From positions 28,940,610-29,004,609 of the forward strand of contig NC_030382.2 of assembly GCF_001625215.2 (NCBI RefSeq): a stretch of DNA of 64,000 nucleotides. Reading direction: 5' to 3'. Shown here in pieces: positions 1 to 64,000 of this stretch. Both the position numbers and the translations under genes were made by a program. Source of the stretch: Daucus carota subsp. sativus (Eukaryota > Streptophyta > Magnoliopsida > Apiales > Apiaceae). Within the stretch, counting starts at the first letter, position 1, and every line of letters begins with the position of its first letter. The notes beneath the pieces were generated by a model, which was not told the origin of the DNA, ran no database searches, and saw nothing but the letters and a program-made list of their open reading frames with translations.

Positions 1-1475
1 GAAATGCACCCATCCGAGAAATAAATCTTACAGTCCTCTGTAGATACCAATCATAATAGCCAACAATAGTACTATCACCAACAATCAAGTCAGCCTAGAA
101 TATATGGCCCATTCGAGTGTCCCAGATAGCAATGAATGGCTGATGCTTCTGAGTCCACCTAATAAGCTGATTTCCTTTTAAAGACATCTTATGAAGATCA
201 CTAGAGTACTCTACATCAGCTGGAATAGATTACACCATACCAAAATGCCTAGCAACTCTATCAGGCACATGATTCTCCACGATGAAAAAACACATTATAG
301 GCCCACGATAACGCCATATATGACGACCAGCCAAACAATAAGCATGCAATCCATCAAGGATGTCAGTAGAGTACGGCTCCCAGATAAAATGAGAAGCTAA
401 AAGAACATCTAGAATAGTACGCATAACAAACAATGTACGACCAGTCATCTCCAGAAAAGAATGACCAACCAGCCACCCAATTCAAAATTTCAAGTATAAA
501 TGAATCATTCTAAACCCCATATATGAACCCTTAAATTTTAACTACTATTAATAAATGTTTTCAAAATTAATATTTTTAATCCGGTTCCTAGGCTTTAGGG
601 GCCTTACGGCCCTAAATCCTAGAATTAATTAGGGTTTAGGGCCTTAAACCCGAACGTTCGGCCAATTTAATTTCAAGTATAAATGAATCATTCTAAACTC
701 CATATATAAACCCTTAAATATTAACTACTATTAACCAGAAACTGTTAATTTAACCTTTTTACCAGGCTCCATATGGACTAGCAAGCTGCCCATCCCACAA
801 ACGAGAATCATGTAAAGGCACATTCAGACGAATGGGAGCAAGAGTAGGCAATCTCTCCCATGCCCATAACTGAAGTAATAACAAACACCCAACAACCTCT
901 TCTTTGTCTGTGTTGCAACCCTTGCACGGCTCCCTATATAAGAATGCAAGTACGGCTGCACCCCAAGCATAATCACCATACATATCCAGATCACGAAGAA
1001 ACAACAAGTACATAGGATGAATAGAACCTCCAAAATGATCTGTAAATAACACACCACCAATAATATGTACCAAATAACATCTGGTGTGCAAAAGGACTTC
1101 CTCCGCTGAGGCAACATCTGATAACCTCCCTGGAGTAATAGATGAGAAGAATCTCAACTGAAGCCTATAGCCATTAAAGCGAGTAGGTGCAAGAGCATGT
1201 CCAAATATGGATGCAACCAAACCAATCCAAGACATGCCAGGCCCGAGAGTGCAATCGGATATAAGTGCATGACCATCTATAGGAAGGCCTAGAAGAATAT
1301 CAACATCCTGGGGTGTAAGTGCCACCTCTCCCATGGGTAAATGTAATGTATGAGTCTCCGTCCTCCACCTCTCAACCAATACTGATGATAGACTCTTATC
1401 AAGTTGTAACCTAGAAACCCTAGAAACACCATAAAAATCGGTAGACTGTAGCAATGGGAATATGGGATCATCCAC
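1..1475 (-). pseudogene. Plant mobile domain (MAIN-like / PP7 long-form-like) gene, broken, runs off the left edge
   Basis: Read leftwards from about 1475, the first exon (759-1475) gives a typical plant mobile domain: FYGVSRV, then VERWRTETHTLHLPMGEV, then LTPQDVDILLGLPIDG. It ends at a plausible donor (CTG|GTAAAAAG at about 762). The second exon starts near 455 and continues the domain (FIWEPY, LAGRHIWRYRGPIMCFF, VENHVPDRVARHFGMV) down to base 1. That exon has two in-frame stops (near 228 and 96), so the copy is probably dead. The family is nuclear (MAIN and MAIL proteins in genome stability and silencing) and is also carried by plant transposons, so this may be a transposon-borne copy. The ORF starts at a valine codon; the true start upstream is unresolved. 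Confidence 0.72.
488..735. repeat. Direct repeat inside the intron of the mobile-domain gene
   Basis: A block of about 67 bases at 488-555 (motif AAATGAATCATTCTAAAC) recurs almost unchanged at 670-735. Between them lies a small palindromic segment built on CCTAAATCC/TAGGGTTTAGGG-like words. This is probably a local duplication or remains of a small insertion. Confidence 0.6.
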
Positions 1476-1479
1476 TGGT

Positions 1480-2519
1480 CCAAAATAAAATCATCCTGAT
1501 TAGGATTTCTGCGTTTACATCTCAAAGAATCACCACCACCCAACCTCCAAATCTCTCTAGACCTCTATGCTCACGTTGTAGATGAAGAAGACTACCATCA
1601 ATAAGTCCAAGATTGATATCTTACAATTAGACATCAATACAAGGTTATTATAACTCAACAACCAATATTTTAGTGTTTAGGCAAAATCACTATAATCAAT
1701 AATCAAGCATTAATAAATCGGTCCAGGTAAAATCACTAATATCAACCATAAATATCAATGAACTATAATTATCAGATTATAATCATTATAATAACTATAA
1801 TTATCTATATAATTACACCAAAACTGTTTAAAAGTATCAAAAATGTATACGCACTATAATTATCAACATTATTTTTAATAATCACTATAATGCATATTCG
1901 AAACCCTACACTACAACAACTACCACAATTAAAATCCTGCATACCCATTTCAACAACTCATATTATAATGAGCTTGACACTTCAGATCATAAGTATAATT
2001 ATTTAACAATCAAATCAATGCATACAACAACTACATTTCAAGATACATGACACACAACAACTAAATTAGGTATATTACCTATAAATGTTCAATTACTCAA
2101 TATACATGAATCTGAATGCTCCGATGCCCATAATTAATTATATATAATTAACCATCAACATTACATATAATCAATATAAAACAATCAAGGATACACACAA
2201 TCAAGATACAAACTAAAAACAATATAAACCTTAAAACCCTAGCATATATAGACAATATACACAAAACACAACTTAAATATAGTATCTCGAAATTCATAAT
2301 GCAGTGGCTCTAATTGAATCGTGCTACAACTCCTCAATCACTAATCGCCTCTATTTCTTATTTGCTCTCTGTTGAAGCCGTGACTATAATGTGTGTATAA
2401 CGTTCGTTTTGTGTTTAATTTTTTTTATATGTAAATAAGCAAAACGCAACTTCGTGTTACGTTTATAAGGATGAAAACGTAACTTCATGTTAAATCTATA
2501 AGTATTAAGAAACTAAATA
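1480..2519. other. AT-rich intergenic stretch, no gene seen
   Basis: Very AT-rich sequence with many short TATAATT-type words and no supportable coding frame. The part near 1500-1600 may hold the unresolved 5' end of the mobile-domain gene. Confidence 0.5.
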
Positions 2520-3109
2520 GGGATAATTAATTTATACGTCCTTGAACTTTGGTCCATTTTTGATTCGCATCCTTGAACTAAGTTTGTCAATTTATGCATC
2601 CTCAAACTTTGTAAATTTCCAATTAAGGTCCTTCCGTCAGTTTTTGACTAACGGAAGTTAGTCAATTAGGGTTTTTAATTTGAGGGTTTTCGATTCGTTC
2701 ATGGATTGATGAAATTGATGGTATGGGAAGTTTCGGGAGATCAAACCGAACAGATTAATGTAGGTTTCAATGATGGAGGATTGCCGGAATGGTGGCAATG
2801 TCTCCGCCGGCCGGAAAATGGCCATTGATTCCGGTCATCATTCCGGCAATCCTCCGCCATTGAAACCTACATGAATCTCTTCGGTTTGACCTCCCGAAAC
2901 TTCCCATACCATCAATTTTAACAATCCATTAACGAGTCGAAAACCCCCAAATTCAAAACCCTAATTACTAACTTCCGTTGGTCAAAAACTGACGGAGGGA
3001 CCTGAATTGGAAATTTACAAAGTTTGAGGATGCATAAATTGACAAACTTAGTTCAAGGATGCGAATCAAAAATGGACCAAAGTTCAAGGACGTATAAATT
3101 AATTATCCC
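2520..3109. mobile_element. Mutator-like foldback MITE (590 bp) with 9-bp target duplication
   Basis: The two halves are near-perfect inverted copies of each other, beginning GGGATAATTAATTTATACGT and ending with its reverse complement. The arms span about 250 bases each around a GC-rich centre (2780-2850) that is itself inverted. The flanks carry a perfect 9-bp direct repeat, AACTAAATA, at 2511-2519 and 3110-3118, the length made by Mutator-family transposases. There is no coding capacity. A longer element with the same terminal motif lies at 43728-44650. Confidence 0.88.
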
Positions 3110-3351
3110 AACTAAATATTGTAAACGTAACTTCGTGTTATGTTTTACCTTTTTTCAAAAAAATAAAAACCTTAAAACGTGACTTCGTATGACGTTCTGA
3201 ATGAATTGAGAAAACGCAAGTTTAAGTGGTGTTTTAGAGTGACAATTTTGGCCTTCTTATTAAATAGTGACAACTGGGGCATTATGTGTCAATAACATAA
3301 CACTCAGAGTCTTTTCTCATTTCTCTAGCGCCAACTGAACGAGCTTTTATA

Positions 3352-3541
3352 CTCCCTCGGTCCTATTTAATTTATTATGTTTTTTTCATTGCTCGACACG
3401 AACTTTAATACTTCTATAAAATATAATTTTATAGTTTATTTTTAATTTTTTCTGAATTTTTTTATAAATAACTTATAAAAATATACTTCAGAGAAGCATC
3501 AAAGTGCGTGCCGCGTCCCCCAAGTACGGGGACGGAGCGAG
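3352..3541. mobile_element. Stowaway-like MITE (Tc1/mariner), 190 bp
   Basis: The ends are CTCCCTCGGTCC and GGGGACGGAGCGAG, the classic Stowaway inverted terminus, flanked by TA on each side (3350-3351 and 3542-3543). The AT-rich body is partly self-complementary. It sits about 440 bases upstream of the P450 start codon. Confidence 0.82.
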
Positions 3542-3912
3542 TACAAAATAAACATTAAACCGTCTTTGACTTGCCTTTAAATTTATTACATGCAAGAATG
3601 ATATAAATTTTAAAATTGATATTTTAACAAATAGTAATGATTCTATTATTTTTAATATTAATTCGAAATCCAGTTTGCATTGTTTATAACAATAAGGTCT
3701 ATAACCAAAATAAAATACTCAACTTATGAATCATCGCCGAGTGTGACCCTCTAGTTATAAAATTTTTAGTAATAGCCTGCAAGATTCATTACATTTCATT
3801 TTGGACACTAGTTTTTTGTTTTCTAATGACAGGATAAAGTGACTTGTTGGCTTAGATGATTAACCTCGGCAAGTCTGCTTAAATTTAATGTGAATGACAA
3901 TGACAATAACAT

Positions 3913-3918
3913 TATATA
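3913..3918 (+). promoter_or_regulatory. Probable TATA box of the P450 gene
   Basis: TATATA 65 bases before the ATG at 3983, a normal plant spacing for a short 5' leader. The rest of 3542-3912 is AT-rich and shows no gene. Confidence 0.45.
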
Positions 3919-3982
3919 CATAGTGATCATACCCTCATCAAAACCTTAAAAAACAAATTTTTGATACAGGGGTTTAAACAAG

Positions 3983-5849
3983 ATGGATGTTCTGAAATTT
4001 GCATCAGCTGTCTTTGTTGTCAGCTCTCTTTCTGTTTCTATTTGGCTTCTGAATAAGTTATGGTTAACTCCGATTCGTAAGCAGAGGTTCCTTAGACAGC
4101 AAGGAATCAAGGGTAATTCTTACAAGTTTCTTCATGGCAATACCAAGGATATTCTGTCTATGAGAAGACAATCTATGGCTATACCTATGGATTGCTTGTC
4201 ACACAATTTATTTCCAAAACTTCAGCCTCACTTTTACTCCTGGCTTAAAATTTACGGTAATATGACTATCATTCCTTGTAGATTCCTAAAGTTTAACACA
4301 TGAGACTTACAGTTTTAATATGTCATATCGGAATCTGTCAGGGAAGAACTTTCTGACCTGGTATGGTCCTAGACCGGAGCTGTTTGTTACTGAAGTAGAG
4401 TATATCAAAGAAATCATGAACAAAGTACAAGATTATCCGAAGATAGAAATGAGTACAGGGTTTGTAAAGGTTTTATTAGGAGATGGACTTGTGACAGCAA
4501 AGGGGAAAAAGTGGGCGAAGCAGAGGAAGCTTGCTAATCAGGTCTTTCATGCTGACAGCTTGAAGGTACTGCACTATCTACTTACTGATAATCATTATTC
4601 GTATACACGACAGTAATATTAGTGATGTTACTTTGTTAGAGAATGATTCCAGACATGATTGCAAGTGTTGAGATGATGCTAGATAGATGGAGACAACATG
4701 AAGGAAGAGAGATTGAAGTTTTTGAAGAGTTTAAGTTCTTGTCATCTGAAATTATTTCTAGGACTGCTTTTGGGAGCAGTTTTGTGGAAGGAAGGGATAT
4801 TTTCGACATGTTATCAGAGATGGCCATCATAATCACCAGAAATAGTTACAGAGTTAGGCTCCCTGGTCTTAGGTAAATGAACCATTTTTCATGAGTTTCT
4901 TTATTGATTTTCTCGCATTGATTAAACTGAGCAATTTACCTGCTAAACATTTGCAGTTGGTTTTCTAAAAGTAAGGACGATATTAGATCAGAAAAACTTG
5001 AGCAGGATATATATGATTCTATAGTGAGGATTATGGATAAAAGAAAGAAAGAATGTGGTATGCATGGAGAAGTAGGGAGTTTCGGGACTGACCTTCTTGG
5101 CTCACTTATGAAGGCAATGATTGATTCCGACCAGGACAAAAGAATCACTATACAGGATGTAGTTGATGAATGCAAGACCTTTTACGTTGCAGGACAAGAA
5201 ACGACATCAACCTTGCTTTCCTGGGCTGTGTTTCTTCTTGGTAGTCATACAGATTGGCAAGAAAAAGCAAGACAAGAAGTTTTCAACTTGTTTGGCAAGG
5301 AGCATCCACATTCGGATGGCATTGCAAGGCTTAAAATAGTATATTCTTTTTATCTCTTTGAAGTGGACTGGAAATTTCTAACACATTTCAGTTTGACATT
5401 CTTGTTTTTCTTCGGTGTAGGTGAACATGGTCATCAATGAAACACTCAGGCTCTACCCTCCTGTCATTGAATTTACACGACAAGTCAAAGAGGGAACGAA
5501 GTTGGGAAATTATATACTTCCAGCCAATATCCATGTTGTTCTTTCAACGCTGGCACTACATCATGACACAAATATATGGGGAGAGGACGCACATCAATTC
5601 AAGCCCGACAGATTTTCCCAAGGGGTTGCAAACGCTACAAAAAATAATCCAGCAGTGTATATCCCCTTTGGCCTAGGGCCACGAAGTTGTGTAGGTTTGA
5701 ACTTTGCCACAAATGAAACAAAAATTGCACTTGTGATGATATTGCAGCGCTACACCTTTACTCTGTCTCCTACCTATATACACTCACCAGTACAAATCTT
5801 GACTACTCGTCCACAGCATGGAGTACAGGTAATGCTTCGACCTCTCTGA
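3983..5849 (+). CDS. CYP749A: Cytochrome P450, CYP72 clan, CYP749A-like; five exons, complete
   Basis: Haem-thiolate monooxygenase expected on the ER membrane. Exons 3983-4256, 4342-4565, 4640-4872, 4957-5338 and 5421-5849 join with GT-AG borders in consistent phase to 513 codons, the usual length. The N-terminus has a hydrophobic anchor (about residues 6-25), then WLTPIRKQRFLRQQGIKG, typical of the CYP72 clan. The I-helix is AGQETTS, the K-helix ETLR, the PERF-region FKPDRF, and the haem loop FGLGPRSCVG with the cysteine ligand. No key residue is missing. The SAUR wording (RQQGI..., SRTAFGSSFVEG, FVAGQETTSTLLSW-like) fits CYP749A best; substrates of that subfamily are not settled. The SAUR repeat module begins right after its 3' untranslated region. 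Confidence 0.92.
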
Positions 5850-6547
5850 GGTGTAGGCCTTGCTGTAACAAACTGACAGAATCATATCTATAATATTTGT
5901 CAGTTCAAACTGTAATTCATATGGTGGATACTTTTCTTAGCATGAGAAATAACAGTCATATGGTTTTCATGGTGTAATAAAAAAATTGACATGAATGACT
6001 ATAGAATGAAAGTAGAAGTAGATAAAATTTTGATGGTTCGGCTAATTAATTTATGTTAATTTGTTTGCAGTTCCTTTTTTCTGCGATTAGATATATAAAG
6101 GAGAAATAAAATATCATCTAAATATGACACAAGCCTTTCTCTTTGGCTCACCACATATATTAACAACTCAGAGGCCATATCTATTTCTGCTAGGAAACAT
6201 CTCATGTTCCCAATTGATTGCTTATATGCAACACCTGAATGATCAAGCATCAGATAAAGATTTCAAGAGAGAGTAGCACATGGGTCTGTATTTATGTTAC
6301 CCTACTGCCTCTTGTACCACATAATCCAAATACATGCTTCAGACAAGGATTAGAAGGTTGATTTTGTGTTTGATTATGTTAAAAATTCAAATAACTAGAC
6401 ACCTAAATATTTAAGGCAGAGCTATCAGACAACTAAGAAATTTGATTATCCTTGGTAATTGTAGGGCAAGTTGTGTCTTGGTAAGCAGAGACATATATCC
6501 CAAACTCCGCCAACCTTGCTAATCATTCTGTATTTGTAGGACATCAC

Positions 6548-6603
6548 CATGTGCTAGTGACTTATTATTTCATTTTCAGTGTACAAGAAACCTTCTATAT
6601 AAA
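6548..6603 (+). promoter_or_regulatory. SAUR core promoter: CATGTG E-box and TATATAAA
   Basis: CATGTGCTAGTG at 6548 followed by TATATAAA at 6596-6603, 117 bases before the ATG. The same pair, 40-50 bases apart, is present at 9584/9632 and 31475/31523, and survives without a gene at about 15207 and 55013. Confidence 0.65.
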
Positions 6604-6719
6604 CATAGGGAATTCGACATAAATCAACACAAGCTTACTACCAAACCTTCATTTCTTTCATCAAGCATCCTCTAGTCCTTTCCCTCTCGACACCATTCTA
6701 AGAACACCAACTAAGAATT

Positions 6720-7013
6720 ATGGGTATCCGCATGCCTCGTATTCCTCATGTCAAGAAAATCTTTCAGGGGTCTTCTTTTGCAACTACAGCAGTTTCAGAC
6801 GTCCCAAAGGGCTGCTTGGCAGTTTATGTTGGGGAGAGCCAAAGAAAAAGATTTGTTGTTCCAATTTCATACTTGGCTGAGCCTGCCTTCCAGGACTTGC
6901 TATGTCAAGCTGAGGAGGAATTTGGTTTTGATCATCCAGAGGGGGGTCTTACAATTCCCTGCAGAGAAGATGTGTTTAGAGATCTCGCCTCAAGCTTGAG
7001 AAGAAAATCATAG
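6720..7013 (+). CDS. SAUR: SAUR protein, 97 aa (MGIRMPRIPHVKK type)
   Basis: Intronless. The N-terminal lead (1-27) is followed by the SAUR domain: [12 protein letters not shown] at 28-39, [18 protein letters not shown], then [19 protein letters not shown], ending RRKS. It resembles soybean auxin-induced 15A/10A5/6B proteins. In that family the proteins are short-lived and bind PP2C.D phosphatases, which keeps the plasma-membrane proton pump phosphorylated and promotes cell expansion. The start is the first ATG after the TATA box and is shared with all sister copies. Nearly identical to the products at 9758 and 31648; it differs from the 9758 product at two residues (Tyr/Phe in the ISYLAEP region, Arg/Thr in VFRDL). 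Confidence 0.95.
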   Translation: MGIRMPRIPHVKKIFQGSSFATTAVSDVPKGCLAVYVGESQRKRFVVPISYLAEPAFQDLLCQAEEEFGFDHPEGGLTIPCREDVFRDLASSLRRKS

Positions 7014-7734
7014 AGAAGAACCTGACCAAAATTAGTAGTTTAGAAATTTTTTGTAAGCTTGTAGGAGATAAATTAGATTAGGTTGGACCATAGGCATAAT
7101 TATGCAAATACTTTCTTCCTGTATCTCAAGGAATCATTTTCAATGAGGAAGATCGTCACTCAGAATTTTGTAAAATATTAAACTATTTACATCCCAATTA
7201 TATTTTTATGATCTGATTATGTTGTTTGCAAATAACTCCTATCTGTAATCAGTTCCACGTTATTCTGAAATTGATCGAAATTGGCACATAATAGTGTGTT
7301 AAAAGATACATTTCTTGAAAATTGATATGGGAGAAAGCATCCTCTTATCTTAAATTCCTATATCTCAGAAAGATTTAGTCAGAACCTATCTACAGTTGCT
7401 CTGTGATCATATTTACTGTGAGACCGAAATTGATAAGCATCAACCTGCAGAAGATACTTGGCAAGGTATAACAATGTTTCAAGTTATGATTCTGTTTGCT
7501 TCAATTTAAATCTGCAGCACATACATTATTTCATTTATTTTATGCTATAGATTGATCATCTATACAAAAAATGTGCTACATTATGTGTTCCACAAATGTA
7601 TACCTGACCAAGACTTAATGTGAAATACAAATTCAAATGGGAACTTTAAGTTGATATTTTCCCCTACCTTTCTGTGTTACTGATCAGTCTATCTCAACTA
7701 ATTCCTTAGCCATTCATCTTTCTTGGTAAGTCCT

Positions 7735-7790
7735 AATTATATAAAACAGTTTATGTTGGGGAGAGATAATGGAGAAGAACTATTGTCTAT
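7735..7790 (+). pseudogene. SAUR scrap (VYVGE motif only)
   Basis: AAACAGTTTATGTTGGGGAG matches the VYVGE codons of neighbouring SAURs, but no SAUR frame continues on either side. Surrounding 7014-7734 is module X 3' flank without genes. Confidence 0.45.
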
Positions 7791-8300
7791 TGAGACGGTA
7801 TCTATTTCTGGTGGTAAACATCTCATGTTGAATTCTTATACACGGAAGTCATCAATTGTTAAACATCAATCAAGAGATTACAATAGAAAGAAGAACATCA
7901 GTTTGTACCTGCATTACCTTACTACTTCTGGTACCACAAAAATATAATATATGTGCTCAGACAAGGATTAGATGTTATAATTCCTGTGTGATGATGTTTA
8001 AAACCTCAAAAAATAGACAACCTATAATTCAAGATTATCATATATCGGCATGGTGTGTCTTGGTAGTCAGAGACGTATATTCCACACTCATACAGTCTTG
8101 CTATTCAGCTGATAATTGTAGGACAAAACCATGTGCAAGTGACTTATTATCACCAATGTATATGCATTAGTAGTCCTTGGTTTACTATTCAAGAATTGGT
8201 TCATCTGCTATATATGCACATCATTGGGATTTTAACTCTACTTATATTCCTATATTTCAGAAAGGATTAGTCGGAACCTATCAACAGTTGCTCTGGTCAG
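7790..8300 (+). repeat. Duplicated SAUR-upstream block, partner of 16700-17130
   Basis: Shares long runs with 16700-17130 (motifs TATTTCTGGTGGTAAACATC and GTGCTCAGACAAGG). In the second copy the block leads into a SAUR remnant at 17256, so this is probably an old SAUR promoter without its gene. The reading frames here are not conserved between the two copies. Confidence 0.5.
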
Positions 8301-8310
8301 TATATCTTTG

Positions 8311-8571
8311 TGTTGGAGTTTTTGATTAAATATTAAGAAACTAAGAATAAGAATACAGAACTGAATAGGATGGTTTTATGGGAAAAGACTTAATATTATT
8401 AGATTGATAAACTGAGTTTATATACATCACATATAGTAACTGCTAATCTATGTACAAGGCAGTTGTAACTGTCTGTAACTTCCTAGAAACCAACTATAAC
8501 TACCAGATGGCTACAACTACTTTATTTATTATCAATTAATACCCAGATAACAACTAAGGAACAATCCAACA
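8311..8571 (-). mobile_element. Probable solo LTR, Ty1-copia-like fossil
   Basis: Read on the - strand it runs TGTTGGATTGTT... to ...AACTCCAACA, with a TATATAAA box and a T-rich stretch inside, as in short copia LTRs. About 260 bases, no internal region. A target duplication could not be made out, so the ends are approximate. Confidence 0.5.
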
Positions 8572-8709
8572 TGATATTTTGCAGCAGCTAAAGCATAATT
8601 TCAACACTTTGTCAGGCTACTAAATGGAAAAAGAGAGTCTCACATTTATATACCAACCACTGACTACACTAAAAATTATCTAGTACTGCAATTTCTTTCT
8701 CATACAATG

Positions 8710-8982
8710 TTTAAGCAAGAAGTGAGTTTAAAGAATGTCTACTCTACATGGGATAGTAGGACCACCTTCTACATGATCAAACCTGGATTCTTTTTTGGCT
8801 TGACTTAATAAATTTTTGAAGGGAGGTTCACTTATTTATGCAATGGGAATTGTATAATCTACTTCTCTGGCCTCCCCAACATAAACTGCCATAAGCCTTT
8901 TGGAACAACAAGCACTGTTGAACTACCAAAATATCTCAACACAGAAGACTGATGGATACTTAACAGGAGAAATAACAGTCAT
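8710..8982 (-). pseudogene. SAUR pseudogene, psi-subfamily (MAVYVGEA type)
   Basis: The - strand reads as a decayed SAUR with a start-like ATG near 8982, a PKG-L-MAVYVGEAREV region and a C-terminal GGPTIPC-like stretch. The frame shifts between the PKG and AVYVGE motifs. Sister copies are at 14309-14603, 31100-31184 and 40819-40932; all are broken or partial, so the subfamily appears dead in this cluster. Confidence 0.65.
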
Positions 8983-9757
8983 ACACTTTGATGGTGTAAT
9001 AACAAAATTGACAGGAATGATTATAGAATGAAAGTATATGTAGATGAGAATTCTGATGGTTCGGCTAATTAGTTTACGTTAATTTGTTTGCAGTTCCCTT
9101 TTTCTGCGATTAGATATAAAAAGGAGAAATGAAAAATCATCTAAAATATGAAAAATCTACATGCCTTTCTCTTTGGCTCACCACATAGATTAACAACTCA
9201 GAGGCCATATCTATTTCTGCTAGGAAACATCTCATGTTCCCAATTGATTGCTTATGTGCACCACCTGAAAAATCAATACTTGTGCATCAGATAAAGATTT
9301 CAAGAGAGAGTATCACATGGGTCAGTATTTATGTTACCCTACTGCTTCTTGTACCAAAAAATCCAAATACATGCATCAGACAAGGATTAGAAGGTTGATT
9401 TTATGTTTGATTATGTTAAAATTCAAATAACTGGACACCTAAATATTGAAGGAAGAGCTATCAGACAACTAAGAAATTTGATTATCCTTGGTATTTGTAG
9501 GGCAAGTTGTGTCTTGGTAAGCAGAGACATATATCCCAAACTCCTCCAACCTTGTTATTCATTCTGTATTTGTAGGACATCACCATGTGCTAGTGACTTA
9601 TTATTTCATTTTCAGTGTTCAAGAAACCTTCTATATAAACATAGGGAATTTGACATAAATCAACACAAGGCTTACTATCAAACCTTCATTTCTTTCATCA
9701 AGCATCGTCTAGTCCTTTCCCTCTTGACATCCATACTAAGAATACCAACTTAGAAAC
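8975..9757 (+). repeat. SAUR module X, copy 2, upstream part
   Basis: Non-coding flank homologous to 5924-6719, with the conserved CATGTG at 9584-9589 and TATATAAA at 9632-9639. A 116-codon open frame across 9403-9753 is not conserved in the other copies and is taken as chance. Confidence 0.7.
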
Positions 9758-10051
9758 ATGGGTATCCGCATGCCTCGTATTCCTCATGTCAAGAAAATCT
9801 TTCAGGGGTCTTCTTTCGCAACTACAGCAGTTTCAGACGTCCCAAAGGGCTGTTTGGCAGTTTATGTTGGGGAGAGCCAAAGAAAAAGATTTGTTGTTCC
9901 AATTTCATTCTTGGCTGAGCCTGCCTTCCAGGACTTGCTATGTCAAGCTGAGGAAGAATTCGGTTTTGATCATCCAGAGGGGGGTCTTACAATTCCCTGC
10001 AGAGAAGATGTATTTACAGATCTCGCCTCAAGCTTGAGAAGAAAATCATAG
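9758..10051 (+). CDS. SAUR: SAUR protein, 97 aa (MGIRMPRIPHVKK type)
   Basis: Near-identical twin of the 6720 gene, with ISFLAEP in place of ISYLAEP and VFTDL in place of VFRDL. The whole domain from VPKG to TIPC is intact and the frame ends RRKS. Upstream and downstream sequence is also duplicated, so this is a recent module duplication rather than a retrocopy. The same TATA and E-box arrangement suggests shared expression with 6720 and 31648. Confidence 0.95.
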   Translation: MGIRMPRIPHVKKIFQGSSFATTAVSDVPKGCLAVYVGESQRKRFVVPISFLAEPAFQDLLCQAEEEFGFDHPEGGLTIPCREDVFTDLASSLRRKS

Positions 10052-11413
10052 AGAAGAACATGATCAGTATAAGTAGTTTAGAAATTTTTTGTAAGGTAGT
10101 AGGAGATAACTTAGAATAGGTTGGACCAAAGACATAATTATGCAAATACTTTCTTCTGGTATCTCATGGAATCATTTTCAATGAGGAAGATCATTACTTA
10201 AAATTTTGTAAATTATTAAACTATATACATCCCGATAATATTTTTATGATCTAATTATGTTGTTTGCAAATAACTTCCCATCTGTTACCAGTTACACATT
10301 ATTCTGAAATCAATCGAAATTGGCATATAATATTTTGTTAACAGATAAATTTCTTGAAAATTGATATGGGAGAAAGCAGCCTCTTATCTTATATTCCTAT
10401 GTTTCAAAAAGAATTAGTCAGAACCTATCTACAGTTGCCCTGTAGTCATATTTACTGTTAGACCGAAATTGATCAAGCATCGACCTGCAGAAGATACTTA
10501 TCAGTAACTTTGATAGTCAAATCAGTAACTTTTGCATGTAATGTAAAGCAAATTCTATTTAGAAATTAATCTCCTTATCAAAGATTTAAACTGTGAATGT
10601 CAAGTCTGGTCAGAGTTGGAAAGTTAAACTTATCTACCCAGAACCTATATTTCAGATGCAATGATTGTTGAATGCAGAAAGGTACTAAAATGAAAGAAAA
10701 TGGAATGAAACATCAAGCTTATCAGTTGCTTACATGAAGACTACAAAAAAACCTGCACAACTGAAATTGGAGGGTTGAGTCTGTTAAGTGTTAGAGTGAA
10801 ATTGACTAAACATGTTCTTCACATCCATACAAAAAGATCTTGGTAAATCCAGGATAGCAATATGTATGAATAAATAGATACTAATTAACTAAGCAAAAGA
10901 GATTTTTCACTGATGATTTCGAAAAAACATATGTCTGCGTAATTAGATGGTTACTCTAATTTTCCCTAGGTTATCGAATGGAGGGGGATTAACTAGTATA
11001 CTTTACAAACTAGAACCTTGCAAAATTGTTAGTACCAGATAATAGCTATTTGTTTCTTATATCTGCGCAAGACTAAAGTGAGGTTAACGAATGTCTTCTC
11101 TACATGGAAACGCCACTTCAGACTATAATGACATGGAAATTGCTCTTCTCTTGAACAATTAAATTTGTGATTGGAACCAATAATGTATAATGCTGCTTAT
11201 CTATATAACTATATTTCAAATAAAAAGTACTTATAAATATATATAATGACTACATAGTGATTGCAAAGATCATATCCATGTAGAAATTAATGTGATCAAA
11301 GTACAAAGTATCAGCTAATGCTCTACCAAAAATATTTATATGAGAGTCATATATAAAATATCTGGACTAGTCTACAAAATTTGTACACTATCTAACAACA
11401 TATATATAAACTC
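10052..11413. other. Intergenic: 3' flanks of two facing SAURs, no gene
   Basis: The left part (to about 10500) is module X 3' flank. The right part (10500-11413) is the downstream flank of the - strand SAUR at 11414 and is repeated at 18300-19361, 24170-24987, 33470-33794 and 56740-57557 (motifs AAACTTATCTACCCAGAACC and CAAAATTGTTAGTACCAGAT). No coding frame is conserved among the copies. Confidence 0.65.
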
Positions 11414-11701
11414 TCATAATCTGTTCAACATATCAATGAAGGTGTCTTCGTTGCATGGAATTGTGAGGCCGCCTTCTGGATGACTAAACCCAAATTCTTC
11501 CTCTGCTTGACTTAACAGGTCTTGGAAAGTAGGCTCGTTTAAGTAAGAGATCGGAACTACAAATCTTCTTCTTTGGTCCTCCCCGACATAAACTGCCATG
11601 CATCCCTTCGGGACATTTGTACTACGATCAAGATTTGTTGAGGAGAATTGGCGGTTGAGAATTTGCTTGAGACTAGTGATACGAGGAACATGAATACCCA
11701 T
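11414..11701 (-). CDS. SAUR: SAUR protein, 95 aa ([13 protein letters not shown] type)
   Basis: Complete intronless [23 protein letters not shown] lead, [17 protein letters not shown] at about 30-46, [31 protein letters not shown]-type core, TIPC, then an NRL end. It forms a divergent pair with 12494 and is close to 26643 in sequence and setting. Its promoter carries CACATG at 11914-11919, about 215 bases upstream of the ATG. Expected role as for the other SAURs. Confidence 0.94.
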
Positions 11702-12493
11702 GATGCTAAAATCAAAAATTTGTAGTATTCAGGATAAACTCTGCTGATATTGAAATACAAGGACTTGTGCAGATGGAAGGCTTAGACACTTGAATACAAT
11801 TGATTATGTGATGAATTTGGTTGAGTTTATAATAGCTATTTTATAGAGCACATAGGAAGTAGTATCGAACGATTGAACATTTGATTGAGTGGCGCAGATG
11901 AATTAGGCATTAGCACATGCTATTCTCTCTCAATGGCCACATATGTTTAAGATTTATGGTAGGACTTAAATGTCTGTTAAGAAACATCATGTCCTACTAC
12001 TTTTGTTCTACAAATCTGAACCTGATATCTTCTCATCTAAATATGTGTTATGTGAACGCCATACAAATAATTTGGCTTGAAACTCTTGAGTTTTAGTTAG
12101 GTGCTCATGTGATAGTGTTTTCATTCACCCATCCTAGCTGTTATTTTGTTGCATTGATGAATCATTTAGTAGAAAACAGTAGCTGCTGGGGCTTAATCAA
12201 GCAGACTCCGTAGGGCTTGATGTCTCGCAACACACATAAATCAAATCTTCTTGGTCATATATACTTGTAGCTATTAGAACAGAATATCATGTGCAAGTGT
12301 CTATTGCTTCTTCGCCCCACGGATAATATTTTGGATAAATTGTTTGAGAAGTTCTATCATCTATGTTCTATATATACATATATTTAAGCATTAGTAGAAT
12401 TCATCACAAACTCAATTGCTTCAAGCCTTAAACTTACATTTCCTTGCGTTTCTGGTGTATCGCCCAACTCTTCACTAAAATATCTATAGCAGA
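11702..12493. promoter_or_regulatory. Bidirectional SAUR promoter (790 bp)
   Basis: Lies between divergent SAURs. It holds a CACATG block for the left gene (11914-11919), and for the right gene an auxin-response-type TGTCTC (12221-12226), a CATGTG block (12288-12293) and a TATA box (12369-12376). The same order recurs at 26931-27703 and, less completely, at 59477-60522. Regulation by ARF and bHLH/PIF-type factors is inferred from these motifs only. Confidence 0.6.
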
Positions 12494-12790
12494 ATGGGTA
12501 TTCGCGTGCCTCGCATTGCTAATCTCAAACAAATCCTCAACCGGTCATCTTTCCTGATAAATCCTGATCTTACTTCAACGATTCCAAAGGGGTGCTTGGC
12601 AGTTTATATTGGGGAGAGGCAAAGAAGCCGATTTGTGGTTCCTGTTTCATACCTGAATGAGCCTGCCTTTCAAGAATTGTTAAGTCAAGCTGAGGAAGAA
12701 TTTGGATTCAATCATCCGGAAGGAGGTCTTACAATTCCATGCTCAGTGGACACATTCAATGAAATCACTTCGCGCCTGAACAGATTATAA
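12494..12790 (+). CDS. SAUR: SAUR protein, 98 aa ([13 protein letters not shown] type)
   Basis: Intact frame: [20 protein letters not shown] lead, [52 protein letters not shown], ending SRLNRL. It has the Ile version of the PKG motif and ERQRSR, shared with 27704, 34902 and 60523, which mark one + strand subgroup. It is the right partner of a divergent pair with 11414. TATA and TGTCTC lie at -125 and -273 from the ATG. Confidence 0.95.
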   Translation: MGIRVPRIANLKQILNRSSFLINPDLTSTIPKGCLAVYIGERQRSRFVVPVSYLNEPAFQELLSQAEEEFGFNHPEGGLTIPCSVDTFNEITSRLNRL

Positions 12791-12964
12791 CGGAAACCAA
12801 TTCATATACATGTAGATAGTATTCCGATCTCATTTGATGAGCTTCTGAGTGTAAATTGTAGAATAGGATTAGTTTATAACTATTATGTAGGCAACGTCTA
12901 ATTTGATCCCCCATTTTTGTTGATATTTCTACCATTTCTTATAACAAGTTTACGTTGAGCAGTA

Positions 12965-13080
12965 AAAAATTCCAATTATCATACCTGAATGAGGCTGCCT
13001 TCCAAGACTTGTCAAGTTAAGCCCAAGAAGAACATGTGTTGAATCATTCAAAAGGTGCCTTCATAATTCTCGACACCTTC
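12965..13080 (+). pseudogene. SAUR C-terminal remnant downstream of 12494
   Basis: Encodes a decayed SYLNEAAFQDL stretch, then an [13 protein letters not shown]-like stretch with stops and changes. It has no start and no promoter. It is either a relic of an older tandem copy or an unequal crossover product. Confidence 0.55.
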
Positions 13081-13243
13081 ATTAACCTCACTTTGAAAAA
13101 AATTAAATTGTTAAATAGTAAAGCATCTCCAAACATGTAAACTTAAATGTATCTGGAGTCGTTATTATTAGACGTGTGGCTTTACATAGTGGTTTTATGT
13201 GTTTGTCAGCTCCGGAGCATTAAGAACTCCCGCGAAAGAAAAA

Positions 13244-13734
13244 GGGAAAATTATCAAGTTGATCACTCGTTTCATTCAAATATATCAAGTAGATCATTAC
13301 TTTCTAGTTTGACTCAAGTTAATCTATTCTTTCTGTTAATTTGTACATGTCGTTAGGCTCAACTCTGCTTTTTAGTCATTTATAATATCAAATGTTAATA
13401 TTTATGTTAATTATCGACCCGGAACAGCGTGAAAGTAAATAGGATAACCTCACATGTAAATGAACTTCAAAAATTTATAAGCTCTACTGGTTAGGTCATG
13501 ACATAAATTCTTGTGATCTTCATTTACATGTCAGACTATCCTAGTCACTTCCATGCTGCACTCGATAACTAACGAAAATATTAACAGTAATTGTTGTAAT
13601 TGATTGAAAAAGAGATTAGATTCATACTGCTTGTACGGAATAACAGAGTGAATGGTTAACTTGAGTCAAACTGGAAAGTAATGATTTACTTGATATATTT
13701 GGATGAAACGAGTGACTAACTTGATATTTTTCCC
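13244..13734. mobile_element. Foldback MITE, Mutator-like (about 490 bp)
   Basis: Long inverted ends: GGGAAAATTATCAAGTTGAT at the left, and at the right the reverse complement of a near copy. Inner stretches (ACTCGTTTCATCCAAATATA-like, TTGAGTCAAACT) also pair. The flanks are A-rich (AAAGAAAAA on both sides), which fits a 9-bp duplication but is low complexity. A derivative without the left arm lies at 28210-28556. Confidence 0.65.
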
Positions 13735-14308
13735 AAAAGAAAAATATCATCGGGGGTATGAAACTGGCAAGGAGTAGAGATCGACCGAACAAGAAAGATT
13801 AAGCAAAATAAAAAGAAATTCTGACAATACATAGAGGGTTCATTCGATTTCTCTTTGATTATTTTTCAAGTTGATCTACCAAACCTTCTTGTGATCTATG
13901 TTGAATGGTTAATTATGTGAACAAGCAATTGTTCATATTATTATTATTAATTATCAATGGAGCCACCCCCTTTTCTTTAGGAATGTGACACTATTTTTTA
14001 GATCCTTTAATTTGATGAACAAAAACATAACCAAACCTGAACAAAATTACATCAACTGTCCTTGCAAAAAAAGAAATTTAAAGAAAGGAGAAACTTATGG
14101 TAGATATTTAAACCTTCACAATAAAGGGAAGATGGACAACGAAAGAACTTTTAAAAAATATATCCAGAATCCAGGAATAGGCTACTAGTAAAGGTTGGTC
14201 CTTGACCTTTCCCTAATGACAAGGTCAGTGGTTCATATCCACACTCCACTTCGCTATGAAGTTCCGTGTTATAAGCATGCATGTTTTTATTCCTTAGCAA
14301 TTCATTTC
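13735..14308. other. Non-coding stretch, duplicate of 28560-29550
   Basis: Matches parts of 28560-29550 (motif CACTCCACTTCGCT near 14244 and 29482), showing that the 11.4-14.6 kb and 26.6-31.2 kb blocks are segmental duplicates. The short open frames here are not conserved in the other copy. Confidence 0.5.
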
Positions 14309-14603
14309 TCATACAATGCTCAAGCAAGAAGTGAGTTTAAAGAATATGTCTACTCTACATGGAATAGTAAGACCACCTTCTACATGATCAACTATGAATT
14401 CTTTTTCGGCTTGAGTCAATAAATTTTGATAGGGAGGTTCACTTAAATATGCTATCGGGATTGTATAAGCTACTTCTCTGGCCTCCCCAACATAAACTGC
14501 CATAAGCCTTTTGGAAGAAGAAGCACTGTTGAACTAGCAAGATATCTCAACAAAACAGAGAAGACTGATTGATACTTTTCTTAACATGAGAAATAACAGT
14601 CAT
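14309..14603 (-). pseudogene. SAUR pseudogene, psi-subfamily
   Basis: On the - strand, MAVYVGEAREVAYTIPIAYL, then a SEPPYQNLLTQAEKEF stretch and GGLTIPC are readable for 64 codons. The upstream part (PKG region and a possible ATG near 14603) is in another frame, so the SAUR is split by a frameshift just before AVYVGE. The PKG-to-AVYVGE frameshift is shared with the sister at 8710, so it predates their duplication. Confidence 0.72.
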
Positions 14604-15763
14604 ACGGTTTTCATGGTGTAATGAAAAAATTGACAGGAATGATTATATAATGAAAGTAGATGTGGATGAAAATTTTGATGGTTCGGCTAATTAGTTTATG
14701 TTGACTTGTTTGCAGTTCCATTTTTCTGCGATTAGATATAAAAAGGAGAAATGAAATATCATCTAAAATATGAGAAATTCACACGCCTTTCTCTTTGGCT
14801 CACCACATAGATTAACAACTCAGAGGCCATATCTATTTCTGCTAGGAAACATCTCATGTTCCCAATTGATTGCTTATGTGCACCACCTCAAAAATCAACA
14901 CTTCTGCATCAGATAAAGATTTCAAGAGAGAGTAGCACATGGGTCTGTATTTATGTTACCCTACTGCTTCTTGTACCACAAAGCCAAATACATGCTTCAG
15001 ACAAGGATTAGAAGGTTGATTTTACGTTTGATTATGTTAAAAATTCAAATAATTGGACTCCTAAAAATTTAAGGCAGAGCTATCAGACAACTAAGATATT
15101 TGATTATCCTTGGTATGTGTAGGGCAAGTTGTGTCTTGGTAAGCAGAGACATATATCCCAAACTTCTCCAACCTTGCTACACATTCTGTATTTGTAGGAC
15201 ATCACCATGTGCTAGTGACTTATTATTTCATTTTCAGTGTTCAAGAAACCTTCTATATAAACATAGCGAATTTGACATAAATCAACACAAGGCTTACTAG
15301 CAAACCTTCATTTCTTTCATCAAGCATCGTCCACGTATAACATAAATCAAGTATCTGTGATCAGTTCCACGTTATTCTGAAATTTATCGAAATTGGCATA
15401 TAATAGTGGGTTAACAGATAAATTTCTTGAAAATTGATATGGGAGAAAGCAGCCTCTTATCTTATATTCCTATATTTCAGAAAGATTTAGTCAGAACCTA
15501 TTACAGTTTCTCTGTGATCATATTTACTAGACCGAAATTGATCAGGCATCGACCTGCAGAAGATACTTGGCAAGGTATAACAATAATGCTTCAAGTTGCT
15601 TCAAGTTAAATCTGCAGCACATACATTATTTCATTTATTTTATGTTAGAGATTGATCACCCCTAGACAAAAAATGCGCTACATTATGTGTTCTACAAATG
15701 TATACCTGATCAAGACTTGATATGAAATTACAAATTCAAATTGGAACTTTAAGTTGATATTTT
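14604..15763 (+). repeat. SAUR module X, copy 3: promoter without gene
   Basis: The upstream region and core promoter (CATGTG near 15207, TATATAAA near 15255) match the modules of 6720, 9758 and 31648. At about 15332, where the leader and coding region should follow, the sequence jumps to the module's 3' flank (GTTCCACGTTATTCTGAAAT). The coding region is therefore deleted. What remains is an orphan promoter plus terminator-side flank. Confidence 0.7.
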
Positions 15764-16694
15764 GACGATATGATTTATTTTTTCAGATTTATAGTTGATT
15801 ATTAGTTTGAGTTTTATGCATAATTGGTTTGGTTTTTGACTTATTATGAATTGATAATGACATAGCTGTAATAAGAGTTGCATGCTAGTAATTTGGGTTG
15901 AGTTATGTGTGATTATGTTTATGTATCACTGAGTTTGGTATATGAGGGCAGCCCTGTGATTTTATGTTCATGGAATGGTGATATCTTTAAATTTAATTAT
16001 GAATTCTGTGATTTTATTGAGTTGATTGCTTTTAGTTTCATCTGCATGCCCTGTCCTATGCTAAATCTGCAGCCTTGAGTTTATATGTGCTGTGTTCAAT
16101 TCGAAAATTTGGGGAAAACAGGCCTAATGACATGAGACTTTGATTATCTAATGACCTTGATGTGGACCAAGAGAATTTGGCTAAATTTTAAATCAAATAA
16201 CGAATGTTATGTGAGGATTCAGTTCTGATATAAGTGTGTAGTGATTATTAAAAAACCATAAATCTTGTTAGCATATAAATGGATAATAAGAGAAATTTTA
16301 TGAATTTCATAAGTGCTTGATGCTTCTGTTCTTGAATCCAATAATGTAGAATTTATAAAAACAACTAATTCAAGGTTTAAGAAATTTAGACAGATCGAGT
16401 GTTAATTCCAGTCATTAAGAAAGGCATACTTGCTCTGATACCACTGTTGAGCCAGCTAAGCAAGCCAGTTACGGACCAGTTACGGACCAATTACGGTCCA
16501 ACCTTGCTCTGAGCCAAGACTCCACAATAGTACGATATTGTCCGCTTTGGTACGATATTGTCCGCTTTGGGCCTAGCCCGCATGGCTTTGTTTTTGGGCA
16601 CCTCTCAAAAGGCCTCGTTCTATTGGAGTTGTTCTGGCTGCTTATATTCTAACTTTATGCTCCTCCCACAACCGATGTGGGATTTGTTCTAACA
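15764..16694 (-). mobile_element. Truncated LTR retroelement fossil, one LTR kept
   Basis: On the - strand the LTR (about 16447-16694) starts TGTTAGAACAAATCCCACAT and ends ...GGCTCAACA, followed by TGGTATCAGAGC, the initiator-methionine tRNA primer site. Leftwards, 15764-16435 is non-coding AT-rich internal sequence with no second LTR seen. The LTR contains short tandem repeats (GTACGATATTGTCCGCTTTG twice). The paralogous stretch near 7660 lacks this block, so it is an insertion. Confidence 0.65.
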
Positions 16695-17255
16695 GTAACT
16701 TTTGAGACAGATTCTATTTCTGGTGGTAAACATCTCATGGACCCAGTTGAATGCTTATACATAGAAGAACAGAGAAGTAATCAATTATTAAACATCAATC
16801 AAGAGATTACAATAGAAAGTAGCACATCAGTTTGTACCTGCATTACCTTACTACTTCCCGTACCACAAAAATATAATATATGTGCTCAGACAAGGGTTAG
16901 ATGGTATGATTCCTGTGTGATGGTGTTTAAAATCTCAAAAAATAGACAACCTATAAATTCAAGATCATCATATGTAATACGGCAGGGTGTGTCTTGGTCA
17001 TACAGTCTTCCTATTCATTTGATATTTGTAGGACAAAACCATGTGGAAGTGACTTATTATCACCAATGTATATGCATTAGTAGTCCTTAATTTACTATTC
17101 AAGAATTGGTTCATCTGCTATATAAGCACATCATTGGGATTTTAACGGAAACCATTTTAAGCTTAACACTATTAACCTTCATTTGTTCGTCTAGCCATTG
17201 GTTAGTCATCTACCTCATTAACATTCATTCCATGCACATAAAGTCACTTACAATC
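16695..17255 (+). repeat. SAUR-upstream block, partner of 7790-8300
   Basis: Non-coding flank with TATATAAG near 17120. It leads into the SAUR remnant at 17256 and shares long runs with 7790-8300. Confidence 0.5.
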
Positions 17256-17376
17256 ACGTCTATTCACATTCCTCGTATTCCTCATGTCAAGCAAATTTGT
17301 GAAAAAAAATCTGCATATACAGCAAAACAATTAGCAGCGACGTCTATGGATATAAAGAAGTTGCTGGATATCTCGT
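17256..17376 (+). pseudogene. SAUR 5' remnant with lost start codon
   Basis: ACGTCTATTCACATTCCTCG corresponds to ATGGGTATTC... in intact copies, so the start codon is lost (ACG). The frame continues IHIPRIPHVKQICEKKSAY to a stop near 17378, with no SAUR core. A shorter copy of its 3' half is at about 55702-55775, and a still shorter scrap is near 32860. Confidence 0.6.
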
Positions 17377-17787
17377 AGGTGGAAAAAACATTGTCACATG
17401 AAGACCTTATTTGTGAACCCCGCCATAAAACAATTAAGTCTCTAGGAAAATTGTAGGACATCAAGTGTTAATGTATACCATTTCAATATAATGTCACTTT
17501 CTGTAAATTTGTTGTGGATGATTTGATAAGTAGGGGCATGCTGTCTTGCAACAGACAGAGAAGTCATTCTATCTGTCATAAATATATGTAGCTATTGAAA
17601 GAGAAATTCATGTGCTAGTGTCTAATGCCTCTTCACCACTCAAGTTACATTTTGATGAACTGTTCAATTTTCTATATAAATACATAACTGGGTATTAATA
17701 AATTTCACCACAAAACTCAATTGTCTAAAGTCTTCACTATACAAGTCCTTTACTTTCTCCATATTCTCTAATTGATCTAATAGTATT
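17377..17787 (+). promoter_or_regulatory. Promoter of SAUR 17788
   Basis: Homologous to the upstream regions of 33288 and 56210. Contains CATGTG (17609-17614) in the conserved block and TATATAAA (17673-17680). The site that is TGTCTC in the 12494 type is TGTCTT here. Confidence 0.6.
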
Positions 17788-18084
17788 ATGGGTATTCGTT
17801 TGCCTCGTGTTACCAATCTCAAGAAAATCCTTAACCCGTCATCTTTCTTGATAAGTCCTGATTATACTTCAACAGTTCCAAAGGGTTGCTTGGCAGTATA
17901 TATTGGGGAGAAGCAAAGAAGAAGATTTGTGGTTCCCATTTCATACCTGAATGATCCTGCCTTCCAAGACTTGTTAAATCAAGCTGAGGAAGAATTTGGG
18001 TTCAGCCAACCAGAAGGCGGCCTCACTATTCCCTGCTCAGTGGACACATTCATTCACCTTGCTTCACACCTGGATAGATCATAG
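17788..18084 (+). CDS. SAUR: SAUR protein, 98 aa (MGIRLPRVTNLKK type)
   Basis: Intact intronless frame: MGIRLPRVTNLKKILNPSSF lead, [52 protein letters not shown], ending HLDRS. The NDPAF and FSQPEGG variants mark a subgroup with 56210 (near-identical) and the broken copies at 22479 and 33288. It faces the - strand SAUR at 19362 across 1.3 kb (convergent pair). Confidence 0.95.
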   Translation: MGIRLPRVTNLKKILNPSSFLISPDYTSTVPKGCLAVYIGEKQRRRFVVPISYLNDPAFQDLLNQAEEEFGFSQPEGGLTIPCSVDTFIHLASHLDRS

Positions 18085-19361
18085 AGAAAAACATTTATAT
18101 ACTGGTAGATAGTATGGCATTGAAATGTAAATAGTAGAATAGAGATTTTAATCAGATTTTTGTTGGCAACGGATGATTTGAAGCTCACCATTTTGTTGAA
18201 TTTAACTTTACCAAAATTTATCCATCATAGTTTCTTCTTAAAAATCTCTATTCTACTATTTAATATAAAGAACTAAAAAATTTGATTGCCAAATTAGTAA
18301 CTTTTTCTTGTAATATATGCACTCGTAAAGCAAATTAGGGATTTTGAAATCTCCTTATGATTTGCATCCAATGACATTCGCATAGAAAAGAAAATGATCT
18401 GAAGACTGCAGGCTCTTCCTTAGATTTTAGGCATCCAGGAGATTTTCTGATTACAATGAGACAGCAAATTTTCTTCTGTCTTGGCTACCTGCTGCATGTA
18501 ATGACATATGATTCGAACTGTGAATGTCAAGTCTGGTCAGAGTTAGAAAGTTAAACTTATCTACCCAGAACCAATAAATGATGTTCTTGATAAAAACAGC
18601 AAATTTCAGAGGCAATGATTGTTGAATGCAGACAGGTTTACATATTATCCTTTAGGTGGTACTAACATAAAATGGAATGAAACGACAAGCTTATCAGTGG
18701 CTTCGTGGCTTACATGAAGACTACAAAAAAACCTGCACAACTGAAATTGTAAGGTTGAGTATGTCAACTGCTAGAGTGAATTTGAATAAACAAGTTCTTC
18801 ACATCAATCCAAAGAGATCTCGGTAATCCCAGGAGAGCAATATGTATGAATAAATAGATGCTAATCAATTAAGCAAAATAAATTCTTCACTGATATGTAA
18901 AAATAATAATTCTGTGTAATGAGATGGTTACTCTAATCTTCCCTAGGTTATCAAATGGAAGCGGATTGAGTAGTATACAGTACAAACCAGAACCTTACAA
19001 AATTGTTAGTACCAGATTATAGCTACTTGTTTCTTATATCTGCGCAAGACTAAACTGAGGTTAACCAATGTCTTCTCTACACGGAAAAGCCACTTCAAAC
19101 AATAAAGACATAGAAATTGCTCTTCTTTTGAACAATTACATTTGTGATCGGACCAATAATGTATAAAGCTGCTTATCTATATTTCAAATAAAAATGACTA
19201 CATACTGATTGCAGAGATCAAATCCATGTAGAAATTAATGAAATCAAATTACAAAGTATCAGCTAATGTTCTACCTACAAGATTTATATGAGAGCCATAT
19301 ATAAAATTTCTAGACTAGCTTACAAAATTTGTACACTGTCTAACAACATATATATAAACTC
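18085..19361. other. Intergenic between convergent SAURs, no gene
   Basis: 3' flanks of 17788 and 19362, repeated as a unit at 22690-24987 (with an insertion), 33470-33794 (shortened) and 56507-57557. No conserved reading frame. Confidence 0.6.
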
Positions 19362-19649
19362 TCATAATCTGTTCAAGAGATCAATGAAGGTGTCTTCTTT
19401 GCATGGAATTGTGAGGCCACCTTCTGGCTGACTAAACCCAAATTCTTCCTCTGCTTGACTTAACAGTTCTTGGAACGTAGGCTCGTTTAAGTAAGAAATC
19501 GGAACTACAAATCTTCTTCTTTGGTTCTCCCCAACATAAACTGCAATGCATCCCTTAGGGACATTTGTACTACGATCAAAATTTTTTAAGGAAAATTGTC
19601 TGTTGAGAATTTGCTTGAGATTAGTGATATGAGGCACACGAATACCCAT
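19362..19649 (-). CDS. SAUR: SAUR protein, 95 aa (MGIRVPHITNLKQ type)
   Basis: [20 protein letters not shown] lead, [57 protein letters not shown], ending LLNRL. The frame is open nine codons further upstream, but the start at MGIRV is chosen because it is the conserved one in all copies. It has a CACATG block at 19859-19864 and a TATA box near 19785-19792 (reverse strand). Subgroup with 24988, 33795 and 57558. Confidence 0.94.
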   Translation of the reverse strand: MGIRVPHITNLKQILNRQFSLKNFDRSTNVPKGCIAVYVGENQRRRFVVPISYLNEPTFQELLSQAEEEFGFSQPEGGLTIPCKEDTFIDLLNRL

Positions 19650-20335
19650 GATGCTCAAGAAAAATTGAAACTTCAACGGATAATCTCTGGGGATATCGAA
19701 AATACAAGAACTTCTGAAGATGGAAGGCTTAGACCCTTAATTACACTTGATTTTGTGATGAAATTGGTTGAGGATATCACAGTTTTTATATAGAAATGAC
19801 AAGTAATGAGTGGTTGATTTAAATGCAGATTGAGTGGCACAGATGCATTAGGCAATAGCACATGCTATTCTCTTTCAAAGGCCACACATATTTAAGAGTA
19901 ATGTCTGTTGAGAGACGTCAATTCCTACTGCTTCTGTTCAACAAATCTGGACCTGATATATTCTCATGTCCTACTGATAGTGTAGATAAGACAGAATATA
20001 ACATAAAATATACGGATATGAACAAGATACAGATAATTTGGCTGGAAAGTCCTCACTTTGCCTGGAAACCAAGGTAGCAAATTTTATGTTGTTAGTTTTT
20101 GTGGTCAGTAGTTGTGGGTGGGACAGACAAGTTAGGTACTCATGTGATAGTGTTTTCATTCACCTAGCCTAGCTGTTTATTTTGTGTAGTAGGAAACACC
20201 TGATACAAGTTGTTATATCCATGAAAGAAAGGGCAAATTTATGTAAGAAATAGATGACTGTTAGGATTTTGTGTGTTAGGATTATAAGTTTTTATATGTT
20301 TATATTCACAAAACAAAAAGTAAATAAAAATAGAC
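19650..20335. other. Promoter and upstream flank of SAUR 19362
   Basis: Homologous to 25276-25900 and 57846-58440. Holds the leader, TATA, the CACATG block and non-coding sequence. No gene. Confidence 0.55.
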
Positions 20336-21371
20336 GGGTGCTGGTCCCCAGCATATGGTTGCTGGGGAGGGTTTAAACAACATACAGCTCCTGAACTGTT
20401 GGATCAGATGAGGGACGGCTGAGATAAAAAAAAAAATGTTCTCGTCCAGCGCTTAAAAACCGCTGAACGGTACACGTAGAATTTTTTTATTTTTTTTGTG
20501 TCCAGCGCCTAAGAAGCGCTGGAAGCACAGGCAAATTTCATGTGCGGCTCTGGAGCCTGTTATCAAGTTCTCAAAAGGTTTATTAGCCTTGTTCATTGAA
20601 AATAGCTCTCATTCTTGTTATCATTTTTTCTAGAAGATCTTGACAAGCCAAATGAATATATATCTTCTGTCTGGGCCTTGGTGCCTCCGGTAACTCCCAA
20701 GCCAGGCCCCTGATTCACCAGAATTTTATTAGGAGATAATTCCAAAGATGTGAAGGGTTCTCGATTTGCAAAATTCATAGCTGAAAGACAGAAAATGCTA
20801 AAGAAGATTTCTGACAGATAAATTAGATAGCTCTTTTATCAAATTTCTTCCCAGCAAGTTGTGACAGTTGCCCAATTCCAGTATAAATTAGGAAGAGAAC
20901 TGCCACCAACTGGAAATATACTTTGAAGATCCACTAGAAGCCATGAAAAAATATATCACCACATCTGCTTCTGCTGCAGAAGAATGAGAGCTATTTTTAA
21001 GATAAATGAGGCTATTAACCTTTTGAGAACTTGATAATAGGCTCCAGAGCTGCACATGGAATGCGGAATTTCAGATGTTGTATAAGCATCCCTCCATCAT
21101 GCCTTGTATTGCTGCATCAACATTAATTTATATCTTCTCTGGTTGCCTGTGCTTCCAGTGCGTTTTAAGCGCCGGACACAAAAAAATATCCTCTCGTCCA
21201 GTGCTTAAAAACCGCTGGATGTGTACCATTCAGTGTACACATCCAGCGGTTTTAAAACGCTAGACGAGAACATTTTTTCTTCTGATCTCAGCCGTCCCTC
21301 GCTATATCCAACGGTCCAGAAACCGTATGTTGTTTAAACTCTCCCCAACAATCATATACTGGGGACCAACA
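20336..21371. mobile_element. Foldback DNA element, about 1.04 kb, Mutator-like
   Basis: The left end GGGTGCTGGTCCCCAGCATA is mirrored by the right end (reading inwards GGGTGTTGGTCCCCAGTATA). Pairing continues through GTTTAAACAACATAC, the GGGACGGCTGAGAT region, repeated short palindromes around CCAGCGCTT/AAGCGCTGG, and TTTTGAGAACTTGATAAYAGGCTC-like stretches to a single-copy centre. Flanking 9-mers AAAATAGAC and AAAACAGAT agree at seven of nine bases, a possible Mutator-type duplication. No transposase; the small open frame at 20593-20778 is not credible. Confidence 0.7.
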
Positions 21372-21384
21372 CCCAAAACAGATT

Positions 21385-22478
21385 GTTGAAATATAGCATA
21401 AGGTCCATTCTAGGCCTTCCTCTAACACTTTAAGGTTTCAGATGGATTGTTTTTCAACATGGTATCAGCCATCAGGGCTCTGATTTGGCGGAGGTCTCAA
21501 ATGTCCACGTAGGCATTAATTACCCCAAAGATGGGCGCCCGTGATTCCCTCTTTAACCCAAAAATGGGACTCCAGACCGCGTCTTCACTAATTCCTTGAG
21601 AGCCGTCATTTTGGCTCACAACTTCACCACTTCTGATGAATGACCTTTACTTGAGCAATCCTCCTTCAATTCCTCATGCTCCGACCAATCATCTGCAGAT
21701 GCTTTCTTCTTGCGTCGAAACGAGCTATACGAGCCAACCGAATCCTCCCTTCTAGAGCGTTCACTATACGCTGAACCTCGAAAGGAGGATTCGTAATCCT
21801 CTGTTGGATACTCGGATGAAGCAACATGCTCATCCTTCTTTTTCGCAAATTCCTCTTCCCATTTCTCAGCCTCACGCCTCTGCTTCATCTGAAACTCTAT
21901 CCATCTCCGCTCGCGGTCAAGGGTGTCAAGTTCGCTCTTGATCGCTTCACGGTTCAACTGCTCCTTATCTTCAACAGCCAATCTTTTGGCCTTAAGCTTC
22001 TCTAAATGCAATCTCGCATCACCAGAATGTGCCTTTTTACCTTGCGGCGTCACTGCCAGTGTGCGTGTACGGCGACGTCGCCTACTACCACCTCCGGTAG
22101 GATCCGAATAAGCCGGACCACCGCGAGATTCACCTGCTCTAGTTTCGAACAGCTTTTTGTGTTTTAGTGTCTATCTCCTTAGTTACTATCACCTCTCGTG
22201 TTTCCAGAACTTGTATCGTCTCCCTCGCTTCATCTGCCATGGTAGATCTGCCCCCTCCTTCTAGCGCCAAATGCTGATCTGCCCTCTCCTTCTAGCGCCA
22301 AATGCTGGAACAGTGTATGTATGTTTATTACAGAGTGTATGTATCTATTCTATTCTCAGATTCCAACCCTGTGTTAGCTGCTCTGTTTATATAGCACTCT
22401 GGCACGTGACTTCCTCATGCTTGCTGTTTGGGCTTATTCTTCTTTGGGCTGCCTCTCACTCTGGGCCAAGGCCCAACA
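21385..22478 (-). mobile_element. Nested or truncated LTR retroelement fossil(s) with gag-like frame
   Basis: On the - strand a short LTR (about 22304-22477, TGTTGGGCCTTGGCC... to ...TGTTCCAGCA, with TATATAAA inside) is followed by TTTGGCGCTAGAAGG, a primer-site-like sequence, and then a gag-like charged, coiled-coil protein region (22240 to 21616) rich in Arg, Lys and Glu. At the left (21385-21470) a different small LTR-like end, TGTTGAAATATAGC... followed by TGGTATCAG, points the other way, suggesting a second short element. Polymerase is missing and the gag-like region is broken at least once. Family uncertain. Confidence 0.55.
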
Positions 22479-22685
22479 ACTTCAACAGTTCCAAAGGGTT
22501 ACTTGGCAGTATATATTGGGGAGAAGCAAAGAAAAAGATTTGTGGTTTCCATTTCATACCTGAATGATCCTGCCTTCCAAGACTTGTTAAATCAAGCTGA
22601 GGAAGAATTCATTCATTCACCATTCATTCACTATTCCCTGCTCAGTGGAAACATTCATTCACCTTACTTCACGCCTGGATAGATT
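22479..22685 (+). pseudogene. SAUR pseudogene, 5' part replaced by retroelement
   Basis: The frame resumes exactly at ACTTCAACAGTTCCAAAGGG (STVPKG) of the 17788 type, directly next to the LTR end, and continues [20 protein letters not shown] to LLNQAEEEF. Then an internal deletion joins QAEEEF to a repeated ATTCATTCAC stretch in place of the GFSQPEGG codons. Promoter and the first 25 or so codons are absent. 3' flank follows to 22985. Confidence 0.8.
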
Positions 22686-22985
22686 ATAGTGAGAAAACAT
22701 TTATGTACAGGTAGATAGTACAACACTGAAATGTATATAGTAGAATAGGGATTTTGATCAGATTTTTGTTGGCAACGGATAATTTGATACTCACCATTTT
22801 GTTGAATTTAACATCACCAGAATTTATCGATCATAGTTACTTCTTATAAATCTGGATTAATATAAAGAAAAAAAAAACTTGATTCCCAAATTAGTAACTT
22901 TTTCATGTAATATATGCACTCCTAAAGCAAATTCTACATAGGAAGGGATTTTGAAGTCTCCTTATGATTTGCATAGAAGGGAAGT

Positions 22986-24165
22986 GGATTTGGTGTATGT
23001 TTGTACCCAGATTTTACAGGCGTCAGGACACGACGTGAACTGCACTGACACGACGGGAAGTACTGGCGACAAGACATGTAGTGGCAGATGGATAAGCATG
23101 AAGACTGGGTCTTAACAAACCCACCTTTTTAGGGGGAGAATTCAAATGGAAGTTAGAGAGGTGCCAGGAATATAGGAGGAAGTTACATGCACGTGGGAGT
23201 TAAGTGGAGAGAAAATAGGAGTTGCATATGGGATAGGACTCTTGGAAGACAAGTATATATACGGAGGGCACATTACACTACTTCTAGGTTATCTCTACAT
23301 GCTGCATAATAGACTCTGAGTTATCTTCTACTCATTACATTGTAGTGCAACTCTAAGAGATTATCATCAAGAGACTTCTACACGCCTACAACTTCTTCTT
23401 CTACCTAATACCATTATTTTTCTTACGCATAAACCCCAAACCAAGCCCAAGATATACAAATTGATACACACACATATATACATATATTAACATACAAGGA
23501 TTTCTCTTCTTCAACTTATATCAGCTGAGTTACACATCTTCATCTCCCTCAAATCATTCTGCCGACGGGTACATAGAGGTGTCGACGGGTGCACACTGCT
23601 GTTGGACGGGTGCATGCTGCTGTCGGACATGAACTACTTCTGAAGCCGACGTCTGCGTATTTTTGTACTTGTATCTTGCTTTTATCATACTTGTAAGCTG
23701 ATGTTACATCATTATAGTGGATATTTGGCTGGGACATTCCCACCCGCGGTTTTTAACCTTTTACAAGGGGTTTTCCGCGTCACCAAAATTGTTTGTGTTC
23801 TTGTCTTTTGCTCTCTATTCGATATTCATCTATTTGATCTACTAAACATTCATACATTAAACACTTACTCCATTGTTATAGAAATTAAATAGGCTTGGCT
23901 TTTAACCCCGCAAATTTTGGTAAAAACAGGTGTTTGACTGGTTGCTCGTTCTGGACTTGATTCATATTGACAGCAGCATATCTATGGGCTGAGAATACAC
24001 TGGTTCTAGTTGGTGACTTTAAAATTCAGTAATATGAAATATAATTTTCATATGGTGTTAGAAGTTGAGTTTTAGCATACATGTTTGAAAAGAGACCATG
24101 CAACTATTAAATTGATCGAGAGAAATTATTACACGCCACAAAGGTTTCCTTTAGGAATCTTAAGT
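22986..24165 (+). mobile_element. Probable copia-like LTR fossil
   Basis: This block interrupts SAUR flank that is continuous at 18340-18420. It has a TATATATA box (about 23265), then AAGGGGTTTTCCGCGTCACC (about 23764), a motif I associate with the downstream half of large copia LTRs. No coding region survives and the exact ends are not clear. Confidence 0.45.
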
Positions 24166-24987
24166 ATCCAAGACTGCAGGCTGTTCCTTCGATTTTAGGC
24201 ATCTAGAAGATTTTCTGATTACAATGAGACAGCAGATTTTCTTGTGTCTTGGCTACCTGCTGCATGTAATTATATATGATTTAAACTGTGATGTCAAGTC
24301 TGGTCAGAGTTGAAAAGTTAAACTTATCTACCCAGAACAATTAAATGATGTTCTTGATAAAAACAGCAAATTTCAGATGCAATGATTGAGGAACGAAGAC
24401 AGGTTTACATATTATCTTGTAGGTACTAAAATGAAAAAAAAGGGAATGAAACGTCTGGCTTACATGAAGACTACAAAAAAACCTGCACAACTGAAATTGG
24501 AGGGTGAGTCTGTCAGCTATTAGAGTGAAATTGAATAAACATGTTATTTGCATCCATCCAAAGAGTTCTCGGTAATTCCAGGATAGCAATATGTATGAAT
24601 GAATAGATACTTATTAACTAAGCAAAAGAAATTCTTCACTGATGATTTCTAAAAAAACATATTTCTGTGTAATGAGATGGTTACTTTGATCTTCCCTAGG
24701 TTACCAGATGGAAGTGGATTGACTAGTATACATTACAAACTGGAACCTTGCAAAATTGTTAGTACCAGATAATAGCTATTTCAAATAAAAAAGTACTTAC
24801 AAAGATATATAATACCTAAAAGATTAAAGATTGCAGAGATCAAATCCATGTAGAAATTAATGTGATCAAATTACAATTAAAGTATCAGCTATTGCTCTAC
24901 CTAAAAGATTTATATGGGAGTCATATATAAAATTTCTGGACTAGTTTACAAAATTTGTACACTATCTAACAACATATATATAAACTC
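24166..24987. other. 3' flank of SAUR 24988, no gene
   Basis: Duplicate of 18400-19361. The open frame at 24341-24589 is not conserved in the other copies. Confidence 0.55.
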
Positions 24988-25275
24988 TCATAATCTGTTC
25001 AACAGATCAATGAAGGTGTCTTCTTTGCATGGAATTGTCAGGCCTCCTTCAGGATGACTAAACCCAAATTCTTCCTCAGCTTGACTTAACAGGTCTTGGA
25101 ATGTGGGCTCGTTTAAGTAAGAGATCGGAACTACAAATCTTCTTCTTTTGTTCTCCCCAACATAAACTGCAATACATCCTTTAGGGACATTTGTACTACG
25201 ATCAAGATTCTTTAAGGAAAATTGTCTGTTGAGAATTTGCTTGAGATTAGTGATATGAGGCACACGAACACCCAT
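24988..25275 (-). CDS. SAUR: SAUR protein, 95 aa (MGVRVPHITNLKQ type)
   Basis: [20 protein letters not shown] lead, VPKGCIAVYVGENKRRR (Lys in place of Gln), then an intact core to TIPCKEDTF and LLNRL. The frame stays open 71 codons upstream, but that stretch contains the TATA box and the leader and is not in frame in all sister copies, so the conserved MGV start is used. The promoter has CACATG at 25486-25491 and a reverse TGTCTC at 25553-25558. Confidence 0.93.
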   Translation of the reverse strand: MGVRVPHITNLKQILNRQFSLKNLDRSTNVPKGCIAVYVGENKRRRFVVPISYLNEPTFQDLLSQAEEEFGFSHPEGGLTIPCKEDTFIDLLNRL

Positions 25276-26037
25276 GATGCTCAAGAAAAATTGAAACTTC
25301 AAAGGATAATCTTCGGGGATTATGGAGAATACAAGAACTTCTGCAGATGGTAGGCTTAGACCCTCAATTAGACTTGATTTTGTGATGAATTTGGTTGAGG
25401 ATATCACAGTTTTTATATGGAAATAGCAAGTAATGAGCGGTTGATCAAAATGCAGATTGAGTGGAACAGATGCATTAGGCAATAGCACATGCTATTCTCT
25501 TTCAAAGGCCACACATATTTAAGAGTAATGCTAGGACTTGAATGTCTGTTGAGAGACATCATGTCCTACAAATCTGGACCTTATATTTTGTCATTTAAAT
25601 TTAGGTTTTATGCGTATAGTGGAGTTAAGACAGAATATAACACAATATATACGGATATGAACAAGGTACAAAAAATTTGGGTGGAAAGTCCTCACTTTGC
25701 CTGGCAAGCAAGGTAGCAAATTTTAAGTTCTTAGTTTTTGTGGTCAGTATTTCTGGGTGGGACAGACAAGTTAGGTACTCATGTGATAGTGTTTTCATTC
25801 ACCTATCCTAGCTGTTTATTTTGTGTAGTAGGAAACACCTGATACAAGTTGTTATATCCATGAAAGAAAGGGCAGATTTATGTAAGAAACAGATTATCAG
25901 ACTTACTACACAACTTTCTGATTGTTCTATATAAACACATAATTAAGCTCACTGGTCTAAAGTCTTTTCCATAAAACTATACAAGTCCTAGTGTTTATCC
26001 AGTTTCCTGAACTCTTCTCTGAAAGATCTTTGGTGTC
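25276..26037. promoter_or_regulatory. Promoter of SAUR 24988 and upstream flank of the 26038 remnant
   Basis: The leftmost 215 bases hold the leader, TATA and CACATG block for 24988. The right end (TATATAAACACATAATTAAG near 25931, then CTTCTCTGAAAGATCT) matches the promoter of 60523. Confidence 0.55.
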
Positions 26038-26106
26038 ATGGGTATCCGTATGCCTCCTATTACCAATCTCAAACAAATCCTTATCCGCTCATCTTACTCT
26101 TTAAAT
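26038..26106 (+). pseudogene. SAUR 5' fragment fused to reversed SAUR promoter
   Basis: ATGGGTATCCGTATGCCTCC opens MGIRMPPITNLKQILIRSSY. After about 23 codons the sequence switches abruptly to the promoter/leader of the - strand SAURs (CTCTGGGGATAT near 26118, as upstream of 19362). A deletion or template switch between a + and a - gene explains it. Confidence 0.7.
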
Positions 26107-26642
26107 CTCTGGGGATATGGAAACTTCTGCAGGTGGAAGGCTTAGACCCTTAATTACACTTGATTTTGTGATGAATTTGGCAGAGGATATCACAGTTTTT
26201 ATATATTCATTTAAAGAGATATATTCATACATTCACCTGAATTAAGCTAAAATTTTGTAATTTCCCTGAAAAGCCTTCCAATCTAATAAAAATTAAAATA
26301 GATACCTTATATACAAATTTTATAAGAAGTTAACAGAAACTACCCTAAAAATTTCACATTCTACCTCAGAGATCAGGGAAGTCAAGTTTTAAGGTGTTTT
26401 TCGTTAACAGACTGAGACTGGTATTTTTACGGACAAATAGAATTTGCTAACTAAACGTATTTGAGATAAGAACCGATTACAAAAAATCTACAAGAACGAA
26501 TAATTTCATGTATTCTTGATGCCTAAAAGATTTTCATGGAAAGTCTCAGTCAAATATAAAATGTCTGGACTAGTTCACAAAATTTGTAAACTATCTAACA
26601 ACATTTCAGTAAGTATGTATCTGTACAGATATATATAAGCTC
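26107..26642. other. AT-rich flank, partly duplicated at 62360-62690
   Basis: Motifs TCCAATCTAATAAAAATTAA and ATACAAATTTTATAAGAAGT recur near 62401 and 62435. No gene. Confidence 0.5.
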
Positions 26643-26930
26643 TCATAATATGTTCAAGAGATCAATGAAGGTGTCTTCCTTGAATGGAATTGTGAGGCCA
26701 CCTTCTGGATGACTAAACCCAAATTCTTCCTCTGCTTGACTTAAAAGGTCTTGAAATGAAGGCTCATTTAAGTAAGAGATCGGAACTACAAATCTTCTTC
26801 TTTGGTTCTCCCCAACATAAACTGCCATGCATCCCTTAGGGACATTTGTACTACGATCAAGATTTGTTGAGGTGAATTGGCGGTTGAGAATTTGCTTAAG
26901 ACTAGTGATACGAGGAACATGAATACCCAT
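26643..26930 (-). CDS. SAUR: SAUR protein, 95 aa, with TIPF in place of TIPC
   Basis: Close to 11414 ([20 protein letters not shown] lead, [39 protein letters not shown]). The near-invariant cysteine of GGLTIPC is Phe here, and the last residues are LLNIL in place of LLNRL, so function may be weakened. It is the left partner of a divergent pair with 27704 and has CACATG at 27134-27139. Confidence 0.9.
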
Positions 26931-27703
26931 GATGCTAAAATCAAAAATTTGTAGTATTCAGGATAAACTCTGCTGATATTAAAATACAAGGACTTTTGCA
27001 GATGGAAGGCTTAGAACTTGAATACAATGGATTATGTGATAAATTTGGTTGAGTTTATAATAGCTATTTTATAGAGCACATAGGAAGTAGTATTGAACAT
27101 TTGATTGAGTGGCACAGATGAATTAGGCATTAGCACATGCTATTCTCTCTCAATGGCCACATATGTTTAAGACTAATGGTAGGACTTAAATGTTTGAGTC
27201 TTGTAGTGTGGATAAGAGAGTATACAAAAATGTTTGAGTCTTGTAGTGTGGATAAGAGAGTATACAAATAATTTGGCTGGAAACTCTTGAGTTTTAGTTG
27301 TGACAGACAAGTTAGGTGCTCATGTGATTGTGTTTTCATTTACCCATCCTAGCTGTTTATTTTGTTGAATTGATGAATCATTTAGTAGAAAACAGTAGCT
27401 GCTGGGGATTAATCAAGCAGACGTAGTAGGGCTTGATGTCTCGCAACACACATAAATCTAATCTTCTTGGTCATATATACTTGTAGCTATCAGAACATAA
27501 TATCATGTGCTAGTGTCTACTGCTTCTTCACCACTCGGATAATATTTCTAATAAATTCTTTGAGTAGTTCTATGTTCTATATATACATATATTTAAGCAT
27601 TCGTAGAATTCATCACAAACTCAATTGCTTCAAGCTTTAAACTTACATTTCCTTGTGTTTCTGTTGTTTCCCCCCAACTTTTCACTAAAAGATCTGTTGC
27701 ATC
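26931..27703. promoter_or_regulatory. Bidirectional SAUR promoter (770 bp)
   Basis: Duplicate of 11702-12493: CACATG (27134-27139) for the left gene; TGTCTC (27437-27442), CATGTG (27504-27509) and TATATATA (27578-27585) for the right gene. It contains a 40-bp tandem duplication at 27191-27270 that the older copy lacks. Confidence 0.6.
27191..27270. repeat. 40-bp tandem duplication in SAUR promoter
   Basis: Two head-to-tail units starting TGTTTGAGTCTTGTAGTGTG, differing at one base. Confidence 0.9.
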
Positions 27704-28111
27704 ATGGGTATTCGTGTGCCTCGCATTGCTAATCTCAAAAAAATCCTCAACCGGTCATCTTTCCTGATAAATCCTGATCTTACTTCAACAATTCCAAAGG
27801 GGTGCTTGGCAGTTTATATTGGGGAGAGGCAAAGAAGCAGATTTGTGGTTGCGGTTTCATACCTGAATTTTCCTGCCTTCCAAGAATTGTTAAGTCAAGC
27901 CGAGGAAGAATTTGGATTCAATCATCCGGAAGGAGGTCTTACGATTCCTTGCTTAGTGGACACATTCAATGAAATTGTAGAATCGGATTATTTTATACAT
28001 ATACATCTAGAGAGCATAGCACCTTCGATCTCATTTGATGAGCTTCAGATTGTAAATTGTAGAATCGGATTATTTTATAAATGCTTATTACATATTTACG
28101 TAGAGCAATAA
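27704..28111 (+). CDS. SAUR: SAUR protein with rewritten C-terminus (135 aa)
   Basis: Sister of 12494 up to [12 protein letters not shown]. There the normal TSRLNRL-stop is replaced by a 26-bp copy of sequence from its own 3' flank (AAATTGTAGAATCGGATTAT, present at 27974 and again at 28056), so the frame runs on through former untranslated sequence for about 40 residues. The core also has [12 protein letters not shown] in place of [12 protein letters not shown], changing two conserved positions. It is probably a decaying copy, although the frame is open and the promoter intact. Confidence 0.75.
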
Positions 28112-28162
28112 AAAACTCTGTTTTTAAAACATCCTTTGACAGATTGATTAATATAGAGCATC

Positions 28163-28210
28163 ACGGTTATTTGTATGTCTGTATTGCTAATCTTGAACAA
28201 ATCTTGACCA
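28163..28210 (+). pseudogene. SAUR 5' scrap
   Basis: GTATGTCTGTATTGCTAATC then TTGAACAAATCTTGACC match the MPRIANLKQILN codons of the 12494 type with changes. No core follows. Confidence 0.45.
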
Positions 28211-28560
28211 GTAATTTTGTTGATATATCTGACATGTAAATGAATTTTAAATATTTATATGCTCCCCTAGTCAGGTTATGACATAAACTCTTATAGTCTT
28301 CGACTCTTCGTTTACATGTTAAGCTATTCTAGTCACTTCCACGCTGCACCATGTTGATAACTGACGAAAATGTTAACATTTAATTTTGTAATTGACCTAA
28401 AAAGAGATCAGATTCATACTGCTTGTACAAAATAACAAAATGAATGATTAATTTGAGTCAAACTGGAAAGGAATGATCAATTTGAGTCAAACTGGAAAGG
28501 AATGATCTACTTGATATATTTGGATGAAACGAGTGACCAACTTGATATTTTTCCTAAAAA
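28211..28560. mobile_element. Derivative of the 13244 foldback MITE, left arm missing
   Basis: Matches 13440-13734 and ends with the same right arm (GAAACGAGTGACCAACTTGA). Includes a 29-bp tandem duplication at 28443-28500 (AATTTGAGTCAAACTGGAAA twice). Confidence 0.55.
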
Positions 28561-30513
28561 AATATCATAGAAATATGGAGTATGAAACTAGCAAGGAATG
28601 GAAGTCGACACAGGAAGAAAGATTGAGCAAAATACAAAGAAATGTTGAGAATACATAGTGGTTTGATTTGATTTCTCTTTGATTCTTTTTCGAGTTGATC
28701 TACACCAAACCTTCTTGTGATCTATGTTGTTTGGTTAATTATCTGTACAGACAATTGTTCATATTATATTATTAATTATCAATGCAGCCACCCCCTATTC
28801 TTTGGAATTTGAGGGTACTTTAGATCCTTTAATTTGATGAACAATAACACAAGCAAACCTGAACAGAACTGCTGAAAAAAGTTCTCCAGTAAATCTCCAA
28901 ATTCTGCAGCAGCATAAATTTAATCATAAGAATTTGCTTAAAATTTACCAAATTATACACAAAATTAGGCAAATGTATGCATAAAATAAGAAGTCAGCAG
29001 AATCACAAACTAAATTCCGTAGATTATAAGAGCATCGGAGTCCATAATACAGATTGCCTACTAAACTTTGCCGCAGAAATTTTATAAATCAATAAGTGTT
29101 CTATGAAGACTTACACAACTAATTTGCTGTAGAATAGACAAAATGTTCCTCAAACAAAAAATTAAAAATAACCCTAATATCAGAATATCATTCAACTGCC
29201 TTCATAGACATTGATACATCCTTAATCCTTTGATGTGAGATTGCTAGTTAAAACAAAAGTTAGTATTTGGCGGGCTAGATTGTGGATAATACATGACATG
29301 TCCTTGTAAAAAAAGAAATTTAAAGAAAGGACAAACTTATAGGAGATATTAAAACCTTCACAATAAACGGAAGATGGACAACAAAAGAACTTTTAAGAAA
29401 ATATTCAGAATCCAGGAATAGGCTACTAGTAAAGTTGATCCCCGACCTTTCCTAATGACAAGGTCTGTGGTTCATATCCACACTCCACTTCGCTTTGAAG
29501 TCCCGCGTTATAAGCATGCATGTTTTTATTCCTTTGCCTCAACCTTAAGGTTTATGTGATGGAACCTTGCAAGACTATTTCAACTGTTGATGATTAGCAA
29601 CTTAAGAAGCAGAATCATATCGTTCCGCCATAAAGTTGAATGGCAATAAAATAATGATAATTAGTCTGCAAGTTCAAATTACAAAAGTTAGTCTGTAATC
29701 AGAACCTAAAACAGCCTAAAATAATATAGAAAAAAAAGGGTGCCTAAATTTAACTGAACTGCTTTCTTAAAAATGGCAGTACATCTCCTTTAGTCTCAGA
29801 TTTTTACAGCTTGTGCAATCACATATGCACATATCTAAAATTTTATGAGGCTCGTGGTTCGTGATGTTAAATGAGACCTTGGTTGTCAGAACTGTGCTGC
29901 TGCTACTGGACATAAAAGAGAACTGTATTATTGTTTGCTGCTATATTTATCGGAATGTTTAACATAGCATACTTCATTCAGAGAATATAGAATATGAGAT
30001 TGACTCCTAAAATTGACAAAATCTTGACAGCAGATGCAATACAAATCTGGAAAAAAAGCGCATAAAAAAAAGTTGCGGACTAATGGGAAAAACTTTAGCA
30101 TTCAGAATATTATGTAGACATATCACAAAACAGAAAATCCTCATATTCTGCAAACTATGCTAAAATCTGCAGTAAATCTCTGAATTATGCAGAAACCCAG
30201 ACTCTATTTCTCTTAAGTTCTTTTGGATTATATCGAGAAACTAAGTTGATCGAAAAACCTTTATCTCGCACATCTACTTTCTGTAATTCGACTTTAAAAA
30301 CAAACTAAAAATTGCACATTTTTCTCCTTTTTACCCTTAACAAAAACATTTCATGAATATCCATCAAGTCTATAATAATTAAAATTTCAATAGTAGAAAT
30401 TAACTTATATACTTGCTTATGCGGAGAACGGATTATAGGTTAGTTTCTAACTAATTAATCAATATATTTCCTTGTATAATTTAATTTATAGGTCATTTAT
30501 TTTCATGAATATT
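28561..30513. other. AT-rich intergenic, partly duplicate of 13735-14290
   Basis: 28561-28860 and 29300-29550 match the block after the foldback element at 13.7-14.3 kb. The part 28870-29290 and 29560-30490 is low-complexity AT-rich DNA with no coding frame I can support. Confidence 0.5.
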
Positions 30514-30759
30514 CTTCAAAAGGCTAGGAACCTGCCCACTGGCTCCATAGCCAACACAGGTAGGTAATTCGGAGTCTCGGACTAACCGAGCGATAAGACC
30601 CGGTGGGTGGGAACTTCCTTGCGATACGCACGGATAGGAACCCGATCCCCTTTCTTCTGTCTCTTCAACTCGGGTGAACGTCAGGGAGCTGGTGAGGTTC
30701 GAACCCATGACCCTTTGGATCAAAGCAAGGCCCCGTTTCCACTGGGACAGCTCTCACAC
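30514..30759 (-). mobile_element. tRNA-derived SINE, 246 bp, with 17-bp target duplication
   Basis: Read on the - strand it starts GTGAGAGCTGTCCCAGTGGA (A-box-like TGTCCCAGTGG) and has a B box in GGGTTCGAACCTC about 50 bases in, as in polymerase III SINE heads. A body with no coding sense follows, to a tail near 30514. Flanking TTATTTTCA[T/A]GAATATT at 30497-30513 and 30760-30776 agree at 16 of 17 bases. The open frames on both strands here are chance. It is not a working tRNA gene: no cloverleaf can be completed. Confidence 0.8.
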
Positions 30760-30776
30760 TTATTTTCAAGAATATT

Positions 30777-31099
30777 GCTTTACATCAAATCAAGTTAAAA
30801 TTTTATAATTTCGATAAAAACCCTTGAATTGGAAATAATTAAAAGAAAAATAACTTACATAAAAATTTAAGATAATTATGCAAAAAAATACCCCAACAAT
30901 TTGATATTCTACGTCGAGGATAATTTAAGTTTCAAAGCAAATAAATATTTATGTTTTTATCATATTCACAGATGGACTTTGCTGTTTAATTGAGTATATA
31001 CATATAGTATGTATGAGTTTATAACCAGTGATACAGAACACCTTCAAGAAAGAATAATTTCAAGAATTAACACTCAAATTTTTTTTAGTACTGCAATTC
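30777..31099. other. AT-rich stretch, no gene
   Basis: Nothing beyond AT-rich sequence is seen between the SINE and the next SAUR fragment. Confidence 0.5.
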
Positions 31100-31184
31100 A
31101 TTTCTCATACAATGCTCAAGCAAGAAGTGAGTTAAAGGAACATGTCTACTCTACATGGAATAGTAAGACCACCTTCTACATGAT
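31100..31184 (-). pseudogene. SAUR C-terminal fragment, psi-subfamily
   Basis: Matches the last 25 or so codons of 14309-14603 ([14 protein letters not shown] region, reverse strand), then joins the module X upstream region at ATCAGATAAAGATTTCAAG. The 5' three-quarters is deleted. Confidence 0.6.
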
Positions 31185-31185
31185 C

Positions 31186-31647
31186 AGATAAAGATTTCAA
31201 GAGAGACTAGCACATGGGTCTGTATTTATGTTACCCTACTGCTTCTTGTACCACTAAATACATGCTTCAGACAAGGATTAGAATGTTGATTTTATGTTTG
31301 ATTATGTTAAAAATTCAAATAACTGGACACCTAACTATTAAAGGCAGAGCTATCAGACAACTAAGAAATTTGATTATCCTTGGTATTTGTAGGGCAAGTT
31401 GTGTCTTGGTAAGCAGAGAATATATCCCAAACTCCTCCAACCTTGCTATACATTCTCTATTTGTAGGACATCACCATGTGCTACTGACTTATTATTTCGT
31501 TTTCATTGTTCAAGAAACCTTCTATATAAACATAGGGACTTTGACATAAATCAACACAAGCATACAAGCAAACCTTCATTTCTTTTATCAAGCATCGTCT
31601 CATCCTTTCCTTCTCGACATCCACTTTAAAAATACCAACTTAGAAAC
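31186..31647 (+). repeat. SAUR module X, copy 4, promoter part
   Basis: CATGTG at 31475-31480 and TATATAAA at 31523-31530, as in copies 1 and 2. Confidence 0.7.
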
Positions 31648-31941
31648 ATGGGTATCCGCATGCCTCGTATTCCTCATGTCAAGAAAATCTTTCAGGGGTC
31701 TTCTTTGGCAACTACAGCAGTTTCAGACATCCCAAAGGGCTGCTTGGCAGTTTATGTTGGGGAGAGCCAAAGAAAAAGATTTGTTGTTCCAATTTCATAC
31801 TTGGCTGAGCCTGCCTTCCAGGACTTGCTATGTCAAGCTGAGGAAGAATTCGGTTTTGATCATCCAGAGGGGGGTCTTACAATTCCCTGCAGAGAAGATG
31901 TATTTACAGATCTCGCCTCAAGCTTGAGAAGAAAATCATAG
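31648..31941 (+). CDS. SAUR: SAUR protein, 97 aa (MGIRMPRIPHVKK type)
   Basis: Third near-identical member with 6720 and 9758. It differs by SSLATT for SSFATT and SDIPKG for SDVPKG. All domain motifs are present to the RRKS end. Its module is truncated on the left by the fusion to the SAUR fragment at 31100, but the core promoter is complete. Confidence 0.95.
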   Translation: MGIRMPRIPHVKKIFQGSSLATTAVSDIPKGCLAVYVGESQRKRFVVPISYLAEPAFQDLLCQAEEEFGFDHPEGGLTIPCREDVFTDLASSLRRKS

Positions 31942-33287
31942 AGAAGAACATAATCAAAAAAGTAGTTTAGAAATTTTTTGTAAGCTAGTAGGAGATAAGT
32001 TAGAATAGGTTGGACCAAAGGCATAATTATGCAAATACTTTCTTCTGGTATCTCATGGAATCATTTTCAATGAGGAAGATCATTACTTAAAATTTTGTAA
32101 AATATTAAACTATATACTTCCCATTATAATTTTATGATCTAACTATGTTGTTTGCAAATAACTTCCTATCTGTAATCAGTTCCACGTTATTCTCAAATTG
32201 ATCGAAATTGGCATATAAGATTGTGTTAACAGATAAATTTATTGAAAATCGATATGGGAGAAAGAAGCCTCTTATCTTATATTCCTATATTTCAGAAAGA
32301 ATTAGTCAGAACCTATCTACAGTTGCTCTGTGATCATATTTACTGTGAATACTAAATTGATCAAGCATCGACCTGCATAAACATACAATTCTCCTGTATT
32401 TCCATCGCGAAGATCATTGCATAAAAAGCGGTCAATTTATAAACAATCTATATCTCCTATTATATCCTTTGACCGGATTATTTAGCTTGATTGCCTTCCT
32501 CATTTACATCATTTCCACATAATTCAGCAATTAAATCAACAGTTGCATCTAATTGTGTGTAAGAAGTATGGTTTCATGAAGAACTTGAATGTCTTTTCCC
32601 TATATATGGTTTCTCTCTGACATTTGTTTCTTTAGAGGGAATTGATCTTTTCCCTATATATGGTTTCATGAAGAACTTGAATGTCTTTCCCTATATATTT
32701 GTTTCTTTAGAGGGCATGCCGAAAACACTTTAAAAAGGTAAAAACAATATACTAATTTTCTTTTGGACTGTTCTGTAGAAGGATATGTTCATTAAACCTT
32801 TTCTGACAGTCAATTTATTTCTGGTGGTTTCTATTTCTTCATGTTTTATCTCTTAGGTAGAAAAAACATTGTCACATGAAGACCTAATATGTGAAACCCG
32901 CCATAAAATTATTGATGACATAATATGCAAATTGTAGGACATCACGTGTTTATGTATACCATTTCAAGATAATGTCACTTTCTGTAATCTATTGTGGATG
33001 ATTTGGGTAGAGATTTGATAAGTAGGGGCATGCTGTCTTGCAACAGACAGAGAAGTCATTCTATCACTCATAAATACATGTAGCTATTGAAAGAGAAAAT
33101 CATGTGCTATTGTCTAATGCCTCTTCACCACTTGAAGTACAAATTGATGAACTGTTCAATATTTTCTATTTTTGTATATAAATACATAACAGGGCATTAA
33201 TAAATTCATCACAAACTCAATCATCTAAAGTCTTCACCATACAAGTTCTTTTCTTTCTCCATATTCTCTAAACAATCTAGGAGTATT
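31942..33287. other. 3' flank of 31648 and promoter of 33288
   Basis: Module X flank runs to about 32380, then unique DNA with an imperfect local duplication (CCCTATATATGGTTTC and TTTGTTTCTTTAGAGGG recur at 32600-32715), then the 17788-type promoter with CATGTG at 33101-33106. No gene. Confidence 0.55.
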
Positions 33288-33518
33288 ATGGGTATTCATA
33301 TGCCTCGTGTTACTAATCTCAAGAAAATCTTTAACCCGTCTTCTTTCTTGATAAGTCCTGATTATACCTTAACAGTTCCAAAGGGGTGCTTGGCAGTATA
33401 TATCTTGGAGAAGCAAAGAAGAAGAAGACTTATCAAGAAAGAAGACGGGTTAAAGAAGAAGGGGGATTGTCTATTACATTACAAACTAGAACCTTCCAAA
33501 ATTGTTAGTACCAGATAA
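33288..33518 (+). pseudogene. SAUR pseudogene ending in an inverted copy of itself
   Basis: The 5' half matches 17788/56210 ([37 protein letters not shown]). At about 33426 it switches to ACTTATCAAGAAAGAAGACG and onwards, the reverse complement of its own codons at about 33330-33356. It then jumps to the 3' flank of the - strand SAUR (CAAAATTGTTAGTACCAGAT). The frame stays open to 33518 by chance, but the second half of the SAUR domain is gone. Gly of YIGE is Leu. Confidence 0.85.
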
Positions 33519-33794
33519 TCTGAAGTGAGGTTAATGAATGTTTTCTCTACATGGAAAAGCCACTTCAGACTATAAAGACATGGAATGTATAAAGCTACTT
33601 ATATATATTTCAAATAATAAGTACTTATAAAGACATATAATGACTACATACTGATTGCAGAGATCAAATCCATGTAGAAATTAATGTCTCAAATATAAAA
33701 TTTCTACCTACAAGATTTATATGAGAGTCATATATAAAATTTCTGGACTAGTTTACAAAATTTGTACACTATCTAACAACATATATATAAACTC

Positions 33795-34082
33795 TCATAA
33801 TCTGTTCAAAAGATTAATGAAGGTGTCTTCTTTGCATGGTATTGTGAGGCCACCTTCTGGATGACTAAACCCAAATTCTTCCTCAGCTTGACTTAACAGG
33901 TCTTGGAATGTAGGCTCGTTTAAGTAAGATATCGGAACTACAAATCTTCTTCTTTGGTTCTCCCCAACATACACTGCAACGCATCCCTTAGGGACATTTG
34001 TACTACGATCAAGATTTTTTAAGGAAAATTGCCTGTTGAGAATTTGCTTGAGATTAGTGATATGAGGCACACGAATACCCAT
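33795..34082 (-). CDS. SAUR: SAUR protein, 95 aa (MGIRVPHITNLKQ type)
   Basis: [20 protein letters not shown] lead, [17 protein letters not shown], intact core, [16 protein letters not shown] end. The open frame extends 68 codons upstream through the promoter, but the conserved start is taken. It has CACATG at 34284-34289. It is divergent to 34902 and lies only about 280 bases from the broken 33288 copy because the usual 1.3-kb spacer was deleted. Confidence 0.94.
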   Translation of the reverse strand: MGIRVPHITNLKQILNRQFSLKNLDRSTNVPKGCVAVYVGENQRRRFVVPISYLNEPTFQDLLSQAEEEFGFSHPEGGLTIPCKEDTFINLLNRL

Positions 34083-34901
34083 GATGCTCAAGAAAATTAA
34101 AACTTTAATCTCGGGGGATATGGAAAATACAAGAACTTCTGCAGACTGAAGGCTTAGACCCTCAATTACACTTGATTTTGTGATGAATTTGGTTGAGGAG
34201 ATCACAGTTTTTATATAGAAATAACAAGTAATGAGCGGTTGATCAAGATGCAGATTGAGTGGCACAGATGCATTAGGCAATAGCACATGCTATTCTCTTT
34301 CAAAGGCCACACATATTTAAGAGTTCATACGAAGGTCATCGACATACATATAATGGCTGGAAACTGTCAAGTTCGACAGGCAAGGAATCAAATCTTATGC
34401 TTTTATTGGTCAATAGTCTTAGGTGGGATAGGCAAGTTTGGTGCTCATGTGACGGTGTTTTCTTGACCTATCTCAGCTGCATCTTTTGTTGAATTGATGT
34501 CTGTTTAAAACAGATTATCAGATTAAATGGATCCAACATCTTTGACATGGTCTAGCTGCATTATGTCAAAATATCAACTTGGAGCTGGAAGAAACAGTGT
34601 CACATGAACACTTATGATTTCAACCCCACCATAATCAGTGCAGACAAACCCAAAACATAAAATCCATATCATGCCACCCACCTATTGAAAGAGAAAATCA
34701 TGTGCTAGTGTCTATACTCACCGCTCAATGTAGAATTTGATGAGATGTTCTACACAACTTCCTGATTGTTCTGTATAAACACATAACTAAGCGATACTAA
34801 CATTCATCACAAACTCACTGGTCTAAAGTCTTTCGTATAACTATACAAGTCCTAGTGTTTCTTCAGTTTTCTGAACTCTTCTCTGAAAGAGCTATAGTGT
34901 C
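34083..34901. promoter_or_regulatory. Bidirectional SAUR promoter (820 bp)
   Basis: Joins the 19362-type promoter on the left (CACATG 34284-34289) to a 60523-type promoter on the right (CATGTG 34699-34704, TATAAACAC near 34773). The right half from about 34320 is duplicated at 59780-60522. Confidence 0.55.
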
Positions 34902-35210
34902 ATGGGTATCCGTATGCCTCGTATTACTAGTCTCAAACAAATCCTTAATAGCTCATCTTTCTTATTAAATCCTGATCTTACTTCAACGATTCCAAAGGGG
35001 TGCTTGGCAGTTCATATTGGGGAGAGGCAAAGAAGCAGATTTGTGGTTCCTATTTCATACCTGAATGAGGCTGCCTTTCAAAAATTGTTAATTCAAGCCG
35101 AGGAAGAATTTGGATTCAATCATCCGGAAGGAGGTCTTACAATTCCTTGCTCAGTGGACACATTCAATGAAATCACTTCGCGCCTGAACAATTTATATAC
35201 TTTTAGATAG
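34902..35210 (+). CDS. SAUR: SAUR protein, 102 aa, slightly extended C-terminus
   Basis: [20 protein letters not shown] lead, [17 protein letters not shown] (His for the usual Tyr), ISYLNEAAFQKLLIQAEEEF (Pro to Ala), [14 protein letters not shown], then SRLNNLYTFR, four residues past the sister 60523 because the stop codon is changed. The open frame argues for function, but three conserved positions are altered. Segmental partner of 60523. Confidence 0.87.
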   Translation: MGIRMPRITSLKQILNSSSFLLNPDLTSTIPKGCLAVHIGERQRSRFVVPISYLNEAAFQKLLIQAEEEFGFNHPEGGLTIPCSVDTFNEITSRLNNLYTFR

Positions 35211-35568
35211 TATAGCACCTGCGATCTCATTTATTGAGTTTCCGAGTGTAAACTGTAGAAAATACAGATTTTGTAGGGGAAGCATAATTTGATACTCAAA
35301 CTTTTTGAACATATTGACCATCACTTATGCTCATGGATACTTGTTATTTTCTATAAAGCATATCACTAAGTGTTTGCCGATAAACTTTATGCCTAAACCA
35401 AATCGATCACCAACAAAATTACAGTTTCTGTAGTTACTCTTTGATACCTAAATCTTGCAATCGTCTTCAAAAATCAGCACTGACACAAGGTGAGTTTGCT
35501 AGCTCAAAAATCAAAATTAAAATTTATAAACAGTTCTAAATAATTTATAAATATATCTGTTGCATAGT
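35211..35568. other. 3' flank of SAUR 34902, duplicated at 60820-61180
   Basis: Non-coding, closely matching its partner block (motif CCATCACTTATGCTCATG). Confidence 0.55.
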
Positions 35569-36945
35569 CAGTGGCGAAACCAGAACTAAAATTTTGGGGT
35601 GGCTCAAATATTTAATTATATTCCTAAGCAGTTTTATTACTGATGGTTACATCAAAAAGAGATGAAATATTGTTATATGATGTGAACCCCACCGTGTATC
35701 TCCCAGTCGAGTTAAACAAGTTTCTTGATTCTTCCTTTTTTCCTGAAAATATCTCACCACTTTCTAAACATTTCAGTGTAAGTTCATAATGTCTTTGTCG
35801 AAACATATCCTTTCTCTTACACGAAGCATCAACCAATTCACAATACGACAGAGATGATCAAAAAAATCACTTACTACATGAGAACATTTAGCCATAGCAA
35901 CAACTAATAACCGCAATTTCATGACTCTCCTGGTGATATAAAGTAATGCAATATCATGACTCTCGTGGTAATTTAAAGTAATTCGAGAGTACCAAATTAG
36001 ACTACCACAATTCAATAATTCAGAACTAACAAAAAAGTCTAAATTATCATTCTAATTTAAAGACTTCCCATATCAATTCAGGATCAAACGACAACATATG
36101 TGTTAGAGCACCTTTTAAACTCTAGTTCTCGGGCATCCCCCAATTAATAATTTCATTATACAAAATCATGAAAGATACAAAAATATTAAAGACTAACAAT
36201 TTATCCAAGAATCAAGAAACTCAATCACAAAAAGTGATAAAAATTTCTGGCAAAAAAAAAGTGATAAAAATAAAAGGATAATCAATCAATTTAATCAATT
36301 TATCATACCTTGAAATTTGGAAAACAAGTGAGAAGTCAGAGTATTGAGTAAACACGGAAACACTGAGTGAATCTAGAGAGGGAAATAGAAGGATAACGTT
36401 AGGTGTACTTTATTCTGACATTTTAAAAAATTATGTTGACATCTATAATTCAGCAGAAGCTAAAAAATATATACACCGTCAGTGGCGGTGCCACACTGGG
36501 GCCTGGGGGGACACGTGCCCCCACAAGTTTCCCTTTGTGGGCCTCACATATTAGTAATACTCGTATGTTTTGTCATTTGTGTCCCGAATAAATTACTAAA
36601 TCTCTCTATGAAATCATCTCAGCTTCAGTCTATTTCAGTTCTAGCAGTAGTTTAAGCATGACCATGCTTCTTTAGGATTTGTATGTCTAAATCAGTTGTG
36701 GTAGCAAGTTGGTTTTTAAATAAGATTTGAAGGGTAGGATGTTTAGCCAGGTCTGTTTGTTCCAGTTTGTAGTAGTTGCTGTTCGAATTTGTAAAACTAA
36801 TTAAGTAATATATTTTGAGTATAATCGAAAAATTAAAAGTGTCCCCCTTGAATATTTTGTCTGGCTCCGCCACTGTACACCGTTCTTAATTTCGAGGTCA
36901 TGGGTAGCTTTAGCATCCTCTAGCCCCCTCTGGTTTCCGCCACTG
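35569..36945 (-). mobile_element. hAT element with decayed zf-MYM/TTF-type transposase piece, nested MITE
   Basis: Ends CAGTGGCGAAACCAGA and TCTGGTTTCCGCCACTG, with perfect 8-bp target duplication TGCATAGT at 35561-35568 and 36946-36953, as made by hAT transposases. The - strand at about 36015-35620 keeps transposase-like words (VAMAKCSHVVSDFFDHL, VDASCKRKDMFR, FNSTGRYTVGF-like) in more than one frame, so it is dead. The copy at 61181-62119 has the same target duplication, which shows it was inserted before the segmental duplication. The nested element 36480-36875 is absent from that copy. Confidence 0.85.
36480..36875. mobile_element. hAT-like MITE nested in the older hAT, 396 bp
   Basis: CAGTGGCGGTGCCACAC to TGGCTCCGCCACTG, with perfect 8-bp duplication TACACCGT at 36472-36479 and 36876-36883. 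The unoccupied site is preserved near 62058 in the duplicated segment. A relative begins at about 63865. Confidence 0.88.
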
Positions 36946-37149
36946 TGCATAGTTTAATCTATATAAGTCATTTATTATCGTGAATACTCCTTTTGCTCCT
37001 GAGCCTATGAGATATTAGCGATGCGCGTATAAGTAGAAGTTTACATGAAAGTCTCAGTCAGAATTACAATTCCTAGACTAGTTCACAAAATTTGTACACT
37101 ATCTAACAACATATAACTATGTACATATCTGTAGACATATATAAACTTT

Positions 37150-37243
37150 CAAAATCTGTTCAACAGATCAACGAAAGTGTCTTCTTTGCATGGATATGTG
37201 AGGCCACCTTCTGGATGACTAAACCCGAATTTTTCCACAACCT
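37150..37243 (-). pseudogene. SAUR pseudogene split by two MITEs
   Basis: Reverse strand: [20 protein letters not shown], then FVDLLNRF and stop (37150-37243). The next SAUR bases, MAIYVE-like, are at 37660-37679 between the two MITEs, and the PKG end resumes after 38097. The codons between AVYVGE and AEEEFGF had already been deleted. Confidence 0.72.
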
Positions 37244-37245
37244 AA

Positions 37246-37656
37246 GAGCATCTCCAACGCGTTGGCTATAATCGATGGCTAAACGGGACCTGTAAGACAT
37301 TATGTAAAATTTGTTGAACTTGTAAGACATTTTGCTTCAATGGTATTGGCTATATTGGATGGCTATAATTTAAAAATAGTATGTTATTAATATTTTTTTT
37401 TGCCAGTGTATGTTATTAATATTTTAGATTGTTAAAATAGAATATATCAGTATGGTAATAAATGATGTGCAATCTTTCTATAGATTTCTTACAGACCTGT
37501 AGAGGTTCGACAAATTTAGCCATCCGTAGGAGGTTGGCTAAAATTATAGACAACAGCTGGGTATGGTTGGAGTATGTATTTTTCGAGCTGTTGGCTAATT
37601 TTTTTTATTTTTAGTATGCCAACTCAGCTAAGGGCTTTCAATGGTTGGAGATGCTC
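37246..37656. mobile_element. PIF/Harbinger-like MITE, 411 bp
   Basis: Inverted ends GAGCATCTCCAA / TTGGAGATGCTC with TAA target duplications at 37243-37245 and 37657-37659. Internal TTGGCTATAAT words. No coding capacity. Confidence 0.85.
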
Positions 37657-37679
37657 TAACTCAACATAAATTGCCATAA

Positions 37680-38094
37680 GAGCATCTCCAATGGTGTTGG
37701 CTACAATCGTTGGCTAAATTGAACCTATAAGACATTATGTAAAATTTGCTGAACTTGTAAGACATTGTGCCTCAATGGTATTGGCTATATTGGTTGGGTA
37801 TAGTTTAAAAATAGTATGTTATTAATATTTAGATTGTTATAAATAGAATATATCAGTTTAATATGGTAATAATTTATATGTAATGAGGAAAATAAATTGC
37901 GGGAAATGACGTGGAATTCACTACAGATCTGGAGTGGTTCGACAAATATAGCCATCCATAGGGGGATGGCTATAATTATAGACAAGGGCTCACCATGGTT
38001 GGAGTGCTCTTTTTTGTGAACATTGGCTATAGTTTTTAATTATAGTAAGCCACCTAGATTTTTACGTAAAGGCTTCTCCTGGTTGGAGATGCTC
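37680..38094. mobile_element. PIF/Harbinger-like MITE, 415 bp, second copy
   Basis: Same ends and internal words as 37246-37656, in the same orientation, with TAA at 37677-37679 and 38095-38097. Only 23 bases separate the two elements. Confidence 0.85.
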
Positions 38095-38097
38095 TAA

Positions 38098-39510
38098 GCC
38101 TTTTAATTAACCCCTTATTCTCGTATAATCAAGGGTGAATATAAGCAGCCAGTTAATATTATTTAATAAAATTTCAGTTCATTACTATTAAATTGATGTT
38201 AATTTGATCATAAATAATAATTTAAAATTATATAGTAATCGTTTGTTAACACAGGTTTAAAATTAGTATTACTTAAAACATAGTATATAAATTGGAGAAG
38301 GGCCTGTTACGATATCAACGGCCCAACATAGACACCCTTTTATCCAATCGTTTTTATATGGATATATAAAAATATTTAAGGGTTTTATATCAAATTGCTT
38401 ATTCAACTCTGCAAAATATATCACGTAGATATTTGATCTCCACGACTACTCATTTAAACCACAACAATAATATATATAATTTTGTTGATTTTTTTCCCAT
38501 ACCCAATATTTAGCAATATATGGTTGGTTTGTACACAGGGATGTATGCACACTGGGGCAGTGGGGGTACTTGCCCCCAGTGAGCTGCATAGTATTTAGTA
38601 ACTTATAGTATACATATTTCACAAATTGAGGACTTGCCCTCATGGTTCAAACATGGGATTTTGGTGGAATAAGCCATAGTTCGACTCCTGGCAACAACAG
38701 TTTCCTCTTTTAGGCCTTCTCATTTTTAAGCCTCTCCTGCCTTCCCCTCTTTTTTATCTATATTAATGTTTAGCAGTATTATTGCCTCTCCTGCCTTCCC
38801 CTCTTTTTTATCTATATTAATGTTTAGCAGTATTATTACTACTCATATTTATTATTATATTTATATTTTGATTTGTATTATTTTAGTAGTTATAGTAGCT
38901 CTGAAATTATAAATATCATGTAAAATTTTCCACGGTTTACACGGTTTTTAACCTAGGGCGGAGCGGTTGCAGTTCGAATTTTTCACTAAGCTGCCTATGC
39001 AGTTTAGAAAAAAACCACCGCGATAGTTTTACTTGAACAAGTAGCTAGCTTTATCTTTATATTTTTCATCCTAGTTGAAGTTACATTTGAGATAGTAAGA
39101 GAAGCTTGAGTTGGAATATAAGTGTTTTCTTTGATTGCATTATTATGTTAACAGAATTTCGTTACCACATCAGTAATTTCGTTATCACATCAACATTGTT
39201 GTCCAAAAATTTTAAAATAATTAACGAAATGATATATAATAGTATTTTAGTGGTTTAAATGAGTCGTCGTGAAGATTGAATAGCTACATGATATATTTTG
39301 TTTAATTCGGTGAGCAATTTGATATAAAACCCGAATATTTAATACAGCACACTCGTAGAAGCCATCAAGTCCCTCCTAGAGTCCTAGGTTTAACAAAACA
39401 AATTTGCCTACAAAATCCGTTCTCTTTAACCCCTTATTCTCATATTGAATAAGTGAAGAACAGTAAGAAATTTGACAAGCATAAAAGGTGAAGAATCAAG
39501 AGAAAAGCTG
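38098..39510. other. AT-rich intergenic with a 54-bp tandem duplication
   Basis: The 54-bp unit CCTCTCCTGCCTTCCCCTCT... occurs twice head to tail at 38731-38838. A short hAT-like GC-rich start (CACTGGGGCAGTGGGGGTAC near 38549) is seen, but no matching end. No gene. The end of the interval is the promoter region of the JMJ25-like fragment. Confidence 0.5.
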
Positions 39511-40818
39511 ATGGGTTCTAACGGGAACAAAAGAGGAAGCAAAAGAAAAGCAGGGAGACCCAAAAATAAGATGAAAAGAATTGATGATTTGGGTAAAAAA
39601 AGTGAGGAGATTGTGAGAGACAGTGTGGATCAAAGGACTGTTCTTGATTTGGATGCCATTGTTAGAGATTATATCAGCAGAACCCGTGAATTTCGCAAAG
39701 ATGGTCAAAAAATTTGTTCTGTCAGTAGCAGTGATGATGATGAACATCGGAATCATGCAAATAAAATCAAGGACAAGGAGATCATTGTTGGTGGTAGTGG
39801 TAAAGATGATGATAATGATGATCAGAATCATAAAAATAAAAATAAGGACAATGAGATTGTTATTAGTAGTGATGATGATGATGATGATGTTGCTGAGGAT
39901 GATGATCAGAAGATTAGAGATGAACATGATGTGGAGAAGGAGGCTACGGCCCCCCAATGTGAAGAGCACGACGGATATCCTCCGGAAGAAGCTCTGTCTT
40001 CAGCAAAGAGACGCAAGAATGGTGCAATGGGAAAAGATGATGAAAAGATTCAGAAGATAGGGAGTAGGGGTTGGAACAATAATGAAAAAGGTAAAGATGG
40101 CCAGACAAGTCGAGTTTGTAAGTCTGCTGGTTCTAAGCAAAAGGGTGGCGTAATGACAGATGAGAATGTATGTTTGCCTCCCTGTTCTGTTATATAACTC
40201 ATTAACAGCTGCATTACAATTCATTGGGATTTGTTCGCCTGCCACGTGACCGGTTTCAGATGTCTTCATCTCATTAATTGCTGCTAACAAGGCAAACCGA
40301 GATCCGGTGCCCGTAATGTAATATGTCTAGTCTCCTAGTGCCCTTTGGGTTATATGCTCGGCCTCCCTGTTCTGTTATATAACTCATTATTATATGCTTG
40401 GCATTATGTTTCTATTAATACCTGAGAAGCATGAGAAAGGGTGTGCAGAAATTAGGCAGCCAATAACAAAACTAACTAAAGCATGCAAACTGAATCAGAT
40501 ACATTATATACGGATCTAAGACATAAGAATTTACGTCAAACCGTTAATTTTTGTTACACAAATCTCAAAAAAAGAAAAAAAATTGGTTGAGACTAAGACT
40601 TTTGAGTACCTAATACAGGAGTGCGTATGGAGGGACAGGGATTTGTTAGGTTACAGAATAATCCATGTTTCTGCGTTAATACTTTATGTGTATTGCTTAT
40701 AAGTTTTACAAATTTATTTGGGTGTTTATGCTAACAGGGAAATCCGATATCAACTATGTGTCACCAGTGCCAGAGGAATGACAAAGGTAGGGTCATGGTA
40801 TGCAATAACTGTAATAAG
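39511..40818 (+). pseudogene. JMJ25-like histone demethylase gene, 5' fragment (two exons)
   Basis: Exon 1 (39511-40167) starts MGSNGNKRGSKRKAGRPKNK, with an AT-hook-like KRKAGRPK, and runs through an acidic, low-complexity region (SDDDDDDVAEDDD). The donor is AAT|GTATGT. Exon 2 begins at 40738 after ...TAACAG and encodes STMCHQCQRNDKGRVMVCNN, the cysteine-rich motif that opens the zinc-finger region of JMJ25-type lysine demethylases. After CNK the sequence becomes a reversed SAUR fragment, so the rest of the finger and the whole JmjC domain are missing. Nuclear chromatin regulators in the intact family. The first ATG is used; a longer frame to 39472 has no ATG. Confidence 0.8.
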
Positions 40819-40932
40819 CCTCAACATAAATTGCCATAAGCCTTTTGGAATAACAAGCACTGTTGAACTAGCAAGATATCTGAACACAGAAGACTGATGG
40901 ATACTTTTCTTAACATGAGAAATAACAGTCAT
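40819..40932 (-). pseudogene. SAUR 5' fragment fused to the JMJ25-like exon
   Basis: Reverse strand MTVISHVKKSIHQSSVFRYL to IPKGLW, the 5' third of the psi-subfamily (compare 14603-14490), with the first ATG at 40932. It ends at the AVYV codons, where it meets the demethylase exon. Confidence 0.7.
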
Positions 40933-41255
40933 ACGGTTTTCATGGTGTAATAACAAATCGACAGGAATGATTATAGAATGAAAGTAGAGGTGGATGAAAA
41001 TTTTGATGGTTCGGCTAATTAGTTTATGTTGACTTGGTTGCAGTTCCCTTTCTCTGCGATTATATATAGAGGGGAAATGAAATATCATTTAAATTATGAA
41101 ATATCCAGACGCCTTTCTCTTTGGCTCACCACATAGATTAACAACTCAGAGGCAATATCTGTTTCTGCTAGGAAACATCTCATATTCCCAATTGATTGCT
41201 TATGTGCACCACCTCAAAAATTAATACTTCTGCATCAGATAAAGATTTCAAGAGA
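40933..41255 (+). repeat. SAUR module X, 5' part only
   Basis: Matches 14604-14930. It breaks at ...AAAGATTTCAAGAGAG, directly followed by F-box exon sequence. Confidence 0.65.
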
Positions 41256-42260
41256 GGGGTTGCTGGTGCTCCATACAATATTTGCGGAAATCAATAGACG
41301 CAGACCTCCAAGATTTACAAACACCGCTAAATGACAGGTAGTCCACGATACTTAATTTTACCAAAATTGACACCAGAAGTTCAACAGGAAGAATGCCCCA
41401 TGCTCCTCAAACTGTCACCCGATCTCCTGCATATCCTTTTCCGTTCTCTTCCTTGTTTTACTGGTCGTGGAGCATTCCTGTTAACAAAGAGGGAAACGAA
41501 GAACTCACCACAAAGCTAGATTGATCATGCACAGTCAAATGAATTTTATTTAGAAAGAGTCAGTGGTTTGTTGAAAACAGAATGCATTACTTTTACAGAT
41601 GTTTCTTAAGGACAGATTCATCCTTTGCAAGATTTAAAAGAACTTGATTTAACACATAGAGGAGAAACTAGAGTTGGATTGTTCCTTTTGCCAGTACAGT
41701 AAAAAGTTCTGCAGCTAGACATTAGAAGATAATAAAGCTTACTGGAAGCTAATTCACTAAAGGTTCACATATTAAAATGAAAATCAGTGCATAGTTTAAT
41801 CAGAACTGGATTAAGAGTGTGCAAACTTAACATCTTTCCGATATGAGAACTTCAACGTCCCCCAGTAAGAATGCAATCATCCTAATGAACCATAACTAGA
41901 TTTATAAGAGGTAGTTTGGTTAACATGTAAATCTCCAGGAATTTAAAGTTCCTAGCAAATTGTAAGATTTTTTTGTTGACCGCTATATGGAAAGTGGAAC
42001 CTCCTAGGAAATTGGAATTTCCACATAATGTAGAAACTTGCTTATGTCACACACTGGTACTGCAAATTCCTACACCACAACCAAACATGTTTTTTAACTT
42101 CCCAGGAACTTGATAAAGGAACTAGGAGGCCAGTTGGAGAATTTAGAATCAAGGTCCAACTGGCATATGATACTTTTACGATATAGCAGTCTAGTTTACA
42201 AAGGCACAACTATATACGTAATGCATACTTCAAGAGAAAGTAGGGAACATTTAGATTAAA
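41256..42260 (-). pseudogene. Duplicated 5' piece of the DUF295 F-box gene with upstream DNA
   Basis: Matches 46131-47040 at high identity: reverse-strand exon piece (LPVELLVSILVKL-like F-box at about 41385, ending in the ERQQP-like region) and then non-coding upstream DNA. The beta-propeller part is missing. A 180-base stretch (about 41865-42045) is present here only. Which copy gained or lost it is not clear. Confidence 0.7.
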
Positions 42261-43034
42261 GTTTTAGTAGACAATGAGTGAAGTATATTCCATGTTTATA
42301 GTAGAATTCCTTAGGGTCCAATGGTGTTCTTTGTATTGTTCTATGTTTATATCCATACTCTTGAGAGGCAATCTCTCTATCTCGGTGCTTAGTTGCTCTC
42401 TATGCATTTTATTAAATTTTTGGTTGTTGAAACGATAAATTTGTATACGACATAGTGGTGATTATACAATACAGGCCAAGTAATTTTTTGAACTCGTCTG
42501 AACGACGAGAATGTATGGGGTTTGCGGTTGTTAAGGAGAACTAGGGATATGGCTTACATGCATTTTGTCCAGGTAAGGTGTTGCTTGTAATCATACATCT
42601 CACTACACGTACACCATTTTTTGCTTACCTTGGAATCCCTAGATTTTTTTTTTTGGACCAGATCTCTGTGAAATAAGAATCACCAACTGTGTGATCTAGC
42701 ATTTACAACCATACCTGCGACTTGCATTCTAGATTTGAAATGAGATTTGCTTGAAGTACTTAGACTCTATGTCATATATTACTAGAAATACAAATTATTT
42801 TATGTTATTTCTCCAGACATGTAGCACTCCCGACCAACCTCAATGGTGTTGGAATATTGGGATGATTCTTAGAAGCTGTAAATTTACATTTGGTTATAGA
42901 AGTGGAGAAGCAATGCTCATTGCCCATTTAAAATAAGTATACAAGATAAACAAGAGCTTAGAAGCTTGCAGAGAAAGAGAAAAAAGTAGAAGAAATCTCT
43001 GTAAAAAATAAATTGTGGGGGGACTTGCATGTAT
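42261..43034. other. Intergenic, no gene seen
   Basis: AT-rich. A short phrase (GAGAGGCAATCTCTCTATCT near 42363) recurs in variant form near 54762 just before a SAUR module. Confidence 0.45.
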
Positions 43035-43313
43035 TACTACAAGAAAACGCGAATCTCTTAACCAAATTTACCAACGGAAATTCTGTTGGCAAATTACCAA
43101 CCGAAAATCTGTTGGCATATTGGACATCTCACTGAAGTCAACACACCAAGTTTCCGTTGCAAAATTACCAAAGGAATGTATATTTCCGTTGGTAACAGTT
43201 TACCAACCATGATATTACTAACAGTTTATTCCGTTGACACTTCGTTTTGCCAACGGGAATTTGTGTTTACCCAATGGAAAATTCCGTTGGGGAATTCGCG
43301 TTTTTTTGTAGTG
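43035..43313. mobile_element. CACTA-like (En/Spm) MITE, 279 bp
   Basis: Ends TACTACAAGAAAACGCGAAT and ATTCGCGTTTTTTTGTAGTG, with many short inverted subterminal repeats of the type CCAACGGAAAT / ATTCCGTTGG. The first base is T in place of C, and the expected 3-bp duplication is not clear. Confidence 0.8.
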
Positions 43314-43727
43314 TGGAAACTGCAGAAGCATGGAAGTGATCTGATAAAGGTACGAGAATAATGAGTCTTTAAAAGTAATGAGGCTTTAAAAGATGTGTTT
43401 ATTGATTATAAGTAAAAATTTATTTATAAATGAAAATTAACTTTTAATTTATGTGTTTTGATTTTTTTTATATTTATAGGGTATAAAATTTTATAATATA
43501 ATAACAAATTATCTTTTAAAGTGGTCCTTTACTTCTTTGTAAAATGAAATTTCAAAAATAAAAATAAGTCACTGAAAAAGTTAAGATTTTTTAGCTTCTC
43601 ATATTCTGCCTTTTAAGTCAGAAGTTCATACACAAACAATACGAATGAGTTACTTCTGACTTATAAGTCTAAATGATGGGCTTTTAAGCCGTCCCAATCT
43701 TTTTGTCCGCCTTATTAAGAAAATCAA
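43314..43727. other. AT-rich stretch, no gene
   Basis: No feature recognised beyond AT-rich sequence between two transposons. Confidence 0.45.
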
Positions 43728-44650
43728 GGGATAATTAATTCAAACGTCCCTGAACTATAGTCTGTTTATTGTCTAGGTCCCTATCCTATTTTTCTCAATA
43801 TTGCGATCCTTAAACTTTCAAACTTTTCTGATTCGCATCCTTCCGTTAAAAATCAACTAACAGACGTTAGTCAATGCTTATGTGGCAGATAAAAAAATAA
43901 AATTAAAAAATTATCAAGTACCAGTTTTAGTAGCATAAGTACACATGTCATTAACAATATCTTCACTCCACAATAATTGACAATTATCAAGTGACTCACC
44001 CTCCTTGTGCCAATATATCTTATAGTTTTTATACCCAAGCCTCTTCTCTACCAAATCTTTACATGAATCAAGACAAATTGTATCTATGCTCTGGCAGTAA
44101 ACTAGTTCTACTTTACCTTCTTCATAGAGCCGTATGCGATTTTTGTAAGTAAACACTCCCCCATGATAAATTCGAATATTGACATAGTAAATCCCCATCC
44201 CTGCACATATACACACAATCAATAAGAGAAAAGTATATACATGTATATATATGATCTTGTATGTCTGTACATACCTCATAAGATAGAAGGATCGCTGTCA
44301 ATCGAACCCTAGTTTAGTGAATAAAGAAAATCCCCAATCGCTCTAGAACCCTAATTTTCGTGTGTTAGTACGTTGCTTAGCGAATGTTAGGTGCGTGGAT
44401 GTTTTATTTTTGGACTTAAATTGACTTAACTTAAATTGGTTTTAAAAGATGACAGCTCAGATTTTAATTTTTTAATTTTATTTTTTGATCTGCCACGTAA
44501 GCATTGACTAACGTCTGTTAGTTGATTTTTAACGGAAGGATGCGAATCAGAAAAGTTTGAAAGTTTAAGGATCGCAATATTGAGAAAAATAGGATATGGA
44601 CCTAGACAATAAACAGCCTATAGTTCAGGGACATTTGAATTAATTATCCC
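43728..44650 (-). mobile_element. Mutator-like element carrying a PB1-like gene piece (923 bp)
   Basis: Inverted ends GGGATAATTAATTCAAACGT / reverse, continuing through about 180 bases (TTCCGTTAAAAATCAACTAA), with perfect 9-bp duplication GAAAATCAA at 43719-43727 and 44651-44659. Between the arms the - strand reads an untranslated leader with a good intron (AG|GTATGTAC ... ATATGTGCAG|GG), then ATG and MGIYYVNIRIYHGGVFTYKN, then CQSIDTICLDSCKDLVEKRL, resembling the N-terminal PB1-like domain of plant Mutator transposase-type proteins. The frame then runs on into the arm. It is either a captured host fragment (Pack-MULE) or a deleted parent. Confidence 0.82.
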
Positions 44651-45223
44651 GAAAATCAATCAATTAGACTGTATAGTAGACTATGCATGTGAATCTAGAG
44701 CACTTGTGAAGAGATACAATCTGCATTAGAAAGTCTGGATATGGTTGTAAAGTTGAACAATATTAGTTTGGCCAGAAAGAACTCATTTGAGCAAGAGGAG
44801 TTTGTTTGAAAGGACAGACTTAGAGGCCCTTCATTCAGAAATTACAAAAAAAATTTTTTCAAATGAGAAAGATCAGCTTCTTGAAAATTAACTTATCTAT
44901 TCGTCACCACAATAATTCAGAAACGAAGTAATCATCTATAAATTAAACTTTGATTAACAAAAATATATAACTATATTAAACTGCAGAAACTTCAGCTTCA
45001 AATTGGGAATTTTTTACCTAAGAATTTGTCTTATACATGAACAAACTTGGTGTCAATAAGAAATAAAGAAAATGACTTTTGAAATCTGGTGCCTCTAATG
45101 CAAACATTACAGCATCAATGTATAAAAGTTTTCATAATAGAACTAGTACAAAGTTGCATTATGAAAGATGAAGATACAAACTAGAGACTTAATGAGAAAA
45201 ACTGATATCAGATTTAGAAGTGA
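44651..45223. other. 3' flank of the F-box gene
   Basis: AT-rich, no coding frame supported. Confidence 0.45.
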
Positions 45224-46352
45224 TCATGCGCCAAACTCATCACTGACACAACTGATGGACCAAATTTCACTAGGAAAATACCAAAAACAAAGTGACGAAT
45301 GACCATCCCAAACAACCGGAGTTGTTCCTAGCTGATTTCCATTCAGGTTAAAGAAAGAACATGTGTTGAAAACTCCTAAGTGAAGAACACAGACACAGTT
45401 ACCTGCTCCCCAACCAGTTGTATCGACGACAGCAGAACTGAACCAACTAAAAAATAAAGATTTTGCACCCAAGTCATGAATCTGTTTTGCTCTATCCATT
45501 GTCTCATGGTCAATTTCGAATAATGCCAGATGTCGGTCCACTGCAGGATAAGGACAACAATTGAATACAGTCATGTATAGCTTATTGTCTGATGCCACCA
45601 ACTTCAAATACATATCAGATGAAACCTGGAAAGGGATGCTGATTTTGGAGAGCTTTGGAACAGAACCTGCCTTCGGATTAAATTCTCCAAAACGTAAATC
45701 TGAAGTCAAAACAAAGATTTTGCCATCAAAAATCTTCACATCTGCAATCCTGGCTTCTGTGTCGGATACAGCATATCTCTGCCAACTGCTGCCGCCACTT
45801 TTGGACAACAATATATAATTTTCTGTCAGAGAGAAAAGAACCATGAAAGTTTCTGAAAGCCGAGTGGACTGAAATAGGAGAGCAGAAAATTCAATGCAGT
45901 TTATGCCACCCATATGTCCAGGAAGGACGGGAAAACGCAGCTCATGTTTTGTAATTAAATTTACGAGCCAAAAGCCTAAGTTTCCGTCGGTTGTAATCAG
46001 GTACCCACATGACAAACCCAATAATTTCTTGCAAGGCAAATCTGGCAGCATTGTTTTGTAACTTTTCATATCGAACATATTGTACAATACACAAGACTTT
46101 TTCGAATACTTTGGCCGAACAACAACTAGGGGTTGCTGGCGCTCCATACAGTATTTGCGGAAAGCAATAGATGCAGACCTCCAAGATTTACAAACACCGC
46201 TAAATGACAGGTAGTCCACAATACTCAACTTTACTAAAATTGACACCAGAAGTTCATTAGGAAGAATGCCCCATGCTCCCCAAACTGTGTCACCCGATCT
46301 CCTGCAAGTCCTTTTCCGTTTTCTTCCTTCTTTGACTGTTCGTGGAGCATTC
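45224..46352 (-). CDS. F-box protein with DUF295/KIB beta-propeller; main exon, 5' end unresolved
   Basis: The exon opens after a TTGTTAACAG acceptor and reads a basic stretch, then the F-box WGILPNELLVSILVKLSIVD and SFSGVCKSWRSA, then a propeller-like region with YLITTDGNLGFWLVN, GGSSWQRYAV, VFDGKIFVLTSDLRFGE-like and HLALFEIDHETM words to a stop at 45224. Members act as substrate receptors of SCF ubiquitin ligases. The first coding exon is not identified: the nearest upstream donor would leave an intron of only about 31 bases, too short for plants. A probable non-coding first exon lies near 49150-49200. Frame intact for about 375 codons. Confidence 0.82.
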
Positions 46353-48913
46353 CTGTTAACAAATAGGGAAACGAAGAACTCACCACAAAGCTAGATTGAG
46401 CATGCCCATTCAAATGAATTTTATCTAGAAAGACTCAGTATTTTTTGTTGAAAACAGAATGCATTACTTTTACAGATGTTGCTTAAGGACAGATTCATCC
46501 TTTGCAAGATTTAAAAGAACTTGATTTAACAGAGAGAGGAGAAACTAGAGTAGGATTGTTCCTTTTGCCGGCACAGTAAGAAGTTCTGCAGCTAGACATT
46601 AGAAGATAATAAAGCTTACTGGAAGCTAATTCACTGAAGGTGCACATATTAAAACGAAAATCAGTGCATAGTTTATGTTAAGGCCACTAAAATCTAAAAT
46701 TTTAATCAGAACTGGATTAAGAGTGTGCATACTCAACATCTTTCCGAAATGAGAACTTCAACGCTCCCCAGAAACTTGCTTATATCACACCCCAGCACTG
46801 AAAATTCCTACACCACAACTTCCCAGGAACTTGATAAAGGAACTGGGAGGCCAGTTGGAAAATTTAGAATCAAGGTCCAACTGGCATATGATACTTTTAC
46901 GATAGCAGTCTAGTTTAGGAGGGCACAAGTATATACGTAATGCATACTTCAAGAGAAAGTAGGGAACATTTAGATTATAATTTTAGTAGACAAATTTTTC
47001 TATAAAAAATGAGTGAGGTATATTCCATGTTTTTAGTAGAATCTCTTAGGGAAAGTCCATTGGTGTGCAATATCTTGTTCTAAAATAGAACAATGCTATA
47101 GTTTGTTCAATATTTAGAACAAAAGATAGATGGAGCTATAATTGCTGAAGTATAAAATGATGAAGAAATGTATAAGAAGGTACTTGAAAGTGCGGGGTCT
47201 TTGAAAGTTTGTCATATTTATATTCAAAAGTGGGATGTATTTGGAAGTTGTTTAAATGTGAAACAAGATTTGAAACCAACCATTGGAAAATCACTTTTTC
47301 ATGCTAAATTATAGCAAACTCCATCTATTTTAGCACAACCAAATGACTTTATTCACTTGAGATTTAGCCAAGACTTTTTTCTCCCCCCTTCCAAGGGGTG
47401 CTTATTCTTTAATTTGCTGTATACATGCACTTTTTGGGACTAGAGATTTAGCCACACTTTTGATTGTTACTACGTAAGGCTTTGATGCCCCAAACCAGGA
47501 ACTCCAAAACTTCAAGACAAAATTTATAATATTTACATAGAGCAAATTCAGAACATATTTACCCGAAATAGTCGATTATCAACCGCCCCGCAAAAAAATC
47601 AACAATCCGCCTCAGAACATTATCACAAAATGCCTTTTCCATTCCACCCAAGGAAGGCCTTTCAACCACTTCCATTCTGCCTTCGTTGAAAAAATGGGCT
47701 GATTCTCTCAAGCTCTTGTTCTTCCTAATAACCACAGAATACATAATGGTCAGACTGGAAATATCTGGGTTTTCCTTGTGCTTCCTTCAGGCATTTACTA
47801 CTACTCTTTAAAAGTTTGTAGAAGGAATTCAACTTAAATATGGATAAGTACAAAAAAAAGGGGATATTCACAGAAAAGATTTTACTGTCTCCATCTTTTG
47901 ACAGCATGAAACCAGTTCTTTTTTCAGTCTTCATTTTCTTTTTCGTTAGCATCATAAACATAAATTTTAAGCATACGATATCCACTAATTCTGATTGAAC
48001 GGCTACGCAGAAATCCAAAATGTCAAAAAATTGGTACTTATAATAAACAAATTAAGTAGGGCATATACTGATGAATGTCTAAGTTATGTTACCTACCAAA
48101 ATCGCTTTACAACTTAAATGGTGTTTTATTGCTTCTTTACATATATATTCAGCACAAAAAGGTGGACATGCTCCAAATGCTGTCTAGTTCCTCAGGTGTT
48201 ATGTTTGTGACTGTCTACAGAGTATCACAGTGACTAACATAACTAAAGCAACAATCAACACTGTGAAATGCTAGTTGGAAGAATATTAGCTTGACTTGGG
48301 CAGCTACTAGTAAGCCCAAAATACTTATTTAAATTGCATACGTGAAAGCTTGGCATGTTTCATTCATAATTAATTAATTATAATGCTTCACAGACATTAT
48401 AATTCTTAATAGATATGCGATACAATGACATGTTAAGTATGACTAGTGTATTAAGGTTTATGTTCTATTTCACACTACCATGAAATAAATTCGGGTTTAC
48501 ATTCCAGCAAAGTAATAGTCTAACAGAGGGAGACACAGAGAAGAAGAAGAGGAGTTAACCAAATTGATTTTTATCCTACACAGTATATTTTATTTATAAG
48601 CATGTCACACTAATTTGTTCCAGAACATTCAGTAAATATGTGAGAATCCATATTATGATTGCCTTAATATTAACAAGTCTCAGATCATACACCGCAATTT
48701 ATTGATCTGATCAAGTCAAGATTTAGTTTCAAATTAAGCTAGATATCATAAAAACAAGATAATATTGATATGTATTGGATTTAAACAGTAAATTAAAGGA
48801 AACAATCAAGTAAAACAGATCAGAAAATTAACATTACCACACTATCTGGCAGGTTTAAAAACTTATTCAATATACTTATTACATTACATGAATAAAATTA
48901 AAGTATTGGATTT
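46353..48913 (-). other. Upstream/intron region of the F-box gene
   Basis: 46353-47040 is duplicated at 41440-42260. Two short - strand open frames (47559-47744 and 47725-48018) have protein-like composition (RMEVVERPSLGGMEKAF; VQSELVDIVCLKF), but I recognise no family and see no splice support. The rest is AT-rich. Confidence 0.4.
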
Positions 48914-49556
48914 CTATTTATCAAATCATTCAAGAGAAGGCTCTGGCTTCTACAGTTTCGCTTTATCAATTCCTTCCTACCGGTCCTCGGATTAGACTAA
49001 ATTAAGCTCACATCTACTTGTGAAGTTCAGCAAATCAAAAATTAACATTACGCTAGTAAACAAAATCTACAATCATCTAAAGGGAAGATTTACTTGTTAA
49101 AAAGATAATGCGGGCACAAACTGAACAAAATGGCAATGGAACTCGCCAACTCACCTGAGATTACCCTAGTCCGCCGCAAATCGCCCTCCACTAGTGCTCT
49201 CAAACTTTCTTAAATAAAAAGAGAGACCTGGTTTGACATAGGATAATATATATGGTGAGATGGACGGTCAGGATAAGGTGATGGGTTGGTGAGATTGGAC
49301 GGTCAGGATAAGGTGATGGGTTGGTGAGATTGCATCATATGACGACACATGTTAGTATGGATGTACACCACTATGGATCCTTTGAGGTGGGCCGGATCGA
49401 GATCACTACCCCTAAGGCCTATTACATTGACCAATGACCGGATAACGGTGAGGGACTAATATATTTTAAAAAATACTATGATCCATATATTTACTTAATC
49501 GCAGATTCACTTTTATTTTTATCGAATGAGTTCATGTATCTGAGCAAGTTGTGACC
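48914..49556 (-). repeat. Left arm of a 640-bp inverted duplication; probable first exon and promoter of the F-box gene
   Basis: The arm pairs with 49666-50284 along its whole length. Near its middle the - strand reads GAGAGCACTAGTGGAGGGCG ... ATCTCAG|GTGAGTTGGC, a first-exon-like segment ending in a consensus donor. Includes a 35-bp tandem duplication at 49255-49330 (GACGGTCAGGATAAGGTGAT twice) missing from the other arm. Confidence 0.75.
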
Positions 49557-49665
49557 ATATTGTTGTTTCCACGGAGCCAATGGGGTCAAATCTAATAATT
49601 CTTTGTCCATTTTCCATAAGGTTAATGATGCATAAATGTAATTAGTGTGTAACACTAAATACGTC

Positions 49666-50284
49666 GGTCACAACTTGCTCACATACATGAACTCATTCGA
49701 TAAATACAAAAGTGAATCCGGAATTAAGCTAATATATGGATCATAGTATTTTTCGAAATTATATTATTCTATCAGCGTTATCCGGTCCGGTCATTGGTCA
49801 AGTAATAGGCCTTGGGGGTAGTGATCTCGATCCGGCCCACCTCAAATGATCCATAGTGGGGTACATCTATACTAACATGGGTCGTCATATGGTGCAAATC
49901 TCACCAACCCATTTCCTTATCCTGATTGTCCACATAATCATATATCTTATCCTGTATCAACCTAGGTCTCTTATTTATTTAAAAAATATTGAGAGCACTA
50001 CAGGAGGGCGACTTCCCGCAGACTCGGGTAATTTCAGGTGAGTTGGCGTGTTCCTTTGCCATTTTTGTTCATTTTTTGTCCTGTACTATCTGACTATCGA
50101 ATCAACAAGTAAATCTTCCCTTTAGAGGATTGTAGAATTTGTTTACTAGAGTGATATTAATTTTTGTTTTGTTAGACATCACAACTAAATATCAGCGTAA
50201 TTTAGTCTAATCCAGTACCAGTAGGAAGGTATTGATAAGATGAAATTATAAGAAGCCTGGGCCTTCTCTTAATGATTTAAATAG
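49666..50284 (+). repeat. Right arm of the inverted duplication
   Basis: Mirror copy of 48914-49556 separated by a 109-base spacer (49557-49665). The exon-like segment and the donor TTTCAG|GTGAGTTGGC are preserved, now pointing right. Divergence between arms looks moderate (by eye roughly one difference in seven or eight bases, plus indels), so it is not recent. Confidence 0.75.
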
Positions 50285-50729
50285 CACCTGAGCATTATCC
50301 AAGTACAATGCTTATCTTTCCAAAGCAACATTCATTATGTTTAAACATTCGTTTGGAACCGGTCACATTTACAAATTAAAAGTGGCTTAATGTGCCGCAG
50401 GGCTCGCCAAATGTTCAACATTGGGTCTGTCAGCGCTAGGTGATCAAAACTACCGATGGTACAAAGCAAATATGTCCATCCATGGCCAAAGCATGCTGTA
50501 TTTAATTTTGCACCCAAAGTTTTAAATTTTCGTATTATTGTTTCTTAAAACCTTGTCTTTCTATACTGATCTTCTGTATTGATGACCTATTTGTTATCGT
50601 TATCAAAGAAGTTGAAAACCAGAAAGTAACCAATACACAAGAACACTCCCAACATGACAATAAAATATGATTTGTGTAGATTTAGCGTGAAACAGCACAC
50701 TGGATTTAACAAATAAAACCACTACTATA
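50285..50729. other. Intergenic, no gene seen
   Basis: No supported feature. Confidence 0.4.
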
Positions 50730-51300
50730 AACTAATTACAAGAATCGCTCACACCTGTATCCTTCTAGACCATGCCCTCATTCTCTGTTCTAGATTATCG
50801 CGTCCTTGCATAACATTTGCTTCTAGAGACCAAAACTCTCGAATATTACAAGTGAATGTATCCCATCCATTGATTGGTCCGAAAGATCCAGCATAATAAT
50901 TTACCATGAACAACCACCGTACATAAGCCTGTCATCAAACACCAAACCAGACCTTGGTGAAAACCTTGTTCAAAATTAGATTGTCAGGAAATTTGGGTGC
51001 AAGATAGTAAATTTGTCTACAATATTTGTAAGTTCCAATAAGATGAGATGGAAATGTAAATAAAACACACGCACAATGTATATAAATAACAAACTTGACC
51101 AAAAATGATGATCAAAAAACATGAAAGATTGATGGGTTTATACCAAAAATACAAACCATCTGAAATTTGCAGCGCAAAAACATGCATCCCAACCCATTGA
51201 TTAAAAGATTCCACACAAAAGTCTCTTGCGTTAACAAACTTAAGGGCAAACCCAACTGGATCCAAAAATCCACATTTGAGAAGAATCATCCCAAATTCTC
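50730..51300 (-). pseudogene. Unidentified gene remnant, at least two exon-like pieces
   Basis: The - strand has two protein-like stretches: 51300-51155 (LLKCGFLDPVGFALKFVNAR, then FCVESFNQWVGMHVFALQIS) and 50926-50748, after a GATGACAG acceptor (AYVRWLFMVNYYAGSFGPIN, then GWDTFTCNIREFWSLEANVM, ending RAWSRRIQV and stop). They read like one protein, but no GT donor in the right phase links them. I do not recognise the family. The right side is cut by AT-rich transposon-like DNA. Confidence 0.4.
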
Positions 51301-52135
51301 CTCCAGCGTGATCTAGTGGATCAATGAATAGTACTGGTTCAGTGAATTTGTATCACTACATTCAAATTTGGATCACCTAAATTTATTATAAAATAATGAT
51401 TTTGTTAATATTTCAATATCTTTCGGTTATCGGATTTAAAATTAAGTTGATGATTATTAATATTAAAATTTATAATAGTTTATAATTAATAATTAATAAA
51501 ATTAATGTTTTAGTAAAAAGTTAAAATAATAGGAAAACAAATTTCATTGAAATTAAAAAAAGACTACATTACATGCATAAAATAAAAAGTACGTAATATG
51601 CATAAAATGAAATTATAATATTGGCAAATGACTAGAAAACAGTACGATAAATATAAATTTTGATGTGATCAAATAGATTATTTTTGTTTCCTCCGAGATA
51701 ATCAAAATATTGTGCGTGACTATTCGTATCATTTTGGGATCCTTGAGCTTCATCTTCATTCCCTTGATTTTGAGTTGTTGAACGTGCATTTGGAGTACTC
51801 AAATCACATTTTGTAATTGTTATCGAACCATCACACTTTTGGAGTAAAAATGTAGTCCAAGATATAGAGACTACATGCATTAATGTAATTTGTTTATTAA
51901 TTCAAAATATTAATAGTTGTTTCTCTTTTGTATAAAATCAACAAAAAAATCTTATTTTGTTTAATAATATTAGCAATTAAGTATATAATTTAAACATTAA
52001 ATTTAAGTTTATATAGTTTATTATAAAATTTATGTAATATAATATACAAAATGTAATTTGGATCACGCTATTGGAGTTGGTTAGAATTTTGGATCAGTCA
52101 GTGATCCAATTTTGGATTTTTAGATCACAACTACG
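51301..52135. mobile_element. Possible degenerate Harbinger-type element
   Basis: Short inverted phrases around TGATCC/GGATCA recur at both sides (CAGCGTGATCTAGTGGATCA at 51302, CAGTCAGTGATCCAATTTTG at 52096) of a very AT-rich body. A Ser/Gln/Asn-rich open frame (51632-51880, -) may be a remnant of an accessory protein. Ends and target duplication not defined. Confidence 0.3.
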
Positions 52136-52323
52136 GCAGATGATGGCCTAAGAAGAACTCAACAAAGGAAGAAACTCTGTAGGGATGGAGCCTGGTTGCC
52201 GATGCTTAAAAGTAGGAGAAAAGGCACCGCATATCATAAATTGTTAAATATCCTCAATATCTAATACCAAGCCAAGACACATAATGATGTATATGGATTT
52301 GTGCTTTTAACGACTAAACGTTA

Positions 52324-52545
52324 CTCCTTTTATCTCAAAATAAGTGACGCTTTAATTTTTTGGTATAAAAAAAACATACTTTCACAAATCATTTTTCAAA
52401 TTTTCTTTTTCTGAATAAAAATATAGATGTTAAAGCTTTATTCTGAAAAAGAAATTTTGAAAAATGATTTGTGTAAGTATATTTTTTTCCCACCTCAAAT
52501 TACGTGAAAAAAATCAAAACGACACTCATTTTGAGACGGAGAGAG
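52324..52545. mobile_element. Stowaway-like MITE, 222 bp
   Basis: CTCCTTTTATCTCAAAATAA to TTGAGACGGAGAGAG flanked by TA on both sides, with a long self-complementary AT-rich body (AATCATTTTTCAAATTT pairs with its reverse). Confidence 0.78.
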
Positions 52546-53280
52546 TATATTATGTTAAGTTTTTTTGAGGATTTTAGTCGTTTTTCTTGTGAGCTTGGGG
52601 AAAAAAAAGGTTAAACTCTATATTGTGCAATGTCTTAAAAAAAGTTATAAATGTTAGACGTGTAATGTTATAAAGTGATTTTGGATCCATATTTTTTTTA
52701 GACCTGATATTTGAGGTATTATTGTATAAAATTATGATAAACAGGGTCAACACATTCAATAGTAGTCATTTTCTACCTTAAAACTAATTGAGGAGCTAAA
52801 GATAAAATATCAAAATACCATGATTTTTATACATCACTTTTAAAATTAATGATCAAGAATATTACTCTATTTATCTTTTTGAGAATGAGTGACCGATTAA
52901 TTACAATATTTGATGTTTATAATTTTTTTATGGATAATTGATAATATAGATGGTAGTATTGTGTGTTAAATAAACGGTAACATATATGTGTGGTTAGTTG
53001 TGCGGTTCTGTATATGATTAAATATTTTGGATAATGAAAAATAGAATTTTAAGAAGGTTATAGTTCTGAGAGTGAGTATTGTGATAACCTACTGTAAAAA
53101 TGCGTGTCGGTCTTTCTAAAAATTAAAAAGTTAATTTATATGGGACATCCATTTTGATAATGAATATATGGGGATACTCATTTTAAAAAAGCATATGAGA
53201 CTATAAGAGTGGTATTTTTTACCATCTACTTAAAAAATGATTTTCTTCTAAAAAAACTTTAAAATATGATATCTTTGGCT
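52546..53280. other. AT-rich intergenic, no gene
   Basis: Nothing supported. Confidence 0.45.
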
Positions 53281-54560
53281 TTCACGTACCCGGACTAACT
53301 AAATAATCTATCAAATTCTTATTGAGTAAAAAATTTACCATTAAAAGTCGGCTTGATTTGAAGTATTTCCTTAGCATTGAGGTTGTTAGAATTGAAGCCA
53401 GAATTTCCCAGTCAATTGTATACGTTTTTTTTCACTGCTTGACACGTTTTTTAAGGTTCTTATATAACGTAGTTCCACAACTTATTTTTAAAATTTTCTT
53501 TTTTTTATAAAAATATATACAAAAAAGAAAATCTTAAAAATAATTTACAGACTATACTATTGAAGAATTAAAATCCATGCCGCGTCCGTACCCATTTATA
53601 CTATTGAGCGGGACGGAGAGGGAGTAGCTAATACTCACTTTGGCTGATTGTACACCAGCTGCTTTTCCATTATTAAAAGGCTTGCATCCAAGTACAAAGG
53701 ATGTTTCAAAGTTGCCTGACCCAGAAGTGTATAGAAGATTTATCGAAAAATTGCACTATTTGAACTCAAGTAGGTTTGATATTTCATATGTTGTTCAACA
53801 ACTTTTTTAATTAGTTTCACCAAGAACCAGCTCATCAGCCACATTATGATGTTGCTCTTCATGTCTTAAAATAACTTGAAAATTTCATTGAATGTTGGTG
53901 TGTTTTACAAAGCTAATACTCCTCTGCAATTAACTGCATATTTAGATGCAGACTAGGGAACTTGTTCATTTTCTGCAAAATCCTTGTCTGGGTATGCTAT
54001 TTTCCGGGGTTCTTCCTTAGTTTCTTGGAAAATTAAGAAGCAAAAAAAGTATCTAAAAGTAGTACAGAAGCTGAGTATATAAGTATGAGCTATACAACTT
54101 CTAAGTTGATTTATCTTAAAGGTTTTTTAAGGGATCTTTGTGATCAAATTCCTTTGCCAATTGATCTTTATTGTGATAACACTTCAGCTCACCACATTGC
54201 AAAGAAGCAAATCTTCCAAGAAAGAACTAAACATTTGAAGATTAACTGTCATTTTATTCTAGATTATGTTGATTCTGAGTTCATTCGAATTTCACATATT
54301 AGTACTTTCATTGAGCTAGCTGATATACTGACAAAGCCACTGGATGCTGCTCATCACAAGTTTCTTAGTATCAAGCTTGGTCTTCAATTTGATCCTCTTT
54401 GATGCCTAGCTTGAAGGGGGTATTGATCTATGTACATGTATTGTAAATAAATGTTCTAGACGCTTCCAGCTACATTTTTATTTAGAGTAGTTACAGGAAT
54501 ATTCTATTTGATTGTAAATACAGCTGATGGAGCAACAAGTCAATTTTAACAGTTTCATTC
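53281..54560 (+). mobile_element. Ty1-copia fossil: end of reverse transcriptase, RNase H and start of 3' LTR
   Basis: Reverse-transcriptase-like words (LDLKYFLSIEVVRIEA) at 53322, more of the same protein after an inserted MITE (KLPDPEVYRRFIEKLHYLN), then RNase H (TEAEY-like start, YCDNTSAHHIAKKQIFQERT, KHLKINCHFILDYV, ELADILTKPLDAAHH) to a stop at 54402. A polypurine tract (GCTTGAAGGGGGTA) and an LTR-like start (TGATCTATGTACATG) follow. The 5' half is absent and the coding part is broken several times, so it is old. Confidence 0.82.
53418..53624. mobile_element. Stowaway-like MITE inside the copia fossil, left end eroded
   Basis: The right end GGGACGGAGAGGGAG is followed by TA. The internal TTTTTTTCACTGCTTGACAC and GCCGCGTCC match the MITE at 3352. 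The left terminus is degenerate, so the start is approximate. Confidence 0.6.
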
Positions 54561-54784
54561 TGTTCATTCTCTCTCTAACAAACTTGAATCACACTAATGA
54601 AAATCAAATAAGCTTTATCTTAATATTTTCCGCTCCCTTAATGCGCTGAAAGTGCTATGTGACGGGATTTCTCTTCTCCCAAAACAGTGTGCAATTGTTG
54701 ATTGAAAAATATTTAACTTTTAGGCACTAGAGGATGATGAAGCTTTTTGCTGATCAACACTTGAGAGGCAGTTTCTCTGTCTCG

Positions 54785-55265
54785 GTACCACTAAATACAT
54801 GCTTCAGACAAGGATTAGAAGGTTGATTTTATGTTTGATTATGTTAAAAACTCAAATAACTGGACACCTAACTATTAAAGGCAGAGCTATCAGACAACTA
54901 AAAATTTTGATCATCCTTGGTATTTGTAGGGCAAGTTGTGTCTTGGTAAGCAGAGACACATATCCCAAACTTCTCCAACCTTGCTATACATTCTGTATTT
55001 GTAGGACATCACCATGTGCTACTGACTTATTATTTCATTTTCAGTGTTCAAAAAACCTTCTATATAAACATAGGTATTTGTATATAAACCTTCTATATAA
55101 ACCTTCTATATAAACCTTATTATTTCTGTGATCATATTTACTCTGAGACCGAAATTGATCAAGCATCGACCTGCAGAAGATACTTGGCAAGGTATAACAA
55201 TAATGCTTCAAGTTACGATTCTGTTTGCTTTAAGTTAAATCTGCAGCACATGCATTATTTCATTT
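54785..55265 (+). repeat. SAUR module X, last copy: orphan promoter with TATA repeats
   Basis: Upstream region and CATGTG (near 55013) as in the gene-bearing modules. Where the leader should follow, the phrase CCTTCTATATAAA is repeated in a short array (55056-55110), then 3'-flank sequence starts. The SAUR coding region is deleted. Confidence 0.7.
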
Positions 55266-56209
55266 ATGTTATGTCAGCTTGTCTTGTTTATTGAGCTTGA
55301 CTCAAGAAATGATATTAGAAAGAAAACGTTGTAGTTATAATTGTCAGATTGTATTCATTATTGAGCATTATTTATGAAATGGTATCAAAAACATTTTCAA
55401 CAATAGCCATTTCAGCAAACAAATCTCCTGTATTTCCATCGCGAAGATGCATAAAAAGTGGTCAATTTATAAACAATTTATATCTCCTAGTTATATCCTT
55501 TGACCGGATTATTTAGCTTCAAAATGCCAGCAATTAAATCAACATTTGCATCTAATTGTGTGTAAGAAGTATGGCTTCCTGAAGAAATTGAAAGCATTAG
55601 CAATATACTAACTTTCTTTTGGATTTTTTTGTAGAAGAATTATGTTGATTAAATCTTTTCTGACAGTCAACTTATTTCCAGTGGTTTCTATTTCTTCATG
55701 TATTATTTGCATATACAGCAAAACAATTAGCAGCGACGTCTATGGATATAAAGAAGTTGCTGGATATCTAGTAGGTGGAAAATACATTGTCACATGAAGA
55801 CCTAATTTGTGAACCCCGCCATAAAATTATTGACAACAAAACTAAATTATGCCTCTATGAAAATTGTTGGACATCAGGCGTCCATTTCAAGAAAATGTCA
55901 CTTTCTGTAATCTATTGTGGATGATTTGCGTAGAGATTGATAAGTAGGGGCATGCTGTCTTGCAACAGACAGAGAAGTCATTCTATCACTCATAAATTTA
56001 TGTAGCAATTGAAAGAGAAAATCATGTGCTATTGTCTAATGCCTCCTCACTACTTGATGTACAAATTGATGAACTGTTCAACATTTTCTATATTTCTATA
56101 TAAATACACAACGGGGCATTAGTAAAATTCATCACAAACGCAATCATCTAAAGTCTTCATTATCAAGTTCTTTTCTTTCTCCATATTCTCTAAACAATCT
56201 AGGAGTATT
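55266..56209 (+). promoter_or_regulatory. Flank and promoter of SAUR 56210, with a SAUR scrap
   Basis: 55266-55700 matches 32390-32860 in parts. 55702-55775 is a copy of the 3' half of the remnant at 17256 (AGCGACGTCTATGGATATAA). Then the 17788-type promoter with CATGTG (56023-56028) and TATATAAA (56097-56104). Confidence 0.55.
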
Positions 56210-56506
56210 ATGGGTATTCGTATGCCTCGTGTTACTAATCTCAAGAAAATCCTTAACCAGTCATCATTCTTGTTAAGTCCCGATTATACTTCAACAGTTC
56301 CAAAGGGATGCTTGGCAGTATATATTGGGGAGAAGCAAAGAAGAAGATTTGTGGTTCCCATTTCATACCTGAATGATCCTGCCTTCCAAGACTTGTTAAA
56401 TCAAGCTGAGGAAGAATTTGGGTTCAGCCAACCAGAAGGCGGCCTCACTATTCCCTGCTCAGTGGACACATTCATTCACCTTACTTCACGCCTAGATAGA
56501 TTATAG
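56210..56506 (+). CDS. SAUR: SAUR protein, 98 aa ([13 protein letters not shown] type)
   Basis: [20 protein letters not shown] lead, [52 protein letters not shown], ending SRLDRL. Close sister of 17788 and the best surviving reference for the broken copies at 22479 and 33288. Convergent with 57558 across 1.05 kb. Confidence 0.95.
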   Translation: MGIRMPRVTNLKKILNQSSFLLSPDYTSTVPKGCLAVYIGEKQRRRFVVPISYLNDPAFQDLLNQAEEEFGFSQPEGGLTIPCSVDTFIHLTSRLDRL

Positions 56507-57557
56507 TGAGAAAACATTTGTGTACTGGTAGATAGTACAGCATTGAAATGTACATAGTAGAATAGGGATTTTTATCAGATTTTTGTTGGCAACGCATAAT
56601 TTGAAACTCACCACTTTGTCCGATCTAAAATTACCATAGTAGATAGATTATAGCTTATTCTTATAAATCTAGATCAATATATAGAACGCCTGACAGAAAA
56701 AAGAGATCAAAATATAGAACGAAAAAGTTTGATACTCAAATCAGTAACTTTTGCATGTGACCTAAAGCTAATTCTCTGAAGGCAGGGACTTTTAAATATC
56801 TTAAACTTATCTACCCAGAACCTATATATGATGTTCTTGATAAAAACAGCAAATTTCAGATGCAATGATTGTTGAATGCAGACAGGTTTACATATAGTCC
56901 CTAGATACTAAAATGAAAAAAAAAAAAGGAATGAAACATCCATCCAACAAAAAACCAGCACAGTGAAATTGGAGGGTTGAGTCTGTCAACTATTAGAGTG
57001 AAATTATATAAACTTGTTCTTCACATCCATCCAAAGAGATCTCGGTAATTCCAGGATAGCAATATGTATGAATAAATAGATATTAATTAACTAAGCAAAA
57101 GAAATTCTTCACTGGTATCTAAAAATCATATTTCTGTGTAATGAGATGGTTACTCTAATTTTCCCTAGGTTATCAAATGAGGGGGATTGACTAGTATACA
57201 TTATAAACTAGAACCATGCAAAACTGTTAGTACCAGATAATAGCTATTTGTTTCTTATATCTGTGCAAGACTAAAGTGCGGTTAATGAATGTCTTCTCTA
57301 CATGGAAAAGCCACTTCAGACTATAAAGACATGGAATGTATAAAGCTGCTTATCTATATTTCAAATAATAAGTACTTATAAAGATATATAATGACTTCAT
57401 ACTGATTGCAGAGATCAAATCCATGTAGAAATTAATGTAATCAAATTACAAAGTATCAGTTAATGCTCTACCAAAAAGATCTATATGAGAGTCATATATA
57501 AAATTTCTGGACTAGTCTACAAAATTGTACACTATCTAACAAAATATATATAAACTC
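56507..57557. other. Intergenic between convergent SAURs, no gene
   Basis: Duplicate of 18085-19361, slightly shorter. Confidence 0.6.
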
Positions 57558-57845
57558 TCATAATCTGTTCAAGAGATCAATGAAGGTGTCTTCTTTGCAT
57601 GGTATTGTGAGGCCACGTTCTGGATGACTGAACCCAAATTCTTCCTCAGCTTGACTTAACAGGTCTTGGAACGTAGGCTCATTTAAGTAAGAGATCGGAA
57701 CGACAAATCTTCTTCTTTGGTTCTCCCCGACATAAACTGCTATACATCCCTTGGGGACATTTGTACTGCGATCAAGATTTTTTAAGGAAAATTGTCTGTT
57801 GAGAATTTGCTTGAGATTAGTGATATGAGGCACACGAATACCCAT
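57558..57845 (-). CDS. SAUR: SAUR protein, 95 aa, HPERGL variant
   Basis: [20 protein letters not shown] lead, [17 protein letters not shown], intact core, but FSHPERGLTIPC has Arg for the first Gly of the conserved HPEGGL. The frame is open 15 codons upstream; the conserved start is taken. It has CACATG at 58042-58047 and a reverse TGTCTC at 58109-58114. Sister of 19362, 24988 and 33795. Confidence 0.92.
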   Translation of the reverse strand: MGIRVPHITNLKQILNRQFSLKNLDRSTNVPKGCIAVYVGENQRRRFVVPISYLNEPTFQDLLSQAEEEFGFSHPERGLTIPCKEDTFIDLLNRL

Positions 57846-59188
57846 GATGCTCAAGAAAAATTGAAACTTCAACGGATATGGAGAAACCAAGAACTTCTGC
57901 AGATGGTAGGCTTAGACCCTTAATTACACTTGATTTTGAGATGAATTTGGTTGAGGAGATCACAGTTTTTATATCGAAATAACAAGTAATGAGCGGTTGA
58001 TGAAAATGTAGATTGAGTGGAACAGATGCATTAGGCAATAGCACATGCTATTCTCTTTAAAAGGCCACACATATTTAAGAGTAATGCTAGGACTTGAATC
58101 TCTACTGAGAGACATCATGTCCTACAAATATGGACCTGATATACGACAGAATATAACGTAATATATACGGATATGAACAACGTACAATTAATTTGGCTGG
58201 AAAGTCCCCACTTTGCCTGGCAAGCAAGGTATTTGTGGTCAGTAGTTAGGTGCTCATGTGATAGTGTTTTCATTCACCTATCCTAGATGTGAATTTTGTG
58301 TAGTAGGAAACACCTGATACAAGTTGTTATATCCATGAAAGGAAGGGCAAATTTATTGAAGAAACAGATTAATGGACTGTTAGGATTTTGTGTGGTAGGA
58401 AACACCTCATATAAGTTTTCATATATTTATATTCACAAAACAAATAGTAAATCAGAATGGGACAGGTAGATTGTTAAAATACAACCCTTAATATAACTCG
58501 GTCTTCTTGGCATGCTTAAAAATAAATCCGCTCACCCCAAAACCGATAATATCCGGTATGAGTTAAAAGAAATAAATTAAATTCTGGAAAAGAAGAACTA
58601 AGTTCCGAGAAAAAAGAAGGTAAAGACTCCTCCGAAGACCAGAAATATATAAGAACACGGTCAAACTTTTAATGTGACATTAAAAATTAAGACTAGCACA
58701 AAAGCCCCTGCGAGGCAAAGTTTAAATGTGAAATTAGAAACTAAGACCAGCACAAAAACCCCTACGAGGCACATGCTTTTAATTTAAATCATGTTTCTAA
58801 TTGATTGTTTATTATATTTATAGAATTTAAATTTTAATGTATTTGTTTGTTTTTAAATTTTAAATTGAACTTTTTGATACCTCTGTGTATTCTACTGTAA
58901 TTGATACTCGATTTATTGTTAGCAATTCAATATTAGCAAGATATATTAATTAAAATTATCCTCATTGACACAGTTTCTGTTTAATAAAACTCTTAAAACA
59001 TTTGTAACATACTAAACCAACAAAACAGACCTCTAGCAAAGGTTGATAGTATAGTCATCAGCATGCTCAAAACATGTAAAAGTTTACATGAAAGTCTCAG
59101 TCAGAATTAATATTCCTAGACTAGTTCACAGAGTTTGTACACTATCTAACAAAATTTAACTATGTCATATCTGCAGACATATAAACTT
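57846..59188. other. Promoter of SAUR 57558, then unique DNA
   Basis: 57846-58440 is the usual promoter flank. 58440-59080 is unique to this window apart from an internal duplication (AGACTAGCACAAAAGCCCCT near 58692 and AGACCAGCACAAAAACCCCT near 58743). No gene. Confidence 0.5.
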
Positions 59189-59476
59189 TCATAATCTGTT
59201 TAAGACATCAATGAAAGTGTCTTCTTTGCATGGAATTGTGAGGCCACCTTCCGGATGAGTAAACCCAAATTCTTCCTCAGCTTGACTTAACAGGTCTTGG
59301 AATGTAGGCTCATTTAAGTAGGAGACCGGAACCACAAATCTTCTTCTTTGGTTCTCCCCAACATAAACTGCCATGCATCCCTTGGGGACATATGTACTCC
59401 CATCAAGATTTGTAGAGGAAAATTGCCGGTTGAGAATTTGCTTGAGATTAGTGACACGAGGCATGCGGATACCCAT
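59189..59476 (-). CDS. SAUR: SAUR protein, 95 aa ([13 protein letters not shown] type)
   Basis: [20 protein letters not shown] lead, [57 protein letters not shown], ending LNRL. All conserved positions are present. It is the left partner of a divergent pair with 60523 and has CACATG at 59685-59690. The fragment at 37150-37243 is its segmental counterpart region or a close relative. Confidence 0.94.
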
Positions 59477-60522
59477 GATGCTAATGAAAAATTAAAGTTT
59501 TCAGAGTAAACTTTGGGGATATGCAATTACAAGGACCTCTGCAGATTGAAGCTTCGACACTAGAATACACTCAATTCTGAAATGACTTTGCTAAGTTTCC
59601 AACAGTGTTTATATAGAACGGACAGAATGTATTGAGCTGTTGATCAAATTGCAGATTGAGTGACACAGATGCATTAGGCATTAGCACATGCTATGCCTAA
59701 GGGTACGTAGGACTCTTATGTCTGTGAGTGACATCTTGTCCTACTACTTAATTGTGTTGAACAATTCTTAACCTGATTGTTTCTTATCTATAACAGAGTT
59801 TATACTAAGGTCATCGACATACATATAATGGCTAGAAACTGTCAAGTTCGATAGGCAAGAAATCAAATCTCATGCTTTTATTGGTCATATATAGCTGTAG
59901 GTGGGACAGGCAAGTTTCATGCTCATGTGATGGTGTTCTCTTGACCCACATAAGTCATGCTGCATTATGTGAAAATATCACTTGGAGCTGGAAGAAGCAG
60001 TGTCACATGAACACTTATTATTTCAACCCCACCATAATCAGTGCAGACAAACCCAATACATAAAATCCTTTGGAGGAGTCTTTAGCTATATACTAGTGAT
60101 TTTGTGTGCTCCATGTTAAATCTGCAGTGCTTTTATGCCTTTTCTTTAATTTTTATTTTACTTATACACATATAACTGTAGGACATCAACAAACGTATTC
60201 CAGGCCAAGATTACATATTGAGTCGTGATTTATTACTAGGACATTATGTCTCCCAACACATAAGATGTCCGCTTATCAGCCATTAATACATGTAGCTAGT
60301 GAAAGAGAAAATCATGTGCTAGTGTCTAATGCCTACCCACTGCTCAATGTACAACTTGATGAGATGTTCTATTCAAATTGTTGATTGTTCTATATAAACA
60401 CATAATTAAGCGATACTAACATTCATCATAAACACACTGGTCCAAAGTCTTTTCCTTAAAACTATACAAGTCCTAGTGTTTCTTCAGTTTCCTGAACTCT
60501 TCTCTGAAAGATCTATAGTGTC
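59477..60522. promoter_or_regulatory. Bidirectional SAUR promoter (1046 bp)
   Basis: CACATG (59685-59690) for the left gene. TGTCTC (60247-60252), CATGTG (60313-60318) and TATATAAA (60391-60398) for the right gene. 59780-60522 matches 34320-34901. Confidence 0.6.
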
Positions 60523-60819
60523 ATGGGTATCCGTATGCCTCGTATTACTAGTCTCAAACAAATTCTTAACCGCTCATCTTTCTTATTAAATCCTGATCTA
60601 TCTTCAACAATTCCAAAGGGGTGCTTGGCAGTTTATATTGGGGAGAGGCAAAGAAGCCGATTTGTGGTACCCATTTCATACCTGAATGAGCCTGCCTTTC
60701 AAGATTTGTTAAGTCAAGCCGAGGAAGAATTTGGATTCAATCATCCGGAAGGAGGTCTTACAATTCCTTGCTCAGTGGACACATTCAATGAAATCACTTC
60801 GCGCCTGAACAACTTATAG
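60523..60819 (+). CDS. SAUR: SAUR protein, 98 aa ([13 protein letters not shown] type)
   Basis: [20 protein letters not shown] lead, [52 protein letters not shown], ending SRLNNL. This is the undamaged counterpart of 34902 and the last SAUR in the window. Confidence 0.95.
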   Translation: MGIRMPRITSLKQILNRSSFLLNPDLSSTIPKGCLAVYIGERQRSRFVVPISYLNEPAFQDLLSQAEEEFGFNHPEGGLTIPCSVDTFNEITSRLNNL

Positions 60820-61180
60820 TCTTGTAGATAGTATAGCACCTCCGATCTCATTTATTGAGTTTCTGAGTGTAAACTGTAGAACATACAGATTTTGTAGGGG
60901 AAGCATAATTTGATACTCAAACTTTTTGAACATATTGACCATCACTTATGCTCATGTTTACTTGTTATTTTCTATAAAGCATATCACCAAGTGTTTGACG
61001 ATAAACTTTATGCCTAAACCAAATCACCAACAAATTTACAGGTTCTGTAGTTACTCTTTCATACCTGAATCTTGCAATCGTCTTGAAAAATCAGCACTGA
61101 CACAGGGTTGCTAGCTCAAAAATCAAAATTAAAATTTATGAACAGTTCTAACTAATTAATAAATATATGTCTTGCATAGT
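60820..61180. other. 3' flank of SAUR 60523, duplicate of 35211-35568
   Basis: Non-coding and near-identical to its partner block. Confidence 0.55.
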
Positions 61181-62119
61181 CAGTGGAGAAACCAGAACTA
61201 AAATCTTGGGGTGGCTCAAATATTTAATTATATTCCTAAGCACTTTTATTACTGATGGTCACATCAAAAAGAGATTAAATATTTTTATATGATGTGACCC
61301 CCGCCGTGTATCTCCCGCTCGAGTTAAACAAGTTTCTCTATTCTTCTTTTTTTCCAGAAAATATCTCACCACTTTCGAAACATTTCAGTGTAAGTTCATA
61401 ATGTCTTTGTCGAAACATATCCATTCTCTTACACGAATCATCAACAAATTCACAATACGACAAAGATGACCAGAAAAATCACTTACTACATGAGAACATT
61501 TAGCCATAGCAACAACTAATAACTGCAATTTCATGACTCTAATGGTGATTTAAAGTAATGCAATATGATGACTCTCCTGGTAGTTTAATGTAATTCGAGA
61601 GTACCAAATTAGACTACCACAATTCAATAATTCAGAATTAACGAAGAAGTCTCTAAATTATCATTCTAATTAGTAAGGACTTCCCAGATCAATTTCAGGA
61701 TCAAACGACGACATATGTGTTAGAGAGAACCTTTTAAACTCTATTTCTCGGGCATCCCCCAATTAACAATTTCATTATACAAAATCATAAAAGATACAAA
61801 AATATTAAAGACTAACAATTTATCCAAGAATCAAGAAGGTCAATCACAAAACGTGATAAAAATAAAAGGATAATCAATCAATTTATCATACCTTGAAATT
61901 TAAAAAGCAAGTGAGAAGTCAGAGTATTGAGTAAACACGAAAACACTGAGTGAATCTAGAGAGGGAAATAGAAGGATAACGTCGGGTGTACTTTATTCGA
62001 CATTTTAAAAAATTATGTTGACATCTGTAATTTAGCAGAGGCTAAAAAAAAAATATCCACCGTTTTTTGAGGTCATGGGTAGCTTTAGCATCCCCTAGCC
62101 CTCTCTGGTTGTGCCACTG
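61181..62119 (-). mobile_element. hAT element, segmental twin of 35569-36945
   Basis: CAGTGGAGAAACCAGA to TCTGGTTGTGCCACTG, with target duplication TGCATAGT at 61173-61180 and 62120-62127, the same bases as in the twin. It lacks the nested MITE. The transposase-like remnant on the - strand is further decayed. Confidence 0.82.
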
Positions 62120-62690
62120 TGCATAGTTTAATTTATATAAGTCATTTATTATCATGAATACTCCTTTTGCTCTTGAGCCTACGAGATATTAACGATGCGC
62201 ATATCAACCTATGCAGTATTGTAGCTAACATGTTAAGTATCGCGTCTGGGAGTACTTTCGCAAGAATGAAACCTTTTGTCATTGAACTTCCCAATCAAAA
62301 TTATCGTAAGACCTTGTGATGATCAACCTTTTGAGGATCCAATTGTATTCCGGCTTCCCAATAAATTAAGTTAAAATTTTGTAATTTCACTACAAAGTTT
62401 TCCAATCTAATAAAAATTAAAATAAATACCTAATATACAAATTTTATAAGAAGTTAATCGAAACTGCCCTAACAATTTCACATTCTATCTCAGGGACTGG
62501 GAAAGTAAATTTTAGAGGTTAACAGACTAAGATTGGTATTGTTAACCATACAGGAAAAATAAAATTTGCGAACTAAACGTATATATTTGAGATGAGAACC
62601 AATATACAAAAAAATCTACAAGAAAGAATAATTTCGTGTATTAATTGATGCCTAAAAGATTCACATTGTAAGTCTCACTATATAACATAT
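62120..62690. other. AT-rich flank, no gene
   Basis: 62120-62210 continues the segmental duplication of 36946-37030; 62360-62690 resembles 26230-26560. Confidence 0.5.
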
Positions 62691-63860
62691 CTGGACAAGT
62701 ATGATAGACGTACAATTATTGACAATATCAGAAGTGCCATGTATAATGCTAAAACAAAGAGACATGCCCAAGTTAGATTTAAGTATATAAGGGGTTTATT
62801 GTTTGATCGGAATATAGTTATGAGTTTATTGGAACTCAAGATAATATAGCTACTCCATGAGCATGTTGTTATTCTTAAGTCGAGGTTTTGGTTGGGACTG
62901 ATAACTCATCATGATTCATCTGCAACGGGAACCGAATACATCTTAGAGGAGATCCTCCAAGTGTATTTAATAGAGTAATAAAAAGCTATAAGGGTGGTGA
63001 CAACTGCAAGTATAACAAGAGTTTTTAGAACTCTGAACGGGGTCATGTTATTAGACAAAATCTCTGAAGATGCCCATCTAAGCGAATGTAATTGTGAGGT
63101 CGCAATTAGATGAAAGGGTTATTCCTTGAAGCATTCGACGAACATAATCGAGACACGACCATTAATGTCTCAAAACCGTAGATTAGCACCATAACCTTTG
63201 ACTTGTCATCGTCTATGGAGCGTGGTTACACCCAACGAATAGATATTCAAGGTGAAACAATCCATCTATATCTGAAAGCCACCGAAGTAGGAGATTTATG
63301 AGGGTTCTAACCCGGAAGGATACCAATTTTGAAAGCCAGGCATGATGAAGACTGATATGCAATTTTGTGTGGATATATGGGGATTGTTGAAAAATGGAAA
63401 GTTTGAGGCATTTTTTAAATATGTTTTTGATGTAATTTCTGGAAACTAATAGTTGGTGGCTGTCCCTTGCTAACAGGACTTAAACTTTCATGTTTGGATC
63501 TAAGACATTTTCTTAGTGTAATCCATAAATAAATTGAGTTGAAATGGCTAGCTTGAAGTGGGTCATGTGGTTGCCTGAATTGTAGCAACTTGAATACCAT
63601 ATTGATTTGATAATGAAAGTTTGGTGGTTTTATAGTACATCACATGCAAGCGTAGTGCACTAACTACTAAGGTGTGAAGCCGTAGGTGTGCCATTGCTTC
63701 ATGCGGAGCTCCCACGCGCGGCGCGCATGTGTGCCCTTCACCGTCTCGCAGTTTTGTGTGCTCCCACACGCGCGTGCCTTCACCATCTCCGTGTGGAACT
63801 TAGTAGATAAAGAAGATTTTTCTTGATTATAAGCAGTCAAAAATCTCCATTAATATGTAA
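62690..63860 (+). mobile_element. Probable copia-like fossil, 3' end
   Basis: Decayed frames around 62705-62830 resemble the last part of copia RNase H (NIRSAMYNAKTKRHAQV, RFKYIRG). The stretch to 63385 is non-coding and ends ATATGGGGA, followed by TGTTGAAAAATGG, a possible polypurine tract and LTR start. The other LTR end is not found. Much broken. Confidence 0.4.
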
Positions 63861-63864
63861 GAGC

Positions 63865-64000
63865 AGTGGCGGTGGCACGTGGGGGCCCGGGGGGACACGT
63901 GCCCCCGTAGAGTTTTCTAAAAAAAAAAAAAAAAAAATTTTTGTAGGACCCACTTACTTTACCAAGTTGTATACTCCTGTACATACTTTTCACAGCTGAT
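63865..64000. mobile_element. hAT-like MITE, left end, runs off the window
   Basis: CAGTGGCGGTGGCACGTGGG matches the left end of the nested element at 36480, including the GGGGACACGTGCCCCC hairpin. The right end lies beyond base 64000. Confidence 0.65.

Follow-up and report, generated by a model that had tools for sequence, protein, structure and literature searches.

The intact SAUR genes in this stretch of carrot DNA (the window, 64 kb in length), together with those in the rest of the tandem SAUR cluster to which they belong, carry a short E-box block in front of the gene. The low rate of change of this proximal block among paralogous promoters supports the conclusion, drawn from sequence comparison, that it is kept by selection as a cis-regulatory element of the cluster.

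Presence and position of the proximal E-box block

A first-pass annotation of this DNA had reported CATGTG or its reverse ahead of 17 SAUR starts. All of these sites were found where it had placed them and in each case (17/17) the hexamer reads CATGTG in the direction of the gene and lies 172-218 bases upstream of the ATG. In these 17 copies the first TATA match follows the block at a distance of 48-81 bases, with 48 in subfamily A and 64-81 in subfamilies P and M. The proximal E-box blocks in the window are:

6548..6567 (+), block of SAUR 6720, subfamily A
9584..9603 (+), block of SAUR 9758, subfamily A
11900..11919 (-), block of SAUR 11701, subfamily M
12288..12307 (+), block of SAUR 12494, subfamily P
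17609..17628 (+), block of SAUR 17788, subfamily P
19845..19864 (-), block of SAUR 19649, subfamily M
25472..25491 (-), block of SAUR 25275, subfamily M
27120..27139 (-), block of SAUR 26930, subfamily M
27504..27523 (+), block of SAUR 27704, subfamily P
31475..31494 (+), block of SAUR 31648, subfamily A
33101..33120 (+), block of truncated SAUR 33288, subfamily P
34270..34289 (-), block of SAUR 34082, subfamily M
34699..34718 (+), block of SAUR 34902, subfamily P
56023..56042 (+), block of SAUR 56210, subfamily P
58028..58047 (-), block of SAUR 57845, subfamily M
59671..59690 (-), block of SAUR 59476, subfamily M
60313..60332 (+), block of SAUR 60523, subfamily P

Among the 150 profile matches listed, 16 of the 17 starts score above the cut-off of the Auxin_inducible profile (PF02519); the truncated frame 33288 has no match among those 150, and its first 48 residues match a profile built from the window's SAURs. 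The 20-mer given by the first-pass annotation matches 13 of the 17 sites with at most three mismatches (shuffle mean 0.01). Outside of this match, sites 6548, 9584 and 31475 of subfamily A have CATGTGCTANTG followed by ACTTATTA in common, and site 34699 shares CATGTGCTAGTGTCTA. Overall CATGTG occurs 54 times in the window relative to 33.3 expected, with a maximum of 45 among 100 shuffles.

When the whole cluster on C2 is considered, CATGTG is present in the proximal position, and always in the same orientation, in all 40 copies that have an intact start (19 of subfamily M, 15 of P and 6 of A). This set was selected by intact start and not by presence of the motif; it omits cluster copies that have no ATG where the MGI-type start is predicted, as well as one 35-aa fragment (window position 26038). 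Among the omitted copies, 29007708, 29037238 and 29050097, all without the ATG, have the block, 29039734 has a CATGTG of the distal type only, and 28963010, 29009987, 29156441, 29170241 and 29215481/2 (two rows) have no CATGTG within 450 bases. The window also contains at least four SAUR fragments from which the proximal block is absent, located near 8916 and 14503 on the minus strand and near 22401 and 26038 on the plus strand. Thus, the earlier statement that every SAUR copy has the block holds for the 40 intact-start copies and fails for these fragments. There are also four blocks of the subfamily A type that have no intact SAUR downstream and that have kept the hexamer:

8130..8135 (+), orphan subfamily-A type block, intact SAUR downstream absent
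15206..15211 (+), orphan subfamily-A promoter with block, homology to SAUR 6720 ends before the ATG
17040..17045 (+), orphan subfamily-A type block, only a short start-codon remnant at 17159-17296
55013..55018 (+), orphan subfamily-A promoter with block, SAUR CDS downstream absent

The block core has 32 matches genome-wide, all 32 of which are inside this cluster, while a control pattern has 0. The full 20-mer has 103 matches genome-wide with up to three mismatches, relative to 23 for its reversed control, and 40 matches with up to two mismatches. Since 35 of these 40 are in the C2 cluster, and since repeat families (CATGTGCTAGGGTTTGATGC, CATGTGCTAGTGTATAAATC) are among the three-mismatch matches listed, the matches give no clear indication that the 20-mer is used beyond SAURs, and its standing as a genome-wide element was rejected. 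Nor do all SAURs share the block, as CATGTG, CACATG and CACGTG are all absent within 450 bases of the start in 17 of 17 SAURs of the C9 cluster. This comparison covered 113 copies (46+17+7+43) that have an ATG, at least 300 bases of upstream sequence and a score of 20, and it omits a number of single SAURs from the profile-match list.

Rate of change of the block

Across the 40 copies the proximal block is the slowest-evolving 20-base upstream window, ranking 1 of 296 under both the coding-sequence tree and the promoter tree. It exhibits 1.25 changes per site, as compared to 3.52 in the flanks (~2.8 times more) and 3.18 at third codon positions. The hexamer itself has not changed in any of the copies, and none of 5000 column shuffles contained a window as slow as the block. 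The block therefore does not evolve at the same rate as its flanks, the outcome that the first-pass annotation had named as contrary to its view, and its proposal that the block looks selected rather than merely inherited is supported by this lowest rate of the 296 windows. The rank is again first when only the 23 copies outside the window are used (1/299) and within subfamily P (1/304). Within subfamily M the block ranks 15 of 306 with 233 of 5000 shuffles equally low, indicating a weak constraint signal. Within subfamily A there is no constraint signal (rank 92/253); this subfamily is too young for constraint on the block to be judged from its own copies. A longest-shared-word test on promoter pairs across subfamilies did not single out the block, as the block core was inside the shared word in just 47 of 489 cases.

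Plain inheritance, in which recent tandem duplication and gene conversion have simply left the block unchanged so far, draws on the evident duplication, on the subfamily A promoters being 93.5% identical outside the block, and on the orphan promoters that retain it. We regard this as very improbable given the extent of change in the flanks of the same copies, the rank and shuffle results, and the comparison between subfamilies, where identity is 80-85% in the block but only 57-59% at third codon positions and 45-53% outside the block. For the M and P promoters, identity is 85% in the block and 53% outside of it, which bears out the first-pass observation that plus and minus gene promoters differ widely, with the qualification that the TATA box and the start region are also common to M and P, as are an AuxRE module and, besides the proximal block, a second E-box block.

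ARF cores and a second, reversed E-box

The ARF core TGTC is located at a 4-base gap 3' of CATGTG in 14 of 15 P copies (the fifteenth has it at a gap of 5), in 1 of 19 M copies and in none of the 6 A copies. Its mirror GACA is located at a 4-base gap 5' of CATGTG in all 6 A copies, in 2 of 15 P copies and in 0 of 19 M copies, and two P copies have both the left and the right core. The 3' half that is without an ARF core reads TGCC in 18 of 19 M copies and TGAC in 6 of 6 A copies; the 5' position in M is GAGA in 17 of 19. Because the 3' half is kept in M and A without an ARF core, the block is not wholly explained by ARF binding, and the same absence of TGTC led to the rejection of an AuxRE composite as a general reading of the entire block. 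Beyond what the first-pass annotation described, there is an AuxRE module in these promoters, with TGTC or GACA present within 120 bases upstream of the E-box in 39 of 40 copies.

M is mostly one substitution away from an ARF core on either side. It is conceivable, though we consider it unlikely, that the block represents a mirror-symmetric E-box/ARF grammar, GACA-N4-CATGTG-N4-TGTC, in which single bases switch auxin coupling. If true, auxin coupling would come in three grades within one tandem cluster whose E-box platform is otherwise constant, and this cluster would also have the second reversed E-box that is common to some divergent pairs.

This second E-box block, absent from the earlier annotation, is located further upstream, in reversed orientation and at a variable distance, in 30 of the 40 copies. 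Initially 31 distal boxes were counted, and 29007012 was removed as a neighbour's proximal block; the distal-block rate profile includes 29007012. The distal block reads TCACATGAR, and the proximal elements are CATGTG and CTANTGNC. The distal sites in the window are:

6277..6282 (-), distal CACATG on the gene strand, SAUR 6720
9314..9319 (-), distal reversed E-box, SAUR 9758
12106..12111 (+), distal reversed E-box, SAUR 11701, between divergent pair 11701/12494
17395..17400 (-), distal reversed E-box, SAUR 17788
20141..20146 (+), distal reversed E-box, SAUR 19649
25780..25785 (+), distal reversed E-box, SAUR 25275
27321..27326 (+), distal reversed E-box, SAUR 26930, between divergent pair 26930/27704
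31211..31216 (-), distal reversed E-box, SAUR 31648
32873..32878 (-), distal reversed E-box, SAUR 33288
34446..34451 (+), distal reversed E-box, SAUR 34082
34601..34606 (-), distal reversed E-box, SAUR 34902
55791..55796 (-), distal reversed E-box, SAUR 56210
58255..58260 (+), distal reversed E-box, SAUR 57845
59924..59929 (+), distal reversed E-box, SAUR 59476
60004..60009 (-), distal reversed E-box, SAUR 60523

Known SAUR elements and candidate readers of the block

The soybean SAUR cluster of McClure (1989) and Li (1994) reportedly has genes in both orientations and conserved upstream elements, NDE and DUE, with the NDE said to be centred on CATATG. The present cluster resembles it in having genes on both strands and conserved upstream elements. 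The block is not the soybean NDE, however, as it has CATGTG, and CATATG occurs at -290 to -140 in just 7 of 46 cluster copies. A composite AuxRE/HUD element of Arabidopsis SAUR15 is likewise said to have been described by Walcher and Nemhauser in 2012. According to papers that cite this work, the composite, similar to the promoters analyzed here, has an E-box and an ARF core in one promoter region (PMC4331925, PMC4075450), whereas here TGTC is 3' of the E-box in P and A has GACA on the mirror side. SAUR15 is also co-occupied by ARF6 and BZR1, with ARF6 binding there raised by PIF4 and BZR1, and E-boxes (CACGTG, CACATG) in ARF6 peaks are mostly within 20 bp of TGTC (PMC4075450).

Judged by its sequence, the block is a real element of a familiar kind, namely an E-box of the HUD (Hormone Up at Dawn) or PBE (PIF-binding element) type, CACATG, known from SAUR promoters (PMC4075450, PMC4930942, PMC5853796). 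The hexamer CACATG/CATGTG is in the promoter of 40 of 40 intact-start copies, and the hexamer, SAUR targets and adjoining AuxREs are in common with the elements described in these sources. What differs is that here the hexamer has a single orientation and a narrow position range, occurs in all 40 paralogues and is within a longer block. The E-box reading of the first-pass annotation thus agrees with Arabidopsis SAUR work (PMC5735953, PMC4075450). Specifically, CAxxxxCATGTG, a Class I motif that contains the same hexamer in the same gene family, is reported in 28 of 50 auxin-induced versus 2 of 20 other Arabidopsis SAURs (van Mourik et al. 2017, PMC5735953). Only 8 of the 40 carrot copies fit this motif (A 6/6, P 2/15, M 0/19), so that the Class I motif describes subfamily A but not the block overall; 3 of 7 copies fit in the SAUR group at C1:46.41-46.44 Mb. 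The extension kept in the present cluster lies 3' of the hexamer (CTANTGNCT), where the motif section of PMC5735953 describes none.

We consider it probable that a kept HUD/PBE-type E-box is read by a growth-promoting E-box factor that, together with ARFs, sets the amplitude of SAUR transcription. PIF-type bHLH proteins and/or BES1/BZR1 would bind the proximal E-box, and the same factor would also bind the second, reversed E-box upstream. It would cooperate with ARFs at TGTC/GACA adjoining the block and mostly ~40-75 bases upstream, with auxin, brassinosteroid and light or temperature jointly setting the amplitude. This explanation takes the presence, orientation, position and low rate of the block, the confinement of its core to the cluster, the second block and the AuxRE neighbours from the DNA analyzed here, and models the binding factors, the E-box/ARF coupling and the output on published Arabidopsis SAUR work. 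In vitro, BZR1 binding to single CATGTG-type sites is weak and the DNA-binding domains of BZR1 and PIF4 do not cooperate (PMC12668046). The weak BZR1 binding and absent cooperation, the four orphan promoters that keep the hexamer, the M rank of 15/306 and the youth of A, the longest-shared-word result (47 of 489) and the 3' half kept in M and A without an ARF core were counted against the favored explanation.

PIFs are only one candidate among several binders of this E-box. It is possible, with a likelihood that we put somewhat below even, that the main reader of the kept block is BES1/BZR1 or a NAC factor such as RD26 and not a PIF, with the block reporting brassinosteroid or drought more than light. 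This overlaps with the favored explanation where BES1/BZR1 is concerned, and the two likelihoods are not additive. In its favor, BES1 and RD26 are each described as binding and acting through the CATGTG E-box (PMC5333127) and a NAC core of the sequence CATGTG has been reported (PMC6214087); however, PIFs bind CACATG as well (PMC4930942), and the site may be common to all of them. A different view is that the block serves the core promoter or its spacing and is conserved for reasons unrelated to E-box factors, which would account for the narrow TATA distances and the single orientation. We find this improbable, as the part that never varies is precisely an E-box, the second E-box block is reversed and at a variable distance, and the unrelated analysis in PMC5735953 found CAxxxxCATGTG in Arabidopsis SAURs.

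These results make an independent, rate-based case that the E-box known from statistical work on Arabidopsis SAUR promoters is constrained in another plant genome. They also provide 40 paralogous promoters that form a natural series, with a constant E-box beside which an ARF core is present in some copies, mirrored in others and absent from the rest; with these natural promoters, the part played by the E-box in SAUR induction could be separated from that of the ARF core.

The proximal block in the C2 SAUR cluster

Seventeen SAUR starts in the window (C2:28940610-29004609) have a full or long frame, of which 10 are on the + strand and 7 on the - strand; they form part of a larger cluster spanning C2:28.947-29.218 Mb. 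Genome-wide (441 Mb in 11 contigs, the basis of all genome counts here) there are at least 150 PF02519 profile matches, with a second SAUR cluster at C9:8.40-8.61 Mb. Grouping by protein divided the C2 copies into subfamilies A (PHVKK type, n=6), P (n=15) and M (n=19); the window has its P and A copies on the + strand and its M copies on the - strand. Adjoining the cluster, window 3983-5849 (+ strand) holds frames that by eye resemble pieces of a cytochrome P450 gene.

The first-pass annotation had reported a 20-base block with CATGTG upstream of 17 SAUR starts. All 17 sites exist, each with CATGTG in the orientation of its gene, between -172 and -218. The 20-mer it gave fits 13 of them with at most three mismatches, and fits only partially at the three window A copies, which have its first 12 bases in common with one position free, and at 34699 (upstream of P copy 34902), which agrees over the first 16 bases. 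The exact 20-mer occurs 13 times in the genome and the common core CATGTGCTANTGNCTWAT 32 times (control pattern 0), all inside the C2 cluster. The claim that every SAUR copy carries the block holds for copies with an intact start, as CATGTG lies at -160 to -242 in 40/40 cluster copies whose MGI-type start is an ATG, but not for at least four window SAUR fragments that have no proximal block. When copies with any ATG are counted, 41/46 have CATGTG at -290 to -140, one of these being the fragment at window 26038, whose match is distal-type; the other five are fragments or have a different or missing 5' end. Four A-type blocks in the window (8130, 15206, 17040 and 55013) have no intact SAUR after them.

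SAUR 33288-33518 is a truncated P-type copy. Only the first 48 positions of its frame match the SAUR profile, and its block is an exact match to the 20-mer. Two P-type frames, at C2:29170241 and C2:29200316, have the common sequence LLNSNKSLIHRS in place of the first codons and no CATGTG upstream.

Rate of change and specificity

We aligned 350 bases upstream of the 40 copies and counted parsimony changes per column on a coding-sequence tree. In the block-versus-flank comparison proposed earlier, the block changed more slowly (1.25 changes per site) than its 50-base flanks on either side (3.52) or all well-filled columns (3.79); third and first codon positions gave 3.18 and 1.43. The block had the lowest rate of 296 windows, a rank also obtained with a promoter-based tree, its CATGTG hexamer showed zero changes over the 40 copies, and 0/5000 column shuffles contained a 20-base window as low. 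In 23 copies outside the window, which played no part in the first-pass annotation, the block was again first (1 of 299). Misalignment could inflate flank rates between subfamilies, less so within P, where the block ranked 1 of 304. In M alone it ranked 15 of 306, with 233 of 5000 shuffles equally low, and in A alone 92 of 253; subfamily A is young, and its promoters are 93.5% identical.

An alignment-free test, which took the longest exact word that promoters from two subfamilies have in common, failed to pick out the block, since block positions 10 and 13 vary. The block core lay inside this word in 47/489 pairs (A-M 7/114, A-P 19/90, M-P 21/285), and words longer than the core often came from the TATA, the start region, ATTGAAAGAGAA and GTAGGACAT. 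The block is one among several kept promoter pieces, and the slowest-changing of them.

In the C9 cluster, CATGTG, CACATG or CACGTG occurs within 450 bases upstream in 0 of the 17 copies examined, and some CANNTG within 300 bases in 11/17. Most C9 copies have their own kept promoter stretch around CCTTGGATCCACCGTT. Among 43 other SAURs, CATGTG is found at -290 to -140 in 3 and the reverse CACATG in 8, so E-boxes of this kind extend beyond the C2 cluster. In a group of SAURs at C1:46.41-46.44 Mb, 5/7 copies carry CATGTG, three of them as CAxxxxCATGTG. The longer block, unlike the bare E-box, is confined to the C2 cluster.

A distal E-box and auxin elements

A second E-box, reversed to CACATG on the gene strand, adds to the earlier finding. 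It lies at -301 to -567 in 30/40 copies, some 100-350 bases farther upstream than the proximal box.

Distal reversed E-boxes, CACATG on the gene strand, window starts: 6277, 9314, 12106, 17395, 20141, 25780, 27321, 31211, 32873, 34446, 34601, 55791, 58255, 59924, 60004
GTAGGACAT, window positions: 6536, 9572, 11989, 15194, 17453, 19966, 25561, 31463, 32934, 55001, 58117, 60178

In M and P the distal box sits in a block near ACAYYRTCACATGARNACYTA, and A diverges after the hexamer. Changes per site were 3.5 in the ten bases before it, 3.15 over 20 bases beginning at the hexamer, whose own count is zero because the boxes were selected on it, and 8.8 and 8.2 outside. With one mismatch allowed, the M/P pattern has 26 genome matches, all in the C2 cluster (control 1). 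One distal box lies between the genes of each of the divergent pairs 11701/12494 and 26930/27704; between those of 34082/34902 and 59476/60523 there are two.

An auxin-element module, TGTCTC/TGTCTT plus CAGACA, precedes the proximal block, mostly by 40-75 bases; it takes the form TGTC-N8-GACA in 9/19 M and 5/15 P copies and TGTC-N11..13-GACA in 4/6 A and 1/19 M copies. GTAGGACAT, whose reverse complement contains the ARF core TGTC, occurs 12 times in the window versus 0.41 expected: adjoining the E-box in A-type promoters, and upstream of the block by about 70-110 bases in M and by about 135-170 in three P promoters. Next to the E-box itself, P has CATGTG-N4-TGTC in 14/15 copies (the 15th with a 5-base gap), A has GACA-N4-CATGTG in 6/6, and M has TGCC in the TGTC position in 18/19; two P copies have the ARF core on both sides. 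The analysis establishes the block's position, orientation, constraint and neighbours.

A known type of promoter element

In published work, CAxxxxCATGTG is present in 28/50 auxin-induced Arabidopsis SAUR promoters, 2/20 other SAURs and 56/500 random promoters, and PIF5 binds CATGTG, possibly with another factor bound alongside (PMC5735953). SAUR15 is occupied by ARF6 together with BZR1, ARF6 binding is raised by PIF4 and BZR1, and E-boxes are mostly within 20 bp of TGTC (PMC4075450); a composite AuxRE/HUD of SAUR15 is cited in PMC4331925. CACATG is tied to early auxin response (PMC5853796) and, as PBE/HUD, named as a PIF site (PMC4930942), and BES1 and RD26 act through CATGTG (PMC5333127). 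CATGTG is the best of the E-box variants for BZR1, yet binding is weak, and the BZR1 and PIF4 DNA-binding domains show no cooperation (PMC12668046). Among the open-access matches listed, no title or abstract start described a comparable conserved block in a SAUR cluster, which does not prove absence.

The observation and main reading of the first-pass annotation stand. Extrapolating factor binding and output from Arabidopsis, we infer that the proximal E-box is most likely bound and read by PIF and/or BES1/BZR1, which would work with ARFs at the nearby TGTC/GACA sites. The element is another case of an already known type of promoter element, and the most useful addition is a natural series of promoters in which the ARF core differs in state and the E-box stays constant.
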